DNA from: Bacteroidaceae bacterium
GTDB lineage: Bacteria > Bacteroidota > Bacteroidia > Bacteroidales > Bacteroidaceae
Assembly (NCBI GenBank): GCA_017429525.1
Contig: JAFROT010000003.1
Location: forward strand, 62,001-126,000
DNA length: 64,000 nucleotides
Direction: 5' to 3'
Shown here: one piece after another, positions 1 to 64,000 of the stretch
Layout of the letters: every line of letters begins with the position of its first letter
Position numbering within the stretch: position 1 is the stretch's first letter
Translations under genes and position numbers: made by a program
The notes under the pieces: model-generated
The model's input: only the letters and a program-made list of their open reading frames with translations
Database searches by the model: none
Told to the model about the DNA's origin: nothing

Positions 1-99
1 TTCCATCACTTTGCTTGCAGAAACGTTCTTTGCAAGATATCCATTCCGAAGCTTCTTGCCAACTCCTTGTAGGATGTCTTCGTTAATGATTGTCTCCAT
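1..99 (-). CDS. 5' end of an unidentified gene (cut by window edge)
   Basis: Reading from ATG at 99-97, 33 codons stay open to the window edge, beginning METIINEDILQGVGKKL. A good promoter lies just upstream on the same strand (-7 box 137-130). The fragment is too short to name a family; it looks like an ordinary soluble N-terminus without a signal peptide. The gene continues to the left of the window. That it is real rests on the promoter placement and the open frame only. Confidence 0.55.
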   Translation of the reverse strand, partial: METIINEDILQGVGKKLRNGYLAKNVSASKVME

Positions 100-129
100 A
101 ATGTTTTTTTCGTTTGTTGTTTCTCGCTG

Positions 130-161
130 CAAAGATAAAGGGAGAATTTGGAACGAGCAAG
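130..161 (-). promoter_or_regulatory. Bacteroidetes-type promoter for the gene at 1-99
   Basis: On the minus strand TATCTTTG (137-130) fits the -7 consensus TAnnTTTG, with TTG at 160-158 as a partial -33 box, spaced 20 bases. The start codon lies about 30 bases downstream. Confidence 0.5.
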
Positions 162-216
162 ATTATTTTATTTCACTGTATCAATTATGTCTCTTAATGT
201 ATGAATAAAGATAAAA

Positions 217-1071
217 CTATTCCCAGACAATATAGTTCTCTTGAACATCTTCCTGATGTTCAATTTCATTTGTTATACGGTTACCATTCTCATCAACATA
301 AAGTGGGAGGGAAATACTACCGACAAGAGAGATAGCTTCTTGAACGCCCATATCCAAAAGGGCCTGGGTAAAATCGTGCATGGATTCCCGTTCGACAGTC
401 TCTATAATAGAAACTCTTTCCTTGTAATAACATAAAGCTCTTCGCACGGCTTTTCCCTTAGGAAACGATTCACCCAGTTTTCCATCATGAATTAAAGAGA
501 ACTGCCGGAAGAAATAGCCTTCTTGGTCCACAGCTCGTTCAAATAATGCAGTCTCTTGGCTCATTCCCATTGTAATCGTATCGCCAATGATGGCACAGAA
601 TCCGTATTTCGGATGCCCCCGTGAAAGAAGTTCTCCTTTATAGACGAAAGCTCCAGCTATTTTTCCATTGTCGGCACGATAATCGGCAGCCTGAGCTGCA
701 AGAATGATGTTGGAATCATTATCGGGCAGCTGACCTACAAGCAATTCAGCATGTCCACCAACAGGTGTGTATATTTGCAAAGCTATATCGTTAACAGAAT
801 CACATGAAAATATGACATAAGCCTTCGTCTCTGTGGATGACTGATATGAAACACTCTGAGTAGTATCTGCTACAGATTCTACAGAGTAGATACTTGATGT
901 GTTGTTTGGGCGATTAATTGCCCAAAACCCAAATATAGCCGCAATCAATGCAAATGCTATTATAAGCCATTGCCACTTAGGCCATTTGGAGGTTGGAGTC
1001 TCATGTTTAGACTCTGTTGCGCCCACGACACGGATCTCGTTATCTTCTATATCAAATAGTTCCTTAGCCAT
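217..1071 (-). CDS. Membrane-anchored protein resembling the phosphodiester glycosidase (DUF2233) family
   Basis: This 284-residue protein has a cytoplasmic N-terminus of about 33 residues, one membrane segment (about 34-52, WLIIAFALIAAIFGFWAI) and an extracytoplasmic domain. The second half carries stretches I associate with the phosphodiester glycosidase/DUF2233 fold: GAFVYKGELLSRG, FFRQFSLIHDGKLGESFPKG, AVRRALC, and then a DFTQALLDMGVQEAISL stretch like the family's typical YDFAQALADLGV. The glycine-rich active-site loop typical of the family is not obvious, so catalysis is uncertain. The gene lies 17 bases downstream of the LytTR regulator on the same strand and is probably co-transcribed, which suggests the regulator and this surface protein form one unit. 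The family assignment is from memory of motifs, not a search. Confidence 0.6.
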   Translation of the reverse strand: MAKELFDIEDNEIRVVGATESKHETPTSKWPKWQWLIIAFALIAAIFGFWAINRPNNTSSIYSVESVADTTQSVSYQSSTETKAYVIFSCDSVNDIALQIYTPVGGHAELLVGQLPDNDSNIILAAQAADYRADNGKIAGAFVYKGELLSRGHPKYGFCAIIGDTITMGMSQETALFERAVDQEGYFFRQFSLIHDGKLGESFPKGKAVRRALCYYKERVSIIETVERESMHDFTQALLDMGVQEAISLVGSISLPLYVDENGNRITNEIEHQEDVQENYIVWE

Positions 1072-1088
1072 TGTTCAATAGTTCTTCT

Positions 1089-1448
1089 TTATTTACCTTC
1101 GATAAGGTCTTTAAGTTTTTTCAATGATTCGTGAGAAACCTTCAGGGTTTCATGCCGATGCCCATTCGGCTCGCGCAATAACAACACTTGACGGTTTAGA
1201 TTAATATAATAGATGTAATTGAGATTGATGATGAGGCTTCGACCGATGCGAACAAAAGTCACGGCTTCCTCACCCAGTTGCTCACCAATCATACGTTCCA
1301 ACTGACCCAACTGGAAAAGTACGACGCGTTTTTCCTCGCCTACAATGTAAAGCGTGGAATAATTGCCATCCGCTTCAATACTGATGATGTCTTCGGCATG
1401 GAGTCGAATAAGCTCTGCAGTATTGCATATGATGAGTTGTCGTTTCAT
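1089..1448 (-). CDS. LytTR-type DNA-binding transcriptional regulator without a receiver domain
   Basis: The 119 residues are almost entirely a LytTR DNA-binding domain: IISIEADGNYSTLYI near residue 23, FVRIGRSLIINLNYIYYINLNRQVLLL around 66-90, and LKVSHESLKKLKDLI at the end. The usual N-terminal response-regulator receiver is absent, so it is a stand-alone LytTR protein. It should bind paired direct repeats and regulate a small regulon, plausibly including its own operon with the membrane protein at 217-1071. A full promoter (-33 and -7, 1640-1608) lies 160 bases upstream. A second TAnnTTTG (1460-1453) almost touches the start codon and would give a nearly leaderless transcript. Confidence 0.88.
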   Translation of the reverse strand: MKRQLIICNTAELIRLHAEDIISIEADGNYSTLYIVGEEKRVVLFQLGQLERMIGEQLGEEAVTFVRIGRSLIINLNYIYYINLNRQVLLLREPNGHRHETLKVSHESLKKLKDLIEGK

Positions 1449-1607
1449 GGGAGCAAAGATACATATTTAGATTGATAATGAAACATAAAAGCTTGAAAAA
1501 TAAATCTAATTAACAAAATAGAATTACATAATAATGAGTATTTGGTTTCTGGCCGTTTCTGTTAGGAAGTTAAGCTTCATTAATCCTTGTTTGGGGATTT
1601 CTTGATG

Positions 1608-1640
1608 CAAAAGTATATAAAGGATGCGAAAGCAGACAAA
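1608..1640 (-). promoter_or_regulatory. Promoter of the LytTR operon
   Basis: Minus strand: TTTG at 1640-1637 and TACTTTTG at 1615-1608, separated by exactly 21 bases, an ideal Bacteroidetes sigma-ABfr promoter. It would give a leader of about 150 bases before the start at 1448. The rest of 1449-1705 holds nothing else I can support. Confidence 0.6.
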
Positions 1641-1705
1641 TAATCCCTGATGAACTGTATCAACAACCCCTTTTATTGTATGAGTTGACGATACAATAAC
1701 TAAAT

Positions 1706-1826
1706 TTAGTCTTTCAACTTCCTATAACAAAAACAAGACGCACCTTCACGACGTACATTTACGATAGGAGCGCGATAGGCTCCTTCTTTAGGGTAATCAA
1801 TAACCTTCTCTATAGTCCTATGAGTT
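1706..1826 (-). pseudogene. Remnant of a gene: C-terminal fragment without a start
   Basis: On the minus strand a frame with convincing protein-like content ends in TAA at 1708-1706: TIEKVIDYPKEGAYRAP, then IVNVRREGASCFCYRKLKD. The frame stays open back through the 64-bp repeat at 1827-1890 but has no ATG, so the 5' part is missing. It lies directly downstream of a repeat copy carrying the same promoter as the WYL gene. It may be the tail of a gene truncated by recombination at the repeat. No family recognised. Confidence 0.35.
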
Positions 1827-1890
1827 GCTGTTAGGTGTTTATTGTTTTCGGGTGCAAAGTTAAAACTTATCTGCGAAATCTATGTTCGCA
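1827..1890. repeat. 64-bp direct repeat, copy A (pairs with 4211-4274)
   Basis: 60 of 64 bases match the copy at 4211-4274, in the same orientation, with the two copies bracketing the DUF1016/WYL genes. Each copy contains TAACTTTG on the minus strand (a -7 box) and the inverted repeat TGCGAA-N7-TTCGCA (here 1872-1890). This copy therefore is a second promoter plus operator firing leftwards, away from the module, into the gene remnant at 1706-1826. Confidence 0.85.
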
Positions 1891-1904
1891 CTCTCAAATA
1901 TTTT

Positions 1905-3101
1905 TTATTTATCTCGGAAATCCTGCTCGGAGTGGTTCTCAATCTCATCCAAAAGGAACTTCTCAAGGGTGGATTTGTCTGGCAGCTGGAGCATATAGGT
2001 GGAGACGAAGAGTTGGTTGTCCATGCCAGCAAGAGCATACTCCACCATTTTCTTGCCCTTGCGAGTGCAGAGCAGGATGCCAATGGGAGGATTATCGCCT
2101 TCGTGCATCTCATTCTCTTTATAATAGGATACATAGGCATTGAGCTGGCCCAGATATTCATGACGGAACTCATCGTTCTTCAATTCCACGATGACGCTGC
2201 AATGGAGGATGCGGTGATAGAACACAAGATCGGGATAATAGTATTCATCATCGATGATGACACGCTTCTGACGGGCTTCGAAACAGAAGCCTTTGCCAAG
2301 TTCAAGGAGAAAATCTTGAAGGTGAGTGATGAGGGCATCTTCCAAATCACTTTCCGTGATAACATCCTTGGCTTTGAGGCCTAAGAACTCAAAAGTGAAT
2401 GGCTGACGGATGGCGAGAGCAGGCGTGTTGGTCTCTGGCTTAATGGTAGCCAGTAACTTCTTTGGATCTTTGCTCACTCCACTGCGGAAATAGAGATTGG
2501 TGGCTATCTGACGGCGCAACTCCTTAACAGACCAGGTTCCCCTGATGCATTCCGTTTCATAGAAGAAACGGGCGAGAGGATCATTTTGGGTCATAATCTC
2601 ACTAATATGAGAAAAAGATAACCTCTCCAAAAGATATTTTGGATTAGTCTTGAACTTGTGCGACGTTGTCGCGCAAATTGTATTTCCTATAGAAAAGTCC
2701 GACGCCGTCGGACTTTTTCCTTGACGCGCAACCCCTACTTCTAATAAGTCCGATGGTGTCGGACTTTTTTGAAACAATTCACCTATTTGAGGGTATAGTA
2801 AGTAAAAACGACGAGAATTCTTGAATAGTGTCAAATTCAATCCCTTCGTATTTACACGCTCTTCCAGCCGCTTCAACAGCCGGTCGCCATACAATGCTCT
2901 GTCGCTACCCTTCTGCTCGTACTCCACGATATAGCAGCCTATGAGCCAGTTGCGAAGTGTTGCCATTTGGTTGACTGCACGTAAAGCCCCCGTTTGGGCC
3001 GTTTGATGAGTCTGTAGTATAGAGGCAGACAGTTCTTCGAAGGTTGGGCTTTGTTTCTTTGCCCAGACCTCAGCTATATTTGTCAATTCTCCGGAATTCA
3101 T
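1905..3101 (-). CDS. DUF1016 / YhcG-family PD-(D/E)XK nuclease
   Basis: The 398-residue protein has the two-domain layout of YhcG. The N-terminal DUF1016_N region includes LRNWLIGCYIVEYEQ (about 49-63) and YGDRLLKRLEE. The C-terminal PD-(D/E)XK nuclease domain starts near 235, with YYPDLVFYHR placing Asp about 291, and VIVELK placing Glu about 306 and Lys about 308. All catalytic residues are present. It follows the WYL regulator by 36 bases on the same strand, so the two are probably one operon. Family members commonly sit in restriction or defence neighbourhoods, but the substrate is unproven. Odd feature: residues about 112-135 contain two KSPT-SD units encoded by perfect short palindromes, which look inserted between the domains. 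Confidence 0.9.
   Translation of the reverse strand: MNSGELTNIAEVWAKKQSPTFEELSASILQTHQTAQTGALRAVNQMATLRNWLIGCYIVEYEQKGSDRALYGDRLLKRLEERVNTKGLNLTLFKNSRRFYLLYPQIGELFQKSPTPSDLLEVGVARQGKSPTASDFSIGNTICATTSHKFKTNPKYLLERLSFSHISEIMTQNDPLARFFYETECIRGTWSVKELRRQIATNLYFRSGVSKDPKKLLATIKPETNTPALAIRQPFTFEFLGLKAKDVITESDLEDALITHLQDFLLELGKGFCFEARQKRVIIDDEYYYPDLVFYHRILHCSVIVELKNDEFRHEYLGQLNAYVSYYKENEMHEGDNPPIGILLCTRKGKKMVEYALAGMDNQLFVSTYMLQLPDKSTLEKFLLDEIENHSEQDFRDK
2659..2765. repeat. Three short palindromes inside the DUF1016 gene
   Basis: Palindromes at 2659-2673 (TGCGACGTTGTCGC), 2696-2714 (AGTCCGACGCCGTCGGACT) and 2747-2765 (AGTCCGATGGTGTCGGACT). The latter two start 51 bases (17 codons) apart, so both are read in the same frame as KSPT(P/A)SD. 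They fall in the linker between the N-terminal and nuclease domains. Confidence 0.8.
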
Positions 3102-3137
3102 TTCTGTATATCTTTGGAAATAAAATATCGTGATAAT

Positions 3138-4208
3138 TTATTTGGTTACGTTCTCATATTGCTCAGCCATCTCGCATACCCTCTTCCTGACATCATCTGC
3201 AACGGTTCCATCGGAGTGCAGCACGATGAGGTCTTTACCGAAGGAAGTGAGGGGGCGGATGAGTTCGTAGTTCTTGATGCAGTCGATGGAGAAGAAGGCT
3301 CCGTCTGAGAGTGTTGGGTATTGCTCTCGGAGGGCGGAATCGCGATTGCCGGTGTAGTGCTTCTGGGATTCGTGAATGGGCTTGGTCATCACGTAATCCT
3401 TTGAAGAGTCGCTAACCCAGAAGAGGATATGTTCGACAGGACGATCATCGTAAAGGGTGACACCGACGATGTCTTCAAAGCGTTCGTTGAGGTCTCCATC
3501 ATATTCCACAAACCTATGGGAGGGCAAAGGAACTACTTTGTCGATTCGGTCAAGGGCAAAATTGAGCATCTTACCATCCTGCTCAGCTGCACCTATGAGG
3601 AACCAACGACGATTGTACTCCTTTAATAAATAAGGATGCAGATTCAGGGAGCGATCGGTTTCCGGCTCAGCAAAGGTGTGATAGTGGAGCTCTATGACCT
3701 GTTGATGAGCCGCCGCCGTGAAGAGTTCGCCCCAAAGAGTAGAGTTCTCCAGCGGGTTCTTCATGAACGAGATGACAGGCTTATGCTGCCGTGTATGGAA
3801 ACTGCGCCTCATCCGGTCGAGGGCTTTAAGATTGGGCAGTCCTTCGAACTGGCCTAAGAGTGAGAACACTTCAGAAAGCAGGTAGCATTCATCGTCCGTC
3901 ATCTCCTTCTTATTGATTGAATAACGTGGATTGGCGTAGCGAAGGCATTTCTTGCGGACATGCTTCTGCTTTTCTTTATTGAAGTCTAATACAAAGTAGC
4001 GTTCTATCTCAGCCATGAAGGGACCTTCACGCTCGATGTAGGCAATATCGTTCTCAAGGGTACGGCGCCCGATCCATTCAAGGTTCATGTCTTCAAGTTG
4101 ATGATTCAACGCTTCGAGCAATTCACCCATGGAATAGTCGTGATACCTGTCGGAAAGCAATCTGTCAAGTATCTGATAGCGGGTCATGGCGTTCTTATTA
4201 CTAGGCAT
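3138..4208 (-). CDS. WYL-domain transcriptional regulator
   Basis: 356 residues. The N-terminal winged-helix part (about 8-70) includes RYQILDRLLSDRYHDYSMGELLEALN and RRTLENDIAYIE. The middle has the WYL domain, with WGELFTAAAHQQVIELHYHTF and a RRWFLIGAAEQDGKMLNFALDRI stretch (about 155-225), followed by a WCX-type C-terminal region (about 250-340). Such proteins bind ligands or nucleic acid and often control defence genes. It is first in an operon with the DUF1016 nuclease. Just upstream, an inverted repeat TGCGAA-N7-TTCGCA overlaps the -33 position of its promoter, which suggests autoregulation; the same site recurs after the nuclease gene. Confidence 0.9.
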   Translation of the reverse strand: MPSNKNAMTRYQILDRLLSDRYHDYSMGELLEALNHQLEDMNLEWIGRRTLENDIAYIEREGPFMAEIERYFVLDFNKEKQKHVRKKCLRYANPRYSINKKEMTDDECYLLSEVFSLLGQFEGLPNLKALDRMRRSFHTRQHKPVISFMKNPLENSTLWGELFTAAAHQQVIELHYHTFAEPETDRSLNLHPYLLKEYNRRWFLIGAAEQDGKMLNFALDRIDKVVPLPSHRFVEYDGDLNERFEDIVGVTLYDDRPVEHILFWVSDSSKDYVMTKPIHESQKHYTGNRDSALREQYPTLSDGAFFSIDCIKNYELIRPLTSFGKDLIVLHSDGTVADDVRKRVCEMAEQYENVTK

Positions 4209-4210
4209 TG

Positions 4211-4274
4211 GCTGTTAGGTGTTTATTGTTTTCGGCTGCAAAGTTAAAAAATATTTGCGAAATCTATGTTCGCA
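4211..4274 (-). promoter_or_regulatory. 64-bp repeat copy B: promoter and candidate operator of the WYL/DUF1016 operon
   Basis: TAACTTTG at 4246-4239 (minus strand) is the -7 box. The inverted repeat TGCGAA-N7-TTCGCA at 4256-4274 covers the region where the -33 contact would lie, as expected of a repressor site. Nearly identical to 1827-1890. Confidence 0.6.
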
Positions 4275-4426
4275 ATATAAGATAAATGATAATTCGGGGA
4301 CAAATATATCGAAAAGAACGATAACGCTAACGAAAACGGGAACTTATTTTTATTGATGAGATGGAAAGAATGTAGAAATGAATGGAAATCTGATGAGGTG
4401 GGTAGAGGGTTGCATCGCTCTACATA

Positions 4427-4514
4427 TATATACGCTCAGGTTTACACGTATATACGCTCAGGGTCACGCGTATATTCGCTCAGGCTTACACGTATATACG
4501 TGCAGGGGTACGCG
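4427..4514. repeat. Four tandem 22-bp repeats
   Basis: Exactly four head-to-tail 22-base units: 4427-4448, 4449-4470, 4471-4492 and 4493-4514. Each begins TATATACG (one copy TATATTCG), continues with C/GTCAGG or GCAGG, and ends in ACG or GCG, so that the unit joints form CGTATATACG, a perfect palindrome. There are no spacers, so it is not CRISPR. It lies in the gene-free stretch 4275-5061, which otherwise shows no coding content. Iteron-like arrays of this kind can be binding sites for a regulator or replication protein. Confidence 0.85.
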
Positions 4515-4754
4515 AAGGGTCGTTCAGCGAGTTGCGACTGGTCGTGTGGGGGTGAAGGTACAGTCGGATGAGATAGGGTTTCTGAGGGGTGGGATGAAAA
4601 AAAACATATGAATTGAGGGTCTGCTTCCACTTTTTGCTTGATTTTGTGGTGTAATGCGCTGATATGTATGCGTTTGCAAGAGTGGAAGATGTTCAAATAG
4701 CCTCCACTCTACCTCCACTCTAACTCCACGGTTCTCGGATGATAGTGGAAGCAA

Positions 4755-4782
4755 AGTGGAGGCTACGGGAATAGCCTCCACT
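4755..4782. repeat. 11-bp perfect inverted repeat
   Basis: AGTGGAGGCTA (4755-4765) and TAGCCTCCACT (4772-4782) pair around a 6-base loop. The motif AGCCTCCACT also occurs unpaired near 4697. It has no T-run, so it is not a classical terminator. It lies in the gene-free stretch between the WYL operon promoter and the lipid genes. Confidence 0.6.
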
Positions 4783-5061
4783 CGTGTATTTAGCAGGAAA
4801 TCAATGTATTAGTTGCTGTTTTTGGCTGATTAGTGGAAGTAAGGTCAATGTTCATAGATTTTTTTGACAAAGGGATTGCGCTTCGCGCAAGAAATCGAGC
4901 AGAATCTTAAACAAAATCTAACAAAGATATCTTTGACGAGTCCTTTCAGCGTCAAAATACTTTCAGCGTCAGAAGGCGGGCAAGGGAGGCGGTGCGCTAC
5001 ACATGCGGTCGTGAAGGACTGAAGGAGCGGTCGTGCTGGCAGGACTGTCTTGTCGTGAAGG

Positions 5062-6039
5062 TCAGGAGATGACGGTGTTGGCTCCGGAGGTGGGTGCTAC
5101 GGCTTCGGGGTGTTCGGCGGCGAAGCTGTCGATGTGGCGTATGCGTTTCTCGTCGAGGATCTCGTTGACGGCGATGAGGATGCCGGTCTCCTCGACGTCG
5201 CCGAAGCCGTAGTTGATGGCGGTGCCGAACATGCGCATGGTGGGCGAGAGGCCCATATAGGCGTTGACGAGCGGTGGAATATTGTACCCGCGCGCGCGGA
5301 CCTCGCGGTTGAGGATACGGTAGTCGGCCTTGAAGTCGTCCTCGCAGAAGAGCTGCGCGAGTTGCTGGCGGTCGGCTTCAATCTCGAGCGGGTGCATGGG
5401 CAGGATGAGCTGGTCGGGGTCGTGGAAGTGCTTCTGCAGGAAGAAGAGGATCATGTCGCGCGCCACGCGGTCATAGCTGGGGTACATGGTGACCTTGCCG
5501 AAGAGGTAGCGCACGTTGGGCTTGACGACGGTGAGGGCTCCGAGTCCGTCCCATAGGTTGTCGAGAGCAAAGAGGGATTTGACGCCGGCGCGCGTGCTCT
5601 GGTACTCCTTGGCGACCCAGCTGCGTCCGAGCTCGATGGTGTAGGGCAGGTAGTCGCGGATGAAGCGCTCGGAGAAATGGAACATATGGGAGGTGGCGAG
5701 GATGGGCTGCCCGTCGGCGTCGAACTGGGTTTCGGTGCCGAGCAGGTAGCGGTAGCCCCCGAGGATGGCCTGGGCGTCGGGGTCCCATACGATGAGCTGC
5801 TTGTAGGGGACGGGCATGGTGTCGAACTCGTCGAGGTCGAGTTCCTTGCCAGTGCCTCCGCCGGCGGCGCGGAAGGCGATCTCGCGCAGGCGGCCTATCT
5901 CGCGGCACACGTTGGGTGCGTTCTGCCAGGTGACGATATAGACTTCGTTGCCTGATTTGTTGGTGAAGCGGAGGCGGCGATCTTCGGTGAGTTCGCTCTT
6001 GAGGACCTCGACGGGTATGGGGGCTATGATTTCTTTCAT
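5062..6039 (-). CDS. GNAT-type N-acyltransferase, likely glycine-lipid synthesis (GlsB/OlsB-like)
   Basis: 325 residues. The family joins a hemolysin/OlsB-type acyl-ACP N-acyltransferase core: REIAFRAAGGGTGKELDLDEFD (about 52-73), IVWDPDAQAILGGYRYLLG (about 83-101), then YTIELGRSWVAKEYQ (about 133-147) and GKVTMYPSYDRVARDMI. In Bacteroides, GlsB of this type acylates the amino group of glycine with a 3-hydroxy fatty acid and GlsA adds the second acyl chain. The next gene upstream on the strand encodes a PlsC-type acyltransferase, matching that gene pair. It ends in a region rich in A and T (see SGANTVIS). Function by family and context; the acyl acceptor is not visible in sequence. Confidence 0.8.
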   Translation of the reverse strand: MKEIIAPIPVEVLKSELTEDRRLRFTNKSGNEVYIVTWQNAPNVCREIGRLREIAFRAAGGGTGKELDLDEFDTMPVPYKQLIVWDPDAQAILGGYRYLLGTETQFDADGQPILATSHMFHFSERFIRDYLPYTIELGRSWVAKEYQSTRAGVKSLFALDNLWDGLGALTVVKPNVRYLFGKVTMYPSYDRVARDMILFFLQKHFHDPDQLILPMHPLEIEADRQQLAQLFCEDDFKADYRILNREVRARGYNIPPLVNAYMGLSPTMRMFGTAINYGFGDVEETGILIAVNEILDEKRIRHIDSFAAEHPEAVAPTSGANTVIS

Positions 6040-6092
6040 GAGAAGTTTCAGTTAGGATTTGAAGTTTCTGCAATCCTGCATCGTATAGGGGG

Positions 6093-6902
6093 TCAGAGTT
6101 CGTAGACGCGGTCCTCGACCCACTGGGCCCATTGGGCGGGGGTGCGACTGCGGTCGAAGGTCTGATAGGGGATGGGCTTGCCGAAGCGTACGGTGTAGTG
6201 GCGTCCCCGCGAGCGGTACATCTCGTCGGGGAGGGTGAGCATGGCGAAGTTGAACTTCAGGTGGAGGCGCTTGCACCACTGGGCGATGCGGTAGAATCGA
6301 GGTGAGTTCTCGCCGATGAAGTGCACGGGCACGATGTCGCGATGTGCCTGTACGCTCTTGGTGATGAAGGCCTTGCTCCAGGGGATGTCGTGGATCTGTC
6401 CGTCGATGAGTCGCGAACAGAGTCCGGCGGGGAACATGATGATATGGTTCTGGCTGGCGAAGGCATCAGCCACTTGCCGGGGGAAGTTGCGTGCTTGTCC
6501 GCCCAGCTTGTTGATGCCGATGCAGAGGGGTGCGAGGCCCTTGAGGTTCATCAGGAGGTCGTTGACGAGGTACTTGACGCGCCCGTCGTAGCGCCGTCCG
6601 ATGACGCCGCCGAGGGCGACACCGTCGATGGCGCCGAGGGGATGGTTGCTGACGAATGTCATGGGGGCGGCATCGGCGGTCAGCTGGTCGAGGCCCTCAA
6701 CGGTGAGCGTCACGCCGAGCTTGTGGATTGCGCCCTCACAGAAGTCGACGCCTTCGCGCCCCTCGACGAGGTAGGAGTTGATGAAGTCCTGATGAATGAA
6801 GCGCTCGAGCCAGCGCGTGAGGAAACGGGGTATCCAGCGTGCATGCTTGCCAGCCCGCTCGCGCACGATTTTGTCAATGTCGATGGTCAGGTCGTCGTTC
6901 AT
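6093..6902 (-). CDS. PlsC-like O-acyltransferase, likely GlsA partner
   Basis: 269 residues of the lysophospholipid acyltransferase superfamily. The catalytic block is FVSNHPLGAIDGVALGG (about 83-99), followed by KYLVNDLLMNLKGLAPLCIGIN, and a FPAGLCSR stretch (about 156-163) equivalent to the family's FPEGTRS; IVPVHFIGENSPRFY follows. It lies 53 bases upstream of the GNAT gene on the same strand. In the known glycine-lipid route the PlsC-like GlsA performs the second, O-acylation step on N-acylglycine. The spacing and order here suggest co-expression. It could instead act on another lipid; the inferred role rests on the pairing. Confidence 0.82.
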   Translation of the reverse strand: MNDDLTIDIDKIVRERAGKHARWIPRFLTRWLERFIHQDFINSYLVEGREGVDFCEGAIHKLGVTLTVEGLDQLTADAAPMTFVSNHPLGAIDGVALGGVIGRRYDGRVKYLVNDLLMNLKGLAPLCIGINKLGGQARNFPRQVADAFASQNHIIMFPAGLCSRLIDGQIHDIPWSKAFITKSVQAHRDIVPVHFIGENSPRFYRIAQWCKRLHLKFNFAMLTLPDEMYRSRGRHYTVRFGKPIPYQTFDRSRTPAQWAQWVEDRVYEL

Positions 6903-6917
6903 CGCTTGTGGGATTCG

Positions 6918-7304
6918 TTAATTGATGGTGAACTTGCGGTTGTTGATGAAATAGGAGCCGCGCGGCAGTCCGCTGAGCCAATTGGTGCCTTTGGCGAGGC
7001 GGAAGGAGGAATAGAGGGTGCCGCTGGCGTTGTAGACGGGCAGCAGCTGTGCGTAGCGGCTGGTGATGCAGAGGTGCCGGCCCTGCTGATGGATCTCGAC
7101 GGGCGCGGGCGACGTCATCATGCGGTGGCGCAGATAGGGCAGGTCGGCGGTAGGTGCGGGCAGGCTATGGGGGACAGCGCGGCGGCTGAGGGTGTCGCGC
7201 TGCTGTATGTCGGCTCGCAGGCTGGCTGGCATGAGTGTGAGCAGCAGTACAGCGACGAGTGTGCACAGGAGACCGGTGTGCGGGAATGTGGTGGATGGAT
7301 TCAT
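6918..7304 (-). CDS. Small exported protein with a type IX sorting-like C-terminus
   Basis: 128 residues. An N-terminal signal sequence (hydrophobic LLCTLVAVLLLTLMPASLRA, about 12-31) precedes a low-similarity linker. The last 40 residues, including LLPVYNASGTLYSSFRLAKG and LPRGSYFINNRKFTIN, closely resemble the C-terminal beta domain of T9SS type A sorting signals (name-brand pattern: Y...G..V..G....LPRGVYIV.G.K). It sits 15 bases upstream of the PlsC-like gene and shares its strand; a -7 box (TACCTTTG, 7337-7330) precedes it, so it is probably first gene of the lipid operon. No enzyme domain is visible. Why a surface-sorting tail would lead a lipid operon is unclear. Confidence 0.65.
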   Translation of the reverse strand: MNPSTTFPHTGLLCTLVAVLLLTLMPASLRADIQQRDTLSRRAVPHSLPAPTADLPYLRHRMMTSPAPVEIHQQGRHLCITSRYAQLLPVYNASGTLYSSFRLAKGTNWLSGLPRGSYFINNRKFTIN

Positions 7305-7494
7305 GCTGTTTTCGTTAGCAGATTTGGGGCAAAGGTAGTAAAAAGTTTAGAGTCGGGGGGCTCGAATCGTCACTTTTTTCGTGTTTATGGCCTTTTTTTA
7401 TAAAAATGAGGGCTTCTGGGCGGAAAATCTCTCTCGTTTCAGCCTTCTACTCTAATCTTTTTTGTACCTTTGCGCCCAGTTAAGAACCGATTCA

Positions 7495-9144
7495 ATGACA
7501 ACCGAACTCATCGCCAAGACCTTCCAAGGCCTTGAACCCCTGCTGGCACAGGAGCTGACCGAACTGGGCGCCAGTGACATCCAGATTGGTCGCCGCATGG
7601 TCACCTTCACGGGCGACCTGGAGATGATGTACCGCGCCAACTTCTGCCTGCGTACGGCCATCCGCATCCTCAAACCCATTAAGACTTTCAAGGCCCGCTC
7701 GGCCGACGATGTCTACGAGGCCGTGAAGGCCATCGACTGGACGACGTACTTGGACGTCAACCGTACGTTCGCCGTGGACAGCGTGGTCTTCTCGCCCGAG
7801 TTCCGCCACTCTAAGTTTGTGGCGTACAAGGTGAAGGACGCCATTGTCGATCAGCTGCGCGAGCGCACTGGGAAGCGCCCCAACGTGAGCGTGTCGAACC
7901 CCGACATCCAGCTCCACATCCACATCTCGGACTACGACGCTACGCTGGCCTTGGACAGCAGCGGCGAGAGTCTGCACCGCCGTGGCTACCGGCAGGAGAC
8001 GGTAGCAGCTCCGCTCAACGAGATCCTGGCCGCTGCCATCATCATGATGACGGGTTGGCACGGCGAGCGCGACCTGCTGGACCCCTTCTGCGGCAGCGGC
8101 ACGTTGTGTATCGAGGCAGCGCTGATCGCTCGCGGCATCGCTCCGGGCGTGTTCCGTCAGGGCTATGCCTTCGAGAAGTGGCCCGACTTCGACCGCGAAC
8201 TCTTCGAGCGCATCTACAACGACGACTCCAGCGAGCGCGAGTTCACCCATCACATCTATGGTCGCGACAACGACCCGAAGGCTGTGGGCATCGCGCGACG
8301 CAACGTGAAGGCTGCGGGCTTGGCTAAGGACATCACCATCGAGGAGGCCGACTTCCGTGAGGCGAAGCTTGCGCTGCCCACCACGGTCGCGGATGCTGCT
8401 GCCGACGAGGCCGGGGGCGTCGCCTCGTCTACGGCAGGCGACGAGGCTGGCTCGAACTTCCTCATTATCACGAATCCGCCTTATGGCGAGCGCATCTCGT
8501 CGCCCGACTTGTTGGGCTTGTACAAGACTATCGGGCAGAAGCTGAAGCGTGAACTGACAGGCGGCGAGGCGTGGATCCTGAGCTACCGCGAGGAGTGCTT
8601 CGACGAGATCGGACTGAAGCCTTCGCTGAAGACGCCTCTCTACAACGGTTCGCTGGAGTGCGAGCTACGCAAGTACGTGCTTTTCGACGGCCGTCTGGAC
8701 CAGCATCGTGCTGCCGGAGGCTTCGTCAAGACCGACGACGAGCGCCGTCAGATGAGCGAAAAGCGCCGCTTCAAGCAGAAGCGCGAGGGCTTCCGTCGCC
8801 ATTTCGACGACGATGAGCGCGGCGACTTCCGCGACCGCCGCGGCAGCCGTGAGGCCGACGGCGACCATCGCTTCAACAAATTCTCCTCACGTGGCGACGG
8901 CGACGGACAGCGTGGCTATCGCTCGCGCGGCGACCGCAGTCGTGGCGACGGCGAAGGCGGCTTCGGCAATCGTGGCGGTTCGCGTGGTGACCGCAGTCGT
9001 GGCGACTATCGTGGCGACCGCAGTCGTGACAATCGTGGCGGGCGTGGCGGTCGTGGCGACTATCGCGCCAAAGGCAACGACCGTGCTGCTCGGCAAGAGG
9101 CCCGGCGCCGCTTCTTCGGGGGCGACCACGAGGACGGCGAGTAG
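7495..9144 (+). CDS. THUMP-domain class I rRNA methyltransferase (RlmL-like) with an RG-rich tail
   Basis: 549 residues from ATG 7495; an upstream in-frame ATG at 7462 overlaps the promoter box TACCTTTG (7465-7472) and is unlikely. THUMP region about 40-150 (RSADDVYEAVKAIDW). The methyltransferase domain shows LLDPFCGSGTLCIEAALIA (SAM loop, about 195-213), HIYGRDNDPKA and IITNPPYGERI (catalytic, about 322-332). Family members make m2G in 23S rRNA. Just before NPPY there is an Ala/Asp/Gly-rich insertion (about 297-318). After about residue 410 the protein becomes an Arg/Gly/Asp-rich disordered tail of some 135 residues, with repeated RGDRSRGD-type units, probably an RNA-binding or condensate-forming extension. 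Confidence 0.9.
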   Translation: MTTELIAKTFQGLEPLLAQELTELGASDIQIGRRMVTFTGDLEMMYRANFCLRTAIRILKPIKTFKARSADDVYEAVKAIDWTTYLDVNRTFAVDSVVFSPEFRHSKFVAYKVKDAIVDQLRERTGKRPNVSVSNPDIQLHIHISDYDATLALDSSGESLHRRGYRQETVAAPLNEILAAAIIMMTGWHGERDLLDPFCGSGTLCIEAALIARGIAPGVFRQGYAFEKWPDFDRELFERIYNDDSSEREFTHHIYGRDNDPKAVGIARRNVKAAGLAKDITIEEADFREAKLALPTTVADAAADEAGGVASSTAGDEAGSNFLIITNPPYGERISSPDLLGLYKTIGQKLKRELTGGEAWILSYREECFDEIGLKPSLKTPLYNGSLECELRKYVLFDGRLDQHRAAGGFVKTDDERRQMSEKRRFKQKREGFRRHFDDDERGDFRDRRGSREADGDHRFNKFSSRGDGDGQRGYRSRGDRSRGDGEGGFGNRGGSRGDRSRGDYRGDRSRDNRGGRGGRGDYRAKGNDRAARQEARRRFFGGDHEDGE

Positions 9145-9280
9145 GTCGGCACCACGCCCCTGCGCCCAATTAATCGGTCGCTTCGACACTTGAAGTGACG
9201 TTTAAACATAATCTGCCCGGAAATAGCCCGAGAGCAGGTTCATAGTTCATTTACAGAACCTACCTTCATTGAAACGTCTC

Positions 9281-11485
9281 ATGAAAAAAAGAATATACTG
9301 GATGGCGGCGCTGATGCTGGCCGCGACAACGATTATGGCACAGACGACGAAGAAGACTTTCACCCTCAACGACCTGTTGGGCGGCGGCAGTACTTACTGG
9401 AATCTGCAACCGAAGTACATGTTTTCGACCTGGTGGGGCGAAGTGCCCGTTGAACTCAGCGTGGAGAAGGCTGTGCGCATCGATGCTAACGGACAGCGCC
9501 AAGGGACTCTCTTCACGACCGACGACCTCAACGAGGTGCTGGGCGAGAAGGTCGTCCGTACGTGTGCCAACGTGCAGTTTCCCTATCCCCCAGCTCCCAT
9601 CGTGAAGGTGCAGACATCACGCGAGATCATCTTGATTGACTTCGAACGCAAAGCCGTCGAATGGCGCGGCCAGATCCAGGAGGGCGCCAGCGAGCTGGTG
9701 TGGAATCCCGTGAGTCGGAATATGGCTTACTGCATTGGCTCGAACGTGTTCGTGCAGACGGCCGACGGCGAGCGTCGGCAGCTGACCACCGACGGCACGG
9801 ACGACATCGTCTACGGTCATAGCGTCAGTCGCGACGAATTCGGCATCTCCAATGGCCTCTTCTGGAGTCCCGATGGTAAGCGTCTGGCCTTCTACAAGAA
9901 AGACCAGAGCCGTATTCCCTCCTACCCTCAAGTTGATATCACTCAGCGTATTGCTGCTACCTACGTGGACAAATATCCGATGGCAGGCTGCGAGACGGAG
10001 GACGTCAGCGTAGCTGTCTATGACGTCAGCTCGTCTAAGACCATTTGGCTGCAGAACCCCAAACCGATGACCGACTACATGACGAATCTCTCCTGGGCGC
10101 CCGACGGACGCAAACTCTACGTCTTCGAACTCAACCGCGACCAAGACTTCATGCAGCTTTATGGTTACGACGCCACGACCGGACAGAAGGATGCGGAACC
10201 TCTCGTCGAAGAGAAGCATCCGAAATATGTGGAGCCGCTGAACACGCTCGCCTTCCTGCCGTGGGACGACACGAAGGCTGTCATGCAGACGCGCCGCGAC
10301 AACTGGAACCACCTCTATCTGCTCGACTTGAAGAAAAAGATGTACCCCGAATGGCATGAGGCCAACGGTGGCGGCACTACCTGCGACCACGTGAAGGTCA
10401 CGCTGTTGACGGCGGGCGATTTCGAGGTGCGCGACTTCCTCGGTTTCAACGAGAAGGACAAGACGGCGCTCTTCGTCGGTAACGTGACGCATCCGCTGCG
10501 CGCTACCATCCATTCTGTAAAGGTGAGCTCGAGGAAGCAGGCCCTCCTCTCGGCCGACGATGGCGTCCACTCGGCTGCGCTCAGCGCTTCGGGCACGCAA
10601 CTCATCGACACTTATTCGTCGCCTACGGTGGCGCGCAAGGTGAATCTCGTCCATACGAATTCCGGCAAGAGCGTCAACCTGCTCACGGCCGACGATCCAT
10701 GGAAGGACTACGACGTGCCCGAGATCACCAGCGGCAGCATCAAAGCAGCCGACGGACAGACCGACCTCTACTACCGCCTCATCAAGCCTACGGGCTTCGA
10801 TCCCTCGAAGAAATATCCTACCGTTGTTTATGTCTACGGTGGACCTCATGCTCATAACGTGCAGGCCTCACGCGGCTATTATTTCCGTGGTTGGGAGATC
10901 TATATGGCACAGCTGGGTTACGTCATCTTCGTGCTTGACAACCGTGGCTCGCAGTATCGTGGGCTGAAGTTTGAGCAAGCCACCTTCCGCCACCTTGGCG
11001 ACGAGGAGATGAAGGACCAACTCTGTGGAGTTGAATTCCTGAAGACGCTGCCTTACGTCGATGCTGACCGCCTGGGCGTTCATGGCTGGAGCTTCGGCGG
11101 TTTCATGACCACGAATCTGATGTGCTCCTACCCCGACGTCTTCAAGGTAGGCGTGGCGGGCGGCCCTGTCATCGACTGGAAATACTATGAGGTGATGTAC
11201 GGCGAGCGCTATATGGACCGTCCCGAGCAGAATCCCGACGGCTATGCCTCTTCGAGCTTGTTGCCCAAGGCCAAGAACCTGAAAGGGCGCTTGCAGATCA
11301 TCCTCGGCTACAACGACCCGACGTGCGTGCCGCAGCACACCCTCTCGTTCATCCGTGCCAGCATCGATGCCGGCACGCAGCCCGACCTCTTCACCTATCC
11401 GGGCGACGGGCACAACATGTTCGGAACCGATCAGATTCATCTGCACGAACGTATTACCCGTTACTTTGAGGATTATCTGAAATAA
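9281..11485 (+). CDS. Dipeptidyl peptidase IV (S9 family), exported
   Basis: 734 residues from ATG 9281; a TTG 12 bases earlier is in frame but the ATG gives a clean signal peptide (MKKRIYWMAALMLAATTIMA). An N-terminal beta-propeller (about 60-480) is followed by the alpha/beta-hydrolase domain, with HGWSFGGFMT (Ser about 604), GYNDPTCVP (Asp about 679) and GDGHNMFG (His about 711) as the catalytic triad. It removes X-Pro or X-Ala dipeptides from peptides in the periplasm or at the surface and feeds peptide uptake in asaccharolytic and gut Bacteroidetes. Length and motifs fit the family fully. It appears to be a single-gene unit. Confidence 0.93.
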   Translation: MKKRIYWMAALMLAATTIMAQTTKKTFTLNDLLGGGSTYWNLQPKYMFSTWWGEVPVELSVEKAVRIDANGQRQGTLFTTDDLNEVLGEKVVRTCANVQFPYPPAPIVKVQTSREIILIDFERKAVEWRGQIQEGASELVWNPVSRNMAYCIGSNVFVQTADGERRQLTTDGTDDIVYGHSVSRDEFGISNGLFWSPDGKRLAFYKKDQSRIPSYPQVDITQRIAATYVDKYPMAGCETEDVSVAVYDVSSSKTIWLQNPKPMTDYMTNLSWAPDGRKLYVFELNRDQDFMQLYGYDATTGQKDAEPLVEEKHPKYVEPLNTLAFLPWDDTKAVMQTRRDNWNHLYLLDLKKKMYPEWHEANGGGTTCDHVKVTLLTAGDFEVRDFLGFNEKDKTALFVGNVTHPLRATIHSVKVSSRKQALLSADDGVHSAALSASGTQLIDTYSSPTVARKVNLVHTNSGKSVNLLTADDPWKDYDVPEITSGSIKAADGQTDLYYRLIKPTGFDPSKKYPTVVYVYGGPHAHNVQASRGYYFRGWEIYMAQLGYVIFVLDNRGSQYRGLKFEQATFRHLGDEEMKDQLCGVEFLKTLPYVDADRLGVHGWSFGGFMTTNLMCSYPDVFKVGVAGGPVIDWKYYEVMYGERYMDRPEQNPDGYASSSLLPKAKNLKGRLQIILGYNDPTCVPQHTLSFIRASIDAGTQPDLFTYPGDGHNMFGTDQIHLHERITRYFEDYLK

Positions 11486-11650
11486 AAAGTCTCCTTACCG
11501 TATGACTTCCGATGAGCGCTGGGTGCAGAATTTCGTGCAATTGATGTAATTCATGGAGACTAACCATCGCCGTCCATCGAAGCATCGTGTCGAGGAACAT
11601 CAGATGTTGAACTGGTTGAAGTTCAACAAACGATGCTATGCAAACGACAG

Positions 11651-11706
11651 CCTCCCCCATCATCGCCGAGAGCGCTTTGAACAGCTCTTGGCGATGGCGG
11701 GGGAGG
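11651..11706. other. Long imperfect hairpin between convergent genes
   Basis: Arms 11651-11673 and 11684-11706 pair over about 23 bases with three mismatches (CCTCCCCCATCATCGCC against GGCGATGGCGGGGGAGG at the outer ends), loop of about 10. It lies between the 3' ends of the DPP4 gene and the phosphoesterase gene and could be a two-way terminator, although no T-run follows. A 63-codon frame (11553-11744, plus) runs through it and may or may not be translated. The gap 11486-11780 shows no other feature. Confidence 0.5.
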
Positions 11707-11780
11707 TTCAGCGTATTAATCAGTACGCTTATGTCTCAAAGTGAATCGACAATCAGTTATTGAAGTGATGACGTCCCGCC

Positions 11781-13169
11781 TTATGCTTTCCGTCTGCGTC
11801 TCCGTTTGCGGGCTTTGAAATCGAAGACCTGCTGGACCTTGCCTGTCAGCAGGTTGTGGATGGTGACGTGCAGCTGGCCTTGGCGCACCTCGCCCTCGAT
11901 GACAGTCGGGAATTTCTCGGGGCGCTCCTTCCCATCGACAACACCCATCTCGGGGCCGCCGCCGACGATTTGTGCCCACGGGCGTTCGCTCGTGGGTTCG
12001 TCGTAGCGATAGTGGTGCTGATGGGCTGTGATGATGAGCTGGCAGCCATGTTGCTCCAGCAGCGGGCACCACATCTTGGCGCAGGTGCGCTGCCACATGG
12101 CGAAGTCGCTGCTGTACTGCGGGGCGGTGTCGTTGGGTGCAACGTCGCCGGGGTTGCGGCGTGGATTGGGGTCGTAGAGCGGGATATGGCAGAAAGCAAC
12201 CAAATAGGGGGCGGTGGCAATCTCCGGGCGTTGTAGCGCGTCGCGGAGCCAGTCGGTCTGAGCTTCGCGGTAGGCTTTCATATTGAAGAGTCCCGCAAAC
12301 TTGGCGTTCGTGTCGAGCTTGTCCTCGCCCGTGTCGAGGCCGATCATTGCCACCTCGCCCATGCGAACGGCAAAGTTGCGACCCAGGTCCCAGTCGCGCG
12401 TGGCGCGCTCCTCGGGCTGGCGGTACATCCACACCCGTTCCAGATGCCGGTTGGCCATGCCGCGGAAGTCGTGGTTGCCAGGGCAGAACAGATAGGGCAG
12501 TTGGGCGGCATAGTCTTTGCGGTCGATCTCGGGTGTGAGGTAGATGCGCGTCTGCGCCTCTATGGTCTCCTCTACATTACTGGCATCGCCGTTCCAAACG
12601 ACACAGCTGGGCGACAGCTGGGCAATCTTCTCGATGGCGAGGCCGAACGGACGCCAAGCGACATGCGTGTCGTTGATGACGCAGAAATGAGCGCGAGCCG
12701 CCGAACCTGCCGTCGTGAAGTGGTAGACCGTCGGGTCGTCCTCGGTTCCCAAGACTTTCATGGAATAGCCGCCTTTGTACTGGATGCGGTCGGCGCCTAT
12801 ACGATAGTAATAGGTAGTGGCGGGCTTCAGGCCCGTGAGGCGTACTTGGATGACGCGGTCGCTGATCTCGGTGGTGCGGTAGCCACCTGCCTTCACTTTG
12901 CGCCCATCGCTCAGGTCAGGACGCTCGCCAATGACGACGTAACCATTGGCCAAGGCACTGACGGCGAAGGTGATACCGATGGAAGTCTCGGCATAGTTCT
13001 GCAGCATCGGAGCGGAGGCGATCAGACGCTCGTCGCCACTCTCTGCAGGGCTTTCGGCAGGGCAATCGGCCGTGACAGGACTGACAAGTGATGAGGCTTG
13101 TGCCAGCTCGCTGGCACCGACGGCCATGGTCATCAAAGCCGACTTCTTGAGGAAATCTCTTCTGTTCAT
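11781..13169 (-). CDS. Secreted metallophosphoesterase with N-terminal purple-acid-phosphatase-like domain
   Basis: 462 residues from ATG 13169, preceded by a -7 box TATCTTTG (13207-13200). The N-terminus MNRRDFLKKSALMTMAVGAS is a Tat-type signal. A fibronectin-like domain (about 50-150, GLKPATTYYYRIG) precedes a calcineurin-like phosphoesterase domain with all five metal motifs: INDTH, VWNGDASN, CPGNHDFRG, FCHIPLYD and ITAHQHHY. Substrate unknown; such enzymes release phosphate from phosphomonoesters or diesters outside the cytoplasm. The last ten residues (KARKRRRRRKA) are strongly basic, unusual for an exported enzyme. Convergent with DPP4. Confidence 0.9.
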   Translation of the reverse strand: MNRRDFLKKSALMTMAVGASELAQASSLVSPVTADCPAESPAESGDERLIASAPMLQNYAETSIGITFAVSALANGYVVIGERPDLSDGRKVKAGGYRTTEISDRVIQVRLTGLKPATTYYYRIGADRIQYKGGYSMKVLGTEDDPTVYHFTTAGSAARAHFCVINDTHVAWRPFGLAIEKIAQLSPSCVVWNGDASNVEETIEAQTRIYLTPEIDRKDYAAQLPYLFCPGNHDFRGMANRHLERVWMYRQPEERATRDWDLGRNFAVRMGEVAMIGLDTGEDKLDTNAKFAGLFNMKAYREAQTDWLRDALQRPEIATAPYLVAFCHIPLYDPNPRRNPGDVAPNDTAPQYSSDFAMWQRTCAKMWCPLLEQHGCQLIITAHQHHYRYDEPTSERPWAQIVGGGPEMGVVDGKERPEKFPTVIEGEVRQGQLHVTIHNLLTGKVQQVFDFKARKRRRRRKA

Positions 13170-13269
13170 AGGTAGTTTGTTTTGCGTGGTTTCCGGCGGC
13201 AAAGATAATGATTTTTCGGACAGACGATTCACGTTTGACCAAATAACTTTTCAATTCTTTCCTTTTTCT

Positions 13270-13300
13270 TTTGCCAAGTCGTTGAAAAGCGTTACTTTTG
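13270..13300 (+). promoter_or_regulatory. Promoter of purD
   Basis: TTTG at 13270-13273 and TACTTTTG at 13293-13300, 19 bases apart; the start codon at 13334 lies about 27 bases past the likely start point. Confidence 0.6.
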
Positions 13301-13333
13301 CGCCAAAATTATCAATTCAATACGTTCAGACTT

Positions 13334-14605
13334 ATGAAAATCCTTCTTTTAGGCAGTGGCGGCCGTGAGCATGCGCTGGCGTGGAAAATCGCTCAATCTT
13401 CCCGCGTGGATCAACTGTTTATCGCTCCGGGCAATGCTGGCACAAGCACCGTGGGCAAGAACGTTGCCTTGAAAGCAGACGACTTCGAGGGTATTCGCCG
13501 TTTCGTTATTGACGAGGGCATTGACATGGTTGTCGTAGGACCTGAGGATCCGTTGGTCAAAGGCATCTATGATTACTTCCGCGACGACGAACAATTGTCC
13601 CATGTGCCCGTCATCGGTCCTTCGCGGGCAGGTGCCCAGTTGGAGGGCTCGAAGGATTTTGCCAAAGGATTCATGCAGCGTCACGGCATCCCGACCGCAG
13701 CTTATCAGACCTTCGACGGCAACACGTTGGAGGAAGGGTTGGCGTTCCTCGAGACCCTGAAGCCGCCTTATGTGTTGAAGGCCGACGGCCTCTGCGCTGG
13801 CAAGGGTGTTCTGATTCTGCCCACCTTGGACGAGGCCAAACGTGAGTTGCGCAAGATGCTCGGTGGCATGTTCGGGCAAGCCTCGGCGCGCGTCGTCATC
13901 GAAGAATTCCTCAGCGGTATCGAGTGCTCGGTCTTCGTGCTCACCGATGGCAAGGACTATAAGATTCTGCCTGAGGCGAAGGACTATAAACGTATTGGCG
14001 AAGGCGATACCGGTCTGAACACGGGTGGCATGGGGTCGGTCTCGCCCGTTCCGTTTGCCGATGAGGTGTGGATGAAGAAAGTGGAGGATCGGATCATACG
14101 TCCTACCGTGCAGGGCCTTGCCGCTGAAGGGCTCGACTACAAAGGTTTCATCTTCTTCGGCCTCATCAACTGCGACGGCGACCCGAAGGTGATAGAGTAT
14201 AACTGTCGTATGGGCGATCCTGAGACCGAGACCGTCATGCTCCGCACGAAGAGCGACCTCGTCGACTTGCTCTGCGGCGTAGCAGAAGGCAATCTGGCCA
14301 GCCGAACGTTGGAGATTGACCCGAGGTCGGCCGTCTGCGTGATGCTGGTAAGTGGCGGCTATCCAGGTAAGTATGAGAAAGGTAAAGTCATCACAGGCAT
14401 CGACCAAGTAGAGGGTAGCGTTGTCTTCCATGCTGGCACGGCTTGCGATGCTGAAGGACGTGTGATTACAGCTGGTGGACGAGTGATTGCCGTCTCCTCT
14501 TACGGTATCGACAAAGCTGAAGCCCTGGCCAAGAGTTTTGCCGAAGCACAGAAGATTCAGTTCGAAGGCAAATATCTGCGTCGCGATATCGGAGCGGACT
14601 TATAA
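13334..14605 (+). CDS. purD: Phosphoribosylamine-glycine ligase (GAR synthetase)
   Basis: 423 residues, normal for PurD. The start at 13334 ([18 protein letters not shown]) fits the family exactly; an earlier in-frame ATG would overlap the promoter. Motifs: [10 protein letters not shown] (about 67-76), the ATP-grasp segment [16 protein letters not shown] (about 140-155), GMGSVSP and [12 protein letters not shown] (about 290-301). It joins 5-phosphoribosylamine to glycine in step two of purine synthesis, in the cytoplasm. It is separated from other purine genes here and is followed within 40 bases by membrane-protein genes. Confidence 0.97.
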
Positions 14606-14606
14606 G

Positions 14607-14640
14607 AACGGGAACGTTAACGGGAACGAAAACAGGAATA
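14607..14640. repeat. Short imperfect repeat GGGAACG/GAAAAC after purD
   Basis: Tandem-like GAACGGGAAC, GTTAACGGGAACG and GAAAACAGGAA follow the purD stop. A similar string (CTAACGAAAACGGGAAC) occurs at 4327-4343, so this is a small repeated motif in this genome. Confidence 0.4.
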
Positions 14641-14644
14641 TCCT

Positions 14645-15844
14645 TTGAGACGTAGGTTGCAAAATAAGATAGCCGAGAGTTCGGTGACGCTGCCCGCCGC
14701 TTGTGTGGTGGCAACCTTATTGTGGTGGTTGCCTCAAGGCGGTTATTCAGCCGAGTATTTGTTGGGATGGCTGGCTTGCGCGCTGACGACCTACCTCGTT
14801 ATGGAGACGGCAGCTTTGAATGCCATGCTACGCATCCGTTCCAGGATGCTCTCGAGCCTCTTCCTCTTCATGATGGCAGCCTATGGCTTCCTGCATCCCT
14901 TGCAGTCGGGGGCGGTGACGTTACTGCTCATGGCCTTTGCTATCTATTGTTTCTTACGCACTTACGAAAAGTCACGGCCTGAGGTTGATACGCTCCATGC
15001 CTACCTGTTCCTCTCACTTGGTAGTCTGTTATGGCCACCGCTACTGATGCTGGTGTTGGTGTTTCTCTGGAGTCAGGCTGTCTACCTGCGGTCGCTGAGT
15101 ATGCGCAGTCTGGGAGCTGCACTTATTGGCATCGTGCTTCCCTATGGTTTCTGGGCCACAGGTGCCTTTGCGGTGGGGAATATCACGCCTTTTGTAGAGC
15201 ATGCTACGGCGATTATCGCTCCCGTTCGGCTGCCTGTCCTCAGCGCTATCCACGGCGAAGCGCTCTTGTCCGACACCTATCTGCGGTGGTTAGGTTACGA
15301 TGCTGGTAATATTCCCGTGGCGCAGAATTCTTGGGAGGCCACCATCGTCGCAGCTCACCATACTGATTGGCAGGGTTTCGTGCAAAACATCTTTTGTTGG
15401 CTCGAAAGCCGCTGGCCGCAGTGTTCAGCCCTCGCACTAACCTTGTTGTTTGCCGTTACAGGTTTCGTCCATTACGTCCGTCAGAGTTATGATGACAAGA
15501 TACGTGTGCGAATGTGCTATTACTCGTTTATGGTCATGCAGGTAGTCATCGTAGTATGGTTGTTCTGTCAGCCCCACTACTTCGCTTTTCTCTTTCCGCT
15601 CCTTGTGCTCTCCACAGTCCCGATGGCCGCTCATTTTATTGCGCTCACTCGGACTTGGCTGACGAATGTGTGGGTCATCGTGTTGGGTTTGGCCCTCGTG
15701 GCGGTAGCTGTCTGTTGTCTGGCGCTGCCTCAGCATCAAGGGTGGCCGCTGCCTTCGACCGATATGGACTTCCCTCAGCGTTTTGCTGCTGTTGTCGATT
15801 TACCTAAATGGTTGGAATTCCTTCATCTTCCGTTCAAACTCTAA
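14645..15844 (+). CDS. Polytopic membrane protein of unknown function
   Basis: 399 codons from a TTG at 14645; no ATG or GTG is better placed, so the start is uncertain. About ten hydrophobic segments are visible, for example VVATLLWWLP, LLLMAFAIYCFL, LLWPPLLMLVLVFLW, LIGIVLPYGFWA, ALALTLLFAVTGF, VVIVVWLFC, FAFLFPLLVLSTV and VWVIVLGLALVAVAVCC. Soluble loops are short. It sits 39 bases after purD and 13 bases before the YqaA-like gene, so it is likely part of a purD-led transcript. I do not recognise the family beyond resemblance to hypothetical Bacteroidetes membrane proteins of this position. Confidence 0.75.
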   Translation: MRRRLQNKIAESSVTLPAACVVATLLWWLPQGGYSAEYLLGWLACALTTYLVMETAALNAMLRIRSRMLSSLFLFMMAAYGFLHPLQSGAVTLLLMAFAIYCFLRTYEKSRPEVDTLHAYLFLSLGSLLWPPLLMLVLVFLWSQAVYLRSLSMRSLGAALIGIVLPYGFWATGAFAVGNITPFVEHATAIIAPVRLPVLSAIHGEALLSDTYLRWLGYDAGNIPVAQNSWEATIVAAHHTDWQGFVQNIFCWLESRWPQCSALALTLLFAVTGFVHYVRQSYDDKIRVRMCYYSFMVMQVVIVVWLFCQPHYFAFLFPLLVLSTVPMAAHFIALTRTWLTNVWVIVLGLALVAVAVCCLALPQHQGWPLPSTDMDFPQRFAAVVDLPKWLEFLHLPFKL

Positions 15845-15857
15845 GGTCACTGCCGTC

Positions 15858-16307
15858 ATGAGCGCTTTCCTTGCACTTCTCGAATCTTGGGGCTATTGGG
15901 GTATGTTCGTGGCTGCTTTCATCGCAGGCAGCGTCTTCCCTTTCAGTAGCGAGGCGATGCTGACAGCGTTGCAATTGGCAGGTCTGGAGCCCATACGTCT
16001 GTTCGTAGCAGCCACGATAGGCAACGTCGGCGGGTCGATGTTCAATTACGGTGTCGGCACCCTCGGAAAGATGGAATGGATAGAGCGCTACCTTCACGTC
16101 GAGCGTGAGCGCGTAGAACGTACTGCACGCTGGATGGAGCGTTACGGCGCATGGATAGGCGTTCTCTGTTTCTTGCCCATCATCGGTAGTGTCATTGCCG
16201 TGACACTCGGTTTCACCCGTGCCAATCCGTGGCTCTCGTTGCTGACCATCAGCATAGGCAAGGCCGCACGTTATGCCTTGCTCATTTTTGCCGTCTCGTT
16301 CATTTAG
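15858..16307 (+). CDS. YqaA-type small DedA/SNARE-associated membrane protein
   Basis: 149 residues from ATG 15858; the frame is open further upstream, but it would overlap the preceding gene. It has the DedA-like pattern: LESWGYWGMFVAAFIAGSVFPFSSE (about 8-32), GNVGGSMFNYGVGTLG (about 55-70), RYGAWIGVLCFLPIIG and GKAARYALLIF at the end. YqaA proteins are compact DedA relatives thought to act in lipid or proton-dependent membrane transport; the precise role is unknown. Thirteen bases separate it from the upstream membrane gene. Confidence 0.85.
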   Translation: MSAFLALLESWGYWGMFVAAFIAGSVFPFSSEAMLTALQLAGLEPIRLFVAATIGNVGGSMFNYGVGTLGKMEWIERYLHVERERVERTARWMERYGAWIGVLCFLPIIGSVIAVTLGFTRANPWLSLLTISIGKAARYALLIFAVSFI

Positions 16308-16378
16308 GTGTTTCGAGCCTTCTTACCTTGTTCCTCCTTCGTTTCCTCATTATCTTGGTTTTCAATCTTATAGGCGTT

Positions 16379-16447
16379 TGTCAGATAAATGTCAGACAAA
16401 TGTCAGTGAAATGATTTGTCCTCGTTCGTATTCTTTTCATACCTTTG
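16379..16447 (+). promoter_or_regulatory. Promoter with three 11-bp operator repeats upstream of the DUF3098 gene
   Basis: Three tandem 11-mers (TGTCAGATAAA, TGTCAGACAAA, TGTCAGTGAAA) at 16379-16411, then TTTG (16415-16418) and TACCTTTG (16440-16447) with 21 bases between. The identical arrangement, to the base, is found at 41819-41887 for the outer-membrane receptor gene. Confidence 0.75.
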
Positions 16448-16476
16448 CCGCCAGTTTCATCAACAACTGACAAGTT

Positions 16477-16818
16477 ATGAAAAAGAAAAGTACAACAGCT
16501 CTGTCCAAGAACATGAACTGCCAGTCGCGCTCTTGGCGCACAGCATTTGCCTGGCAGAACTATCTCATCATCGCCGTGGCGGTAGTCTTGATTGTCGTAG
16601 GCTTCACGCTCATGCTGCCTGAGGTCGACGTCCGCGCTGCTCCTGGTGGGCGCTATGCTCCTACGCCTGGACCGGGAGCCTTTGACCCCGTCCGCATTCG
16701 TGTTGCACCCATCCCCTGTTTCATAGGGTTCGTACTGATGGTTCCCGCCATCCTCTTTGTACCCAGTGAGCGGCGAAAAGCAGACGAAAAACCGACTTCA
16801 AGTGTGAAACTTCCTTAG
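16477..16818 (+). CDS. DUF3098 membrane protein
   Basis: 113 residues. Two membrane segments are visible (NYLIIAVAVVLIVVGFTLML about 28-47 and APIPCFIGFVLMVPAILFV about 77-95) with a polar, Pro/Gly-rich stretch between. This is the layout of DUF3098, a family usually near ftsX and uppP in Bacteroidetes, with no known activity. Promoter with triple 11-bp operator at 16379-16447. The tail is charged. Here it stands alone ahead of the DUF2723 gene. Confidence 0.8.
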   Translation: MKKKSTTALSKNMNCQSRSWRTAFAWQNYLIIAVAVVLIVVGFTLMLPEVDVRAAPGGRYAPTPGPGAFDPVRIRVAPIPCFIGFVLMVPAILFVPSERRKADEKPTSSVKLP

Positions 16819-16959
16819 AAAAGAGCCTTCAGAAGAAGAATCTTTGCTTTTTTTTCGTCTTTTACGCCGACTTTATCTAATTTTGCAGCGCTTTATGTGC
16901 TATCTCGAAGCACTTTAGCCCGTTTTCGACAGTTAACATCAAACATTTTATTTCCTTTT

Positions 16960-19900
16960 ATGAAACATTTTCGTTTAGTGGACAATCTGCTGGGATGGCT
17001 GGCTTTTGCTATCGCTGCCTTCACCTATTGCTCCACCGTCGAGCCCACGGCTTCCTTCTGGGATTGCCCTGAGTTCATCACCACGGCCTACAAACTTGAG
17101 GTAGGCCATCCGCCAGGGGCACCTTTCTTCATGCTCACGGGCAATTTGTTCACTCAGCTGACCAGTGACCCCTCTAAGGTTGCGCTGATGGTGAACATCA
17201 TGAATGCGCTCCTGAGTGCGCTCTGTATCATGTTTCTCTATTGGACCGTCTCGCATCTGGCGCGCAAACTCATCTGCAAGGACGGGTGGGTCTCTACCCT
17301 ACCCCAACTCATTGCTGTCGAAGGCGCTGCCATGACGGGTGCTTTGGCCTATTGTTGGAGCGACACCTTCTGGTACTCTGCTGTCGAAGGCGAAGTTTAT
17401 GCCTACAGTTCGCTCTTCACGGCTGTGGTCTTCTGGCTGATGCTGAAGTGGGAGGATAATGCCGACAAACCGCATTCCGACCGCTGGCTCATCCTGATAG
17501 CCTATCTCACGGGCCTCTCCATTGGCGTCCACCTGCTGAACCTGCTTTGCCTGCCTGCGCTCGTGTTGATCTACTACTACAAACGTTCAGACAACGCTAC
17601 GCTCAAGGGCTCAATCTATGCGCTCATCGGTTCGTTTGTGCTCGTGGCGGCTGTGCTCTATGGCATCGTGCCGGGCATCGTGAAAGTCGGCGGCTGGTTT
17701 GAACTCCTGTTCGTCAACACGTTCTCGCTGCCCTTCAACAGCGGTCTCATCGTCTATATAATCCTTCTCACGGCTGTCGTGCTGTGGGCGATTTGGGAGA
17801 CGATGGCTGAGCGTTCGCGTCTGCGCATGAACATCTCCTATCTGGTCAGTATCGCCATGCTCGGCATTCCCTTCTATGGCTACGGACTCACCAGCATCAT
17901 CATTGGTGCTATCGTCTTAGCGGCCCTGTACGGACTCTTGCAGTGGAAGCGCGAGGGTGGCCATTTCGTCACGGCGCGAGTGATGAATACCTCGCTGCTC
18001 TGCATGCTGATGATCATGATAGGCTATTCATCCTATGCGCTGATCGTCATCCGTTCGACGGCCAATACGCCCATGGACCAGAACTCGCCTGAGGATATCT
18101 TCACGCTCGGTAGCTACCTCAACCGTGAGCAGTACGGCACACGCCCGCTGTTCTACGGACAGGCCTACAACTCGCAGGTGAAACTGCGTACCGAAGGGGG
18201 CTATTGCGTCCCCGAATCCAAGGAAGGCGCCGCCGTCTATCAGCGCAAGGAGAAGGCTTCGCCCGACGAGCCTGATCGCTACGAGATTCAGCGCCACGAC
18301 GTCGAATACGTTTATGCCCAGAATATGTTCTTCCCCCGTATGTACAGCGACCGCCATGCCCAAGCCTACGAGGACTGGCTCGGTGGTGTCGAAGGTTATC
18401 AAGTGCCTTTCGATCGCTGTGGCGAAGCCATTATGGTGAAGATGCCTACGCAGTTGGAGAACATCCGCTTCTTCCTCTCCTATCAGGTCAACTTCATGTA
18501 CTGGCGCTATTTTATGTGGAACTTCGCTGGCCGGCAGAATGACATCCAAGGCAATGGCGAACTCGAGCATGGCAACTGGCTCTCTGGTATTCCTTTTATC
18601 GACAACGGACGTCTCGGCGATCAAAGCAAGTTGCCGACGGAGTTGCGTGAGAACAAGGGCCGCAACGTCTTCTTCTGCCTGCCTCTTCTTCTGGGTCTGC
18701 TCGGCCTCTGCTGGCAGGCTTGGAAAGAGCGCGATGGCGACCCCATCGGTGTCAAGCAGTTCTGGGTGGTTTTCTTCCTCTTCTTCATGACAGGTCTGGC
18801 CATCGTCGTCTACTTGAATCAGACGCCGCAGCAACCGCGCGAGCGCGATTATGCCTACGCGGGTTCGTTCTATGCCTTTGCCATCTGGATTGGTCTGGGT
18901 GCAGCTGCTGTGGCCGACTGGCTTGAGCGCAAGACGGGCAAGGCGATGGCGGCATCTCTCGCTTCGCTGTTCTGCCTGCTCGTGCCCCTACAGATGGTCG
19001 GACAGACGTGGGACGACCACGACCGCAGCGGACGCTTCACTTGCCGCGACTTTGGCGAGAACTACCTTCAGACGCTGCCGCAGACGGGCTTCCCCATCAT
19101 CTTCACTAATGGCGACAACGACACCTTCCCCCTCTGGTACAACCAGGAGACAGAGGGCGTACGCACCGATGCCCGCGTCTGCAACCTCTCGTACCTGCAG
19201 ACCGACTGGTACATCGACCAGATGAAACGTCCTGCCTACGACTCCCCCAGTGTGCCCATTTCATGGGAGCGCATTCAGTACGTAGCTGGTACGCGCGAAG
19301 GTATCCGTGTCAGTCCGGGCACGCTCGAGCAAGCCATCGAGTACTACAAGGATGATTCTATCACTGCTAAGCAGCTCCTTGGCGAGAATCCCTACGAATT
19401 GTCGACCATCATTGACAAATGGATTCTCAACGACAACAAGGACATGCAGATCTTCCCCACCGATTCTGTCGTCATCACTATCGACAAGGAGGCCGTCCGC
19501 CGTTCGGGCATGATGATTGCCGCAGACAGCATTCCCGATGTCATGCACATCAGTCTCAAGGGCAAGCGTGCGGTCTACAAGAGCGAGATGATGATGTACG
19601 AGATGCTGGCTCGTTGCAACTGGGAACGTCCTCTTTATGTTGCAATGACGGTAGGCTCTGACAACTATGGCAACCTCGGCGACAACTTCGTGCAGGAGGG
19701 CCTCGCCAATCGCATCACTCCTTTCGACACGAAGTCCTCTGGCCGCCGCGTCGATACCGAGAAGATGTACGACAACCTGATGAACCGCTTCAAGTTCGGA
19801 GGCGTTGACAATCCCAACATCTACCTCGACGAGACCGTCACCCGTATGTGCTACACGCATCGCCGCATCTTTGCTCAACTTGCTATCGAGTTGATGAAGG

Positions 19901-20268
19901 AAGGCAAGAAGGACAAGGCGCTGAAGGTAGTTGATAAGATTGAGAAGGAGATACCTGAGACGACCGTTCCACACAATCATCAGGGTGGTTCGCTCGAATT
20001 GGCACAGGTCTATCTTGACCTCGGCAAGAAGGACAAGGCAGCGCATATCGCCAAGGCCGTTGCGCAGAACGCTTCGGAGTACTGTGCTTGGTACACCAGC
20101 CTTTCCGACCATCGTCTGCAGATGAGTGCCGAGGAGTGTTACTACTACCTCCTTCAGCTCTCCAACTCGCTGAAGATCCTGGATAGTGCCGACGCGAAGG
20201 CCGCAGAGAGCTACGATCTCGCTCTCCGTACCTATTTCGACCAGTTCCAGAATCGGACGAACTATTAA
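16960..20268 (+). CDS. DUF2723 membrane protein (GT-C fold, putative O-glycosyl/mannosyl transferase)
   Basis: 1102 residues from ATG 16960; upstream codons to 16897 overlap the -7 box TAATTTTG (16878-16885). The N-terminal DUF2723 region runs about 10-180: TVEPTASFWDCPEFITTAYKL (about 25-45) and GHPPGAPFF contain the conserved acidic residues, followed by about ten membrane helices. The middle and C-terminal halves are large periplasmic portions (from about 400 and from about 650), including EDIFTLGSYLNREQYG and FTNGDNDTFPLWYNQE. Family members are thought to be lipid-dependent protein O-glycosylating enzymes of Bacteroidetes. A role in glycan transfer is plausible; no acceptor can be read from the sequence. 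Confidence 0.9.
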   Translation: MKHFRLVDNLLGWLAFAIAAFTYCSTVEPTASFWDCPEFITTAYKLEVGHPPGAPFFMLTGNLFTQLTSDPSKVALMVNIMNALLSALCIMFLYWTVSHLARKLICKDGWVSTLPQLIAVEGAAMTGALAYCWSDTFWYSAVEGEVYAYSSLFTAVVFWLMLKWEDNADKPHSDRWLILIAYLTGLSIGVHLLNLLCLPALVLIYYYKRSDNATLKGSIYALIGSFVLVAAVLYGIVPGIVKVGGWFELLFVNTFSLPFNSGLIVYIILLTAVVLWAIWETMAERSRLRMNISYLVSIAMLGIPFYGYGLTSIIIGAIVLAALYGLLQWKREGGHFVTARVMNTSLLCMLMIMIGYSSYALIVIRSTANTPMDQNSPEDIFTLGSYLNREQYGTRPLFYGQAYNSQVKLRTEGGYCVPESKEGAAVYQRKEKASPDEPDRYEIQRHDVEYVYAQNMFFPRMYSDRHAQAYEDWLGGVEGYQVPFDRCGEAIMVKMPTQLENIRFFLSYQVNFMYWRYFMWNFAGRQNDIQGNGELEHGNWLSGIPFIDNGRLGDQSKLPTELRENKGRNVFFCLPLLLGLLGLCWQAWKERDGDPIGVKQFWVVFFLFFMTGLAIVVYLNQTPQQPRERDYAYAGSFYAFAIWIGLGAAAVADWLERKTGKAMAASLASLFCLLVPLQMVGQTWDDHDRSGRFTCRDFGENYLQTLPQTGFPIIFTNGDNDTFPLWYNQETEGVRTDARVCNLSYLQTDWYIDQMKRPAYDSPSVPISWERIQYVAGTREGIRVSPGTLEQAIEYYKDDSITAKQLLGENPYELSTIIDKWILNDNKDMQIFPTDSVVITIDKEAVRRSGMMIAADSIPDVMHISLKGKRAVYKSEMMMYEMLARCNWERPLYVAMTVGSDNYGNLGDNFVQEGLANRITPFDTKSSGRRVDTEKMYDNLMNRFKFGGVDNPNIYLDETVTRMCYTHRRIFAQLAIELMKEGKKDKALKVVDKIEKEIPETTVPHNHQGGSLELAQVYLDLGKKDKAAHIAKAVAQNASEYCAWYTSLSDHRLQMSAEECYYYLLQLSNSLKILDSADAKAAESYDLALRTYFDQFQNRTNY

Positions 20269-20272
20269 GTGA

Positions 20273-20395
20273 AGGGTGAAAAGTGAAAGGGTGAAGAGTG
20301 AAAAATAAGAGAATCCTGCAAGGAGTGAAGTTTAAAACCTGCAGGTAATCTTTATCTTTCACTCTTCACCCTTTCGCTTTTCACTGACATTATAT
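20273..20395. repeat. GTGAAAA/TTTTCAC inverted-repeat element, copy 1
   Basis: Left arm: tandem GTGAAGG, GTGAAAA, GTGAAAGG, GTGAAGA. Core: AAGAGAATCCTGCAAGGAG ... GGTAATCTTTATCTTTCAC. Right arm: TTTCACTCTTCACCC. It lies between the DUF2723 gene stop and the deacetylase start. The arms can pair as RNA and may act as terminator for the upstream gene. Confidence 0.7.
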
Positions 20396-20407
20396 TCATT
20401 CAAACTT

Positions 20408-21061
20408 ATGTTCATAGAGCAACCAGCCCGTTTCCTGCGGTGGATTTATCCGCATGCCGTCTGGCGAATGGATTCGTCGGTAAAGGCCGTCTACCTGACC
20501 TTCGACGACGGACCAATCCCCGAGGCTACACCTTTTGTTCTCGACGTTTTAGCGCGCTATGGCATCAAGGCTACCTTCTTCATGGTGGGCGATAATGTGC
20601 GCAAGCACCCTGATGTCTTCCGTCAGGTCGTTGAGGCCGGACATCGCATAGGTAACCACACTTTCAATCATATTGGAGGCTTACGTTGGCTAAGCAAGAA
20701 TTACTTGAAGAACACCGAAAAGGCGCAGGAGATTATCGAGAGGAATCTCCATTCGGCAGAGGCTGCTGAGCGCAACGCTGTCCATCTCTTCCGCCCTCCT
20801 CACGGATGGATGCGTACCGACCAGTATCGAACTATCCGTCGGCAGGGGTATCAGATTATTATGTGGGACCTTGTCACGCGCGACTATAGCCGTCGCCTGA
20901 ATGCCGAGCAAGTGCTGGCCAACGTGAAGCGTTATGCTCGCAACGGCAGCATCATCACGTTTCATGACAGCCTTCGTAGCATCGACAAGCTGAAGCTCAT
21001 ACTCCCCGAAGCCCTTGAATGGCTTATCGCTGAAGGCTACGACTTCCGCGTCTTCGACTAA
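20408..21061 (+). CDS. Polysaccharide deacetylase (NodB homology, CE4)
   Basis: 217 residues containing the complete NodB domain: YLTFDDGPIPEAT (motif 1, about 31-43), HRIGNHTFNHIG (motif 2, about 79-90, the two metal His), LFRPPHGWM (motif 3) and MWDLVTRDYS (motif 4); motif 5 ITFHDS lies at about 190-195. No signal peptide. It should remove N- or O-acetyl groups from a glycan or a cell-wall precursor, in the cytoplasm or at the membrane. It is flanked on both sides by copies of the GTGAAAA repeat element. Confidence 0.93.
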   Translation: MFIEQPARFLRWIYPHAVWRMDSSVKAVYLTFDDGPIPEATPFVLDVLARYGIKATFFMVGDNVRKHPDVFRQVVEAGHRIGNHTFNHIGGLRWLSKNYLKNTEKAQEIIERNLHSAEAAERNAVHLFRPPHGWMRTDQYRTIRRQGYQIIMWDLVTRDYSRRLNAEQVLANVKRYARNGSIITFHDSLRSIDKLKLILPEALEWLIAEGYDFRVFD

Positions 21062-21062
21062 A

Positions 21063-21203
21063 GAGTGAAAAGCAAAAGAGTGAAAAGCAAAAGAGTGAAA
21101 AGTGAAAAATGAAAAGTGAAAAATAAAGAATACCAGCAGGGCTTAAACTTCATTCCTTGAAGGTAACTTTTATTTTTCACTTTTCATTTTTCACTTTTCA
21201 CTA
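21063..21203. repeat. GTGAAAA/TTTTCAC inverted-repeat element, copy 2
   Basis: Left arm has alternating GTGAAAAG, CAAAAGAG and GTGAAAAAT units (21063-21125); the core has AAGAATACC ... CCTTGAAGGTAACTTTTA; the right arm is TTTTTCACTTTTCATTTTTC and more (21174-21203). It fills the gap between the convergent deacetylase and QueH genes, ending two bases before the QueH stop. Confidence 0.8.
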
Positions 21204-21204
21204 A

Positions 21205-21792
21205 CTATTCATCATCCTTCCTTGGCATACTGAACTCGCAGCCGCAGTACAGTTGGTTGTAGAACCCATATTCCTTTAGCAACTGGTTGCGGCGTTCTTG
21301 TAGCCCTCCCTTACGCCAGTTCTGTGCCCAGAAGTGAGCGCCGGGAACAGCAGCCTCGGCCGCTCGTCCGGCACGTTCTATCTGATCGAGGCGCTTCCAT
21401 CGTGATGAGGCCAGCGTCGTAGCGAACCACTCGATGCGCAGCTCCACCGCCTTGCGTGCTGCAGCCGTAAGACGCATCTCGAAGCATCGTTCGCAGCGGT
21501 TTCCGCGCTCGGGTTCGCCCTCCAGCCCATGCACGCAACCGAGCCAATCGTCGTGCTGCCAGTCATCGTCGATCCACGTGATGCCAAGGCTCTCAGCATG
21601 CCGTTTGCTCTCAGCCTTGCGAATCTCATACTCCTCGCGGGGGAAGATATTGGGGTTGTAGTAATAGATGGTCGGGTGTATGTCGTGGTTCAACAACCAC
21701 TCCACGATAGCGCTCGAGCAGGGCGCACAGCACGCATGCAGCACAACTTGTTTCAGCCCTTCGGGCACTTCGATGGGATTATTCTTTTTCAT
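21205..21792 (-). CDS. queH: Epoxyqueuosine reductase QueH
   Basis: 195 residues of the DUF208/QueH family. Cysteine motifs of the iron-sulfur cluster and redox site are present: LHACCAPCSS (about 18-27) and RCERCFEMRL (about 99-108), plus YCGCEFS near the C-terminus (about 181-187). QueH reduces epoxyqueuosine to queuosine, the last step of tRNA wobble base modification, as an alternative to QueG. Length and motif order are normal. Convergent with the deacetylase. Confidence 0.95.
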   Translation of the reverse strand: MKKNNPIEVPEGLKQVVLHACCAPCSSAIVEWLLNHDIHPTIYYYNPNIFPREEYEIRKAESKRHAESLGITWIDDDWQHDDWLGCVHGLEGEPERGNRCERCFEMRLTAAARKAVELRIEWFATTLASSRWKRLDQIERAGRAAEAAVPGAHFWAQNWRKGGLQERRNQLLKEYGFYNQLYCGCEFSMPRKDDE

Positions 21793-21834
21793 TTATAGGG
21801 ATGAGATGATGAGGTTGATTTCCTTTTCCCGCTT

Positions 21835-22308
21835 TTAGTATCGGTAGGTCTGTGTGATTTGCTTGATGCCCAGGACCATCAGCACAATGGTAGCCGTAGC
21901 GATAGCCACAGTCTGCGTAAGCGAGGGCAGCAGTTCTGGCAGACGATGCAGCAAGAGCAACAGATTCACCAGCAGGCTGTCGCCGTCGAAGTGCAGCGCA
22001 CCTGCGATGATGCGCATGGCTGCTCCTTGCATCAGGTTCCATAGATACGTGAAGAAGCCCAGATAGATCATCAGCGCCACACCTGCAATCGCGCCGAACA
22101 TGTTCAGCCCGATACGCCAGCGGCGCAGGCGTAAGTGCTCCGTCGTCCAGGCCCGTTCGAACCGGGGAAGGGCGCTAACTACGCGCTCGCTGAAGCCGTC
22201 GTCGGCGATAGTCTCCTCGTGCTCGCTGAAGAAGCTGGCGAGCAGCGCGTCGTCGTTCAGCGCGTTGGTCGTGCTCTCTTCTTCTCTAAGCTCTGTTCTT
22301 TTATTCAT
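21835..22308 (-). CDS. Membrane protein coupled to the ECF sigma factor, possible anti-sigma or DUF5056-type protein
   Basis: 157 residues from ATG 22308, which overlaps the end of the sigma gene (stop at 22303-22301); ATG 22317 would add three residues. The N-terminal half is charged and soluble (NDDALLASFFSEHEETIADDGFSERVVSALP), followed by a segment near 70-90 (MFGAIAGVALMIYLGFFTYL) and another near 130-150 (TQTVAIATATIVLMVLGI). The N-terminal sequence resembles DUF5056, a family that commonly follows sigma genes in Bacteroides. It is probably an anti-sigma or regulator of the sigma factor upstream, by overlap and topology. Confidence 0.65.
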   Translation of the reverse strand: MNKRTELREEESTTNALNDDALLASFFSEHEETIADDGFSERVVSALPRFERAWTTEHLRLRRWRIGLNMFGAIAGVALMIYLGFFTYLWNLMQGAAMRIIAGALHFDGDSLLVNLLLLLHRLPELLPSLTQTVAIATATIVLMVLGIKQITQTYRY

Positions 22309-22924
22309 TGTAGCCATTTCTTCTGAGATAGTTAGCTAAGTTCTTCTTGCCACGCAGCAGGTGGCTCTTGACGGTATTCTCGTTCATGTCCGTGATTTGG
22401 GCAATCTCCTTGATACTCTGTCCTTCTACGCATTGCAGGACAACGCATGTGCGTTCGGTCTCTGAGAGGGTGCTCAGCGCCAGGTCCAAGTCGTGGCGAA
22501 GCGAGAAGCGATCTGATTCGCCCCCAGTTGTCTCTGTCTCTCTCCCTGCTCCAGCTGCAAGGGAGGGAGCGGATTGAGCCCGAGATGAAGAGGAATTACT
22601 GCGATCAAAGGTAACTGCTTCCTCCCCTATAGAGAGAGTGGGGAGAGCGTCTTTTTTCCTTTTCTCATCCAGGAACACTCTATAGGCGATTCTGAATAAC
22701 CACGTCTCGAAGCCCGAGAGCTGACGGAAGTCCTTCAGGTGCTGCCATGCGCGGATGAAAGTTTCCTGTGCCAGGTCGTCTGCCAGCATCGCATCGCCTG
22801 CGGTGAGACGGCGCAGGAAGCGGCGCACCGCTTCCTGGTGAGCGCTGACCAACTGGCCGAAGGCGCGCTCGTTGCCGAATGTCACCACTTGGGTGATGAG
22901 TACGAAGTCTGACAGGCGTGGCAT
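22301..22924 (-). CDS. ECF RNA polymerase sigma factor with an insertion in the linker
   Basis: 207 residues. Region 2: LVSAHQEAVRRFLRRL, DLAQETFIRAWQHLKDF and ETWLFRIAYRVFLDEKR (about 26-90). Region 4: ALSTLSETERTCVVLQCVEG and IKEIAQITDMNENTVKSHLLRG (about 150-195). The linker between them (about 92-135) is unusually long, Ser/Glu-rich, and encoded by DNA with repeated GGGAGAGAG, GGGAGGGA and CCTCCC tracts that look like an inserted repeat. It is followed by the overlapping membrane gene. Confidence 0.9.
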   Translation of the reverse strand: MPRLSDFVLITQVVTFGNERAFGQLVSAHQEAVRRFLRRLTAGDAMLADDLAQETFIRAWQHLKDFRQLSGFETWLFRIAYRVFLDEKRKKDALPTLSIGEEAVTFDRSNSSSSRAQSAPSLAAGAGRETETTGGESDRFSLRHDLDLALSTLSETERTCVVLQCVEGQSIKEIAQITDMNENTVKSHLLRGKKNLANYLRRNGYNE

Positions 22925-22949
22925 CGTTGTAGGACGTATTGCTTGAGGA

Positions 22950-23098
22950 GTGAAAAGTGAAAGAGCGAAAAGTGAATAATTAGGATTACTCTCAGTACTT
23001 GAAGGTAACTTGTATTTTTCGCTCTTTCACTTATTCACTTTTCATTTAAATAGGTTGCTCTTATTTTTCATTTTTCACTCTTTCACTTTTCACTCTTC
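22950..23098. repeat. GTGAAAA/TTTTCAC inverted-repeat element, copy 3 with a second half copy
   Basis: Left arm GTGAAAAGTGAAAGAGCG, core AGGATTACTCTC ... TACTTGAAGGTAACTTGTA, right arm TTTTTCGCTCTTTCAC; then a second half unit AGGTTGCTCTTATTTTTC and TTTTTCACTCTTTCAC up to the stop codon of the next gene at 23097. The core is nearly identical to the reverse complement of the copy at 39630-39768. Confidence 0.8.
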
Positions 23099-24239
23099 AG
23101 GCGTTCTCGCTCTTGTTGTAGTCGTCGGTCGAAGGCGTTTGGGCTGTCGTTCCTTGCTCTGCGCTCTTCTCTCCGTCGCCGAGTCCGGTCACGAAGCTCT
23201 CCTGCTGTGGTGCACCGCCGTTCGACGAGTGTCCTTTGCTTGTCGTAGCGATCACCAACTTGGCCACACCGATGCAAGCCACGAGGGCTCCGATGCCCCA
23301 GAAGCTACTGGGTCCAATCGAGAAGAAGAGGATGATGAGGCCTACGCCCACGCAGCAGTACATGATGCCGCTCTTCCACATCTCTGCGTTCTCGTCGGGA
23401 TAGGGTTGTACGTATCCCGTTCCAGGCATCGCTGAGCTGCTGGTGGCGTAGGTCTGCGTGCCTTGTTGGTTACCGGTTCCCTGTTGATAGTTGCCTGTTC
23501 CCTGCTCGTTGGCAGTTTGCTGGTTGCTCGTGCCCTGCTGGCTTCTTGCCTGAGCTGTCTGCTGAGCCTGTGCTGCCTGCTGAGCCTGAGCCGTTTGATA
23601 GGCTTGATACTGATAGTTACGATCCTTGCGTCCGCTGCGAGCGATCAGCCAGATGATGAGCGCTAGTATCCAGATGGGAGCCGTGAATAGGCCGAAGAGT
23701 AGGACACAGATGACGATGGCAAACAGGATGCCGAGGAAGCCCCCGAACAGGCCCAGGCCTCCACCGATGAGCTTTCCCCACCAGGTGTTCAGACCGAGTT
23801 CCTCTTTGAGGTCGTTCAGGTCCTCGTTCAAGTCGTCCCAGTCGTCTTGCGAGAGCACGACGTCGTCCGAGTCCTCGCCTTCGTAGAAGAACGTCGTGTC
23901 CTCGGCCAGCGTCTCCAGTGAGTCGCCCAGGCGCTCCATCTCGTTGCCCATCTGCTCCAGTTCCTCGCCCAGCTTCTCGGCTTTGCCAGGATTCGTGACG
24001 GCCGTCATGGCTATCTGAACGCCCTTTTTCGCCATCTTTGCCCCCTGCTTGGTCATCTGCTTGGCAACAGCTTTCTGCTGCGGAGTGGCGGGCTTGCCGT
24101 TGACGGTCATGCCCTTCATCTGGATTGTGGCGGTAGCGTTCTGGGTGGAATCTGCGGTTTCCTCGGCTCGGAGCGAGGTGCAGGGCATGGCCATCATCAG
24201 CGTGGCCATCGCCATCAGGAAGAATGATTTTGTCTTCAT
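23097..24239 (-). CDS. Exported or membrane protein with coiled-coil and Q/A/T-rich linker
   Basis: 380 residues. Signal peptide (MKTKSFFLMAMATLMMAM, cleaved near 25). A helical, charged stretch (about 85-150; EKLGEELEQMGNEMERLGDS) could be a coiled coil. A glycine-rich hydrophobic segment (about 155-195; GGGLGLFGGFLGILFAIVICVLLFG) is membrane-spanning. A Gln/Ala-rich low-complexity linker (about 205-260) leads to a second hydrophobic region (about 290-330). Function not recognised. Its stop codon is overlapped by the GTGAAAA repeat copy at 22950-23098. It is divergent to the sigma gene at 24399. Confidence 0.72.
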   Translation of the reverse strand: MKTKSFFLMAMATLMMAMPCTSLRAEETADSTQNATATIQMKGMTVNGKPATPQQKAVAKQMTKQGAKMAKKGVQIAMTAVTNPGKAEKLGEELEQMGNEMERLGDSLETLAEDTTFFYEGEDSDDVVLSQDDWDDLNEDLNDLKEELGLNTWWGKLIGGGLGLFGGFLGILFAIVICVLLFGLFTAPIWILALIIWLIARSGRKDRNYQYQAYQTAQAQQAAQAQQTAQARSQQGTSNQQTANEQGTGNYQQGTGNQQGTQTYATSSSAMPGTGYVQPYPDENAEMWKSGIMYCCVGVGLIILFFSIGPSSFWGIGALVACIGVAKLVIATTSKGHSSNGGAPQQESFVTGLGDGEKSAEQGTTAQTPSTDDYNKSENA

Positions 24240-24338
24240 CGTTTTATACTTTTTATTGTTGAATTCAGTCGTTCGTGTCTGACTTTACATCGAATAGACG
24301 ACAAAGGAAGCAAAAAAGTTGCAGGTATCTTCAGTTTT

Positions 24339-24372
24339 TTTGAAAAAAAATGCAGTTTCCTACTTAACTTTG
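24339..24372 (+). promoter_or_regulatory. Promoter of the second ECF sigma operon
   Basis: TTTG at 24339-24342 and TAACTTTG at 24365-24372, 22 bases apart. Start codon at 24399. Confidence 0.6.
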
Positions 24373-24398
24373 TACCGCCGAAAGCGTAATAAAGGTGT

Positions 24399-24908
24399 AT
24401 GACACGCTCCGATTTCGAACATATTGCCGCTCAGTTGCGACCGCTCATGCTCCGCGTCGCCCTCGATTTCTTCGGTGCTACCGACGAGGCCGAGGACGTC
24501 ACGCAAGAGGCGCAGCTCGCCCTGTGGCGCTATTGCGAACGCATCGACTCCGAGCGGAATGTCGAAGGTCTGGCCGTGCGTGTCACCAAGAACTGCTGCA
24601 TCAGCTGGCATCGCCGTCATCATTCCTTGCCCACCGTCACCGACAGCTCACCGTCGGTCACCGCTTCCGCCCTCTCCCCCTCCCCTCACGAATTGCTCGA
24701 AGCCAAGGACGCACAAACCCTCTTGGCCGAAGCCCTCGCCCGTCTGGAACCGCGAGAACGACAGCTCTTCGAGATGCGACAGCTCCAGGGCCTCACGCTC
24801 GACGAGATTGCCGCACAGACAGGCATTCAGAAATCATCGGTCAAATCCATGATCTCAACCGCACGAAAGAAACTCCTCACCGAACTCAAACATCGTCTCA
24901 GACTATGA
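24399..24908 (+). CDS. ECF RNA polymerase sigma factor
   Basis: 169 residues. Region 2 includes LRPLMLRVALDFFGATDEAEDVTQEAQLALWRYCERI (about 12-50). Region 4 includes ALARLEPRERQLFEMRQLQG and LDEIAAQTGIQKSSVKSMISTARKKL (about 110-160). The linker (about 75-100) has a Ser/Pro-rich stretch. It is the first gene of an operon with 24905-25690 (4-base ATGA overlap) and 25719-26834. The promoter is at 24339-24372. It probably drives its own operon and responds to the membrane protein downstream. Confidence 0.92.
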   Translation: MTRSDFEHIAAQLRPLMLRVALDFFGATDEAEDVTQEAQLALWRYCERIDSERNVEGLAVRVTKNCCISWHRRHHSLPTVTDSSPSVTASALSPSPHELLEAKDAQTLLAEALARLEPRERQLFEMRQLQGLTLDEIAAQTGIQKSSVKSMISTARKKLLTELKHRLRL

Positions 24909-25690
24909 ACACCCAAGAGATACAATCACTCATCGACCGCTTCTTAGCCGCCGAGAGCACTCCCGAAGAGGAGCGCCGACTGGCCCTCGCCCTGCACGAG
25001 GCTGCCGCAGCTACTGGCGATGACCTGCCCGCCGACTGGCAGGCCGCCCTCCTCATGCTGGGCGAGTTGACGCTGGGCGAAGCGCTCTACGATGACACCC
25101 TCGCTCGTCGCAATCCGGCGCCCTTGGCCCAAAGTCTTTCTGCCCAAAGCGTTCGCCTGGCCACCGAGAGCCAGAAGAGCCGTAGCCTCCGGCTTTGGCG
25201 CTGGGCGGCTGCCGTCGCGCTGGTCTTTGCGACCGGTCTTGGCGTTGCGCTCCATCAGTCGAGGACGCCTCAGCCTATGGTCGCGAGCGTGAGTCTCACC
25301 GGTGAGACAAGTGAGTCTCACCAGTGGGACAAGCGAGTCTCACCGGTGAGACAGGACTCCGCGACCATTCGCATCAGCGATGTCGACCCGTCGCATGAGC
25401 AAACACGAATGGTCGCATCAGCCAGAGCGAACAGACGTAAAAGAAGAACTGTCCGGCCAGAGACGATGCTTCCACCTACGGAAATGCCTTCGTCCCCACA
25501 GGAGGAGCGGGCTGAGGAGCCCTTGCTGGCAACTGCTGAGGCTGGACAACAGCCTGAGAACGTCCAGTACCAGTCACTTACGTACACCGACGATCCTTAC
25601 GCAGCCTTGGAAGCTGAGATGCGCGACATCCGCAGCCGTGGCGAGCGCGTTGAGGCGATGATAGCCAAACTGACTGGCCCTATCGAATAA
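24905..25690 (+). CDS. Single-pass membrane protein, probable anti-sigma partner
   Basis: 261 residues starting at the ATGA overlap with the sigma gene. The N-terminal 90 residues are cytoplasmic and helical (IQSLIDRFLAAESTPEEERRL), a membrane segment follows (about 97-113, WAAAVALVFATGLGVAL), and the outside part is charged and Pro/Glu-rich, ending in a helix (DPYAALEAEMRDIRSRGERVEAMIAKL). Topology and placement fit an anti-sigma factor, though no zinc motif is seen. Odd: residues about 128-151 are coded by three tandem 22-bp palindromic repeats (25289-25354), read in three different frames because 22 is not a multiple of three. Confidence 0.75.
   Translation: MNTQEIQSLIDRFLAAESTPEEERRLALALHEAAAATGDDLPADWQAALLMLGELTLGEALYDDTLARRNPAPLAQSLSAQSVRLATESQKSRSLRLWRWAAAVALVFATGLGVALHQSRTPQPMVASVSLTGETSESHQWDKRVSPVRQDSATIRISDVDPSHEQTRMVASARANRRKRRTVRPETMLPPTEMPSSPQEERAEEPLLATAEAGQQPENVQYQSLTYTDDPYAALEAEMRDIRSRGERVEAMIAKLTGPIE
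25289..25354. repeat. Three tandem 22-bp palindromic repeats within a gene
   Basis: Units at 25289-25310, 25311-25332 and 25333-25354. Each holds a perfect or near-perfect palindrome GTCTCACCGGTGAGAC (middle copy GTCTCACCAGTGGGAC) with spacer AAGTGA or similar. The 22-base period rotates the reading frame once per unit. Confidence 0.9.
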
Positions 25691-25718
25691 TTCTATCCAC
25701 TACATACCTCTATCCATT

Positions 25719-26834
25719 ATGAAAAAGTCATTGATTCTCCTATTCCTACTCCCCCTGTCCCTCTCCATCTGCGCCCAGCCCAATGCACGCCTGCAAGAGC
25801 TCGAACAGGCGTTGAAGGAGCAAGGTTTCAACCTCTCTCATATTCAGCGCAGCGCACGCGGCATCGAGCAGCGGTGGACCTCGAACCTCTACATTTCATC
25901 CTTGGCTCCTAATATCTCGAAGGGAATGATTGAGAAAATGTCAGCAGCCGAGCTGAGAGCCTTCAAGCAGAAGATAGACAGCACGGAAACGGTCAAAAAG
26001 CAGCGCACCGCTGAGGCCATCGACCTCATCCGCAGCACCTTCAGCGCCCTCGCCGCAGAAGCATCAGAGAGTTATATGTACGAAGTCCACAACAAGGAAT
26101 GTGACACCATCCGCCTCTCCATGGCTTGGCGCGACGGCGACCTGGCCCTCAGCTCTTGGCGCGGCGATGGCGGCATCCACTACAGCAATGCCCGCGAGGC
26201 CGTCAGCTTCAGCTTCCATCGCCCTCCAGGGCAGGATTGGTCATCAGGGATGTACACGCACGTGTACACCGCCCCTTACCCCGAGCCGATGGGCGACATC
26301 AAGTCCTTCGACGGCAAAGCCTTTCAGACTCATATCTCGCCCTGCCTGAAACGTGCGTTAAAGCTGAAGGGCGCAAAGAAATATCCCGTCTATTGGCGGC
26401 ACGACGAGGGCTATAATGAGGAGGTAGGAGAGTTGATTTACAAGGTGACTGTGCAGAAAGATTATGCCGACAACAAGCATACAGGCCTCACGACGGGCGA
26501 CCTGTATTTCATCCCAAAGGCCTACGAGAGCGAAGCCCAAGAGTTGCTCACGACCTTGGATTCACTCACTCATGACTATATTGAGAGGCACTACGACCAG
26601 GCTTACTCTTACACGTTCAATCCCCGCTTCTCCTACCATAATGATGTCGTCATCGTTTCAGGTAGTGGCTGGCCCGATAAGCAGCCCGTGGACACGGATT
26701 ATCTGTTGAGCACATACATGGACGACGACGGTTTCTACTTCCTCTTTGTCACTACCGAAGGCGAAATCTGGATGCCTCGCGACTATCCCAAGCTCAAGAG
26801 CTGGATGAATGGCGAACGCATCTATCGCAAGTAA
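25719..26834 (+). CDS. Exported protein of unknown function in the sigma operon
   Basis: 371 residues with an N-terminal signal peptide (LLFLLPLSLSICAQ, cleaved after about 19). It is 28 bases after the putative anti-sigma gene, so probably the third gene of the operon. The middle of the protein has mixed alpha/beta content: SMAWRDGDLALSSWRGDGG (about 134-152), followed by a long region with aromatic-rich strands (YPVYWRHDEGYNEEVG; FNPRFSYHNDVVIVSGSGW). No catalytic pattern stands out. It may sense or respond to envelope stress; that is inference from context only. Confidence 0.7.
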   Translation: MKKSLILLFLLPLSLSICAQPNARLQELEQALKEQGFNLSHIQRSARGIEQRWTSNLYISSLAPNISKGMIEKMSAAELRAFKQKIDSTETVKKQRTAEAIDLIRSTFSALAAEASESYMYEVHNKECDTIRLSMAWRDGDLALSSWRGDGGIHYSNAREAVSFSFHRPPGQDWSSGMYTHVYTAPYPEPMGDIKSFDGKAFQTHISPCLKRALKLKGAKKYPVYWRHDEGYNEEVGELIYKVTVQKDYADNKHTGLTTGDLYFIPKAYESEAQELLTTLDSLTHDYIERHYDQAYSYTFNPRFSYHNDVVIVSGSGWPDKQPVDTDYLLSTYMDDDGFYFLFVTTEGEIWMPRDYPKLKSWMNGERIYRK

Positions 26835-26871
26835 CGACCGCCCGCAAGTTAAATTCCATTAAATATAACAG

Positions 26872-26907
26872 ATTACGGCTGCAAACGCTTATCTTTGCAG
26901 CCGTAAT
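26872..26907. promoter_or_regulatory. 14-bp perfect hairpin combined with a -7 box
   Basis: ATTACGGCTGCAAA (26872-26885) pairs with TTTGCAGCCGTAAT (26894-26907), loop of eight. The -7 box TATCTTTG (26890-26897) overlaps loop and right arm. Since the upstream gene ends at 26834 this may be both the terminator of the sigma operon and the promoter of msrA (start 27080), or a cruciform regulatory site. The rest of 26835-27079 holds low-complexity AACTCTTAACTTTT repeats (27041-27074). Confidence 0.5.
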
Positions 26908-27079
26908 TCGTTATACATGAACTCGTCCGCTCGAGCTCCCCTCGCTTCTTGAAGTGTCAAGCGTCACCCTTCGGGATGCCGAGCGCGCTCTGCGAAAAAC
27001 TCTTCGCTCGAGCTTGCTCGCTTTGCTCTGCAAAGAACTTTTAACTCTTAACTTTTAACTCTTAACTCTTAACTACTAT

Positions 27080-27595
27080 ATGAAAGAGATCTTTCTTGCC
27101 GGTGGCTGCTTCTGGGGCACCGAGCACTTCTTCAAGCAAATCGAAGGCGTCGTAGAGACCGAAGTAGGCTTTGCCAACGGCAACACCGACAGCCCTACAT
27201 ATAAAGAGGTATATACCGACACGACAGGTTATGCCGAGACCGTCCGCATCCGCTACGATGAGCAAGTGGCCGACCTGGAGTTCCTGCTCCGCATGTTCTT
27301 CAAGGCCATCGACCCGACGAGCCTCAACCGCCAAGGGCATGACGAAGGCACGCGCTATCGCACGGGCGTCTACTATACGTCTGTCGATGACCTGCCTACG
27401 ATAAGAAAAGTCTTTGCAGAGCAGCAGGCGTTGCTCGCTGAACCGATTGTCGTAGAGGTCGAACCCCTCCGTAACTTTTATGCTGCTGAGGACTACCATC
27501 AGGACTACCTCGACAAGAACCCCGACGGCTACTGCCACCTGCCCCTCGAGCTGTTCGCCTTCGCGCGACAAGCTTCTCACGAACACGTGAAATGA
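27080..27595 (+). CDS. msrA: Peptide-methionine (S)-S-oxide reductase MsrA
   Basis: 171 residues. The catalytic motif GGCFWGTEH (about 8-16) with the nucleophilic Cys, then GYAETVRIRYD (about 54-64), ending with DYHQDYLDKNPDGYCH (about 139-154). It reduces methionine-S-sulfoxide, free or in proteins, using thioredoxin. No MsrB is fused, unlike many Bacteroidetes. The downstream gene starts within its stop codon (27592), so the two may be translationally coupled. Confidence 0.95.
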   Translation: MKEIFLAGGCFWGTEHFFKQIEGVVETEVGFANGNTDSPTYKEVYTDTTGYAETVRIRYDEQVADLEFLLRMFFKAIDPTSLNRQGHDEGTRYRTGVYYTSVDDLPTIRKVFAEQQALLAEPIVVEVEPLRNFYAAEDYHQDYLDKNPDGYCHLPLELFAFARQASHEHVK

Positions 27596-28347
27596 TGAAT
27601 CAGCGCGCCCTCCTTTTCCCGAATGGCCGCCTTGACGTGCGCATGTCGAACCGCCTTGACGTGAACATGTCGAAGCGTCGATGCTCCTCTTGGCAGCTAT
27701 TGCTTTTATTTTTCATTTTTCACTTTTCACTTTTCACTCCTCTCCCCGCCAGCACCCATTGGCGCATAGAAGCCGAGTCGCCGGAGACGCGCATCCTGCA
27801 GCGAGCCGATACCCTCGACATCACCTCCCCCAAGGGCCTCTCGCTCTGGTGGGATCAACCCTTGACCGCGCCTTGCACCATCGAGTATCGCGCCTGTGTC
27901 GTCGTCGATGGAGGGCCCTGCGACCGCCTCTCCGACCTCAACTGTTTCTGGATGGCCAGCGAGCCCTTCGCGGGACTGTCCAAGCGCGGCGGTCGCTTCG
28001 CCGAGAGCTACCGCCTCGAATGTTACTACCTCGGCTACGGCGGCAACCATAACACGACAACCCGCTTCCGCCGTTATACGGCCGACACCCTCGCCGTCAG
28101 CAATCCGGCCCACCGCCCACCTATCCTCGTGGAGTACACCGACAGCGCCCATCTGCTGCGCCCCAACCATTGGTACGACGTCCGCATAGAGGTCCGTACA
28201 GACGGGCGCACTCGCTACTATATCGACGGCGAACTGCTCGTCGACTATCTTGATCCCGCTCCTCTCACTCGTGGCTGGTTTGCGTTCCGCACGACTTGGA
28301 GCCACACCCGTCTCACCGCCTTCCGTGTGACAACAGCACAACAATAA
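27592..28347 (+). CDS. DUF6250 exported protein; N-terminus built from repeats
   Basis: Up to 251 residues from ATG 27592, overlapping the msrA stop; internal ATGs at 27643 and 27667 are alternatives and would give a simpler signal peptide. The mature part matches DUF6250 (LWWDQPLTAPCTIEYRA about 79-95, DRLSDLNCFWMASEPFAG about 107-124, NHWYDVRIEVRTDGRTRYYIDG about 187-208), a beta-sandwich often found in proteins that act on plant polysaccharides. The signal sequence (LLLLFFIFHFSLFTPLP, about 37-53) is encoded by half of the dispersed TTTTTCAC element. Upstream of it, two exact-length 24-bp direct repeats (27627-27674) encode RLDVRMSN and RLDVNMSK. Confidence 0.75.
   Translation: MMNQRALLFPNGRLDVRMSNRLDVNMSKRRCSSWQLLLLFFIFHFSLFTPLPASTHWRIEAESPETRILQRADTLDITSPKGLSLWWDQPLTAPCTIEYRACVVVDGGPCDRLSDLNCFWMASEPFAGLSKRGGRFAESYRLECYYLGYGGNHNTTTRFRRYTADTLAVSNPAHRPPILVEYTDSAHLLRPNHWYDVRIEVRTDGRTRYYIDGELLVDYLDPAPLTRGWFAFRTTWSHTRLTAFRVTTAQQ
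27627..27741. repeat. Two 24-bp direct repeats followed by a TTTTTCAC half element, inside a gene
   Basis: CCGCCTTGACGTG-CATGTCGAA units at 27627-27650 and 27651-27674, then GCTTTTATTTTTCATTTTTC and TTTTCACTTTTCAC (27709-27741). The second part is the right arm of the dispersed GTGAAAA/TTTTCAC element. Confidence 0.75.
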
Positions 28348-28415
28348 GCCCCCTGTAAGTGCCCTGCGATTTCGTCGCTGGGCCCACTCAATAACCTCTT
28401 ATTCCCCTCCCTTCC

Positions 28416-29162
28416 ATGAAGAAAGCAATCATCGTAGGTGCCAGTTCGGGCATCGGACAAGAAGTGGCCAAACTGCTGCTGGCTGAGGGTTGGACGCTCG
28501 GCGTTGCAGCCCGACGCGAAGATAAACTCTTGGAATTGCAGGCGCTGGCCCCCGACCGTGTGGAGGTCATGACCATCGACGTCACGCAGCCCGATGCTGA
28601 GGAACGCCTGCTCAGCCTCATCGACCGTCTTGGCGGCATCGACCTCTACTTCCATGCCTCGGGCATCGGACGGCAAAATCGCACGCTCGAAGCTGATATT
28701 GAACTGCGTACGGCCCAGACGAATGCTCTCGGCTTCATGCGGATGATAGGGGCCGCCTTCCGCTATTTCTCGCAGCCTAATGCTCGTCATCAAAGGGAAA
28801 GTCGCGAGGGAATCTTGGCTGCCATCACCTCCATCGCCGGCACGAAAGGGCTCGGTCCTGCTCCTGCCTATTCAGCCACCAAGGCGCTCCAGGCCAATTA
28901 CCTCGAAGCCCTTGAGCAGCAAGCACGCCAGCGCCATCTGCCCATCCATATCCTCGACATCCGTCCGGGCTTTGTAGACACCGCCCTCTTGAACGATGAC
29001 TTCCCCTACCCGATGCTTATGCGCCCGGAGGCCGTCGCACGCGACATCGTAAGCAGCATCAAACGACGTCGCCACGTCCGCACGATCGACTGGCGCTACC
29101 GCATGCTCACCTTCTTCTGGCGCCTGGTGCCTCGATGGCTGTGGCGCAGGATTAAGTTGTAA
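28416..29162 (+). CDS. Short-chain dehydrogenase/reductase
   Basis: 248 residues of the classical SDR fold: IIVGASSGIGQEVAKLL (NAD(P)-binding glycine motif, about 5-21), TIDVTQPD, HASGIGRQN (NAG-like motif), the catalytic Ser in ITSIAG and YSATKAL (Tyr/Lys about 150/154) and IRPGFVDT. AARRE after the first strand suggests NADPH preference. The C-terminal tail WRLVPRWLWRRIKL is amphipathic and basic. Substrate unknown. Confidence 0.92.
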   Translation: MKKAIIVGASSGIGQEVAKLLLAEGWTLGVAARREDKLLELQALAPDRVEVMTIDVTQPDAEERLLSLIDRLGGIDLYFHASGIGRQNRTLEADIELRTAQTNALGFMRMIGAAFRYFSQPNARHQRESREGILAAITSIAGTKGLGPAPAYSATKALQANYLEALEQQARQRHLPIHILDIRPGFVDTALLNDDFPYPMLMRPEAVARDIVSSIKRRRHVRTIDWRYRMLTFFWRLVPRWLWRRIKL

Positions 29163-29165
29163 GGG

Positions 29166-29226
29166 ATCGGGATAATCGGAATACTCGGAATACTCGGATT
29201 ACTCCGAATACTCCGAATTTCGGAGC
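29166..29226. repeat. Repetitive GGAATACTC array and inverted repeats between convergent genes
   Basis: Units of CGGAATACT (29178-29205) recur, then CTCCGAATTTCGGAG forms a perfect short hairpin (29213-29227). The position between two 3' ends fits termination. Low-complexity, likely a repeat. Confidence 0.45.
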
Positions 29227-29242
29227 TCCGAAAGCTCTGAGT

Positions 29243-29695
29243 TTAGCGTGCCAGCAGCTGTTCGCCGTGGGTCTTCGTCTTAATCTGTTTGCCTGTGATG
29301 ATGTCTTCGATGACGCCTTCTTCGTTGATGATGAAAGTGGTGCGGACAGTCCCGAAATACTTGCGGCCGTACATCGACTTTTCAGCCCATACGCCCATCT
29401 GCTCCACCAGCGTGTGATTGGTGTCGGCGATGAGGGTGAAGGGCAGTTCGTGCTTCGCCTTGAACTTCTGGTGGCTGGCAGCGCTGTCCACGCTGACACC
29501 TACGACGGCGTAGCCACGTTTCCTTAATTCCGAATAGTTGTCGCGCAGGCTGCAGGCTTCAGCAGTGCAGCCGCTCGTGTTGTCCTTCGGATAGAAGTAC
29601 AACACTAATTTCTGTCCTTTGAACTGGCTGAGGCGGACTTCCTGTCCCTCCTCGTCGATGCCCAACAGCTCGGGCGCATGGTCTCCGATTTGCAT
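29243..29695 (-). CDS. bcp: Thioredoxin-dependent thiol peroxidase (Bcp/PrxQ)
   Basis: 150 residues from ATG 29695; the frame upstream to 29743 contains the -7 box TATCTTTG (29738-29731) and is non-coding. Motif LVLYFYPKDNTSGCTAEACSLRDNY (about 32-56) holds both cysteines of the atypical 2-Cys peroxiredoxin (C-T-A-E-A-C). It reduces hydrogen peroxide and organic peroxides. It pairs functionally with msrA upstream as an oxidative-stress gene. Confidence 0.95.
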   Translation of the reverse strand: MQIGDHAPELLGIDEEGQEVRLSQFKGQKLVLYFYPKDNTSGCTAEACSLRDNYSELRKRGYAVVGVSVDSAASHQKFKAKHELPFTLIADTNHTLVEQMGVWAEKSMYGRKYFGTVRTTFIINEEGVIEDIITGKQIKTKTHGEQLLAR

Positions 29696-29814
29696 AATGA
29701 GAAAGATGTAAAAGGTTAGACTCTCGGGTGCAAAGATAGGCAAAAGTTCGGCTTCAAATGCCTGTTGGCGCTAATAAAAATGAGGTTGTGGGCAAAAAAA
29801 ATGGCTTGTTGTGC

Positions 29815-29843
29815 TTGTGCTCCGTGAAAATCGTGTAACTTTG
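29815..29843 (+). promoter_or_regulatory. Promoter of the DUF4838 gene
   Basis: TTG at 29815-29817 and TAACTTTG at 29836-29843, 18 bases apart; the start codon at 29885 is about 35 bases past the probable start. It fires divergently from the bcp promoter (29738-29731). Confidence 0.5.
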
Positions 29844-29884
29844 TGGCCGTGAACGTATGTTGAACCTCCATAAAACGCTTAACC

Positions 29885-31633
29885 ATGCACCACAAGAGAC
29901 ACCTGCTGTTCATCGCAGCCTTACTGCTTCAGTTCACCCTTTCCTCGACTTCGTTCGGAGGAGCATGGGCGGCCACGAAACTCTTCAACAAGGGCAAGAG
30001 CGACTACCGAATCGTGCTGGCCTCGGGCGCGTCAACGTCTGAGCAGACGGCTGCGCGCGAACTCCAGAGCTACCTCAAGCAGATCAGTGGCGCTGAGTTG
30101 CCCATCGTCGATGCCAATGGCGACTGTGGCCGCCACTTCATCTACGTCGGTTACGACACACGCGTGAAGGCGGTCACCGGAGCACCTGTCCCTGCTGCCG
30201 GCGATGAGGCTTTCACCTACGAGACCATCAACGGCAACCTCTACGTCTACGGCGGTCGCGAGCGCGGCACGGCTTACGGCGTCTTCACCTTCCTTGAGCA
30301 GCAGCTGGGCGTGATGTGGCTCATGCCCGACTGCACCTATGTGACACAGCGCACAGAGTATCGCCTGCCCGAGCTCCATGTCCACGAGGCCCCTGCCATC
30401 CATTATCGCTACGCTCAGTACAAGCATGTGTTGGACGATGCCTGGTGCGCGCACAACAAGAACAATACGCTCTGGGCTCCTCGAAAGAATGACTACGGAG
30501 GCATCGGCGCCTACTGGAACTGTCACACCTGCGAACAGTTCGTGCCAGCCGAGACCTACTTCGAGACTCATCCCGAATACTTTGCTCTGCGCGATGGCAA
30601 GCGCATCTCCAACGGCCAGCTCTGCCTGACCAATCCCGACGTACTCCGTATCTGTACCGACGAGATTCTGAAGGCTATGGACGTCTACCCCGACTGTTGG
30701 GTCTACAGCATGTCGCAGAGCGATAACCGACGCTATTGTGAGTGTGAGAACTGTACGGCCATCGCCAATCGCTATCAGGCGCAGTCGGGGCTTATGCTCT
30801 GGTTCGTCAATCAGGTGGCTGCTGCCGCTGCGCGCGTTCATCCGGATAAGTATGTCGGCACCTTCGCCTATCAGTATACGCGCAAGGCGCCCGTGGGCAT
30901 ACGTCCCGCCGACAACGTCGTCATCCGCCTCTGCAGCATCGAGTGTTGCTTTGCTCATGCCCTCGATGAATGTGAGCACAACCGCTCGTTCATGGCCGAC
31001 CTGCGCGACTGGCAGCAGCTGACGCCCCACCTCTACATCTGGGATTACGTGGTCAACTTCGCCCAGTACCACGCGCCCTTCCCCAACCTGCAGGTGTTGG
31101 CGCGTAACATCCGCGTCTTCCGCGACCATCACGTCATCGGCATTCAGGAGGAGGCGCAGTACCAGACGCCAGGCGGTGAGTTTGCCGAACTGAAAGCGTG
31201 GCTGTTGGCTCACCTGCTGTGGAACCCCGAACAGGACACCCAGCCGCTCATTGATGCGTTCGTCCGTGCCTATTATGGTGCTGCTGCCGACGCCGTGTTG
31301 CGCTATATCGAACTCTGCCGCCAGCTCATCAAGCCCGAGACCGTCATGGGTATCTACATCCGTCATGATAACGCGCTCTACACCGACGAGTTCATTTCCT
31401 CATCGCGCCGCCTCCTCGACGATGCGCGTCAGCTCGTGGCCAGCGATTCCGTGCTCGTCAGCCGTCTCGACCGCGTGCGTCTGCAGCCCATGTACCTCCA
31501 TCTGATGCGTTCGCCCGAGGCGGCCAAGGCTGACGGCACTACCGACGAGTACATCCGTCTCATTCGCCAGAATGGTTACAAGGCCAATGAATGGGAAGCC
31601 GTAGAGACCTTCATACGCAAGATCCAGCGGTAG
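29885..31633 (+). CDS. Exported DUF4838 protein (glycoside-hydrolase-like)
   Basis: 582 residues. Signal peptide MHHKRHLLFIAALLLQFTLS. Residues about 35-160 form the GH20/GH67-type N-terminal alpha/beta domain (SEQTAARELQSYLKQISGAELPIVD; GRERGTAYGVFTFLEQQLGVMWLMP). The central DUF4838 region (about 200-480) has the conserved IYGW-like aromatic segments, a CECENCTAIAN cysteine cluster (about 282-292), WDYVVNFAQYHAPFPNLQVL (about 383-402) and GIQEEAQYQT. This family occurs in polysaccharide loci of Bacteroidetes and probably cuts glucuronic-acid-type side chains; activity is unproven. It is beside the GH30 and alginate-lyase-like genes. Confidence 0.88.
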   Translation: MHHKRHLLFIAALLLQFTLSSTSFGGAWAATKLFNKGKSDYRIVLASGASTSEQTAARELQSYLKQISGAELPIVDANGDCGRHFIYVGYDTRVKAVTGAPVPAAGDEAFTYETINGNLYVYGGRERGTAYGVFTFLEQQLGVMWLMPDCTYVTQRTEYRLPELHVHEAPAIHYRYAQYKHVLDDAWCAHNKNNTLWAPRKNDYGGIGAYWNCHTCEQFVPAETYFETHPEYFALRDGKRISNGQLCLTNPDVLRICTDEILKAMDVYPDCWVYSMSQSDNRRYCECENCTAIANRYQAQSGLMLWFVNQVAAAAARVHPDKYVGTFAYQYTRKAPVGIRPADNVVIRLCSIECCFAHALDECEHNRSFMADLRDWQQLTPHLYIWDYVVNFAQYHAPFPNLQVLARNIRVFRDHHVIGIQEEAQYQTPGGEFAELKAWLLAHLLWNPEQDTQPLIDAFVRAYYGAAADAVLRYIELCRQLIKPETVMGIYIRHDNALYTDEFISSSRRLLDDARQLVASDSVLVSRLDRVRLQPMYLHLMRSPEAAKADGTTDEYIRLIRQNGYKANEWEAVETFIRKIQR

Positions 31634-31789
31634 CCTAGGCCGACCCATTTCTCATTCAGGACTCAGACGAAAGACGCTCTTCTTGTCTTCATTTGTGCGT
31701 TTCTGATCAACTTTTGAACGACTTTTGCCTCTACTGTTGATGACATTTGCCTTCTTCTGACGATCTTTTTGACGTTTTTGAGGCACAAA

Positions 31790-31890
31790 CTACACTTTAG
31801 CACTGTAAATTACACCCAAACTACACCGTTTTTGAAGTGGTTATTTCATTGTTAGTCAAGTGAATGGGTGTAAAAGAGTGCTAAAGTGTA
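31790..31890. repeat. Nested long inverted repeat downstream of DUF4838
   Basis: CTACACTTTAGCACT (31790-31804) matches AGTGCTAAAGTGTAG (31876-31890) over 15 bases exactly; inside it TTACACCC (31810-31817) pairs with GGGTGTAA (31865-31872). Loop region includes a further ACTACACC. It is followed by the palindrome CGTACGCGTACG (31914-31925). It lies between the convergent DUF4838 and GH30 genes (gap 31634-31939), a large hairpin that may stop transcription both ways. Confidence 0.75.
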
Positions 31891-31939
31891 GGTACTCGCA
31901 GAATTTTTTTACGTACGCGTACGCGCGTTAAGAGATTGT

Positions 31940-33493
31940 CTATTGTTCCATGTAAGTGTTGAAAGAGTGGGGTTGCAGGGTGAGGTTGAGGTAGCGACGC
32001 CCCAGTTTGAGAGATGCGGTGCGTAGGTTGTCGTTGAAGTTGGCAGTGATGATGATGCGCTTACCGTCTGGGCGGACGAATGCGATGAGTGGCATGCCCT
32101 GTGTCTCGTCCTTGCTCTTGTAGGCGAGCAGGCGGCTGCCGGGTGTGACGTAGTGCGAGAAGTGCTTCACGGCGTAGTACTCGGCGGTATAGCGGTGTTT
32201 GTGGGTTTCGGGGTCCACCTGTATGAGTGCGTTTTGCCGCCATCCCCAGGGGCTCTGTCCGTTTCCGCAGAGGATGAAGTTCCAGATGAAGTACTCGTCG
32301 CATCCTCGCCCGATGTAGTCGCAGAGGAGGTGGAAGGTATGCTCTCCGGCACGCCAGTCCATGCTGCCGTTGCCACATTCGCTCTCGCTACTGATGAGGT
32401 GCAGGTCGGGATAGCGCTGCCGCAGGGCATCGAGATGCTCGCGGCACTCCCACTGTATGCCCAGTCCGAGGACGTCGTCCTTCAGCCCGTCGACTATTTT
32501 TTGGACGTAGTCGAGGCGGTTTGTATTGAAGGTGCCGAGGTAGAGCTTTACCTCGGGATGGCGCTGCTGGAGGGTGGGCCGCAAGTAGTCGCGGTTGAAG
32601 CGGATGGTGCCCTCGGCTGTCCAGGCGCAGCCTGGGTAGGGCGTGTAGCTGTAGGCCTCGTTCTGGTACATCACCATGTCGATGGGTATGCCCTCTTCGC
32701 GGTAGAGGTCGATGAAGCGGCAGAACATGTTGGCGTAGGCCTGCAGATAGCGTGGGTCCTGAATCATGTAGTCCTGGGTGGCCAGTCGGCGTGGGAAGAC
32801 GCCGTTGCGGTCGCCCAGCAGTTTCATTTCGTCTGGATCGATGTCGGCGGCCCCACTGCCCACTACAGCGCCGGCGTAGAGTAGGGCGTCCTTCTCTTTT
32901 GGCTGATGGTTGAAGCGGCTGCTGAGGACGGGGTAGTCCTGATTGATCTTCATCCACGTGGGCGGGCTCCAAGGTGACATCCAGAAGGTGAGGTTGGGCT
33001 GGTGGCGCTGTGCCATATGGATGAGGCGGATGACGTTTTTACGGTCGTGCTCGATATTGAAGTGGTTGAGGGCGAAGTCGCCGCTGACGGTGTCGCAAGA
33101 GTACCAGGCGCGACTGTAGTCGTTAGCGTTCATGGTGAGTCGTCCGCGGGTGAAGCGCAGGTCGCCGTCGGGGGCAAAGAGGTCGTGCAGGATCTGCTGC
33201 TGGTCGGCAGGCGTGAGAAGTTCCAAGGCATCGAGGTCCAGCTCGTTGAAGCAGGTGCCCCAGGCCCGGAACTCGTGGCCAGGCTGCAGCTCAGTGAGTT
33301 GGAGCAGGGGGCTGGAGGACGCATCAGTACGTGAAGCTTCGGCGGAAATATCGCTGGCCACATTCGTGGAGAGCTTGGCCTTCGTCTTGCTCCAAGCGCT
33401 GGCCTCGGTGGTCGTGAAATGGACAAAAGTCTGCGCTGCGCCCTGATAGGACGCAGCGAGACAGAGTGTGAGGGTGAATAGCAGTTTGTTCAT
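31940..33493 (-). CDS. Glycoside hydrolase family 30 enzyme, exported
   Basis: 517 residues with signal peptide (LLFTLTLCLAASYQGAA). Typical GH30 segments: RAWGTCFNELDLDALELL (about 76-93), TFWMSPWSPPTWMK (about 169-182), IPIDMVMYQNEAYSYT (acid/base Glu about 279) and LHLISSESECGNG (nucleophile Glu about 370). The C-terminal beta-sandwich (about 430-515, ending with ITANFNDNLRTASLKLG) completes the fold. GH30 enzymes cut beta-glucosidic, beta-1,6-glucan or xylan links; the subfamily cannot be fixed here. It overlaps the stop of the upstream large gene by 4 bases (ATGA), so the pair is co-translated. Confidence 0.9.
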   Translation of the reverse strand: MNKLLFTLTLCLAASYQGAAQTFVHFTTTEASAWSKTKAKLSTNVASDISAEASRTDASSSPLLQLTELQPGHEFRAWGTCFNELDLDALELLTPADQQQILHDLFAPDGDLRFTRGRLTMNANDYSRAWYSCDTVSGDFALNHFNIEHDRKNVIRLIHMAQRHQPNLTFWMSPWSPPTWMKINQDYPVLSSRFNHQPKEKDALLYAGAVVGSGAADIDPDEMKLLGDRNGVFPRRLATQDYMIQDPRYLQAYANMFCRFIDLYREEGIPIDMVMYQNEAYSYTPYPGCAWTAEGTIRFNRDYLRPTLQQRHPEVKLYLGTFNTNRLDYVQKIVDGLKDDVLGLGIQWECREHLDALRQRYPDLHLISSESECGNGSMDWRAGEHTFHLLCDYIGRGCDEYFIWNFILCGNGQSPWGWRQNALIQVDPETHKHRYTAEYYAVKHFSHYVTPGSRLLAYKSKDETQGMPLIAFVRPDGKRIIITANFNDNLRTASLKLGRRYLNLTLQPHSFNTYMEQ

Positions 33494-36400
33494 CTGAGGT
33501 ATTTTTTGCCGTTGATGATGTAGACGCCACGGGGCATGGTCTTGTTGGATGTGAGCCTGCGTCCGCTGAGGTCGTAGATGGCCGGCGCTGCGTCATGCTG
33601 CGTGCTGCCGACAGTGGTGATGGCGGTGTCGATGGAGCCTTTGTAGGTGAGGGTGAAGTTGTCCCAAACGAGCCAGGTATTGTCTGCCGACGGTTCGCGG
33701 ATGCCGATGGTGAGCGTGCCGTCGAGGATCTCGATGTCCACGGAGAGCAGTCCGTACTTCAGGTTGTTTCCCATCTTGTCGCGTTCGGCATCGAAGTTGC
33801 TGTTGGCGCAGCTTTGCTTGACAACATCCTGTACGGTAGTTGAACCGGCAGTGGCGTAGAGGTAGCCCGTGTTGGCGCCTTCGCCGTTAGCCATCTGGCA
33901 GGTGACGGTGTAGCGACCAGCAGGCAGTCCGCTGATGGTCTGTGTGTAGTGGAAATTGGTGCTGTGCCACACCTCAACGGCTCCGTTGTAGCGCTGGTTG
34001 CCCCATGTGCCGGTCATGGTCCATCCGTAGCCGTTGCCCACGAACTGGGGGTTGACAATCAGCGGCGTGAGGTCAACGGCTTTCTCGGTGGGAGAGCTGC
34101 CACCGACGAGGTCGGCGTGGAAGCGGTTCTTCTCGATGGCGAAGAGTTGCAGGTGGGAGATGTCTGCGCCGGTTTTGTTGCAGGCTATCTCCTCGCCGTC
34201 GCGGTAGCCGTTGGCGGGCGTCCAGAGGCCGAGCCAGTTGCCGGGATAGCGGCCGTTCTCGACGGCCCAAGCGCCGTCGGCGTAGGCGAGGAGGAAGCGC
34301 GTCCACTCGCAGGCCAGGGGCTGGTCGTGGGTGCGGAGCTGGTCGGGGCGGTCCCATTCGGTCTGCAGCAGTAGTCCGTCGTAGTCGATGTTGCGTAGGC
34401 AGAAGGCATCGCCGTAGGGTTCGATGGTGAAGACCTTGGTGAGGTCCGTCGTGGGGTCGGCAGGCGTCTGGAAGAAGAGCGCCTTGTTGCCATTCTTGGG
34501 GGCGTTCTTGAGGCCGATGAGCAGGTCGGCCTCATCGCTGGCGAGGACGAAGTAGTGGTTGGCTGCCAGTGTTGTGAGTTCTTCGGTTGAAGAGACGAGT
34601 TTGTAGCCACGTGCAGCCGTCAGCAGGTCGTAGTAGGCATAGTCTGTCGCCTTGACATATATATTAAAAGTGTAAGTGTTGCCTTCGAAGGTGGCTGTCA
34701 CTTCGGTGTCCTTAGTCACGCTGGAAAGGGTGCAGCTGAGTCCGTGAGAACCATCGCTCCAGATGACGTTGTCGGGGTCTGCAGTAGCTGGGATGACCAT
34801 GCGCAGTGTCACCTCCGTTCCGCTGAGCACCTGCACTTCGCTGCCCTCGCTCTCACCGCTGCCGACCGTGATAAACTGCTGAGCAGGAACTACGTTGATG
34901 TGGAAGCGGCTCTCGCTGACGGCTCCGCTCTGGTTGGCATACTGGCAGGTATAAGTGCGGCTGGTCGTGATGTTGGGCACGGTGATGACGCTGGTCTTCT
35001 GGCCGTTGTCCCAGAGGTAGTCGTTGGTCCATCCCGTTGTGGCTCCGGCATAGAGGATGACGCTCTTGCCGCTGAGCACGGTGGCTTCTGTCTCGCGTAG
35101 GATGGTGCCGTCGATGGTAATCTCGTTGGTCATCACATCGGGAGCGGCGTCGCCGCTGACAGCGATGGCGAAGGCCTGCTGGCTCTGGGTGCCGTTCTTT
35201 GCGGTGTAGGTGACGCGGTAGATGTAGCTGCGGTCGGCCTTGACGGTAATCTGGCGCGTCTGCTCGCCGGTGCTCCACTGCCAGTTGCCGCTGTCCTCGG
35301 TGCCTTCGGGCAGCTGCGGGATGAGGGTGATGTCGGCTCCGTCGGCGGGGATGGCCTTGGTGGGGCCTGCCTCATACTTGTACTTCAGTCCTCCGAGGTT
35401 CGTCTGGTTCACGAGTGTCTCGCCCTTATAGATGATGTCGCCGTGGAGGGGCGTGATGGCTTGTTCGGCCTCGATAGCGGGTCGCCAGCTGGTGAGTGTG
35501 GAGAAACCTATGTGGTCAAAGCCGCCGGAGTTCTGACTGTAGTTGCCGCCACCCCCGTCGGGGCAAACAGCCGCGCTTGCTTTCTCTGCATATTGCAGTT
35601 TGACGCCGCGCAGGCCCTCGTAGTAGCCTATGGCGCGATCCCAATAGGGTCGGAACTCGCCCTTGCCGCCCTCGTTAGGGGCGGTGTGGAGCCATCCAGC
35701 ACCTAAGTAGCCACGGCAGTCGGAGTAGTTGTAGTTCTTCCATGGCAGAGCTGAGCCTGCCACGCCGCCAAAGTTCAGGGCTGCCACGTGCTCCAGGCCG
35801 GCTGCGATGCGGTCGTCCATGTAGGCGTAGAGGTCGTCGCCCTGTGTGAGTCCCACCTGGCAGATGTCCAGGGCGAGGCCCAGCGCCATGAGGGCGTGGC
35901 CCTGGTCGCGACCGCTCTCCTGCATCTGTCCGAGGTAGCCGAAGGGGCCGCGCTCATCGGGAATCACGATGGGTACCAGATTGCCAATGAACTCGTTGCA
36001 ACCGTCGTCGACAATCTGCGTGAGCTTGCTGCGGTCGGCTTGGAAAGTGCCTTGGTGGTCGTATTTATAGAAACTGATGCCTTGGTTGTACATGTGGACG
36101 TCGTCGCAGAGGATGCCGATGCTCATGACGCAGAGTGCGTTGCACAGTCCCCAGTTGCTCCAGTAGTGGCCCGGGCGCTCGCCCATGTTGGGGTAGCGCC
36201 AGTTCATCCATGTGTCGTGGCGGCGGCGCAGGAAGTCGATGGCGGGATTATAGAACACGCGGATGATCCACTGCCGGAAGGTATCGAAGTCCTCGCGGCT
36301 CCAGCCCTCATAATCGCGCATGAGCTCGGCGGCGTTGGCCCATTCGTAGCCGTAGATACCTGCGGCAAGTGAGATGTTGGTGTCGCCGCCCAGGCCGTTG

Positions 36401-37728
36401 CACTCGCGTGCCCACTGCATCATGATGCGCACGGCGGCATCGGCGTTCTCCCGTGTGCCGCCAATCTTCCATCGGAGGGCGTTCTGATAGGCCATGGCAG
36501 CTCCGCGCGCGCAGTTCATATAATTCTGTCCGCTGCCTCCGCCGCGGATCACCGTGGGTGTCGGCCAGGTGGCGATGTTGGCGTTGGAGTATTCGTTGGC
36601 ACAAAGGATCTCCCATGCGCGCTTGATGCGCGTGTTGCCTTCAGCCAGAAGTTGCTTAGCGCGATCGATGTCCTGCTGGGAGACGATGCCTCCGGGGTGC
36701 ACGAAGCCGTGGTCCTCGGTCACGGGGAAGACGCGCTTGGCGGCGTACCCGCTGGTGGCTCGGGCGTTGGCGAGCAGTGAAGTGAGCCGCTTCACGTACT
36801 GGTCAATGAGCGGTTGCGATGCGCGTGCAGCCTGCAGCTCTTGCTCTGCCTGCCCCATCACATCCCGCAATTCCGCTACTGCATTCGGGGCATAGCCTGT
36901 GAGGTCGCCTTCCGCGAGAGTGCGACATTCCTGGAGCTTTGTCTGCAGAGTGGTGAAGTCGCCCGGTGTGCCGTAGTTGAACTCGCGCTCCAGATCGGTA
37001 GCCACGGCAGCCAGTTCAGCCACCTGCTGATTGTTCAGGGCCACATCGTACAGGCGCACGTCTGTCACCAGGGTCTGACGGAGGTAGTTGTCGCCCGAAA
37101 ATGGAGCACGCCCTATCCAGCAGTAGGCCGGAGCCGCCGTGAAGACCTCGCGTGGCGTGGGCATCTGGCTGTTCTGAGCCACGCGGCGGCCGTCCACCCA
37201 GAGCTCGCCGCCCAGGCCGCTTTGGCGGTAGAGCACGTGTGTCCAACGGCCCTTGTCGGCGGCCTGTCCCATCTCCATGCCGCTCTCGGCGCCCCATCCG
37301 GCCTCAGATGCAGCCATGCGCTGTGCGTTGAGGCGGTAGGCCAGGTAGCGGCCTGCGGTCTGCGTGTTGGCCGTCGTAGTGGAGAAAGCCCATAGGAAAT
37401 AGCCATTGCCTTCCAGCGAGGCTTCATCGTCGATGCGGTAGCAGGCCGAGAAGGTGAAGCAGTCCATCGATTTCAGCAGCGCTCCGGCGGCCGAGGTGAG
37501 GTTGAGGTAGCCCGTGTTGTTGCCCAGGTTCACCACCTGATATTTACCCACTGTTTCCACCTTCGCCGCACCAATCAGTTTGGCTGCGATGCCACTGGCG
37601 GCGTCGGTCACGGTGGTGCCGTCAACGCGGTTGAAGTCAAAATACATTCTCAGATGTTCATCTGCTGCCTGCATGCTGCAGACCACCGTCAGCAGCGCCA
37701 GCGTTACGAGTGAAATCTTTCTTCTCAT
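33490..37728 (-). CDS. Large multidomain surface protein with LamG and alginate-lyase-type domain
   Basis: 1412 residues. Signal peptide, then a LamG/concanavalin-like domain (about 28-245), a helical spacer (about 255-325), and an alginate-lyase-family (PL5-like) all-alpha domain (about 340-745) with PGHYWSNWGLCNALCVMS (about 519-536) and QESGRDQGHALMALGLALDIC as landmark segments. Ig-like repeats (about 790-1050) follow, then a ricin- or fascin-like segment (about 1070-1200), a carbohydrate-binding-like domain (SGLPAGRYTVTCQMANG) and the C-terminal tail YDLSGRRLTSNKTMPRGVYI, a type IX sorting signal. Likely attacks or binds acidic or hexuronate polysaccharides. First gene of the operon with GH30; the -7 box is TAATTTTG (37769-37762). 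Confidence 0.85.
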   Translation of the reverse strand: MRRKISLVTLALLTVVCSMQAADEHLRMYFDFNRVDGTTVTDAASGIAAKLIGAAKVETVGKYQVVNLGNNTGYLNLTSAAGALLKSMDCFTFSACYRIDDEASLEGNGYFLWAFSTTTANTQTAGRYLAYRLNAQRMAASEAGWGAESGMEMGQAADKGRWTHVLYRQSGLGGELWVDGRRVAQNSQMPTPREVFTAAPAYCWIGRAPFSGDNYLRQTLVTDVRLYDVALNNQQVAELAAVATDLEREFNYGTPGDFTTLQTKLQECRTLAEGDLTGYAPNAVAELRDVMGQAEQELQAARASQPLIDQYVKRLTSLLANARATSGYAAKRVFPVTEDHGFVHPGGIVSQQDIDRAKQLLAEGNTRIKRAWEILCANEYSNANIATWPTPTVIRGGGSGQNYMNCARGAAMAYQNALRWKIGGTRENADAAVRIMMQWARECNGLGGDTNISLAAGIYGYEWANAAELMRDYEGWSREDFDTFRQWIIRVFYNPAIDFLRRRHDTWMNWRYPNMGERPGHYWSNWGLCNALCVMSIGILCDDVHMYNQGISFYKYDHQGTFQADRSKLTQIVDDGCNEFIGNLVPIVIPDERGPFGYLGQMQESGRDQGHALMALGLALDICQVGLTQGDDLYAYMDDRIAAGLEHVAALNFGGVAGSALPWKNYNYSDCRGYLGAGWLHTAPNEGGKGEFRPYWDRAIGYYEGLRGVKLQYAEKASAAVCPDGGGGNYSQNSGGFDHIGFSTLTSWRPAIEAEQAITPLHGDIIYKGETLVNQTNLGGLKYKYEAGPTKAIPADGADITLIPQLPEGTEDSGNWQWSTGEQTRQITVKADRSYIYRVTYTAKNGTQSQQAFAIAVSGDAAPDVMTNEITIDGTILRETEATVLSGKSVILYAGATTGWTNDYLWDNGQKTSVITVPNITTSRTYTCQYANQSGAVSESRFHINVVPAQQFITVGSGESEGSEVQVLSGTEVTLRMVIPATADPDNVIWSDGSHGLSCTLSSVTKDTEVTATFEGNTYTFNIYVKATDYAYYDLLTAARGYKLVSSTEELTTLAANHYFVLASDEADLLIGLKNAPKNGNKALFFQTPADPTTDLTKVFTIEPYGDAFCLRNIDYDGLLLQTEWDRPDQLRTHDQPLACEWTRFLLAYADGAWAVENGRYPGNWLGLWTPANGYRDGEEIACNKTGADISHLQLFAIEKNRFHADLVGGSSPTEKAVDLTPLIVNPQFVGNGYGWTMTGTWGNQRYNGAVEVWHSTNFHYTQTISGLPAGRYTVTCQMANGEGANTGYLYATAGSTTVQDVVKQSCANSNFDAERDKMGNNLKYGLLSVDIEILDGTLTIGIREPSADNTWLVWDNFTLTYKGSIDTAITTVGSTQHDAAPAIYDLSGRRLTSNKTMPRGVYIINGKKYLR

Positions 37729-37947
37729 TGTTCATGTTAGTTAGTAATCGAAATGCCGGTGCAAAATTACGGGCTTTTGTTCAAATCCGTATTCTTCAAT
37801 CGTCTAAAACCGCCCAAAAGGATAGTCTTGACGCAGAAACAGACGTTTTTAGCACCATTTTCAGACGATTTTTGCACTTCTAAGGCTTGTTTTCTGACAG
37901 AATCGTCTACCTTTGCCCACAGATTTCTAAAGTATCGTCGGCGAGAG

Positions 37948-38418
37948 ATGGAGCGCGAGAACGAGAAGCGTGTCGGCCAACTCTTTGAACTGCGTGAGGA
38001 GGCACGCCACCAGTTTGCGCAAGCTGTAAACGTCAATCCGCGGAAGATAGCTGCCAGCCATGAAGAGGAAGTGCTGGTAGAGAAAATGCTGAAGGCTATA
38101 GGACAGAATATGGACAACTGCGACTACACCGTGGACTGCCTGGCCTTGGACGTGGGAATGAGTCGTGCCAGCCTCTACAAGAAGATGCAAGTTCTTTTAG
38201 GAATCACGCCCAATGACTTCCTACGCAATGTGCGTCTGAAGCATGCGGCAAAGTTGTTGCTCGAGACCAACGAGCCAGTCAATCAAATATCCCTTCAGAT
38301 CGGTTTCCAGACGACGCGCTATTTCAGTCAATGTTTTCGCTCGTTGTTTGGCATGACGCCCTCGGAATTTCGCCGCGAGAACTCGCCCTCTTCAGGGGCA
38401 AATCCTCACGACGAATGA
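37948..38418 (+). CDS. Stand-alone AraC-type DNA-binding domain, likely a remnant of a hybrid two-component regulator
   Basis: 156 residues from ATG 37948; the frame stays open to 37753, without coding character. The domain starts with EVLVEKMLKAIGQNMDNCDYTVDCLALDVGMSRASLYKKMQVLLGITPNDFLRNVRLKHAAKLLLE (about 47-110) and ends with ISLQIGFQTTRYFSQCFRSLFGMTPSEFRR. This is exactly the C-terminal end of the hybrid two-component sensors that control polysaccharide loci in Bacteroidetes. The histidine-kinase, receiver and sensor parts are absent here. It is divergent from the alginate-lyase/GH30 operon, separated by 219 bases. Either a truncated remnant or a small constitutive activator. Confidence 0.75.
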   Translation: MERENEKRVGQLFELREEARHQFAQAVNVNPRKIAASHEEEVLVEKMLKAIGQNMDNCDYTVDCLALDVGMSRASLYKKMQVLLGITPNDFLRNVRLKHAAKLLLETNEPVNQISLQIGFQTTRYFSQCFRSLFGMTPSEFRRENSPSSGANPHDE

Positions 38419-38441
38419 TTGATCACAAGGTCGGAACACAT

Positions 38442-38732
38442 TTATTTCACTCGCAGGTAGGTGCGCAGCGCCTTCACGTAGTTCTCGAAGGCGGTGTGAC
38501 CGTCAGCAGTGATGCGGCAGATGGTGCAGGGTTTCTTGCCCTTGAAGGTCTTCTCCACCTGGATATAGCCTGCTGTAGAGAGCTTGTCGATCTGCACGCT
38601 CAGGTTGCCTGCTGTGGCGCCTGTCTGCTCCTTGATATAGGAGAACTCGGCCTCCTCCGAGGCGATGAGCAGCGACATCACTGCCAATCGCAGCTCGGAG
38701 TGAAGCAGCGGGTCTAATGGTTTGAAGTTCAT
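38442..38732 (-). CDS. Small winged-helix transcriptional regulator
   Basis: 96 residues: LHSELRLAVMSLLIASEEAEFSYIKEQTGATAGNLSVQIDKL (recognition helix about 38-50) and GYIQVEKTFKGKKPCTICRITADGHTAFENYVKAL. It is a MarR/PadR-like single-domain repressor (HTH_34-type). The gene upstream on the strand (38729-39415) overlaps its start by 4 bases, so the regulator is the second gene and is co-translated with the membrane protein. It most likely regulates that membrane protein gene. Confidence 0.85.
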   Translation of the reverse strand: MNFKPLDPLLHSELRLAVMSLLIASEEAEFSYIKEQTGATAGNLSVQIDKLSTAGYIQVEKTFKGKKPCTICRITADGHTAFENYVKALRTYLRVK

Positions 38733-39415
38733 AGGCTCTGACGTTTAAGCAAATAGCCGGGGAGGGCAAGGCCAAAGAAGGCAAACAGCAGGAATGTAAA
38801 GCACGGCAGAATCGGATGGAATAGGCCTGCCTCTGAAGGCGTTGTGCCTGCCAGACGGAAGAGTAAGATGCTGCCTATGCCCAGCCACTCCCAAAGGAAC
38901 GTCCCTATTCCTGCTATGATGCCGAAGACCACCAACCAGCGGCTGCGAAGGATGTGTCCGGTGATGGTCACTGTCATGCCCATGAGCAGCACGATGATGG
39001 GTGTTACTTTGATATACAAATGTAGATAGACCTCAGGTTCGTAAAGTCTTGTAGCCACTGCGTTCCAGATGAGGCTGACGAGGAAGAAGACGAGGGTGAA
39101 GGCGGCAAAGGTCCACCACGTCTTGCCCACTAATGAGCCGATGAGGCTCACGGGCACGTGCTCGCGTTCCTTGTTCTTCTTCTGCGCCCAGATGATGACG
39201 AGCGGAAGCACAAACCATAGCAGGTGGCCGAGTGAAGATTTTGTAAGGTAATTGGTGATGGCGATGATGATGGACATTGCCATCATGCTGAGGCCCGCTA
39301 CGTAGAGCGCCTGTCCTGTCGTCTTCGACGCCGTCTTGCGGCTCTGTTCTATCTGCTCAGTGATGATTTCCAAGCTGCGTTCTGCAGTGAGTTCGTTGTT
39401 CTCGATTGTTTCCAT
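38729..39415 (-). CDS. Six-pass membrane protein coupled to a winged-helix regulator
   Basis: 228 residues from ATG 39415 (METIENNELTAERSLEIITEQIEQSRK); the frame upstream to 39568 crosses the promoter and is discarded. The N-terminal 45 residues are amphipathic; hydrophobic segments start near 46 (LYVAGLSMMAMSIIIAI), 72, 108, 145, 172 and 200. No recognisable domain. The promoter (39526-39557) has both boxes 20 bases apart. In related genomes such pairs of regulator and membrane protein of unknown role are frequent. Confidence 0.75.
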   Translation of the reverse strand: METIENNELTAERSLEIITEQIEQSRKTASKTTGQALYVAGLSMMAMSIIIAITNYLTKSSLGHLLWFVLPLVIIWAQKKNKEREHVPVSLIGSLVGKTWWTFAAFTLVFFLVSLIWNAVATRLYEPEVYLHLYIKVTPIIVLLMGMTVTITGHILRSRWLVVFGIIAGIGTFLWEWLGIGSILLFRLAGTTPSEAGLFHPILPCFTFLLFAFFGLALPGYLLKRQSL

Positions 39416-39525
39416 GTCTTTGTTGTTTTTTGTTGGGGGATGGGGGTTAATACTCTTGTTGCTTTTGTCCTCATCGCCCTCCTGCAGAAAGGGTGATGAG
39501 GACGGTTTGTGTTCGAACGACGGTG

Positions 39526-39557
39526 CAAAGGTAATTAAGTTTATAATATAAACCAAA
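39526..39557 (-). promoter_or_regulatory. Promoter of the membrane protein/regulator pair
   Basis: Minus strand: TTTG at 39557-39554 and TACCTTTG at 39533-39526, 20 bases apart. Confidence 0.6.
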
Positions 39558-39629
39558 TTATTTTGCAAATATTTTCATTATGAGCAGCTTTTTCTTATTT
39601 CGAAGGCAGAAATATGGGAAGATTTAGAT

Positions 39630-39768
39630 TGAAAAATGAAAAGTGAAAAATGAAAAGTGAAGGCAATAGAGTGAAAAGTGAAAAGTGAAAAATACAAATT
39701 ACCTTTCATATCCAGAGAGTAATTCTTATTTTTCACTTTTCATTTTTCACTTTTCACTAATATCACTT
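39630..39768. repeat. GTGAAAA/TTTTCAC inverted-repeat element, copy 4
   Basis: Left arm GAAAAATGAAAAGTGAAAAA and further units (39630-39692); core TACAAATTACCTTTCATATC then CAGAGAGTAATTC; right arm TTATTTTTCACTTTTCATTT and TTTCACTTTTCAC to the stop of the receptor gene (39763). Read on the minus strand the core matches the copy at 22950-23098 base for base over most of its length. Confidence 0.85.
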
Positions 39769-41793
39769 CAGTATCCCCGTTTCTGTGTCGGTGTGGTTCA
39801 TTGTACGTTCGATGTCGCGGTAGCGGCGACCGTGGTCCAGACGGATGGCGATTTTCAAGTTGATCATATTACCATAGTCGCGCTGTCGTTGTGTGATTTC
39901 CTTATGGATGTAGCGGCTGAGAATCTCGGTCTTGTTGGTGACGGGGCGGCGGGCAAAGAGGTGTTGGGCGAAGACTGAGCAGGTGACGACGCGGCTGATG
40001 CGGTAGGACGCTGTCAGGTACCAGGCTGGTGCTCCGTAGCCGCGGTGCTCGCCCTCCATGAAATGCCATCCGTTGTCGACATAGCCGCTCAATGTCCATC
40101 GGCCTAAATAAGCCTGCACGCTGGCACCGCCATTGAAGGCGGAGTAGGTGTGTGCGTAGTCCTCGCCACGGTTGTAGAAGCGGTAGAGGCCGCCGTAGAC
40201 CGCTATGGAGAGGCGCTCGGGGATGACCTGCCACTGGTTGTAGCTCTGTACGTAGAAGAGGTTGCAGCGGTTGTCAGCGTTCGACTGCGACTGAAAGAAA
40301 TGATTGCCCACACGCGTGTATTTTTCCAGGTTGCAGTTGGCGTGGAGGCGGGCATAGCCTTGCAGGTCGGCGGTCAGGCGAGGCGTGGTGTAGGTGAGGT
40401 GCAGGTCGTGACTGGTGACGCGGTTAGGATGTAGGTCGGGGTTACCCACGAGTGTCTCCATGCGGTTCGTCTTGATGCTGACATCGCTGACGAGGGCTAT
40501 CTGCGAGACGTGCTGAGCGACCTCGAAACCGTAGCGCAGGCGCAGACGGTCGGTGAGCGCATAGCCGACGTTGAACTTAGGACGAAAGAGCCAGAAGTCA
40601 TGACGCGTGCTGCCTTGGCTGTAGTGCCGCTGGCTGACGCCGAGGCCTGCCATATAGGTCAGCTTGCGCAGCTGTCCTTGTAGTTGGCCGAAGAGGTAGC
40701 TGCCCGCGGTGTGGAGGTCGTTGGTAGCTTGGGCGTCACCAGTGTAGGCATTATGGTTGTGGCTAGCGTTGAACTGAATGCCCGCTGAGAGCGTGAAGGG
40801 TCGCAGGCGGTTTTCGTAGATGGCTTCGCTCCATAGTGAGCGTGTCTGCCCATGGGTGCTGTAGGCATAGCGTGCGCCTTCGTTGTTCTCTATGTCTCCC
40901 GACGATTTGATGTATGTGCCAACGAGGTTGGCTGTCAACGACTGATGGCGGCTGAAGTCCTGATGGTAGTAGAGGTCCATCGAGGGTGAGGAAGAGCTGG
41001 AGGACGTGTGATTGGTGAACACCTCGTCGTCTGCTGCCATCGTTCGTTTGGAGTGCGAGGGACGAAGATGGCTGTTGAGAGCGAGGCGCGCCTGCACGAC
41101 GAAGTTGCTGTCGCAGAGACTGTAGGTGAGCTGTCCCGTGTTGCCGAGGCTGCTGCTGCGCCCGTCCGTCAGGCGGCGGTGGATCTGTTCGGTAGCGCCC
41201 GACTCCAGCTGGTAGGTGGCGCGTTCGTCGTACTCCTCGCCCGTGAAGCGGTGGTAGTCAAGGCCGTAAGTCAAAGCTAACTCGCTGCGACCACGGTTCA
41301 CGCGAGCGTACACCGTCTCATCGCCGATAGCTGTGGTCAGCGCGTTCGTCAGTGCCGTGCCGACGACATAGCCGCTGTCGGGCTTGCGCACCTTGATATT
41401 AATGACGTAAGCGATGCCCTCGCCGTAGCGCAGTCCAGGGTTGTCGATATACTCCACGCGCTGCACACCACGCATATCCAGCGCCAGCAGATCTTCGCGT
41501 GTGGCCACGACATCGTTGATGCGCACTTGCACGCTGCCGAGGTTGGTCAGTGCCGTGATGCTGCTCAGCGCCTCGTCCACGCGGATGCGCGGCAGCGCCA
41601 GCTTCGACAGCAGCGAATAGCCATCAGTAGAGTTTTCCAGTTGTTGCCTTGTGGGATAGACCCACATCCCATCAGCTTTCTGCACCGTGCGTGCAGCCTT
41701 GACGGTCACTTCGCTCATCGTTGTGCTGGGCTCCTGAGCCATCGCTGCCGCTGAGCAGAAGGCTACGAATGTCGATAGAATCAGTCTTTTCAT
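39763..41793 (-). CDS. Outer-membrane beta-barrel receptor (TonB-dependent-like)
   Basis: 676 residues from ATG 41793; the signal peptide (MKRLILSTFVAFCSAAAMAQ) fits. A plug-like region (about 25-140) has TMSEVTVKAARTVQKADGMW, followed by GVQRVEYIDNPGLRYGEGIAYVINI as in plug domains. The rest is a beta-barrel of alternating aromatic strands. It lacks the carboxypeptidase-like N-terminal domain of many SusC proteins and is not followed by a SusD gene. The promoter (41819-41887) carries the same three 11-bp repeats as the DUF3098 gene. Confidence 0.85.
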   Translation of the reverse strand: MKRLILSTFVAFCSAAAMAQEPSTTMSEVTVKAARTVQKADGMWVYPTRQQLENSTDGYSLLSKLALPRIRVDEALSSITALTNLGSVQVRINDVVATREDLLALDMRGVQRVEYIDNPGLRYGEGIAYVINIKVRKPDSGYVVGTALTNALTTAIGDETVYARVNRGRSELALTYGLDYHRFTGEEYDERATYQLESGATEQIHRRLTDGRSSSLGNTGQLTYSLCDSNFVVQARLALNSHLRPSHSKRTMAADDEVFTNHTSSSSSSPSMDLYYHQDFSRHQSLTANLVGTYIKSSGDIENNEGARYAYSTHGQTRSLWSEAIYENRLRPFTLSAGIQFNASHNHNAYTGDAQATNDLHTAGSYLFGQLQGQLRKLTYMAGLGVSQRHYSQGSTRHDFWLFRPKFNVGYALTDRLRLRYGFEVAQHVSQIALVSDVSIKTNRMETLVGNPDLHPNRVTSHDLHLTYTTPRLTADLQGYARLHANCNLEKYTRVGNHFFQSQSNADNRCNLFYVQSYNQWQVIPERLSIAVYGGLYRFYNRGEDYAHTYSAFNGGASVQAYLGRWTLSGYVDNGWHFMEGEHRGYGAPAWYLTASYRISRVVTCSVFAQHLFARRPVTNKTEILSRYIHKEITQRQRDYGNMINLKIAIRLDHGRRYRDIERTMNHTDTETGILK

Positions 41794-41818
41794 TGTGCGT
41801 CTTTTGTTTTTTTTGCGG

Positions 41819-41887
41819 CAAAGGTACGCACTATTCGCCAATGGCTCCAAATCTCCACGCTGACATTTGTCTGACATTTGCCTGACA
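41819..41887 (-). promoter_or_regulatory. Promoter with three 11-bp operator repeats upstream of the receptor gene
   Basis: On the minus strand TGTCAGGCAAA, TGTCAGACAAA and TGTCAGCGTGG (41887-41855), then TTTG (41851-41848) and TACCTTTG (41826-41819), 21 bases apart. The distance from the repeats to the -33 box is 3 bases, the same as at 16379-16447. Confidence 0.8.
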
Positions 41888-41916
41888 AGGGCCCGTGTGA
41901 TGCCTGACAATAGCAA

Positions 41917-41958
41917 AAAATACCAGCGCCGCTGCGGTGACAGGGGCGCTGGTATTTT
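41917..41958 (-). terminator. Bidirectional-looking terminator downstream of the SLC13 gene
   Basis: AAAATACCAGCGCC (41917-41930) pairs exactly with GGCGCTGGTATTTT (41945-41958), 14 pairs with a 14-base loop. It begins 46 bases past the SLC13 stop at 42004. Confidence 0.75.
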
Positions 41959-42003
41959 CGGTTTCTAGCTTATCGCGTGCTCGAGAGTCTTTCCCCTCAC
42001 GGC

Positions 42004-43803
42004 TTAGTGTAGGGGGGTGAGGGGGTAGATGAGGTTGACGATGAGGATGTTGGCGGTGAGGATGATGATGTCCATGGGAAGTCCGATGCGCACGAAGTCG
42101 CTGAAGCGGTAGCCGCCGGGTCCATAGACGAGCATGTGGGTGGGCGAGCCGATGGGGGTGGCGAAGCTACTGCTGACGCTGATCATCAGTGCGATGAGGA
42201 AGGGCATGGGCTCATAGCCGAGGCGTGTGGCAGCCTCGTACATGATGGGGAAGAACATAGCGCCTGCGGCGGTGTTGGAGATGAACTCGGTGGTGATGTT
42301 GGCGGCGAGGCAGATGGCGGCCATCACGACGATGGGATTGGTGCCGCAGGCGTCGAGGATGCCGCCGGCGAGATGCTCGGCGAGGCCTGTAGTCTGGATG
42401 GCGGTGCCGAGGACGACGGAGGAGGCGAAGATCATGAGTATGTCCCAGTTGATGGCCTTCATGGCTTGGTCGGCATTGCAGCAGCGGCAGATGAGCATGG
42501 CCATGGCGGCGAGGACGGCGCTCTGCAGCAGCGTCATGACTCCCAGGGCTGAGAGGGCCACCATGGCGACCATAATGGCTGCGGAGACGAGGGTGCGGGG
42601 GCCTATGTTGGGCACTTGCGGGGAGTCGAAGAACTGAAGCTGGTCGGCGAGGCGGCTGACGTCGGGCGTGGCGCGGCGGGGGCTTTCGAGCAGCAGCGTG
42701 TCGCCAGCCTGCAGCACCACCTGACGTGGCGACTGTGCTATGCGCTGGCCTCTGCGGGCCACGGCCACGAGGATCATGTTGTTGTCGTGCTCGAAGGTGG
42801 TCTCGCCTAAGGCGCGGCCAATGAGGTTGCTGCCGAAGGTGACGTAGGCTGTGCGCAGCGGGCGGTGCCTGTCGACCTCGCTCGTCGTGAAGACGGGATG
42901 GTCGGCGCTGACGAGTCCGTGGGAGCTCCGCAGCTCGAGCAGCTCGTCGATCTGTCCGGAAAAGATGAGGCGGTCGCCGCCCATGATGGGTTCGTCGTCG
43001 CGCGCGGGGAGGGTCACGTCGTCAAAGTGGGAGATTTCGATGAGGCTGCCGCCGCGCACGGAGGTCAGCCCTGCCTCGGCCACGGTCTGCCCGATGTGGG
43101 CGTTGTCGGCAGGCACCAGCAGTTCCACGGTGTACTCCGACGTCGACTCGAAGGCCGATTCGGGTGCCTTGCGGTCGGGCAGCAGGCGTTGCAGGGCAAT
43201 GATGGTACACACGCCCACCATGAGGCAGAACAGGCCCGGCAGCGTCGTGGAGAGCACGTTCATGGCGTCGGCCGTCTGCTGCTCGTAGAGCCCGGAGATG
43301 ATCAGGTTGGGCGGCGTGCCGATGAGGGTGCACACGCCTCCCATGCCTGCGGCATAGCTCAGGGGGATGAGCAGTTTGGACGGCGAGATGCCGAGCTTTT
43401 TGGACCACATCTTGACGATGCCGACGAACATGGCCACCACGGTGGTATTGCTCAGGAACGAGCTCAGGGCGGCCACGGGAACCATCAGCCGCACGACGGC
43501 CTTGGCATAGCTGCTGGGCTGCCCGAGCAGGCGCTTCACGATCCATTGCAGCACGCCAGTGTGGGTGAGGCCTGCCACGACGACGAAGAGCACGCCGATG
43601 ACTACTACCGACGGTGAGCTGAAGCCCGAGAGGGCATCTTTGGCACTGAGCACTCCTGAGATGAAGAGCACGCCGATGGCGGCAAGGAATACGATGTCTG
43701 TACGCAGTTTGGTGAACAGCAGGGTGGCGAACATGGTCGCGACGGTGGCGATGGTGATCCAGGCGTGGAGGTTGAGGCCGAGAAATAGGATTTCGTTTAG
43801 CAT
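42004..43803 (-). CDS. SLC13/DASS-type permease with two TrkA-C domains
   Basis: 599 residues. N-terminal transporter half includes GFSSPSVVVIGVLFVVVAGL, SSFLSNTTVVAMFVGIV (about 113-129) and GTPPNLIISGLYEQQ (about 163-177). Two cytoplasmic TrkA-C-like domains follow (about 220-400; VELLVPADNAHIGQTVAEA and AYVTFGSNLIGRALGE). The C-terminal half has WDILMIFASSVVLGTAI and EFISNTAAGAMFFPI, mirroring the SNT motif. It moves dicarboxylates, sulfate or another anion with sodium. A 270-base leader precedes the gene (43804-44077), if the -7 box at 44086-44078 is used. Confidence 0.9.
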   Translation of the reverse strand: MLNEILFLGLNLHAWITIATVATMFATLLFTKLRTDIVFLAAIGVLFISGVLSAKDALSGFSSPSVVVIGVLFVVVAGLTHTGVLQWIVKRLLGQPSSYAKAVVRLMVPVAALSSFLSNTTVVAMFVGIVKMWSKKLGISPSKLLIPLSYAAGMGGVCTLIGTPPNLIISGLYEQQTADAMNVLSTTLPGLFCLMVGVCTIIALQRLLPDRKAPESAFESTSEYTVELLVPADNAHIGQTVAEAGLTSVRGGSLIEISHFDDVTLPARDDEPIMGGDRLIFSGQIDELLELRSSHGLVSADHPVFTTSEVDRHRPLRTAYVTFGSNLIGRALGETTFEHDNNMILVAVARRGQRIAQSPRQVVLQAGDTLLLESPRRATPDVSRLADQLQFFDSPQVPNIGPRTLVSAAIMVAMVALSALGVMTLLQSAVLAAMAMLICRCCNADQAMKAINWDILMIFASSVVLGTAIQTTGLAEHLAGGILDACGTNPIVVMAAICLAANITTEFISNTAAGAMFFPIMYEAATRLGYEPMPFLIALMISVSSSFATPIGSPTHMLVYGPGGYRFSDFVRIGLPMDIIILTANILIVNLIYPLTPLH

Positions 43804-44140
43804 TTGTCTTGACGTAATTATTTTTATGATCGATAACTTCGTTTTTTTCTGACAGGGGAAGGCAGATGTGGAGTAAAGTTCAGCCGGGAATGATCATTTT
43901 ATATTTGGCATGAACATAGGAGCTGGCCGGCGCTCCCCTGGGCGGGGCTTGCTTCTCCACTTATGGGGCGGACTCTTGTTGTTATTGCCTTATGTCTTAC
44001 TGAAATAGTCTACTCAGGAATGTGCTTTTAGGATTAAAATATGATTTTGTTTTCTTGTCAATGTGCTTCAAAGCGGGCGCAAAGGTATAAAAAATATGTC
44101 AGATGGCTATCGCTCAGCCCTCTTTTTTTGTTGAGGAGGC
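43804..44140 (-). other. Long non-coding gap with a possible structured leader of the SLC13 gene
   Basis: No open frame of value lies here. On the minus strand the -7-like TACCTTTG at 44084-44077 would produce a leader with GGAGAAGCAAGCCCCGCCC and GGGGAGCGCCGGCCAGCTCC segments (around 43920-43965), which are GC-rich and could fold. Upstream no good -33 is seen. Confidence 0.35.
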
Positions 44141-46426
44141 TCAGAACTCGTAGCCGAGGTTGAGGTAGATGTAGGGTTTCTTGGTGCGGCTGCTGTAGCC
44201 GATGGTGGCGCCGAGGGGGCCAAACATGGTGTTGTAGCAATAGGCTATCTGCCCTCCGAAGATCGTCTTGCTGTTAAAGAGGTCTTTGGTGGTGTCGGCC
44301 TGCTGGGCAGCGGCTACGCGCACGAGGACGTAGTTGTTCTTGGCGATGCGCTGCTGTGCCTGGAGCTGGGCTGCCACGAACTGACGGCTAACGTACTCGA
44401 TGTTGCCGATGCCGGCGAAGGGCATCTGCTGCTCGACGTAGTGACCAAACCAGTCGCCGCCTATGGCATTGCTGAAGACGGGCGGGATGACGCTGCCGAA
44501 GAGCAGGCGCCCGTAGAGCATGGGCTGAAGGGTGAAGCGACTGCCGAAGGTGAACGACATGCGCCAGTTGGCACTCACGTCGCTCATACCGGCTTCCTTG
44601 CCTGTCTTCGTGCCGTCCTCGGAGCGGAGGTTGAGGCGTGCCAGGTCGTTGGTCACGTAGGCGTACTCAGCGCTGAAGCGTGCGCCGTGCGTGGGGAAGT
44701 ACCAGTTGTCCTCGCTGTTGTAGCTGAGGCGTGCGCGGTAGCTGACGAAGTGCTCGTTCTCGAGCGTGACCTGCCTGGATGTCTCGGCGCCGAGTTTGTT
44801 GCGGTAGTGCATGAAGTCCCATCGGAGGCCGAGCTGCAGGTTGAAGTGGCGTAGGTCGAAATTGATGGGGATGAACTCACCCTGGAATTGGTTGTAGCGG
44901 ATGTTGTAGGCGCGTTTGCCTTTCATGTAGATGTCGACGTCGTTGCGGCGGAAAGTGTAGCTGAGGGTGGGTCGTGTGACGCTGCGCGGGTGGATGGTGA
45001 GTTCGCCGCGTGCCATCAGGCGCTTGCCGAGTCGCAGGGTAATGTCGGCGCCGACGGGCACGGCTGTCTTGAGCGGGATGTCGAGGCCCAGCTGCACGGC
45101 GGCATACTCTTCGGTGTCGAAGCGTGCGCCGATGTGGGCCTGTGCGGTCTTGCGGTTGCCTGCAGTGATGACGACGCGCACGGCGTCGCTAGTGGCAGCT
45201 GGCGTGCCCTCGGCGGGCTGTACCTTCTCAGGCACGAGGCGGCACTCAGCTGTCTGGTAGAACAGGTCGACGCGCATGGAGGTGGTGAGTTCCTGCTCCA
45301 GCCGGGCGTCGATGCTGTCGGTCGTGTTGAGGTGGAACTTGTTGCGGAGGAAGCGCTCAGCCTGCGGGGTCATATTCTCGAAGACGAAGGCGGCGACGCG
45401 CATCTTGTCGGTCATCACCCTTGGGCGCAGCGGGTGGAGGAGGGCTGGGCGGAACGAGTCGTCGATGCCGATGCGTCGCTTCAGCGCCAGGATGTCGTCC
45501 CAGTGGCGCATGGCCTCTTCCTCGCCTCGCCGTATGAGCGTGTCGATGGCTTCTTTCGAGAAGCTGGCGGTAGAGTAGCCCTTGGTGTCGACGGTCAGGT
45601 GGAGGTCGGTGATGGCCAGGTTCTCTTCGAGCTTGTTCTTGCAGTTGATGTCGATGATCTGACTGATGATGCTCATGGTGCCGCCCAGGTCGTCGGACTC
45701 CTTGGGCGGTCCCTGCACGGTGACGCCGATGATGATGTCGGCGCCCATCTGGCGTGCGATGTCGGCGGGATAGTTGTTCTTCAGTCCGCCGTCCACGAGA
45801 ACCATGTCGTCCATCCTGACAGGAGCGAAAGCCGCAGGTATGGCCATGGAGGCACGCATAGCCTGCGGCAGGCGTCCGCTGTGGAAGTCGACCTCGGTGT
45901 TGTCGATGATGTTGGTGGCCACGCAGGCGAAGGGGATGCGCAGGTCGCGCGTGAAGGAGAGGGAGTCGGTGTAGCCGATGCAGAGCTTCTGGAACAGTTC
46001 GGCGAGGTTTTTGCCCTTGATGATGCCGCCTGCCTGTGAGCTCTTCTTGCCTATGCTAAGGCCTGTCGAGAGGAGGTAGGTGTTCTGCTTGCGTTGGTCG
46101 CTGAGGCTTTGGCGGTGCAGGTCCTCGCGGTCGGTGATGACGAAGCTCCAGTCCTGAGTGCGGACGATAGAGTCGAGGGAGTTGGCATTGTAACCTATAG
46201 CATAAAGGCCGCCGACGATGCTACCCATTGATGTACCGGTGACGATATCGATGGGGATGCCAGCGCGCTCCAGTACCTTGAGCACGCCGATGTGGGCCAT
46301 GCCTTTAGCTCCACCGCCGCTCAGCACGACGGCCACTCGCCGGCGATGGACGGCAGTGCTGTCGGGGTGGGCGCTTATCGTGGTGCACATCCAGATGGCC
46401 ATGGCGATAATCCAGAGTCTTCTCAT
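44141..46426 (-). CDS. Patatin-like phospholipase fused to an outer-membrane barrel
   Basis: 761 residues from ATG 46426. Signal peptide (LWIIAMAIWMCTTISA). Patatin domain about 28-270: VAVVLSGGGAKGMAHIGVL (oxyanion loop about 32-50), VTGTSMGSIVGGLYAIG (Ser about 66) and LVDGGLKNNYP (Asp about 213). A POTRA-like linker (about 330-400) precedes a C-terminal BamA-type barrel ending GYSSRTKKPYIYLNLGYEF. This is the layout of type Vd autotransporters/PlpD-like lipases. A -7 box (TACTTTTG, 46492-46485) lies 60 bases upstream, divergent from the GH97 gene. Confidence 0.92.
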   Translation of the reverse strand: MRRLWIIAMAIWMCTTISAHPDSTAVHRRRVAVVLSGGGAKGMAHIGVLKVLERAGIPIDIVTGTSMGSIVGGLYAIGYNANSLDSIVRTQDWSFVITDREDLHRQSLSDQRKQNTYLLSTGLSIGKKSSQAGGIIKGKNLAELFQKLCIGYTDSLSFTRDLRIPFACVATNIIDNTEVDFHSGRLPQAMRASMAIPAAFAPVRMDDMVLVDGGLKNNYPADIARQMGADIIIGVTVQGPPKESDDLGGTMSIISQIIDINCKNKLEENLAITDLHLTVDTKGYSTASFSKEAIDTLIRRGEEEAMRHWDDILALKRRIGIDDSFRPALLHPLRPRVMTDKMRVAAFVFENMTPQAERFLRNKFHLNTTDSIDARLEQELTTSMRVDLFYQTAECRLVPEKVQPAEGTPAATSDAVRVVITAGNRKTAQAHIGARFDTEEYAAVQLGLDIPLKTAVPVGADITLRLGKRLMARGELTIHPRSVTRPTLSYTFRRNDVDIYMKGKRAYNIRYNQFQGEFIPINFDLRHFNLQLGLRWDFMHYRNKLGAETSRQVTLENEHFVSYRARLSYNSEDNWYFPTHGARFSAEYAYVTNDLARLNLRSEDGTKTGKEAGMSDVSANWRMSFTFGSRFTLQPMLYGRLLFGSVIPPVFSNAIGGDWFGHYVEQQMPFAGIGNIEYVSRQFVAAQLQAQQRIAKNNYVLVRVAAAQQADTTKDLFNSKTIFGGQIAYCYNTMFGPLGATIGYSSRTKKPYIYLNLGYEF

Positions 46427-46646
46427 GATGACAGTTGTGTTAGTAGGATGATTGTGTGGGCTGCAATCGTCTTGATTGTGGGGACAAAAGTAGGAATAAA
46501 ATCGATAAGTTGGTTGCGACATTACTTTTTTTTGCAGAGAATGGCCGCATTGAAACGTAGTTGAAATAATTTGGTACAGGATGATAAGCGTTTTTCGCGG
46601 CTTTAGCATAATTTTGCAGCCGTAAAAACGCTAAACGAAAAAGAGT

Positions 46647-48452
46647 ATGCGACGAACTGTTCTATTCCTTCTTTCCTGCTGTGTCCTCGGGGCGATGGCA
46701 CAGCAGTCGCCCAATGGCCTGCTGAGGGTAGAGCCGAGGGGGCGGTCGATGGTGGTGAGTTACCGCCAGCAGACAGTGATCGAAGTGGAGACTGCCGTAG
46801 AGATGTCGGCGCTCAGCCGGTGCGAGCCCGAACGGGTAGTGGTTGACTACGAGATGGTGGCCGGCAAGCGGCGCCATTGTACGAACGAGGCCAATGAGTA
46901 CCGATGTGGGCCGTTGGTGGTGCGCGTCTACAACGACGGCGTCGCCTTCCGATTTGAGGGACAAGGCGTCGGCGATGAGGCGCAGACGAGCTATCGTATT
47001 GCCGAGGGTACGCGACGGTGGATGCAACAGTGGTGCGAGGCGTACGAAGGTTTCTATCCCTTCAGCACCACGGCCAAGGTGAAGCCCGTGCCCAGCTTCA
47101 GCGGCACGTTCACATCGGCTGACGGCTATTGCAACCGCTGGGCTTACCCCGCGCTGCTGGAGCCTGCCGACGGCGTGTTTGCCCTCATCACTGAAGCGGG
47201 CATCGAACGCGGACAGAGCGCATCGAGCCTGTACAATGACGGAGAGCGCTTCCGTGTGGTTGAAGATAAGCGTGAACCCCAAGGGGCAGGAGGCGAGGCC
47301 GTGGCCCATACGCCGTGGCGGGTGGTCATCGTGGGCACGTTGGCCGACGTTGTGCAGTCGACACTCGTCACCGACGTCGCCGCCCCTTGTCAGTTGGCTG
47401 ACGTCAGTTGGATCGAGCCGGGCGTCGTGTCGTGGGTCTATTGGGCCTACAACCATGGCTCCAACGATTACAATATAATCAAGCGGTATGTAGACATGGC
47501 TGTCCGACTGCATCTGCCCTACGTGCTCATCGATGCCGAGTGGGACGAGATGCGCGACGGCAAGACCATTGAAGATGCCATCGCCTATGCCCTCGGGCAC
47601 GGCATCAGGCCGATGATCTGGTACAACTCCAGCGTCGGATGGGTGAATGGTGCTCCAGGACCTAAGTATCGGCTGAACAGTCCGGAGGACCGCGAGCGCG
47701 AGTTTGCCTGGTGCCAGCGGTTGGGTGTCGCTGGCGTGAAGATTGACTTCTTCTCGGGCGACACGCAACGGAATATGGACTATTGCCTCGACTTGCTTGA
47801 GTGTGCGGCCCGTCACCGCCTTTTGGTGAACTTCCATGGAGCCACGATTCCCCGTGGTTGGCAGCGCACGTGGCCCCATCTGCTCTCCACCGAGGCCGTC
47901 TATGGGGCCGAGTGGTACAACAATGTAGGAACCTTCACGGCTAAGGCTGCCTGTCACAACGCCACGCTGCCCTTCACGCGCAATGTCATCGGGCCAATGG
48001 ACTATACGCCCTGCGCCTTCAGCGACTCGCAGCACCCTCACATCACGACGCATGCTCATGAGCTGGCGCTGACAGTGCTCTTCGAGAGCGGCCTGCAGCA
48101 CTTGGCTGACCGTCCCGAGAGTTTCCTGGCGCAGCCGCAAGCCGTGCAGGATTTGCTCGGACGGCTGCCTGCTGCCTGGGACGAAACGCGCTACGTGAGC
48201 GGCTACCCTGGCAAGAGTGCCGTCGTGGCGCGTCGCAAAGGCTCCACGTGGTTCGTGGCTGGCATCAATGGCACAGACGAGAACGCATCGCTCGACTGCG
48301 ACCTCGGTTTTATCGGTCGTCGCCGACGCGCCACGCTGTTTGCCGATAGCGGCGATGCCAGTTCGCCGTGGCTCATCAAGCGGCTGAAGCGGCTGCCAGC
48401 CTCCTTCGAGTGTCAGCCTCGCGGCGGTTTCATCTTAGTCATTCAGCAGTAA
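46647..48452 (+). CDS. Glycoside hydrolase family 97 enzyme, exported (retaining type)
   Basis: 601 residues. Signal peptide (LFLLSCCVLGAMAQ). The N-terminal super-sandwich domain (about 25-250) leads to the catalytic TIM barrel. Landmarks: LHLPYVLIDAEWDEM (about 288-302), GVAGVKIDFFSGD (nucleophile Asp about 367) and STEAVYGAEWYN (acid/base Glu about 422). The 55-residue spacing between the two equals that of the retaining alpha-galactosidase-type GH97 subfamily. The C-terminal beta domain (about 500-600) is complete. Its promoter box is TAATTTTG (46609-46616). The 3' end overlaps the convergent M50-like gene by 14 bases. Confidence 0.92.
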   Translation: MRRTVLFLLSCCVLGAMAQQSPNGLLRVEPRGRSMVVSYRQQTVIEVETAVEMSALSRCEPERVVVDYEMVAGKRRHCTNEANEYRCGPLVVRVYNDGVAFRFEGQGVGDEAQTSYRIAEGTRRWMQQWCEAYEGFYPFSTTAKVKPVPSFSGTFTSADGYCNRWAYPALLEPADGVFALITEAGIERGQSASSLYNDGERFRVVEDKREPQGAGGEAVAHTPWRVVIVGTLADVVQSTLVTDVAAPCQLADVSWIEPGVVSWVYWAYNHGSNDYNIIKRYVDMAVRLHLPYVLIDAEWDEMRDGKTIEDAIAYALGHGIRPMIWYNSSVGWVNGAPGPKYRLNSPEDREREFAWCQRLGVAGVKIDFFSGDTQRNMDYCLDLLECAARHRLLVNFHGATIPRGWQRTWPHLLSTEAVYGAEWYNNVGTFTAKAACHNATLPFTRNVIGPMDYTPCAFSDSQHPHITTHAHELALTVLFESGLQHLADRPESFLAQPQAVQDLLGRLPAAWDETRYVSGYPGKSAVVARRKGSTWFVAGINGTDENASLDCDLGFIGRRRRATLFADSGDASSPWLIKRLKRLPASFECQPRGGFILVIQQ

Positions 48453-49599
48453 CCAGTTCCTCCGTGAGCTCGAGGTCCATGGCCACCTCGCCCTGCAGAA
48501 GATAGTCGGTCTGATGCTGGCGCAGAGTGTCGAGTAGCTGACGTGCTCTTGCGTGGTCGTTCTCTAAGCGTAGCGTGGTGGCCACGAGAATGCGCTGTTT
48601 GCTGCTCTGGGTCTTGGCGTATTGGCGCACGTAGGTCGCGATGTCCTTGCTCCAATACGTCCGTGCTTCGTCAATGCGCCCTGTGGCCAGGCAGACGAAG
48701 ACCATCTCAGCCGTCAGTTCTTTCTCGAAGAGGCCGAGCAGCTGATGTCGATGGGCCATGGCATCGGAGAGCAACCGGTTGGCCGCATCCCAGTCACGTT
48801 GGCCTTCGAAATAGGCCACTGCCATCATCTGCCAGTTGGCTTGCAGGCCGTCCGCCCAGTCGATTTGAGCGGCAGTGCCGGGTTGAGGAAACCACTCCGA
48901 GGGCAGGTCCTTGGGCTGCGTGCCCGATTGGACGAGGGCATTGGCCTCGAGCAGGTGGTAGAGCAACTGTTTGTCGGCTGGGCGCGTCTCGAGGTGCAAG
49001 AGGTTGTAGCCGTCGTTGCCGATGCCGCCCATGCGCATCGGGATGCCGTTCGTCAGGGCATAGGTGAAGTTGACGATGAAGGTCATCAGGCAGAACAGTT
49101 CTGACGCCTCTGCGAGTAGGCCTCCGTCCGTAGGTGCATAGCAGTACAGGGTCAAGGCGATGGCAGCCGTGAGCAGGTTCATCACCACGCCGCCGGCATT
49201 GTACCAGCGCGTGTCGATGTCGTCTATCGCACGCAGAGGTGGCCGCATCAGGCATTGTCCGCCAGTGCCGCTCAGGGCGAAGCGCTTCAGGCGGAAGTGG
49301 CCGTCGGTCAGGACGAGGGTGTAGCTGAACACGCGGAACGAGACGAACCTGTAGCCCGTGAGCAGACCGAAGATGAGGTGGCCGCCCTCGTGAACGATGA
49401 TGCCCAACACGCTTGCAACAAAGACCGCCAGAAAGGCTTCGACGATAAGGATGAGTAGGCTCACGGCGCCTATTTGTGCAAACTTGTCCATCAACTGGCT
49501 CCAGCTGATGTCCGTGAACAGCACAGCTGCCCCGCCGCCAATGAGCAGGCCGACGGCACAACTGATGACGAAAGCAAGCACGTAGCGAATGATTTTCAT
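48439..49599 (-). CDS. Membrane protein with M50-like HExxH motif
   Basis: 386 residues. Membrane segments near 5-28, 42-64 and further ones around 130-190. IIVHEGGHLIFGLLTGYRF (about 67-85) has HEGGH, which fits the HExxH zinc motif of site-2 protease-like (M50) families, although the second NxxPxxPLDG motif is not seen; MNLLTAAIALTLY and FTYALTNGIPMRMGGIGNDGYN may replace it. The C-terminal 170 residues are soluble, helical and TPR-like (ANWQMMAVAYFEGQRDWDAANRLLSDA). A -7 box TATCTTTG (49654-49647) is shared with the divergent M61 gene region. Protease function is probable but not certain. Confidence 0.75.
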   Translation of the reverse strand: MKIIRYVLAFVISCAVGLLIGGGAAVLFTDISWSQLMDKFAQIGAVSLLILIVEAFLAVFVASVLGIIVHEGGHLIFGLLTGYRFVSFRVFSYTLVLTDGHFRLKRFALSGTGGQCLMRPPLRAIDDIDTRWYNAGGVVMNLLTAAIALTLYCYAPTDGGLLAEASELFCLMTFIVNFTYALTNGIPMRMGGIGNDGYNLLHLETRPADKQLLYHLLEANALVQSGTQPKDLPSEWFPQPGTAAQIDWADGLQANWQMMAVAYFEGQRDWDAANRLLSDAMAHRHQLLGLFEKELTAEMVFVCLATGRIDEARTYWSKDIATYVRQYAKTQSSKQRILVATTLRLENDHARARQLLDTLRQHQTDYLLQGEVAMDLELTEELVTAE

Positions 49600-49696
49600 A
49601 GGCTTGTGAATGAATGTTTGAAGCAGAATACAGATTTAATTCGGCGCAAAGATACAGCTTTTTGAGCGTCTTCGGCCGAATTATCAGGCTTTTTTC

Positions 49697-49727
49697 TTGG
49701 TCAACAGAAAATAAACCACTACTTTTG
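49697..49727 (+). promoter_or_regulatory. Promoter of the M61 peptidase gene
   Basis: TTG at 49697-49699 and TACTTTTG at 49720-49727, 20 bases apart. The start codon is at 49748. Confidence 0.5.
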
Positions 49728-49747
49728 CCGGAAAAACAAGATTCATC

Positions 49748-51289
49748 ATGACTTCTCGCTTCAGATTTTCTTCTCTCTTGGCCGTGCTCGTCCTCTTGCT
49801 CGCGGCGGCCTGCAACCATCGACAGGCTGACTACCAACTGCTGTACACCGTCAGCCCCGACACCGTTGGCCACTACCTGAACGTAAGCCTTACTTACACC
49901 TCCGACAGCACCCTCCCCCACCCTACCGACGTCGTGCTGACTATGCCTCGTTGGGCGCCAGGGTACTACGAGATGCTCGACTTCGCCAAACACCTGACGG
50001 ACTTCAGTGCGCAGGACACGCAAGGGCAAAAGCTCACATGGCGCAAGGAGGGGCTGAATCGTTGGCGCGTCTCGCTGCCCGAGAACGGACGCATGGAGGT
50101 CACCTATCGCGTTTATGCCAACCAACGCGATGTGGCCTCGAGCCGCGTGGAGCGTGATATCGCCTTCGTTGCGCCAAACGGCGTCTTCATGTACGTGGAC
50201 GGGCAGCAGGCGCACCCCGTGACCGTCCGCTTCCAGTTGCCCGACAACTGGCAGCATATCGCCACCGGTATGAAACCGCATCCCGACGACAGCTGCGCCT
50301 TCACCGTCGCGGACTTCGACATCCTCTATGATTCACCCCTGCTGCTGGGCAATTTCTACGTGAAGAGGTTCGCCCACGAGGGCCACGACTACGAGTTTGC
50401 CCTCGAGACGCCCGACGGAGCTGAGGAGATGCAACTCGAAGACAACTTCAAGCGCATTGTCACGGCCGCCACGCAGATGATGGGCGACGTGCCCTACGAC
50501 AACTACTGCCTCATCCATATGGGCCAAGGTGGCGGTGGGCTCGAGCATCTGAACTCGCAGGCCTGCTACACCGACGGCACCTACCGCTTCGCCACGCGTC
50601 GCGAGGAGGTCAAGTTCCTGGCCTTCGTCGCCCATGAGTACTTCCATCTCTATAACGTCAAGTGCATCCGGCCGGCCGAACTGTGGCCGCTCGACTACGA
50701 CCACGAGGCCATCACGCCGATGCTCTGGGTCAGCGAGGGCCTGACTTGCTACTATGAGTTCCGACTTCTGCGCAATGCCGACATCGCAACGCCCGACGAG
50801 GCGCTGGAACTGCTCTCTACCTATTTCTCGCTCTATGCGCCCCATGAAGGGCAGCGTCATCAGAGCCTGCGGCAGAGCAGCTATGATATATGGCTTAACT
50901 TCATGAACCCCGACGATAACGCGCGCGAGGTACGCATCAACTACTACTTCAAAGGTCCCGTCATCGGTCTGCTCCTCGACATCGACATCCGTCGCAAGAC
51001 CCAGCAGCAGAAGTCGCTCGACGACGTGATGCGCCTGCTCTATCAGCGCTACTACCACGAGCTGCAACGCGGCTTTACCGAAGAAGAGTTCTGGGATGCC
51101 TGTGCCGAAGTGGCTGGCCAGCCGCTCACGGATGTCCGTCGCCTCGTGGACACTACCGACGATATCCCTTACGCCGACTACCTCACCGACGCCGGCCTCC
51201 GCGTGGACACCACCACCTGGAGCATCCTTCGCGTGGACAATCCTACCGCCGAGCAACAGCAGTTCCTCCGAGCCCTCAACTTGGAATAA
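49748..51289 (+). CDS. M61 family metallopeptidase (lipoprotein, no PDZ domain)
   Basis: 513 residues. A lipoprotein signal with lipobox LAAAC (Cys about 22) is visible. An N-terminal beta domain (about 30-190) precedes the M61 catalytic region: GGGGLEHLNSQACY (about 260-273), AFVAHEYFHLYNVK (zinc HEYFH about 296-300) and the distal Glu in WVSEGLTCYYEF. The usual C-terminal PDZ domain of the family (around 600 residues) is missing: the protein ends soon after the helical region. The enzyme cuts glycine-rich or N-terminal residues in the periplasm. Divergent from the M50-like gene. Confidence 0.9.
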   Translation: MTSRFRFSSLLAVLVLLLAAACNHRQADYQLLYTVSPDTVGHYLNVSLTYTSDSTLPHPTDVVLTMPRWAPGYYEMLDFAKHLTDFSAQDTQGQKLTWRKEGLNRWRVSLPENGRMEVTYRVYANQRDVASSRVERDIAFVAPNGVFMYVDGQQAHPVTVRFQLPDNWQHIATGMKPHPDDSCAFTVADFDILYDSPLLLGNFYVKRFAHEGHDYEFALETPDGAEEMQLEDNFKRIVTAATQMMGDVPYDNYCLIHMGQGGGGLEHLNSQACYTDGTYRFATRREEVKFLAFVAHEYFHLYNVKCIRPAELWPLDYDHEAITPMLWVSEGLTCYYEFRLLRNADIATPDEALELLSTYFSLYAPHEGQRHQSLRQSSYDIWLNFMNPDDNAREVRINYYFKGPVIGLLLDIDIRRKTQQQKSLDDVMRLLYQRYYHELQRGFTEEEFWDACAEVAGQPLTDVRRLVDTTDDIPYADYLTDAGLRVDTTTWSILRVDNPTAEQQQFLRALNLE

Positions 51290-51324
51290 AATAAAAAAGG
51301 ACGAATTATTTGTCATTCATCGTT

Positions 51325-51455
51325 CATATCAGGTAACGCTTACCTCTCACTTCTCACCTTTCACGCCCCCCTCCGACTCTCCTGAGGGGGGAGAGAGTGG
51401 ATGCAGCAGGGTAAATATCATTTTTCACTTTTCACCTTATCATTTTTCACTTTCT
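51325..51455. repeat. TTTTCAC-type repeat element, copy 5, with a CT/AG-rich hairpin
   Basis: Begins TCAGGTAACGCTTACCTCTC, then CACTTCTCACCTTTCACG; then a hairpin of CCCCCCTCCGACTCTCC and GGGGGGAGAGAGTGG (51366-51401); then TTTTTCACTTTTCACC and TTTTTCACTTTC up to the ATG at 51457. Only the right-arm sense is present. Confidence 0.65.
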
Positions 51456-51456
51456 C

Positions 51457-52416
51457 ATGTTCACTCGCCTCAGCCGCACGTTGGCTTCGCATGCTTCGTT
51501 GTTTGTCACGGCCGTTGCCGTTCTCACCTTCTTCTTCCCCACCCTCTTCAACTGGGTGCGGGGCAACACCCAAACCGCCATCCTCGGCATCATCATGCTG
51601 ACGATGGGCTTGACGCTGACCACGGAGGATTTCCGCGTGCTGGCGCGCCGTCCGCTGGACATCCTCATCGGCGCCTGCGCTCAGTTCATCATCATGCCCT
51701 GCGTGGCGTGGCTGCTGGTGCGTGTCTTCCATCTGGAGCCCGCCCTGGCCCTCGGCATCCTTCTCGTAGGTTGCTGTCCGGGTGGCGTGTCCAGCAACAT
51801 CATGAGCTACCTCTGTCATGGCGACGTAGCCTATTCCGTAGGGATGACCTGCGCCTCTACCCTACTTGCTCCTGTGATGACGCCGCTGCTGATGCAGTAT
51901 CTGGCCGGCGAGATCATCGAGATCGACGCCATCGGCATGTTCCTGAACATCCTCATCGTGACGATTATCCCCGTTGGCATCGGCTGTTTCCTCAACTATA
52001 CCTTCTCCCAACGCAAGAGCTTCCCGACCATTCAGGCCCTGATGCCCGGACTGAGCGTCATCAGCCTGGCCTGCATCGTGGGCGGAGTCATCTCTACGGT
52101 TCACGATGATCTTGTAGCCCGTGGTCTCACGCTCTTCCTGTGGACCTTCGCCGTCGTCTTCTGCCACAACACCTTCGGCTACCTGTTGGGCTACGGAGTC
52201 GGCATCCTCGCCAAGTTCACTACCGCCAAGAAGCGTACCATTAGCATCGAAGTGGGTATGCAGAACGCAGGCTTGGCCACCGTCCTCGCCAGCACCTTCT
52301 TCGCCGCCCAGCCCCTCTCCGTGCTCCCCTGCGCCATCTCCTGCGCTTGGCACAGCATCAGCGGCACTATTCTCTCCTCCCTCTTCCTGCGTTGGGAACG
52401 AATACATAACTCATAA
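51457..52416 (+). CDS. Bile acid:sodium symporter family transporter
   Basis: 319 residues, about ten membrane segments. Landmarks: GIIMLTMGLTLTTEDFRVL (about 44-62), GILLVGCCPGGVSSNIMSYLCHGDVAYSVGMT (about 100-131) and ISIEVGMQNAGLATVLAS (about 263-280), matching SBF proteins that take up bile acids, pyruvate-like acids or other organic anions with sodium. Normal length. The start lies right at the end of a repeat element. No promoter is obvious. Confidence 0.92.
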   Translation: MFTRLSRTLASHASLFVTAVAVLTFFFPTLFNWVRGNTQTAILGIIMLTMGLTLTTEDFRVLARRPLDILIGACAQFIIMPCVAWLLVRVFHLEPALALGILLVGCCPGGVSSNIMSYLCHGDVAYSVGMTCASTLLAPVMTPLLMQYLAGEIIEIDAIGMFLNILIVTIIPVGIGCFLNYTFSQRKSFPTIQALMPGLSVISLACIVGGVISTVHDDLVARGLTLFLWTFAVVFCHNTFGYLLGYGVGILAKFTTAKKRTISIEVGMQNAGLATVLASTFFAAQPLSVLPCAISCAWHSISGTILSSLFLRWERIHNS

Positions 52417-52497
52417 AGGTTATATTTCTTTCAACAAAAACTGCATGTGGCTGAGCCCATCAACTATTCCCTCAACATCATTTAGTCAAACAACGAT

Positions 52498-52560
52498 ATG
52501 AAGGAAAAGATGGATGCTCTGCTTACCGACTTTTCTGATATTGATTCATCGGCTATGTGA
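52498..52560 (+). CDS. Possible 20-residue peptide or gene remnant
   Basis: A small frame from ATG 52498 encodes MKEKMDALLTDFSDIDSSAM, then TGA. It lies between the SBF gene and the terminator at 52614-52649, in A/T-rich DNA. It may be a fragment of a lost gene or chance. No family recognised. Confidence 0.25.
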   Translation: MKEKMDALLTDFSDIDSSAM

Positions 52561-52613
52561 TTCCTCAGCGGTTGGGAGAATGGGCAATAATAAGGCAACG
52601 AACTAGAGACGGA

Positions 52614-52649
52614 CGAGGATGCAAATAGTACATCCTCGCCTATTTTTTT
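52614..52649 (+). terminator. Intrinsic terminator
   Basis: CGAGGATG (52614-52621) and CATCCTCG (52631-52638) form an 8-bp stem with a 9-base loop, followed by CCTATTTTTTT. It ends any transcript from the SBF gene or the small frame at 52498. Confidence 0.75.
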
Positions 52650-52728
52650 GGAAAAAGCCCCTTCCATTTAAATCTATTTCGGATTTTTCGAGTCTTTATG
52701 ACAGATGCATCTCAAAAACATAAAGACA

Positions 52729-53241
52729 ATGAATAAAGAAAACAACATCACTATGAAAGAACTCGCTGAGCACTTTCGACAGGAACAACCGCACTTGATA
52801 AGGTATGCCTGCTATCGCCTTGGTAATGCAGACGATGCGAAAGATGCGCTGCAAGATGTCTTCCTTAAAATCAGCGCAAAACTCTCTGATGAGAAGAGTG
52901 TTGAAGTGAGAGACTGGCGCAACTATATCTTTCGTGCGCTCTCTAACTTGTGTTCCTCACGGCTTGCTGCATCAGGAAAGCTCAGGACAATAGCCTTGGA
53001 CGCTCGCTTGGACTTGGCAGACATACCGTCAGAAAACAACGAAGCGGACTACCAACGAATTGCCCAGCTACTTATGGAAATCCCAGAGGAACAGTCCGAA
53101 GTCATACGTCTCAGAATCTATGGCAACAACAGCTTTGCTGATGTAGCCGAGATTCTTTCTCTTCCCTTGCCCACGGTAAAATCCCGTTTCCTATATGGAT
53201 TGGAGAAAATCCGTCGGGCTATGAAACAAACAACTCATTAA
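52729..53241 (+). CDS. ECF RNA polymerase sigma factor in an A/T-rich segment
   Basis: 170 residues from ATG 52729 (ATG 52705 and 52753 are alternatives). Region 2: HLIRYACYRLGNADDAKDALQDVFLKISAKL (about 22-55), then NYIFRALSNLCSSRLA. Region 4: LMEIPEEQSEVIRLRIYG and FADVAEILSLPLPTVKSRFLYGLEKIRRAM. It is followed after 23 bases by the anti-sigma gene. The DNA is clearly more A/T-rich than its neighbours, suggesting a different origin. Confidence 0.88.
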   Translation: MNKENNITMKELAEHFRQEQPHLIRYACYRLGNADDAKDALQDVFLKISAKLSDEKSVEVRDWRNYIFRALSNLCSSRLAASGKLRTIALDARLDLADIPSENNEADYQRIAQLLMEIPEEQSEVIRLRIYGNNSFADVAEILSLPLPTVKSRFLYGLEKIRRAMKQTTH

Positions 53242-53264
53242 TCACATTAAAATGAACATTAGTT

Positions 53265-54548
53265 ATGAATTGCAAGGAATTTAAAGATAAAGTGGTCGAC
53301 CTTTTCGATACCACCATTGACATGCAGTTGCAAGCCGAATGCAAAGCACATATGGCCGAATGTATTGAATGCAAAGCTTACTATGAAGAACTGGCAGAAG
53401 CCTTCAAAGTATTGCAGCCACAGGAGCCTCATAGCAAGCAATCTGCAAGCGAACCCGTTGCGAATCATCATCATCTCTGGCACCCTATCGCTGTTGTAGC
53501 TATATTCCTGCTTGGATTCATCATCGGCTGGAGCCACCTCTTCTCTACATCTGCTGTGGCTGAGACCTCACGCGGCCAGTTCTTTGACCACGGCATTCAA
53601 AGCGTACAAAACGTTGGCAGTTTCCAAATGGCAATTTATGCCCGCACTACGCCTAATGAAAACTTTGCCCATCTCGACCCCAGAGCAGACTTTGTGAGAA
53701 TAGATATTGGACTCCTGCGACAGAACGATAGCGTGTTCTATCGCGTTGAGAAGCAGAATGGGCGAACCATCGTATTTGACGGCCATACTCAATATATGTG
53801 GGTACCCAATGCCCTCTACGTGAAAGGGCCTCGCACAGCCAACTTCCTTGAAAACTTTGTCAGTCTGCTTTATCCCGAACGTTTATTGGACATTCAGAGA
53901 TCCGCTATCGCCTTTTCCAAGAAAAATGATGTGACGCGTACGGAGACAGACACCACCATCATCCTCACCTTCAAGGGAACAGATAAGAATCGTGACCTTC
54001 TGCAACTGCTCGAGACTGGAGAAATGGGGAATTGCGAGGTGGAAGTGGAGAATGTATTCACAAAGAATGACGGACTGCTACGCTTTGTCAAACTTTGGGT
54101 TGTTGATGAAGGCCAAAAAACCCTCTTACTTCATATTGAGAATATTCAGTACAATGTCATATTGAACCGTGCCCATATTACACAAATTCCTGAAGCTCAA
54201 TGGACAGATGTAACAAAGACTACATCAGATACAGCTAACGAACGACTCAATAGGCTACAGCAGGAGACTGCCACACAAGCTGCAGAGCGTATCCTTCAAG
54301 CTATCATCAGTGGCAATAACAATCAAGCCAGCGAAGCACTAGTCTATTACAAGAACATACTCCCTACGTTGACTGAAAAGATGAAAGGTTGTAAAGTTTC
54401 AGGCTTCCAAGAACGCCGTGAAGGTGATTATGTTGGGGTGTATATATTCTATACTCTGACATATCCTGACGGGAAACAAGAGCAGAAACATATAGCAGTC
54501 AGGAACGACAACGAAAAACATATATGGATTGCTGACGGCGGTCTATAG
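53265..54548 (+). CDS. Zinc-finger (ZAS/HC2) anti-sigma factor with a large outer domain
   Basis: 427 residues. The N-terminus has the anti-sigma zinc motif: CKEFKDKVVDLFD (Cys3), then HMAECIECKAYYEEL (His about 29, Cys33 and Cys36). A membrane segment follows (WHPIAVVAIFLLGFIIGW, about 72-89). The large extracytoplasmic domain (about 100-427) includes FQMAIYARTTPNENFAHLDP and DTTIILTFKGTDKN, reminiscent of LolA/RseB-like lipoprotein-binding folds and ends in a small beta domain (VGVYIFYTLTYPDGKQEQKHIAV). Zinc finger and coupling to the sigma gene make it the anti-sigma of 52729-53241. Confidence 0.82.
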   Translation: MNCKEFKDKVVDLFDTTIDMQLQAECKAHMAECIECKAYYEELAEAFKVLQPQEPHSKQSASEPVANHHHLWHPIAVVAIFLLGFIIGWSHLFSTSAVAETSRGQFFDHGIQSVQNVGSFQMAIYARTTPNENFAHLDPRADFVRIDIGLLRQNDSVFYRVEKQNGRTIVFDGHTQYMWVPNALYVKGPRTANFLENFVSLLYPERLLDIQRSAIAFSKKNDVTRTETDTTIILTFKGTDKNRDLLQLLETGEMGNCEVEVENVFTKNDGLLRFVKLWVVDEGQKTLLLHIENIQYNVILNRAHITQIPEAQWTDVTKTTSDTANERLNRLQQETATQAAERILQAIISGNNNQASEALVYYKNILPTLTEKMKGCKVSGFQERREGDYVGVYIFYTLTYPDGKQEQKHIAVRNDNEKHIWIADGGL

Positions 54549-54595
54549 ATGGTTGAATAATCAGAGGATTGTACGCCAGTTCCTATGATTGGTTC

Positions 54596-54629
54596 CTCCC
54601 CGTTTGCTTGCAAGCGACGGGGAGTTTTT
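54596..54629 (+). terminator. Intrinsic terminator of the sigma/anti-sigma operon
   Basis: CTCCCCGT (54596-54603) pairs with ACGGGGAG (54617-54624); the loop contains the palindrome GCTTGCAAGC; a T-run (TTTTT) follows at 54625-54629. Confidence 0.75.
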
Positions 54630-54657
54630 AATGACAACATCTTTGGAGGAGATTGGA

Positions 54658-55650
54658 CTAAGCCAGCAGTAGCGCCAAGGATTCCAGTAAGGCGTAGAGG
54701 AAGATGTTGGCGGCGGTTTGGCCAAGGACTGCATTCAAGGGACGTCCGTGGTGTAAGCGCTTCATACGCAGCCATGTGCGCGTATGCTGGATGAGGTAGA
54801 AAAGAGGGAGAAGAGTGAAAAGTGAAATATGAAGAGTGGAATGTGAAGAATAGGAGTTACTATTCATGGAAGAATAAACAGCGGGGATCAAAGGTAGCAG
54901 AATGGCGAGGACGCCGAGGGCGAGATACAGCCATTCGGCAAAACGCTCGCCGAGGAGGACGACGATGGTGCGCTTGCCCGCGGTGCGGTCCTGCTCGCGG
55001 TCGCGGTAGTTGTTGACGACGAGAAGGCAGTCCGTGGCGAGGCCCATGCCGATGGAAAGCAGCAGCACGGACAGCGTGACTTCGCCCGTCTGGATGAAAT
55101 ACGTGGCGCAGACGGGCACGAGACCGAAGAACACGAGTACCAGCACGTCGCCCAGCCCGATGCCTGCTAACAACGTGGTATAGAGGAAACAAAAGATTAC
55201 GCACGCCACGCCGATAGCCACCAGCCACCAACCGCCCCACAACACCAGTGGCAGCCCTGTGAGGCAGGCCAGCGCCGTGGTGATACCTATCCCCCACCCC
55301 ATCGCTCGCGGCGTAATCCAACCTTCGCTGCAAGCGCGTGGCGGTCCCAGGCGCGTCTCGCGGTCATCACGCCCCTTGCGGAAGTCGAAGTAGTCGTTGA
55401 CGAAATTGGCATCCACCTGCATCAGTAGGGCGAAGAAGAGGCATAACAGCGCTGGCGTCCAGCTGAATTCACCTTGCGGAGGACGGCATCCTTCGGTCAG
55501 ACCTGGGTCTGCGAAGTTCAGGTCTCTCCATGCCGCACTCAGCGCCACCATCACAGGCGCGGCGGCGCCCGTAAGGGTCTTCGGACGCGCTGCCAACCAC
55601 CACGCCCGCAGGCTGTTGGTGCGAATGGCTTCAGGTGTCTGCTGTTTCAT
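54658..55650 (-). CDS. menA: 1,4-dihydroxy-2-naphthoate polyprenyltransferase (MenA)
   Basis: 330 residues from ATG 55650 (MKQQTPEAIRTNSLRAWWLAARPKTL); the upstream frame overlaps the small TM gene and is rejected. UbiA-type motifs: VDANFVNDYFDFRKGRDDRETR (first Asp-rich, about 78-99) and VNNYRDREQDRTAGKRT (second Asp-rich, about 206-222). Nine or so membrane segments. It attaches the prenyl chain in menaquinone synthesis. Residues near 263-290 (NSNSYSSHSTLHISLFTLLP) are encoded by a copy of the dispersed repeat element, an in-frame insertion between two membrane helices. Confidence 0.9.
   Translation of the reverse strand: MKQQTPEAIRTNSLRAWWLAARPKTLTGAAAPVMVALSAAWRDLNFADPGLTEGCRPPQGEFSWTPALLCLFFALLMQVDANFVNDYFDFRKGRDDRETRLGPPRACSEGWITPRAMGWGIGITTALACLTGLPLVLWGGWWLVAIGVACVIFCFLYTTLLAGIGLGDVLVLVFFGLVPVCATYFIQTGEVTLSVLLLSIGMGLATDCLLVVNNYRDREQDRTAGKRTIVVLLGERFAEWLYLALGVLAILLPLIPAVYSSMNSNSYSSHSTLHISLFTLLPLFYLIQHTRTWLRMKRLHHGRPLNAVLGQTAANIFLYALLESLALLLA
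54808..54870. repeat. TTTTCAC-type repeat element inside menA, copy 6
   Basis: Read on the minus strand: ATGAATAGTAACTCCTATTC, then TTCACATTCCACTCTTCATA, then TTTCACTTTTCACTC. This matches the element core GTAACT-N2-TATT-N-TTCAC and right arm of the copies at 21063-21203 and 22950-23098. Confidence 0.75.
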
Positions 55651-55790
55651 ACGAGCTTGCCTCCTTGCCTCTTCTTCCGTTGCCGGAGTTCGTACAAGAC
55701 TGATATGACGCTGATGACGACGCCAATCACGCCCACGAGGAGGGTGATGAGGTCGAAGTTTTCTTTGCAGAATGTGATGATTCGATCCAT
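55647..55790 (-). CDS. Small one-pass membrane protein upstream of menA
   Basis: 47 residues from ATG 55790: MDRIITFCKENFDLITLLVG, then IGVVISVISVLYELRQRKKR. One membrane helix (about 14-35) followed by a basic tail. A -7 box TACCTTTG (55820-55813) precedes it. Its stop overlaps the start of menA by 4 bases, so it leads the menA operon. No family known. Confidence 0.7.
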   Translation of the reverse strand: MDRIITFCKENFDLITLLVGVIGVVISVISVLYELRQRKKRQGGKLV

Positions 55791-55987
55791 GCTGTGTGGC
55801 TTTTCTTTGGCGCAAAGGTAGTGAAAATGTTGTAATGGAGCGCTCTTTTCTTGAAAATGATGAGAAAAGGAGCGATGAAAGTGCATTTTTCTTGGTTATT
55901 ATCCTTTCGTTCGGAAATAAATGACGAACTTTGCGCTGCAAACCTATTCAAATCAAGTATATGAACAGTTTCATCTTCCATTCAGAC

Positions 55988-57727
55988 ATGAAGAAGTGTG
56001 CACTCAGGATATTCCTAATGGTGCTGTTCGTGGGTTATGCGCTGACTGCGCAAGCCTTTGAACGCGAGATGATTTGGCCCAAGGGCAAGATGCCTGATGC
56101 CCAAGCGCATCAGATAGCTGCGATGACCGATGAGGTCGGCAGCGCGAAGTTCAGGGCCGACAAACACCGAGTGGCTTACCTCGAGTGGTTCGACGCCCCT
56201 GCGGCCGACGTGAAGAATGGAGGGTGCATGATTCTGATTTCGGGTGGCAGCTACATGTGCTGCTGTGATGTAGGGCTCATCAAGCTCTGGCGTGAGCGTT
56301 TCACGGAACTGGGCTTTCAGTGCGTGAACTTCGTCTATCGTACGCCTCGCCCTGTGGGGCTGCCTGTCTATCAAACTGCTTGGGAAGACGGACAGCGAGC
56401 CGTCCGCATGGTGCGCAGCGAGGCGAAGAAACGTGGCTTCGACCCCGAGAAGATAGGTGTCATCAGCATGTCGGCCGGCTCGCATCTGGCACTGCTCCTG
56501 GCCACGAGTTCGCAGACGCCAGCCTATACCCCAATTGACAAACTCGACACCCTACCCTGCCATATCAACTGGGCACTTGTCAATGCACCAGCCTACGTCA
56601 CCACGGACGGCGAGACGGGCACGCCTGCCAAGCGCCAGGGCTATGGCACGGACGTCCGACTCTCGGACATCTTCAAATTCGACGCGAAGACGTGCCCCAT
56701 CAGCCTCCAGCACGGAGGCAACGACGAGTACACGCCCAATGGTTCCACGTTGATCTATCGTGAGTTGCGCAAGCGTAAGATACCAGCCGAACTGCATCTT
56801 TATCCAGGCAAGGGGCATGGTGCCTACGGGCTGGAGCGGACAGTAGAGTTCATGCGCCAGATGGGATTCCTCGGCAAACTGGAGCCCGAAGTGGACCTCA
56901 TGCAACGCTATGCCAGCGACGATGCACGCCGAGAGAAAGTGACGGAGGACGTATGGCCCGAAGGCAAGATGCCTGATGCGCAGGACCACCAGTGCAAGCC
57001 CTATCTCGAATGGCATTTCCCTAAAGAATTGAAGACCACAGCCATTCAGATTATCTACTCGGGCGGCAGCTATGAGGGCAATGACCCCGACGGCTTCGAG
57101 GTGGCTCCGGCACGGCGTTACTTGAATGAGCGGGGCATGACGGTTGTCACTATGCGCTATCGCACTCCACGACCAAAGGGACTCGCTAAGCACACTACTG
57201 CCTGGCAGGACCTGCAGCGAGCCATTCGCATCGTGCGCAGCAAGGCGGCAGGCTACGGCTTGGACCCCAATCAGATAGGCATCATGGGCAGCTCGGCAGG
57301 CGGTCATCTGACGCTGATGGGCGTCACTTCGTCGCTGCATCGTGCCTACCTGCCTATCGACGACCTCGACAAACTGCCTTGCAACGTGCAATGGGGCATC
57401 GGCATCTATCCCGCCTATGCCCTGACGGATGGCAGCAATGAGCATAACACGACGGGCGGTAACGACGACTCGGCTGTGCTCGTGCCTGAGTTCAGCTTCG
57501 ACCTGAAGACTGTGCCTATGCTCTTCGTGCACGGCGATGCCGACGGTTGGGCAGCCATGAACTCCGTGAAGACCTGGGAGAAAATGCGCGCTATGGGCAT
57601 CCAGAGCGAGCTCCACACGCTGGCCCTGCGCAACCATTGCTTCCAGCGCACCGCCTCACCCGGCACGGGCAGCTACACCTGGCTCGACCGCATCGGCGAG
57701 TTCCTGCAGTACGTCCTAAAGAAGTGA
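55988..57727 (+). CDS. Exported protein with two tandem alpha/beta-hydrolase domains
   Basis: 579 residues from ATG 55988 (signal peptide ALRIFLMVLFVGYALTAQA); ATG 55961 would add nine residues. Two homologous hydrolase units: unit 1 about 25-310 with MIWPKGKMPDAQ, GVISMSAGSHLALL (Ser) and PGKGHGAYG (His); unit 2 about 316-577 with DVWPEGKMPDAQ, GIMGSSAGGHLTLM (Ser), HGDADG (Asp) and RNHCF (His). The shared start motif, nearly identical even at DNA level, shows an internal duplication. Both keep a serine nucleophile. Related to BD-FAE/acetyl-esterase proteins acting on acetylated or feruloylated glycans; substrate unproven. Confidence 0.85.
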   Translation: MKKCALRIFLMVLFVGYALTAQAFEREMIWPKGKMPDAQAHQIAAMTDEVGSAKFRADKHRVAYLEWFDAPAADVKNGGCMILISGGSYMCCCDVGLIKLWRERFTELGFQCVNFVYRTPRPVGLPVYQTAWEDGQRAVRMVRSEAKKRGFDPEKIGVISMSAGSHLALLLATSSQTPAYTPIDKLDTLPCHINWALVNAPAYVTTDGETGTPAKRQGYGTDVRLSDIFKFDAKTCPISLQHGGNDEYTPNGSTLIYRELRKRKIPAELHLYPGKGHGAYGLERTVEFMRQMGFLGKLEPEVDLMQRYASDDARREKVTEDVWPEGKMPDAQDHQCKPYLEWHFPKELKTTAIQIIYSGGSYEGNDPDGFEVAPARRYLNERGMTVVTMRYRTPRPKGLAKHTTAWQDLQRAIRIVRSKAAGYGLDPNQIGIMGSSAGGHLTLMGVTSSLHRAYLPIDDLDKLPCNVQWGIGIYPAYALTDGSNEHNTTGGNDDSAVLVPEFSFDLKTVPMLFVHGDADGWAAMNSVKTWEKMRAMGIQSELHTLALRNHCFQRTASPGTGSYTWLDRIGEFLQYVLKK

Positions 57728-57759
57728 TATCGGGCAAAAAGATCGTTTCATCAAATACA

Positions 57760-57819
57760 GTTTCACCTTTCACTCGCCAGTCATAAGTTGTTATGGATGA
57801 GGCGGATGAAAGGTGAATC
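57760..57819. other. Large hairpin between convergent genes
   Basis: GTTTCACCTTTCACTCGCC (57760-57778) and GGCGGATGAAAGGTGAATC (57801-57819) form a 19-bp stem with three mismatches; a smaller hairpin CATAA-GTTG-TTATG sits in its loop. Position between 3' ends of the hydrolase and XRE genes suits a two-way terminator; no strong T-run is seen. Confidence 0.55.
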
Positions 57820-57876
57820 TTTATGCTGCAAAGTTTCACCAAGGGGTTGCCACATATCTTTTGGTGATTCCTGGCT

Positions 57877-58218
57877 CTATTTGCCTAATGTTCTTAGCCA
57901 CTCAGCACATTCATCGGCCAGCAAGGCTATGAGTTTCATGTAGTAGGTCGTCAGTTCGGCGGTTGTTTTCCTGTTCAATCCAGCCATATTGTGTTGCAGG
58001 GAAAGTAATATGCGGAGCATCTTACGAGTGAATTGCTCGTCGTCGAAATAGCCTATGAGGGCCACGATGTGCTTGTAAGGGCAGATGCGATGGCCACATT
58101 CCCAGGCATTGTATGTCGCTTGCGAGATGTCCAAAGCAAAGGCTATCTGCTCCTGCGTTACGCCCTTTCGTTGCCGGGCTTGCAGCAGAGCCGAGGAGAA
58201 ATCATAGAGAATATTCAT
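57877..58218 (-). CDS. XRE-family helix-turn-helix regulator
   Basis: 113 residues from ATG 58218. The HTH domain is LLQARQRKGVTQEQIAFALDISQATYNAWECGHRICPYKHIVALIGYF (about 11-58). The tail after residue 70 is helical and of unknown role. The start codon overlaps the stop of the PH-domain gene (ATGA), and a Shine-Dalgarno AAAGGAGG stands 7 bases upstream, unusually strong for this phylum. It likely regulates or pairs with the PH-domain protein. Confidence 0.85.
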   Translation of the reverse strand: MNILYDFSSALLQARQRKGVTQEQIAFALDISQATYNAWECGHRICPYKHIVALIGYFDDEQFTRKMLRILLSLQHNMAGLNRKTTAELTTYYMKLIALLADECAEWLRTLGK

Positions 58219-58793
58219 TTCTGACCTCCTTTCATGTAATAAGGCATGAATTCGTCGGGTTCGCTCACGCTGATTGCAATAGGCATTCCTTTGGTGCGGT
58301 AGATGAGGAAAACCTTCTGTGCATCGGTGACATACGCGCGGAAAGTGCCGATGCCCTTCGAGCGGAATAAACCGATATATCCGAACACACCGCCGATTCC
58401 ACACAGGCGAATGCAGTTGTTGACGCCAAATATTCCCATTTGGAACGAGAAGCCCGCGCCCATCTTACCGAACTTATGAGGGGTATCGAACAACTGGTGT
58501 TGGTTGTCAATGCGTTCGATATGGTCTATGTTCTCGTATGGGATTCGGATTGTCCGCAGGAATGTGCGAATACCGATGCCCTCGTCGTCCGCAATAATAT
58601 ATATCGGAAAGACGAAGAAGCATGAGAGTGGAACCACAATCAGGATGGCAGTTACAAGGATGGCTTTCGTAACATTCTGCCCTTGTGAGACGTAGTATAT
58701 CTCAAGCAAGATGGCAAGAATGCAAATGAGCATAAAGATTGCCGTAAACCACTTTATGCCCTTACTTTGCGTACATTCATAAATAGTCTTCAT
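58215..58793 (-). CDS. Two-helix membrane protein with a bacterial PH-like domain
   Basis: 192 residues. Two membrane segments near 17-36 and 44-66 are followed by a soluble beta-rich domain (about 70-190) with YIIADDEGIGIRTFLRTIRIPYENIDHIERI and TFRAYVTDAQKVFLIYRTKG, as in bacterial PH (bPH2/PH_like) proteins. The role is unknown; similar proteins bind membranes or protein partners. First gene of an operon with the XRE regulator. -7 box TATCTTTG (58838-58831). Confidence 0.78.
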   Translation of the reverse strand: MKTIYECTQSKGIKWFTAIFMLICILAILLEIYYVSQGQNVTKAILVTAILIVVPLSCFFVFPIYIIADDEGIGIRTFLRTIRIPYENIDHIERIDNQHQLFDTPHKFGKMGAGFSFQMGIFGVNNCIRLCGIGGVFGYIGLFRSKGIGTFRAYVTDAQKVFLIYRTKGMPIAISVSEPDEFMPYYMKGGQK

Positions 58794-59148
58794 TGGCTTC
58801 AGTCTTTTGAGTTCGTTTTGTAATCTGCTGCAAAGATATCACCTATTTCTCTATTTTCTTATCAGTTTTGCTGATAATATGATTTTATCACCATAATTTA
58901 TTCCGCATTTACGTTTAAATCATAACCACAATGAGCGGCCTTGTTCACGACCTGTCAACGGGCTGCGCTTGGTGGCAACTGCGACCACTTCTCACATTTT
59001 TTCCTTGAAATATCCGTCACTCCGTCACTCGATTTGATAACCAGGCGATTACGGGTGACAGATATGGTGATAGATGGGTGATTGAGTGATGGATTTTACT
59101 TTTTTTAACGCGTTCATCCATTTTTCAACAGGATAAAAACCGCAGCAT

Positions 59149-59178
59149 AACCCGTCCGATGAACTTCATCGACGGGTT
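59149..59178. other. Hairpin AACCCGTC/GACGGGTT
   Basis: AACCCGTCCGATGAA pairs with TTCATCGACGGGTT with one bulge, about 14 pairs and a one-base loop. Part of the gene-free stretch 58794-59729 (no coding content seen on either strand). Confidence 0.5.
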
Positions 59179-59260
59179 CATGGCTTATCCATAGCTTGTC
59201 CTTGGCGGTTTCATGGCGCATGCTTCAGCGTGGGCCTGACCTTTTACGTCTATAGCTTAG

Positions 59261-59330
59261 CAGTTTTCCAATCGGTTGGAAAACCGATAGCACTTATATG
59301 TTTGCAGTTTTCCAACCAGTTGGAAAACCG
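59261..59330. repeat. Two copies of a TTTTCCAA-type palindrome
   Basis: GTTTTCCAATCGGTTGGAAAAC at 59263-59284 (slightly imperfect) and TTTTCCAACCAGTTGGAAAA at 59308-59327, each preceded by CA and followed by CG. Spacing of starts is about 45 bases. Similar in design to the palindromes at 2659-2765 and 25289-25354, but intergenic. Confidence 0.7.
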
Positions 59331-59734
59331 AATTCGTGCGGTGAACTGGTAGTTGACAACCCGTCAGTTGTCAGTTAGCAACTGTTCAGTTGTTCGCTGG
59401 CGACGGTCAGGGCAGCTCGTCATGCTTGCGTCAGGCTGCAGTATGATGGATAGAGCGTCCCTTTGCAAAAAGAGTTAAATTTGGTGTCAATTTCCATTTT
59501 GAGACAAAAAGCTTCATTAAAGCACGCATCCGTCACCGAATTTGTCATGCTTATTTTTTGAAATCCCAAAATGGAATGACGAAGTGACGTTTTTTAGGAA
59601 AAGATACTTGTATGCGTGATTTGCACATCAGACAATCTCTTTCAACTATAAAACAAAAATGAATTTAATATTCCTGAGTCCTCTTTTCAAAATGGCCCCG
59701 GTAATGTAAGTTTCGTTTTTTTTCGTTGGTAGGC

Positions 59735-59996
59735 CTATGGACTCCGGTGGAGGTAGGGTTGGGCGGCGCACTGAGGAAATCTGTTTACGTCTTCTGTCAA
59801 CGTGTCCCTTGTCTTGGTGTGTGGACAAGCGTCGTAAGTAGGGTAGGCAGGCATGAACGAGTGGAAATCTCGTTATCGTCGACCGCAGGCATGTTATTTT
59901 ACGTTCGTTAACATTTCTTCTCCAGATCCTGAAGACTGCCCTACAAAATTTTTGAAGCCCAAGGCGCTCAAATCAAGCGGCTTGGGCTTTTTTTTT
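59735..59996 (+). ncRNA. Candidate structured RNA, ~200 nt, ending in a terminator
   Basis: A GC-rich island in an A/T-rich gap. Long-range pairs: GTAGGG (59753-59758) with CCCTAC (59939-59944), and AGG-AA-ATCTG (59774-59783) with CAGATCCT (59923-59930). Internal hairpins: CTTGTC/GACAAG (59808-59829), AACGAG/CTCGTT (59856-59874) and ATGTTA/TAACAT (59891-59914). Transcript ends at the strong terminator 59955-59996. The overall plan (long closing stem, side hairpins, ~200 nt) recalls 6S-type or other Bacteroidales RNAs, but no family is identified. It lacks the RNase P, tmRNA and SRP hallmarks. Confidence 0.5.
59955..59996 (+). terminator. Strong intrinsic terminator
   Basis: AAGCCCAAG (59955-59963) pairs with CTTGGGCTT (59981-59989), extended by CGCT/AGCG inside one mismatch; nine T follow (59988-59996). 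Confidence 0.9.
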
Positions 59997-60195
59997 GGTC
60001 TCTGAGAATCGCACAAATGCGTTGAAGCTTGACAACGGGCGGGAATTTTGGCGTCTCAAAAGCTAAGAATTGGTGTGGAAAGTAGAAAATGAAAACTTAA
60101 AATAGTTTGCCCTGATGGATGTGAGGGATGCTTCATCATGCAGGCATACATTCAAGAGCAGTTTTTACTTTTCACTTTTGAAGAGTTTCATTACT

Positions 60196-61083
60196 TCAGA
60201 AGAACTTTGTCTCTTCGCCGACGACTTCGGAGAGGAGGAGGTTGGCCAGTCGGGAGGTGCCGAGGCGCAGCCATTGGTTCGTGAGCCACTGCTCGCCGAG
60301 CACTTCCTTGACGATGGTGTAGTAGACGAGGGCGTCGTGGACGGTGTTCAGACCGCCGGCCGGTTTGAAGCCGATCTGGATGCCTGTCTTCTCATAGTAC
60401 TCTTTGATGGCCTGACACATCACGTAAGCAGCTTCGGGCGTGGCGGCGGGCTTTTCTTTGCCGGTTGAGGTTTTGATGTAGTCGGCCCCGGCATACATGG
60501 CCAGGATGCTGGCTCGCTTGATGTCGGTAGGGGAGGGGAGGAGGCCTGTCTCGAGGATGACCTTCATCTTCTTGTCGCCACAGACGCATTTCAGTTCCTG
60601 GATCTCGTCGCAGACGCTCTCGTAATCGCCGCTCAAGTACTTGCCCACGCTCATGACGATATCGATCTCAGTGGCACCATCTTTAAGGGCTAAAGCTGTT
60701 TCTGCTACTTTAACCTCTAAAACGGCCTGTGAGCTCGGAAAACTACCGCTGACGCACGCTACCTCAACGCCTTCGACTTCGAGGCTCTGAGAGACAATCT
60801 GAGCGAAACAGGGGTATACACAGATGGTTGCCACGTGTGGCAGGTCGGGGTAAGCGTCCTCGAACTTGTTTACTTTCTCCGTGAACGCCAGCACGCTCTC
60901 TTCGGAATCGGTGGTCTTCAGTGTAGTCAGTTCCACGCTTCCAAGGAGGAATTTCTTCACCTCGACGGTGTCGTTCTCGGGCACTTTCTCGTCGATGATT
61001 CTCTTTACGGCAGCGGCTACTTCAGCCTCGCTGATGTTCAGGTTGTACTGTGACAGTGCCTGTTCGTACTTACTTTGTTCCAT
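60196..61083 (-). CDS. deoC: Deoxyribose-phosphate aldolase
   Basis: 295 residues, longer type of DeoC. Catalytic segments: GATEIDIVMSVGKYLSGDYE (about 139-158, Asp) and GADYIKTSTGKEKPAATPEA (about 199-218, Schiff-base Lys at YIKTS), then IGFKPAGGLNT (second Lys). It splits 2-deoxyribose-5-phosphate into glyceraldehyde-3-phosphate and acetaldehyde in deoxynucleoside catabolism. Last gene of the apt-uvrC-dtd cluster on the minus strand. Confidence 0.96.
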   Translation of the reverse strand: MEQSKYEQALSQYNLNISEAEVAAAVKRIIDEKVPENDTVEVKKFLLGSVELTTLKTTDSEESVLAFTEKVNKFEDAYPDLPHVATICVYPCFAQIVSQSLEVEGVEVACVSGSFPSSQAVLEVKVAETALALKDGATEIDIVMSVGKYLSGDYESVCDEIQELKCVCGDKKMKVILETGLLPSPTDIKRASILAMYAGADYIKTSTGKEKPAATPEAAYVMCQAIKEYYEKTGIQIGFKPAGGLNTVHDALVYYTIVKEVLGEQWLTNQWLRLGTSRLANLLLSEVVGEETKFF

Positions 61084-61087
61084 TGTT

Positions 61088-61372
61088 TTATCTGTTATTG
61101 GTGATTAGTAAATAGATGATGCATACGACTGCGAGAAAAGCGTAAGGCCAAAGGTCATTACTTGTCCAATTCTCCTGTTTGAGTTGCTTATAGAATAAAT
61201 ACGGTATGATGAGAATGATACTGAGAATCCATAATATGACGCTGGTCTCCTGTTGAGCAAATAGCATTTTGGCAATTAAGCTAAAAGCGGCAATGAGTAC
61301 GCCAATTAAATGCAGCGTAAAGCATATCTCGCGTATATTCCTTTTCTTCATCTTTTCATTCTTATTCTTCAT
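61088..61372 (-). CDS. Small three-pass membrane protein between dtd and deoC
   Basis: 94 residues. The start MKNKNEKMKKRN lies in a small repeat (CTTCATCTTTTCATTCTTAT, twice around 61340-61385), so ATG 61351 is an alternative start. Three hydrophobic segments (about 20-36, 45-62, 73-90; ILWILSIILIIPYLFY). It sits 4 bases before deoC. In other Bacteroidales the gene at this spot, as I recall it, is a MazG-like pyrophosphohydrolase, which is absent here. No function recognised. Confidence 0.65.
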   Translation of the reverse strand: MKNKNEKMKKRNIREICFTLHLIGVLIAAFSLIAKMLFAQQETSVILWILSIILIIPYLFYKQLKQENWTSNDLWPYAFLAVVCIIYLLITNNR

Positions 61373-61389
61373 CTTTTCATTCTTATGGT

Positions 61390-61866
61390 TTACTCTTTGT
61401 TTTTGGTGTCCATGATGATGGTGACAGGTCCATCGTTACAGAGCGCAACCTTCATTTCGGCACCGAATTCGCCATGGCCTACGGGCCTTCCAATGGCCTC
61501 AGATAGCTTCTGTATAAAGGCTTCATAGAGCGGAATGCTGATTTCATGGGAGGCAGCCCTTAGCCATGACGGGCGGTTGCCCTTTTTATAGCTGGCAAAT
61601 AGTGTGAACTGACTGACTACGATGATGTTGCCATCGGCTCCTTCATGTTCTCCTGCAATGTCTGTGATACTACGGTTCATAACGCCGTTTTCATCGTCGA
61701 AGACTCGTAGAGCGGCGGTCTTGCGTACTAACCAATCTATATCTTCTTGTGTATCAGTTGATTCTATTCCTAATAGGATTACATAGCCCAGACCTTTAAA
61801 CTCGGCATTTATGTTTCCGTTGATGGTTACACTGGCTCCTTTGGCCCGTTGGATGATTATGCGCAT
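61390..61866 (-). CDS. dtd: D-aminoacyl-tRNA deacylase
   Basis: 158 residues, family-typical: RIIIQRAKGASVTINGN (about 2-18), LGIESTDTQEDIDWLVRKTAALRVFDDE, SQFTLFASYKKGNRPSW (catalytic SQFTL, about 84-100) and MKVALCNDGPVTIIMDT near the end. It removes D-amino acids from tRNA. Twelve bases downstream of uvrC. Confidence 0.95.
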   Translation of the reverse strand: MRIIIQRAKGASVTINGNINAEFKGLGYVILLGIESTDTQEDIDWLVRKTAALRVFDDENGVMNRSITDIAGEHEGADGNIIVVSQFTLFASYKKGNRPSWLRAASHEISIPLYEAFIQKLSEAIGRPVGHGEFGAEMKVALCNDGPVTIIMDTKNKE

Positions 61867-61878
61867 TGCTCTATTTCT

Positions 61879-63723
61879 CTATTTGTTTAATTCGTTGTTC
61901 GCTGAAGAACTGTTTCTTTGTGCGAAGTAGTTCCTTATCGCTTTTGCTTTAGCCTCGCCTGCCACCTTTGATAGCTCTTCTTCGCTTGCTTCTTTGATGC
62001 GTTTTACGCTCTTGAAAGCTTTCAGGAGAGCCTGCTTGGTTTTAGGGCCTACGCCTGGGATTGTGTCCAGTTCAGAGCGCAACTGGCTCTTGCTGCGCTT
62101 GTCGCGGTGGAAGGTTATTGCGTAGCGGTGCACCTCATCCTGTATCTGCGTAAGTAGGCGGAAAAGGGCGCTGTCCGGCTTTAGGGCTACCGTCATCGGT
62201 GGGTTGCCGTAGAGTAGCTCGTGGGTGCGGTGGTGGTCGTCTTTAGCCAGTCCTGCAATGGGAATCTGTAGTCCTAATTCACCCTCCACAACAGCTCTCA
62301 CGACGCTCATCTGCCCGGCGCCACCGTCCGTAATGATGAGGTCGGGTAGGGGAGTGCCCTCTTCCATCATGCGACTATAACGGCGCCGAACGACCTCTTG
62401 CATTGATGCATAATCGTCGGGCCCTTCGACCGTTTTGATGTTATATTTCCGATAGTCGGCTTTGCTTGGTTTGCATTTCTTGAAGACAACGCAGCCTGCT
62501 ACTGCATCCGTTCCGCTGATATTGGAATTATCGAAACACTCTATTTGTATGGGTAATGACGGGAGCTTCAAGTGGTCCTGTATTTCCTTCATGAGGCGGA
62601 CAGCCTTCTGCTCGGGATTTAGCTTGTCTTGCTGCTTCAGGCGGTCTATTTTGTACTGCTTTACGTTGAGCTCAGATAATGCTAATAATTGTCTTTTGTC
62701 TCCTCGCATAGGTATGGTGATTTCCACATCGTTAAGTGGAAGTTCCACGGGGAACGGTAGTACGATTTCCTTAGCTTCCGACCCCCATCGGTCGCGCATG
62801 TCCATGATACCTCGGACAAGCAATTCTTCCTTCGACTCGTCGAGCTTCTTTTTGTATTCGAAAGTGAAGGCCTGGTTGATTGCGCCTTCCACGACGTGTA
62901 AGTAGTTGATGTAGGCAATACGCTCATCGTTGTCGATGGAGAATACGTCGATATTGTGTCCTGTCGAGGTGATAATCTGGCTCTTCTCTTGGTGTGCTGT
63001 GATGAGTTCGTAACGGCGTTTGATGACCTGTGCTTCCTCGAATTTCATCTCGGCTGCTAACTCCTGCATCTGGGCGAGCATCTCTTTGCGAAGGGCTGCC
63101 GTATCGCCCTTGAGGATGCGAATGGATGCATTGATGTAGTCCATGTATTCCTCATGACTCTGATAACCCACGCATGGACCAAGGCAGTTCTTCATGTGGT
63201 ATTCCAGGCAGAGTTTGTACTTGCCTGTTTCTACCCCTTCCTTTGACATTGGCTGATGGCAGCGGCGGATGGGGTAGAGGTTCTTGAACAACTCCAGTAG
63301 TCCGTTGATGGTGGGTATATGGCTGTATGGGCCGAAATAGATGGCCCCTTTGCGGTCGATATGGCGCGTCTTGAAGATGCGTGGCAGGTATTCTTTTGTT
63401 ACGGCTATGCTGGGATAGCTTTTGCCATCTTTGAGGAGGACGTTATAGCGTGGCTGGAACTGTTTGATGAGTTGATTTTCGAGGAGGAGCGCTTCAGCTT
63501 CTGTCTTGACAACGGTGTAGTGGATGTCGTGGATCTTGGACACGAGGATGGCTGTCTTGCGTGAGTCATGCTCACGGTTAAAGTAGCTGCTCACGCGTCG
63601 TTTCAGGTTCTTTGCTTTACCTACATAAATTACTGTCCCATGTTCGTCGAAGTATTGGTAACTTCCAGGCGACTCCGGGAGGCGTTGCAGTATGCTCCTA
63701 ATATGTTCCTCGCGCGTACTCAT
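61879..63723 (-). CDS. uvrC: Excinuclease ABC subunit C
   Basis: 614 residues. The N-terminal GIY-YIG domain is GSYQYFDEHGTVIYVGKAKNLKRRVSSYF (about 20-48). The UVR motif lies at LAAEMKFEEAQVIKRRYELI (about 218-237). The C-terminal endonuclease region has IECFDNSNISGTDAVAGCVVF (about 397-417), LPDLIITDGGAGQM and, at the end, two helix-hairpin-helix motifs (LDTIPGVGPKTKQALLKAF). Complete and normal. It makes the dual incisions of nucleotide excision repair. Confidence 0.97.
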   Translation of the reverse strand: MSTREEHIRSILQRLPESPGSYQYFDEHGTVIYVGKAKNLKRRVSSYFNREHDSRKTAILVSKIHDIHYTVVKTEAEALLLENQLIKQFQPRYNVLLKDGKSYPSIAVTKEYLPRIFKTRHIDRKGAIYFGPYSHIPTINGLLELFKNLYPIRRCHQPMSKEGVETGKYKLCLEYHMKNCLGPCVGYQSHEEYMDYINASIRILKGDTAALRKEMLAQMQELAAEMKFEEAQVIKRRYELITAHQEKSQIITSTGHNIDVFSIDNDERIAYINYLHVVEGAINQAFTFEYKKKLDESKEELLVRGIMDMRDRWGSEAKEIVLPFPVELPLNDVEITIPMRGDKRQLLALSELNVKQYKIDRLKQQDKLNPEQKAVRLMKEIQDHLKLPSLPIQIECFDNSNISGTDAVAGCVVFKKCKPSKADYRKYNIKTVEGPDDYASMQEVVRRRYSRMMEEGTPLPDLIITDGGAGQMSVVRAVVEGELGLQIPIAGLAKDDHHRTHELLYGNPPMTVALKPDSALFRLLTQIQDEVHRYAITFHRDKRSKSQLRSELDTIPGVGPKTKQALLKAFKSVKRIKEASEEELSKVAGEAKAKAIRNYFAQRNSSSANNELNK

Positions 63724-63724
63724 T

Positions 63725-64000
63725 TTAGATTTTCAGCAGAGTTGTTATGTCTACGTCTTCGGGGAATACGGCTCGTCCGTGTAGGCCTTCGATGGTCAGC
63801 TCGATAATAAAGTTGATGAACGTCAGCTTCGGGTTGAATTGTTGGACGAGGTTGTATGCTGCAAGCATCGACCCGCCAGTAGCAAGAAGGTCGTCGTGAA
63901 GAAGGACTACGTCTTTATCTGTTATGGCGTCCGTGTGGATCTCAATAGTGTCCTTGCCATACTCTTTCATGTAGCTCTCTTTACGTGTCTCTGCAGGGAG
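63725..64000 (-). CDS. apt: Adenine phosphoribosyltransferase, C-terminal part (cut by window edge)
   Basis: The last 91 codons are in the window: LPAETRKESYMKEYGKDTIEIHTDAI, then VVLLHDDLLATGGSMLAAYNLV, the PRPP-binding loop (DDLLATGGS), ending in PEDVDITTLLKI. The loop starts HDD rather than the usual VDD. The upstream codons before position 64000 are outside. It converts adenine and PRPP to AMP. First gene of the minus-strand cluster with uvrC, two bases apart. Confidence 0.95.
   Translation of the reverse strand, partial: LPAETRKESYMKEYGKDTIEIHTDAITDKDVVLLHDDLLATGGSMLAAYNLVQQFNPKLTFINFIIELTIEGLHGRAVFPEDVDITTLLKI

Follow-up and report, generated by a model that had tools for sequence, protein, structure and literature searches.

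The stretch of Bacteroidales DNA analysed here (64,000 nucleotides, in the following the window) carries copies of a dispersed palindromic element, which is best read as a known kind of element in a new form, namely a palindrome like the Rickettsia palindromic elements (RPEs), here with heptad arms and in rumen Bacteroidales. With a probability of about 0.65 we consider it to be non-autonomous, probably selfish and RPE-like in its behaviour, identity with the RPEs not being claimed. Its hosts are an uncultured rumen genus containing UBA4372 and at least one further Bacteroidales MAG.

Results

Architecture of the element and its copies in the window

A single copy comprises about 100–140 bp, in which tandem RTGANRA heptad arms enclose a near-palindromic core of roughly 35–55 bp (AATAmrrrTTACC...GGTAAyyykTATT). 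The preliminary description of this DNA had given GTGAAAA/ATGAAAA as the arm unit; these heptads are present, but ATGAAGA and ATGACGA arms had been missed, and the unit is broader than first noted, with mostly a single flavour (GTGAAAA, ATGAAGA or ATGACGA) within a copy. The arms had furthermore been called purine-only against pyrimidine-only, which is wrong, and because each GTGAAAA or ATGAAAA heptad contains a T the argument for triplex formation fails as well. RTGAAAA-type 14-mers (≤2 mismatches) matched the window 44 times, compared to a mean of 0.71 and a maximum of 3 in 100 shuffles, and the core AAGGTAACTTGTATTTTTC (≤3 mismatches) occurred at three places only, 21160 (+), 23002 (+) and 39687 (−), and in none of 100 shuffles; the opposite orientation reported for the copies at 22950 and 39630 is thereby confirmed. 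Heptad arrays without a core also occur (L004, L094). Period 7 was the top period in 25 of 28 inverted-repeat arms of the window's genome, at loci which had been chosen for holding heptads, and the predicted RNA hairpins of the copies are very stable (−54 and −60 kcal/mol; z scores near −12).

Table 1 Copies and half copies of the element in the window.
Positions	Strand	Description	Arms
20269..20384	+	full copy, GTGAAAA flavour, diverged core	20276-20308 / 20352-20384
21064..21202	+	full copy; the flanking ORFs converge (ends 21061, 21205)	21094-21141 / 21155-21202
22941..23102	+	composite copy: left arm, core 22979-23015, right arm, extra right half (~23045-23102)	
27703..27737	−	half copy, heptads only, in ORF 27592-28347	
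39629..39757	−	full copy, core 39692-39729 reversed relative to core at 22979	
51325..51455	−	degenerate composite: GC-rich palindrome amid TTTTCAC heptads	
54808..54860	+	half copy: diverged heptads, then AATAGGAGTTACT	

Heptads are present at all seven places listed originally, but the core at 20269 is diverged, and those at 27703, 51325 and 54808 are only half copies or degenerate ones. The copy at 22950 is a composite with an additional right half. Inverted repeats were found with arms of 33 nt (20276/20352), 48 nt (21094/21155) and 43 nt (22941/23060) and, at 39645/39727, with 57-nt arms that are 70% paired (91% in the inner 33 nt), and none was detected at the three half copies (27703, 51325, 54808). 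The four core-adjacent heptads of the copy at 21064 are identical in both arms. The sister species G131 shares the composite copy at 22941 and the half-core of the copy at 54808, and each arm of the copy at 39629 is at least 35 bp longer there. A placement just after stop codons or before starts holds, for example, for the copy at 20269, preceded by the stop of a 1123-aa ORF at 20268 and followed by the start of a 217-aa ORF at 20408, but not for the half copy at 27703, which lies within an ORF with DUF6250 at residues 77–244 and encodes, as judged by eye, the hydrophobic part of an N-terminal segment resembling a signal peptide.

Copy number and host range

The half-core TGANRAATAMRRRTTAC (≤1 mismatch) gave 75 matches in the window's genome and one for the reversed-pattern control. 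It occupies 51 places there, with 23 head-to-head pairs forming closed palindromes, 15 of them with a spacing of 32 bp; the proposed dispersed palindromic family with a common core is thus borne out genome-wide and in related species, and the condition which the preliminary description had set for giving it up, namely that further copies be missing or lack the core, does not hold. Within the genus the exact half-core is distributed patchily, being present in 45 of 139 genomes with 0 to 48 matches per genome, and another MAG, RUG12352, contains 228 half-core matches (control 3). Among at least 107 matching stretches listed, 79 of 80 records were MAGs of the Bacteroidales group and one was assigned to Phycisphaerae; this last MAG holds 2 matches against 1 in the control, at most a stray half copy, and Phycisphaerae were rejected as home of the family. 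A stricter first pattern gave no match in a search of genome contigs, one pattern had no exact match in IMG/VR, and a BLAST comparison of the 39630 copy with plasmids and phages yielded no match, whereby the low-complexity filter may mask such a query.

Orthologous sites and in-frame copies

Orthologous gaps with and without the element were compared as had been proposed. At one site a copy occupies a gap of 139 bp in the window, whereas the two genes are no more than 7 bp apart in 22 of the 41 relatives. For 5 of these the alignment reaches the last residues of the first gene, and for most it was extrapolated. Gaps which hold copies are convergent in 17 and divergent in 3 cases. At one site the core is inverted between the sister species G000 and G131. 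At two of three shared sites the copy differs less between species than most of its flanks do, which could also reflect constraint or recombination; a generally better conservation of copies than of flanks was rejected, being true at these two sites only. Several copies are common to the sister species and need not have moved recently.

Counts of copies inside ORFs derive from a crude longest-ORF caller; consequently, a copy is named in-frame only where homology exists on both sides, and apparent otherwise. Of 11 orthologues of a polysaccharide flippase, six carry an in-frame heptad copy, two carry other palindromes, two are empty and one has eight extra residues, the same codon being occupied by unrelated palindromes in different species. 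The flippase cores of G000, G120 and G067 beat all 108 background cores for one another, and those of G110 and G143 ranked 11th to 100th of 109 against GTGAAAA cores. A single ancestral flippase insertion with later replacement of the arms is not supported for the ATGACGA copies. For a pyruvate-formate-lyase activase an in-frame copy was found in 2 of the 20 homologues examined; the linker holding it varies in length among homologues without a copy, so that the empty state is less clear-cut for this enzyme. Apparent in-frame copies were observed in an MFS transporter, an ABC-F ATPase and an M56 peptidase. Eight inserted peptides gave no match in NCBIfam at E values up to 5, a database which may hold no RPE models. 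Residence in frame within conserved genes, the strongest feature of the element, was absent from the preliminary description.

Matching of the two arms

The flavour of the first heptad is equal in both arms for 21 of 29 copies in the window's genome (12.4 expected; reached in 0 of 5000 permutations). Within one flavour, matching in this genome was significant as well (8 and 59 of 5000 permutations). It was absent from the multi-species set (2517 and 2720 of 5000) and from G131 (4086 of 5000; 293 of 5000 with all flavours pooled). As single-flavour matching is significant in the window's own genome only, arm-to-arm correction is weakly supported.

Discussion

Mechanism and alternative explanations

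Copies lie where their harm is small, namely behind stop codons, between genes which abut in relatives, rarely in divergent gaps and sometimes at tolerant positions of protein-coding genes with the frame kept, where they would be translated as about 35–50 additional residues. We infer that copies move rather than only being lost. The heptad arms would lengthen by slippage and may be kept alike by arm-to-arm copying, i.e. template switching in the hairpin, and some process acting on the hairpin would spread the copies; a mobilising enzyme was not identified in what was searched. A more speculative version, which we regard as rather improbable, describes a transposase-free palindrome parasite, a heptad hairpin lengthened by replication slippage and kept palindromic by arm-to-arm template switching. 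If true, its sequence could be replaced with the palindrome, its position and the frame retained; this would account for the unrelated palindromes at one codon across species and for the same pattern in Rickettsia.

A MITE proper, the deletion derivative of a DNA transposon whose transposase recognises the core or the arm ends, is a doubtful reading. Of the three guesses of the preliminary description, "MITE-like mobile element", terminator and regulatory RNA, the first was the nearest. The element is indeed palindromic, dispersed, about 100 bp long and patchy across species, and 6-nt direct repeats flank 2 of 37 copies (TTAGAA, TTTTAA; 0.28 expected at ≥6 nt). These 37 of 113 copies were compared with mixed left and right flanks, the others being duplicates or having no well-paired arms or flanks. 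Shorter direct repeats barely exceeded this control (22 against 17.6 at ≥2 nt, 9 against 7.1 at 3 nt) and longer ones numbered 2 against 2.8 expected (4 nt) and 2 against 0.8 (5 nt), so that beyond the two 6-nt cases short repeats are not in excess, and no target-site duplication is significant, although TA, TTAA or TTAGAA had looked suggestive by eye. Furthermore, the number of heptads at the ends varies, and a scan for an autonomous partner that covered the window as well as the GTDB loci revealed no solitary inverted half-core pair 0.5–4 kb apart among 253 half-core matches.

A functional 3'-end hairpin, acting as transcription terminator, mRNA stabiliser or processing site, would agree with the stability of the predicted RNA folds and with copies lying behind genes and rarely in divergent gaps (3 against 17 convergent). 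We consider it unlikely, as selection against damage would leave equal placement, and as a copy separates a pair of genes directly adjoining in roughly half of the relatives compared, and others lie within reading frames, where termination would do harm. The exact half-core is moreover absent from 94 of the 139 genomes of the genus, and Rfam gave no match for positions 18000–56000 of the window.

Mobilisation as a REPIN/REP element by a RAYT (IS200/IS605-type Y1 transposase) is very unlikely. The element is palindromic, mostly extragenic and restricted to a lineage, and some copy-bearing genomes show a clear Y1_Tnp match (G062, 10 half-cores, 80 bits; G055, 4, 73 bits), but none was found in the copy-rich G072 (48), G141 (20), G059 (16) and G015 (14). 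The match reached only 20–24 bits in G131, G120, G110, G143 and the window's genome, where a 433-aa frame matched along 47 positions of the model, and the four best Y1 genomes carry 0, 0, 0 and 1 half-cores. GTAG/CTAC is not enriched either, occurring in 25 of the 113 copies, compared to 24–86 for five tetranucleotides used as controls. Chance low-complexity tracts, with which the core-less arrays would agree, are ruled out by the conservation of the core, the shuffles and the reversed-pattern control (44 against 0.71, 3 against 0 and 75 against 1).

Comparison with known elements

Long inverted arms made of tandem subrepeats are known from the eukaryotic Foldback element, and the present arms are likewise inverted and composed of tandem subrepeats, a likeness in design only. 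The following comparisons refer to parts of the published accounts. RPEs are palindromes of 100–150 nt which occur in gaps and in frame within genes (PMC4316617, PMC3767692), and a many-copy palindrome in gaps and, with the frame kept, in genes is found here as well. For RPE-4, RPE-6 and RPE-7, different groups are described near the same place in orthologous genes with ATGAC as characteristic motif (PMC3767692), resembling the different palindromes at one flippase codon and ATGACGA as one arm flavour here. In contrast, the present hosts are rumen Bacteroidales and not Rickettsiales, the arms are heptad minisatellites, and other copies (GTGAAAA or ATGAAGA) are without ATGAC; the likeness to RPEs is one of description.

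GTAG- and CGTC-tagged REPs are palindromic, mostly downstream of genes and partly intragenic, and CGTC families are reported from Bacteroidetes, apparently, in the part of the account considered, without a dedicated transposase (PMC3733652). CGTC also lies within the present TCGTCAT arms, but REPs measure 20–40 bp with CGTC stems of 8–9 bp (PMC3733652), compared to heptad stems of about 30–50 bp here; the GTGAAAA and ATGAAGA flavours are without CGTC. The BrickBuilt MITE of Porphyromonas gingivalis shares Bacteroidales hosts and a tandem repeat with inverted-repeat ends, but is described as a direct array of a 23-nt unit with small inverted ends, always intergenic (PMC4596501). Enterobacterial RU-1 to RU-3 are MITE-like, keep frames inside genes and include signal peptides among their motifs; they differ in hosts and lengths, their abstract is without heptads, and they are set apart by description (PMC2759123). 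TAACTGA and other heptamer repeats of five Bacteroidetes share the seven-base unit and the mostly intergenic position, but are direct repeats, with no palindrome or core in the part of their description considered (PMC4679880).

Significance

Palindromes that are translated as part of proteins have been described mainly in Rickettsia and Wolbachia, and we know of no account in the literature of how they spread. The rumen genus offers a second high-copy system, with 139 species genomes and many empty and filled orthologous sites. With these, with conserved enzymes that carry copies and with a traceable repeat unit, origin, spread and decay become directly testable, and the element shows a route for adding small inserts, perhaps also signal peptides, to proteins.

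Palindromes in the window and their anatomy

Shuffling bore out the heptad elements with a shared core that the preliminary description had reported: the window holds 44 heptad pairs against 0.71 expected, and three core-motif matches against none in the shuffles. An inverted-repeat search recovered the four full copies, with arms of 33–57 nt, and found no inverted repeat at the three half copies. The arms had also been called purine-only, which is wrong because every heptad unit contains a T. Folded as RNA, the copies at 20276 and 21094 reached −60 and −54 kcal/mol and the copy at 39670 reached −37 and −34 kcal/mol on its two strands (z-scores −9 to −12), while the composite at 22950 gave −42 kcal/mol (z −6.9).

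In the copies read, the heptad unit is RTGANRA, with the flavours GTGAAAA, ATGAAGA and ATGACGA, and the core starts with AATA-N4-TTACC and ends with roughly its reverse complement. With the 39630 copy as query, 104 matches at E up to 1 were obtained in the window's own genome (G000), many overlapping each other. The half-core TGANRAATAMRRRTTAC with at most one mismatch matched 75 times there, compared with once for the reversed pattern, and further copies with the core thus exist. These half-cores fall at 51 places; 23 places are head-to-head pairs, 15 of which are spaced exactly 32 bp start to start. Among loci fetched for holding heptads, 7 was the best arm period in 25 of 28 inverted repeats of the own genome, 7 of 9 of the sister species G131 and 53 of 89 from loci of other MAGs; among junction loci, picked by gene similarity, it was best in 6 of 9, four being own or G131 copies and the other two L114 and L141.

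ATGACGA arms were often seen broken by CTCGCTTCGCTCGG or similar (L306:1420-1600, L303, L256, L244), which translates as NDESRFARNDE and avoids the TGA of plain heptads; such arms presumably resemble CGTC-tagged repeats. Three own copies (L286, L288, L311) have cores with GGACACATAGGACA-like motifs resembling another repeat near the junction in L100.

Host range and copy number

The exact half-core occurred in 45 of the 139 genomes of the rumen genus, most often in G072 (RGIG6660; 48), the own genome (32), G131 (RUG14845; 27), G120 and G141 (20 each); the reversed control gave four matches over all 139. G055 is Prevotellaceae bacterium UBA4372, which therefore belongs to this genus. A scan of GTDB species genomes returned at least 107 stretches; among the 80 matches listed, 79 came from MAGs of Bacteroidaceae, Prevotellaceae or Bacteroidales, many with titles that point to ruminants, and one came from a Phycisphaerae MAG. 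This last MAG, of the Planctomycetes group, holds only two such matches genome-wide versus one for the control, which leaves chance, transfer or contamination as its source; its locus (L184:1595-1660, contig JAPKGY010000276.1) is an ATGACGA heptad run followed by AATAAGGATTACC. The Bacteroidales MAG RUG12352 carries 228 half-cores against 3 for the control, more than any of the 139 genomes, and 21 of the 40 half-core surroundings read there contain exactly GAAAAGTGAAAAATGAAAAATACARRTTA. In copies at three of its loci (L406, L408, L423) the usual right half is replaced by a common alternative containing CTRGTAGCCACCAGAACGAG, possibly marking a larger element. Contigs end at or beside heptad tracts in G131 (C314), G000 (C11, C32), G001 (C8, C20) and G013 (C5), and copy numbers from such MAGs may therefore be underestimates. 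No description of the family was found among the matches listed for titles and abstract openings of the open-licence literature.

Copies between genes

A copy occupies the 139-bp gap at the junction 20268/20408. The same two genes lie at most 7 bp apart in 22 of 41 relatives, frequently overlapping as TAATG or TGATG, most of these cases depending on an extrapolated end of the first gene; this gene aligned into its last 10 bases in only 9 of 41, and five of these nine abut. By eye, the junction is filled in some relatives: G141 has a GTGAAAA palindrome there, G018 a smaller GTGAAAA hairpin, G067 an ATTAACA-type palindrome, G051 ATTATTA heptads and G118 an AATGTAT-heptad palindrome, whose arms also appear in the period analysis.

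Placement of copies relative to genes, as assigned by a crude ORF caller; the other-MAG set overlaps the G131 set slightly
Set	n	Tandem	Convergent	Divergent	Inside ORF	At edge
Own copies	29	10	8	1	6	4
G131 copies	14	5	3	0	4	2
Other-MAG copies	70	30	6	2	16	16
Gene pairs of the window		25	9	9

Copies in frame inside genes

Several copies lie within long open frames. In some of the encoded proteins (polysaccharide flippase, radical-SAM activase, sugar MFS transporter, ABC-F ATPase) Pfam homology flanks or surrounds the insert, and in others (helicase, M56 peptidase, FecR) it lies on one side only; the putative glycosidase of L262 had no Pfam match. In the MFS transporter the copy lies within the long loop that joins its two halves and may replace rather than add sequence, since aligned xylose symporters have a long loop at the same place.

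The flippase was matched in 11 of 14 genomes searched. Its insert is absent in G072 and G083 and amounts to 8 extra residues in G111; a GTGAAAA copy is present in G000, G120, G131 and G067, an ATGACGA copy in G110 and G143, and a GC-rich palindrome in G015 and G114. All inserts are in frame and at the same place, the heptad copies adding 36–50 residues. The cores of G000, G120 and G067 mutually outrank all 108 background cores, that of G131 less clearly; the G110 and G143 cores fall short of this. Their unlikeness to the GTGAAAA cores favours a permissive site that was used more than once over replacement of the arms within one insertion.

Of the 25 activase loci retrieved, 20 were analysed; an in-frame ATGACGA copy was found in G131 and G000 and a half-copy-like stretch in G018, and the other examined loci showed no such copy. 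The linker measures 52 residues in G131, 64 in G000 and 12–43 in 17 others (one was not measurable), and this stretch is therefore a variable region.

By eye, pyrimidine heptads at window:27666-27760 encode the hydrophobic stretch of a putative signal peptide of a DUF6250 protein, and in L176 the N-terminal part of an ORF that contains POTRA is a like case. In-frame residence in genes also extends to a second palindrome family, which is GC-rich (CCCTCCC...GGGAGGG); it was seen in L034 (ORF 427-2277, aa 349-414), at the L101 junction, in the G015 and G114 flippases and as a second insert of the G131 activase. In one case it shares a gene with a heptad copy.

Comparison with the sister species and possible modes of spread

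Between the own genome and G131, identity was 99.3% at the 22950 copy, 98.5% at the L002 copy and 95.5% at the L306 copy, and 71–100%, 76–95% and 86–100%, respectively, in flanking 100-bp bins. At L002:1498-1632 and window:22950-23750 identity is highest at the copy and drops outward, slowly on one side at 22950, as if the copies had seeded recombination tracts.

Spread driven by RAYT does not fit the distribution across genomes; copies and a Y1 gene occur together in G062 and G055. No excess of short target-site duplications stood out, two copies have 6-nt flanking repeats, and no autonomous partner was found in the loci scanned.

At 39630 the arms of G131 are each 35 bp longer, the left by 7 more, and the left-arm insertion is a duplication including non-heptad bases. 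The length differences suggest slippage. Arm identity was higher within a copy than across copies for the own genome (0.727 vs 0.603) and the multi-species set (0.592 vs 0.495; 0/5000 permutations each), and not significantly so for G131 (0.605 vs 0.533; 293/5000). Within a single flavour the signal was confined to the own genome, and the multi-species matching therefore mostly reflects flavour. At the L287/L263 site the core has opposite orientations in the own genome and G131, with the flanks the same. Template switching, a mechanism put forward for palindromes in coding sequences of nematomorph mitochondria (excerpt of PMC6649704), would account for both matched arms and inverted core.

Size, palindromy and in-frame residence are common to these copies and the Rickettsia palindromic elements (RPEs), according to excerpts of PMC4316617 and PMC3767692; for RPE-4, RPE-6 and RPE-7 the likeness extends to an ATGAC motif and to orthologous sites occupied by different groups (excerpt of PMC3767692). 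By this analogy the heptad palindromes would work like RPEs, a likeness that we claim without claiming membership.
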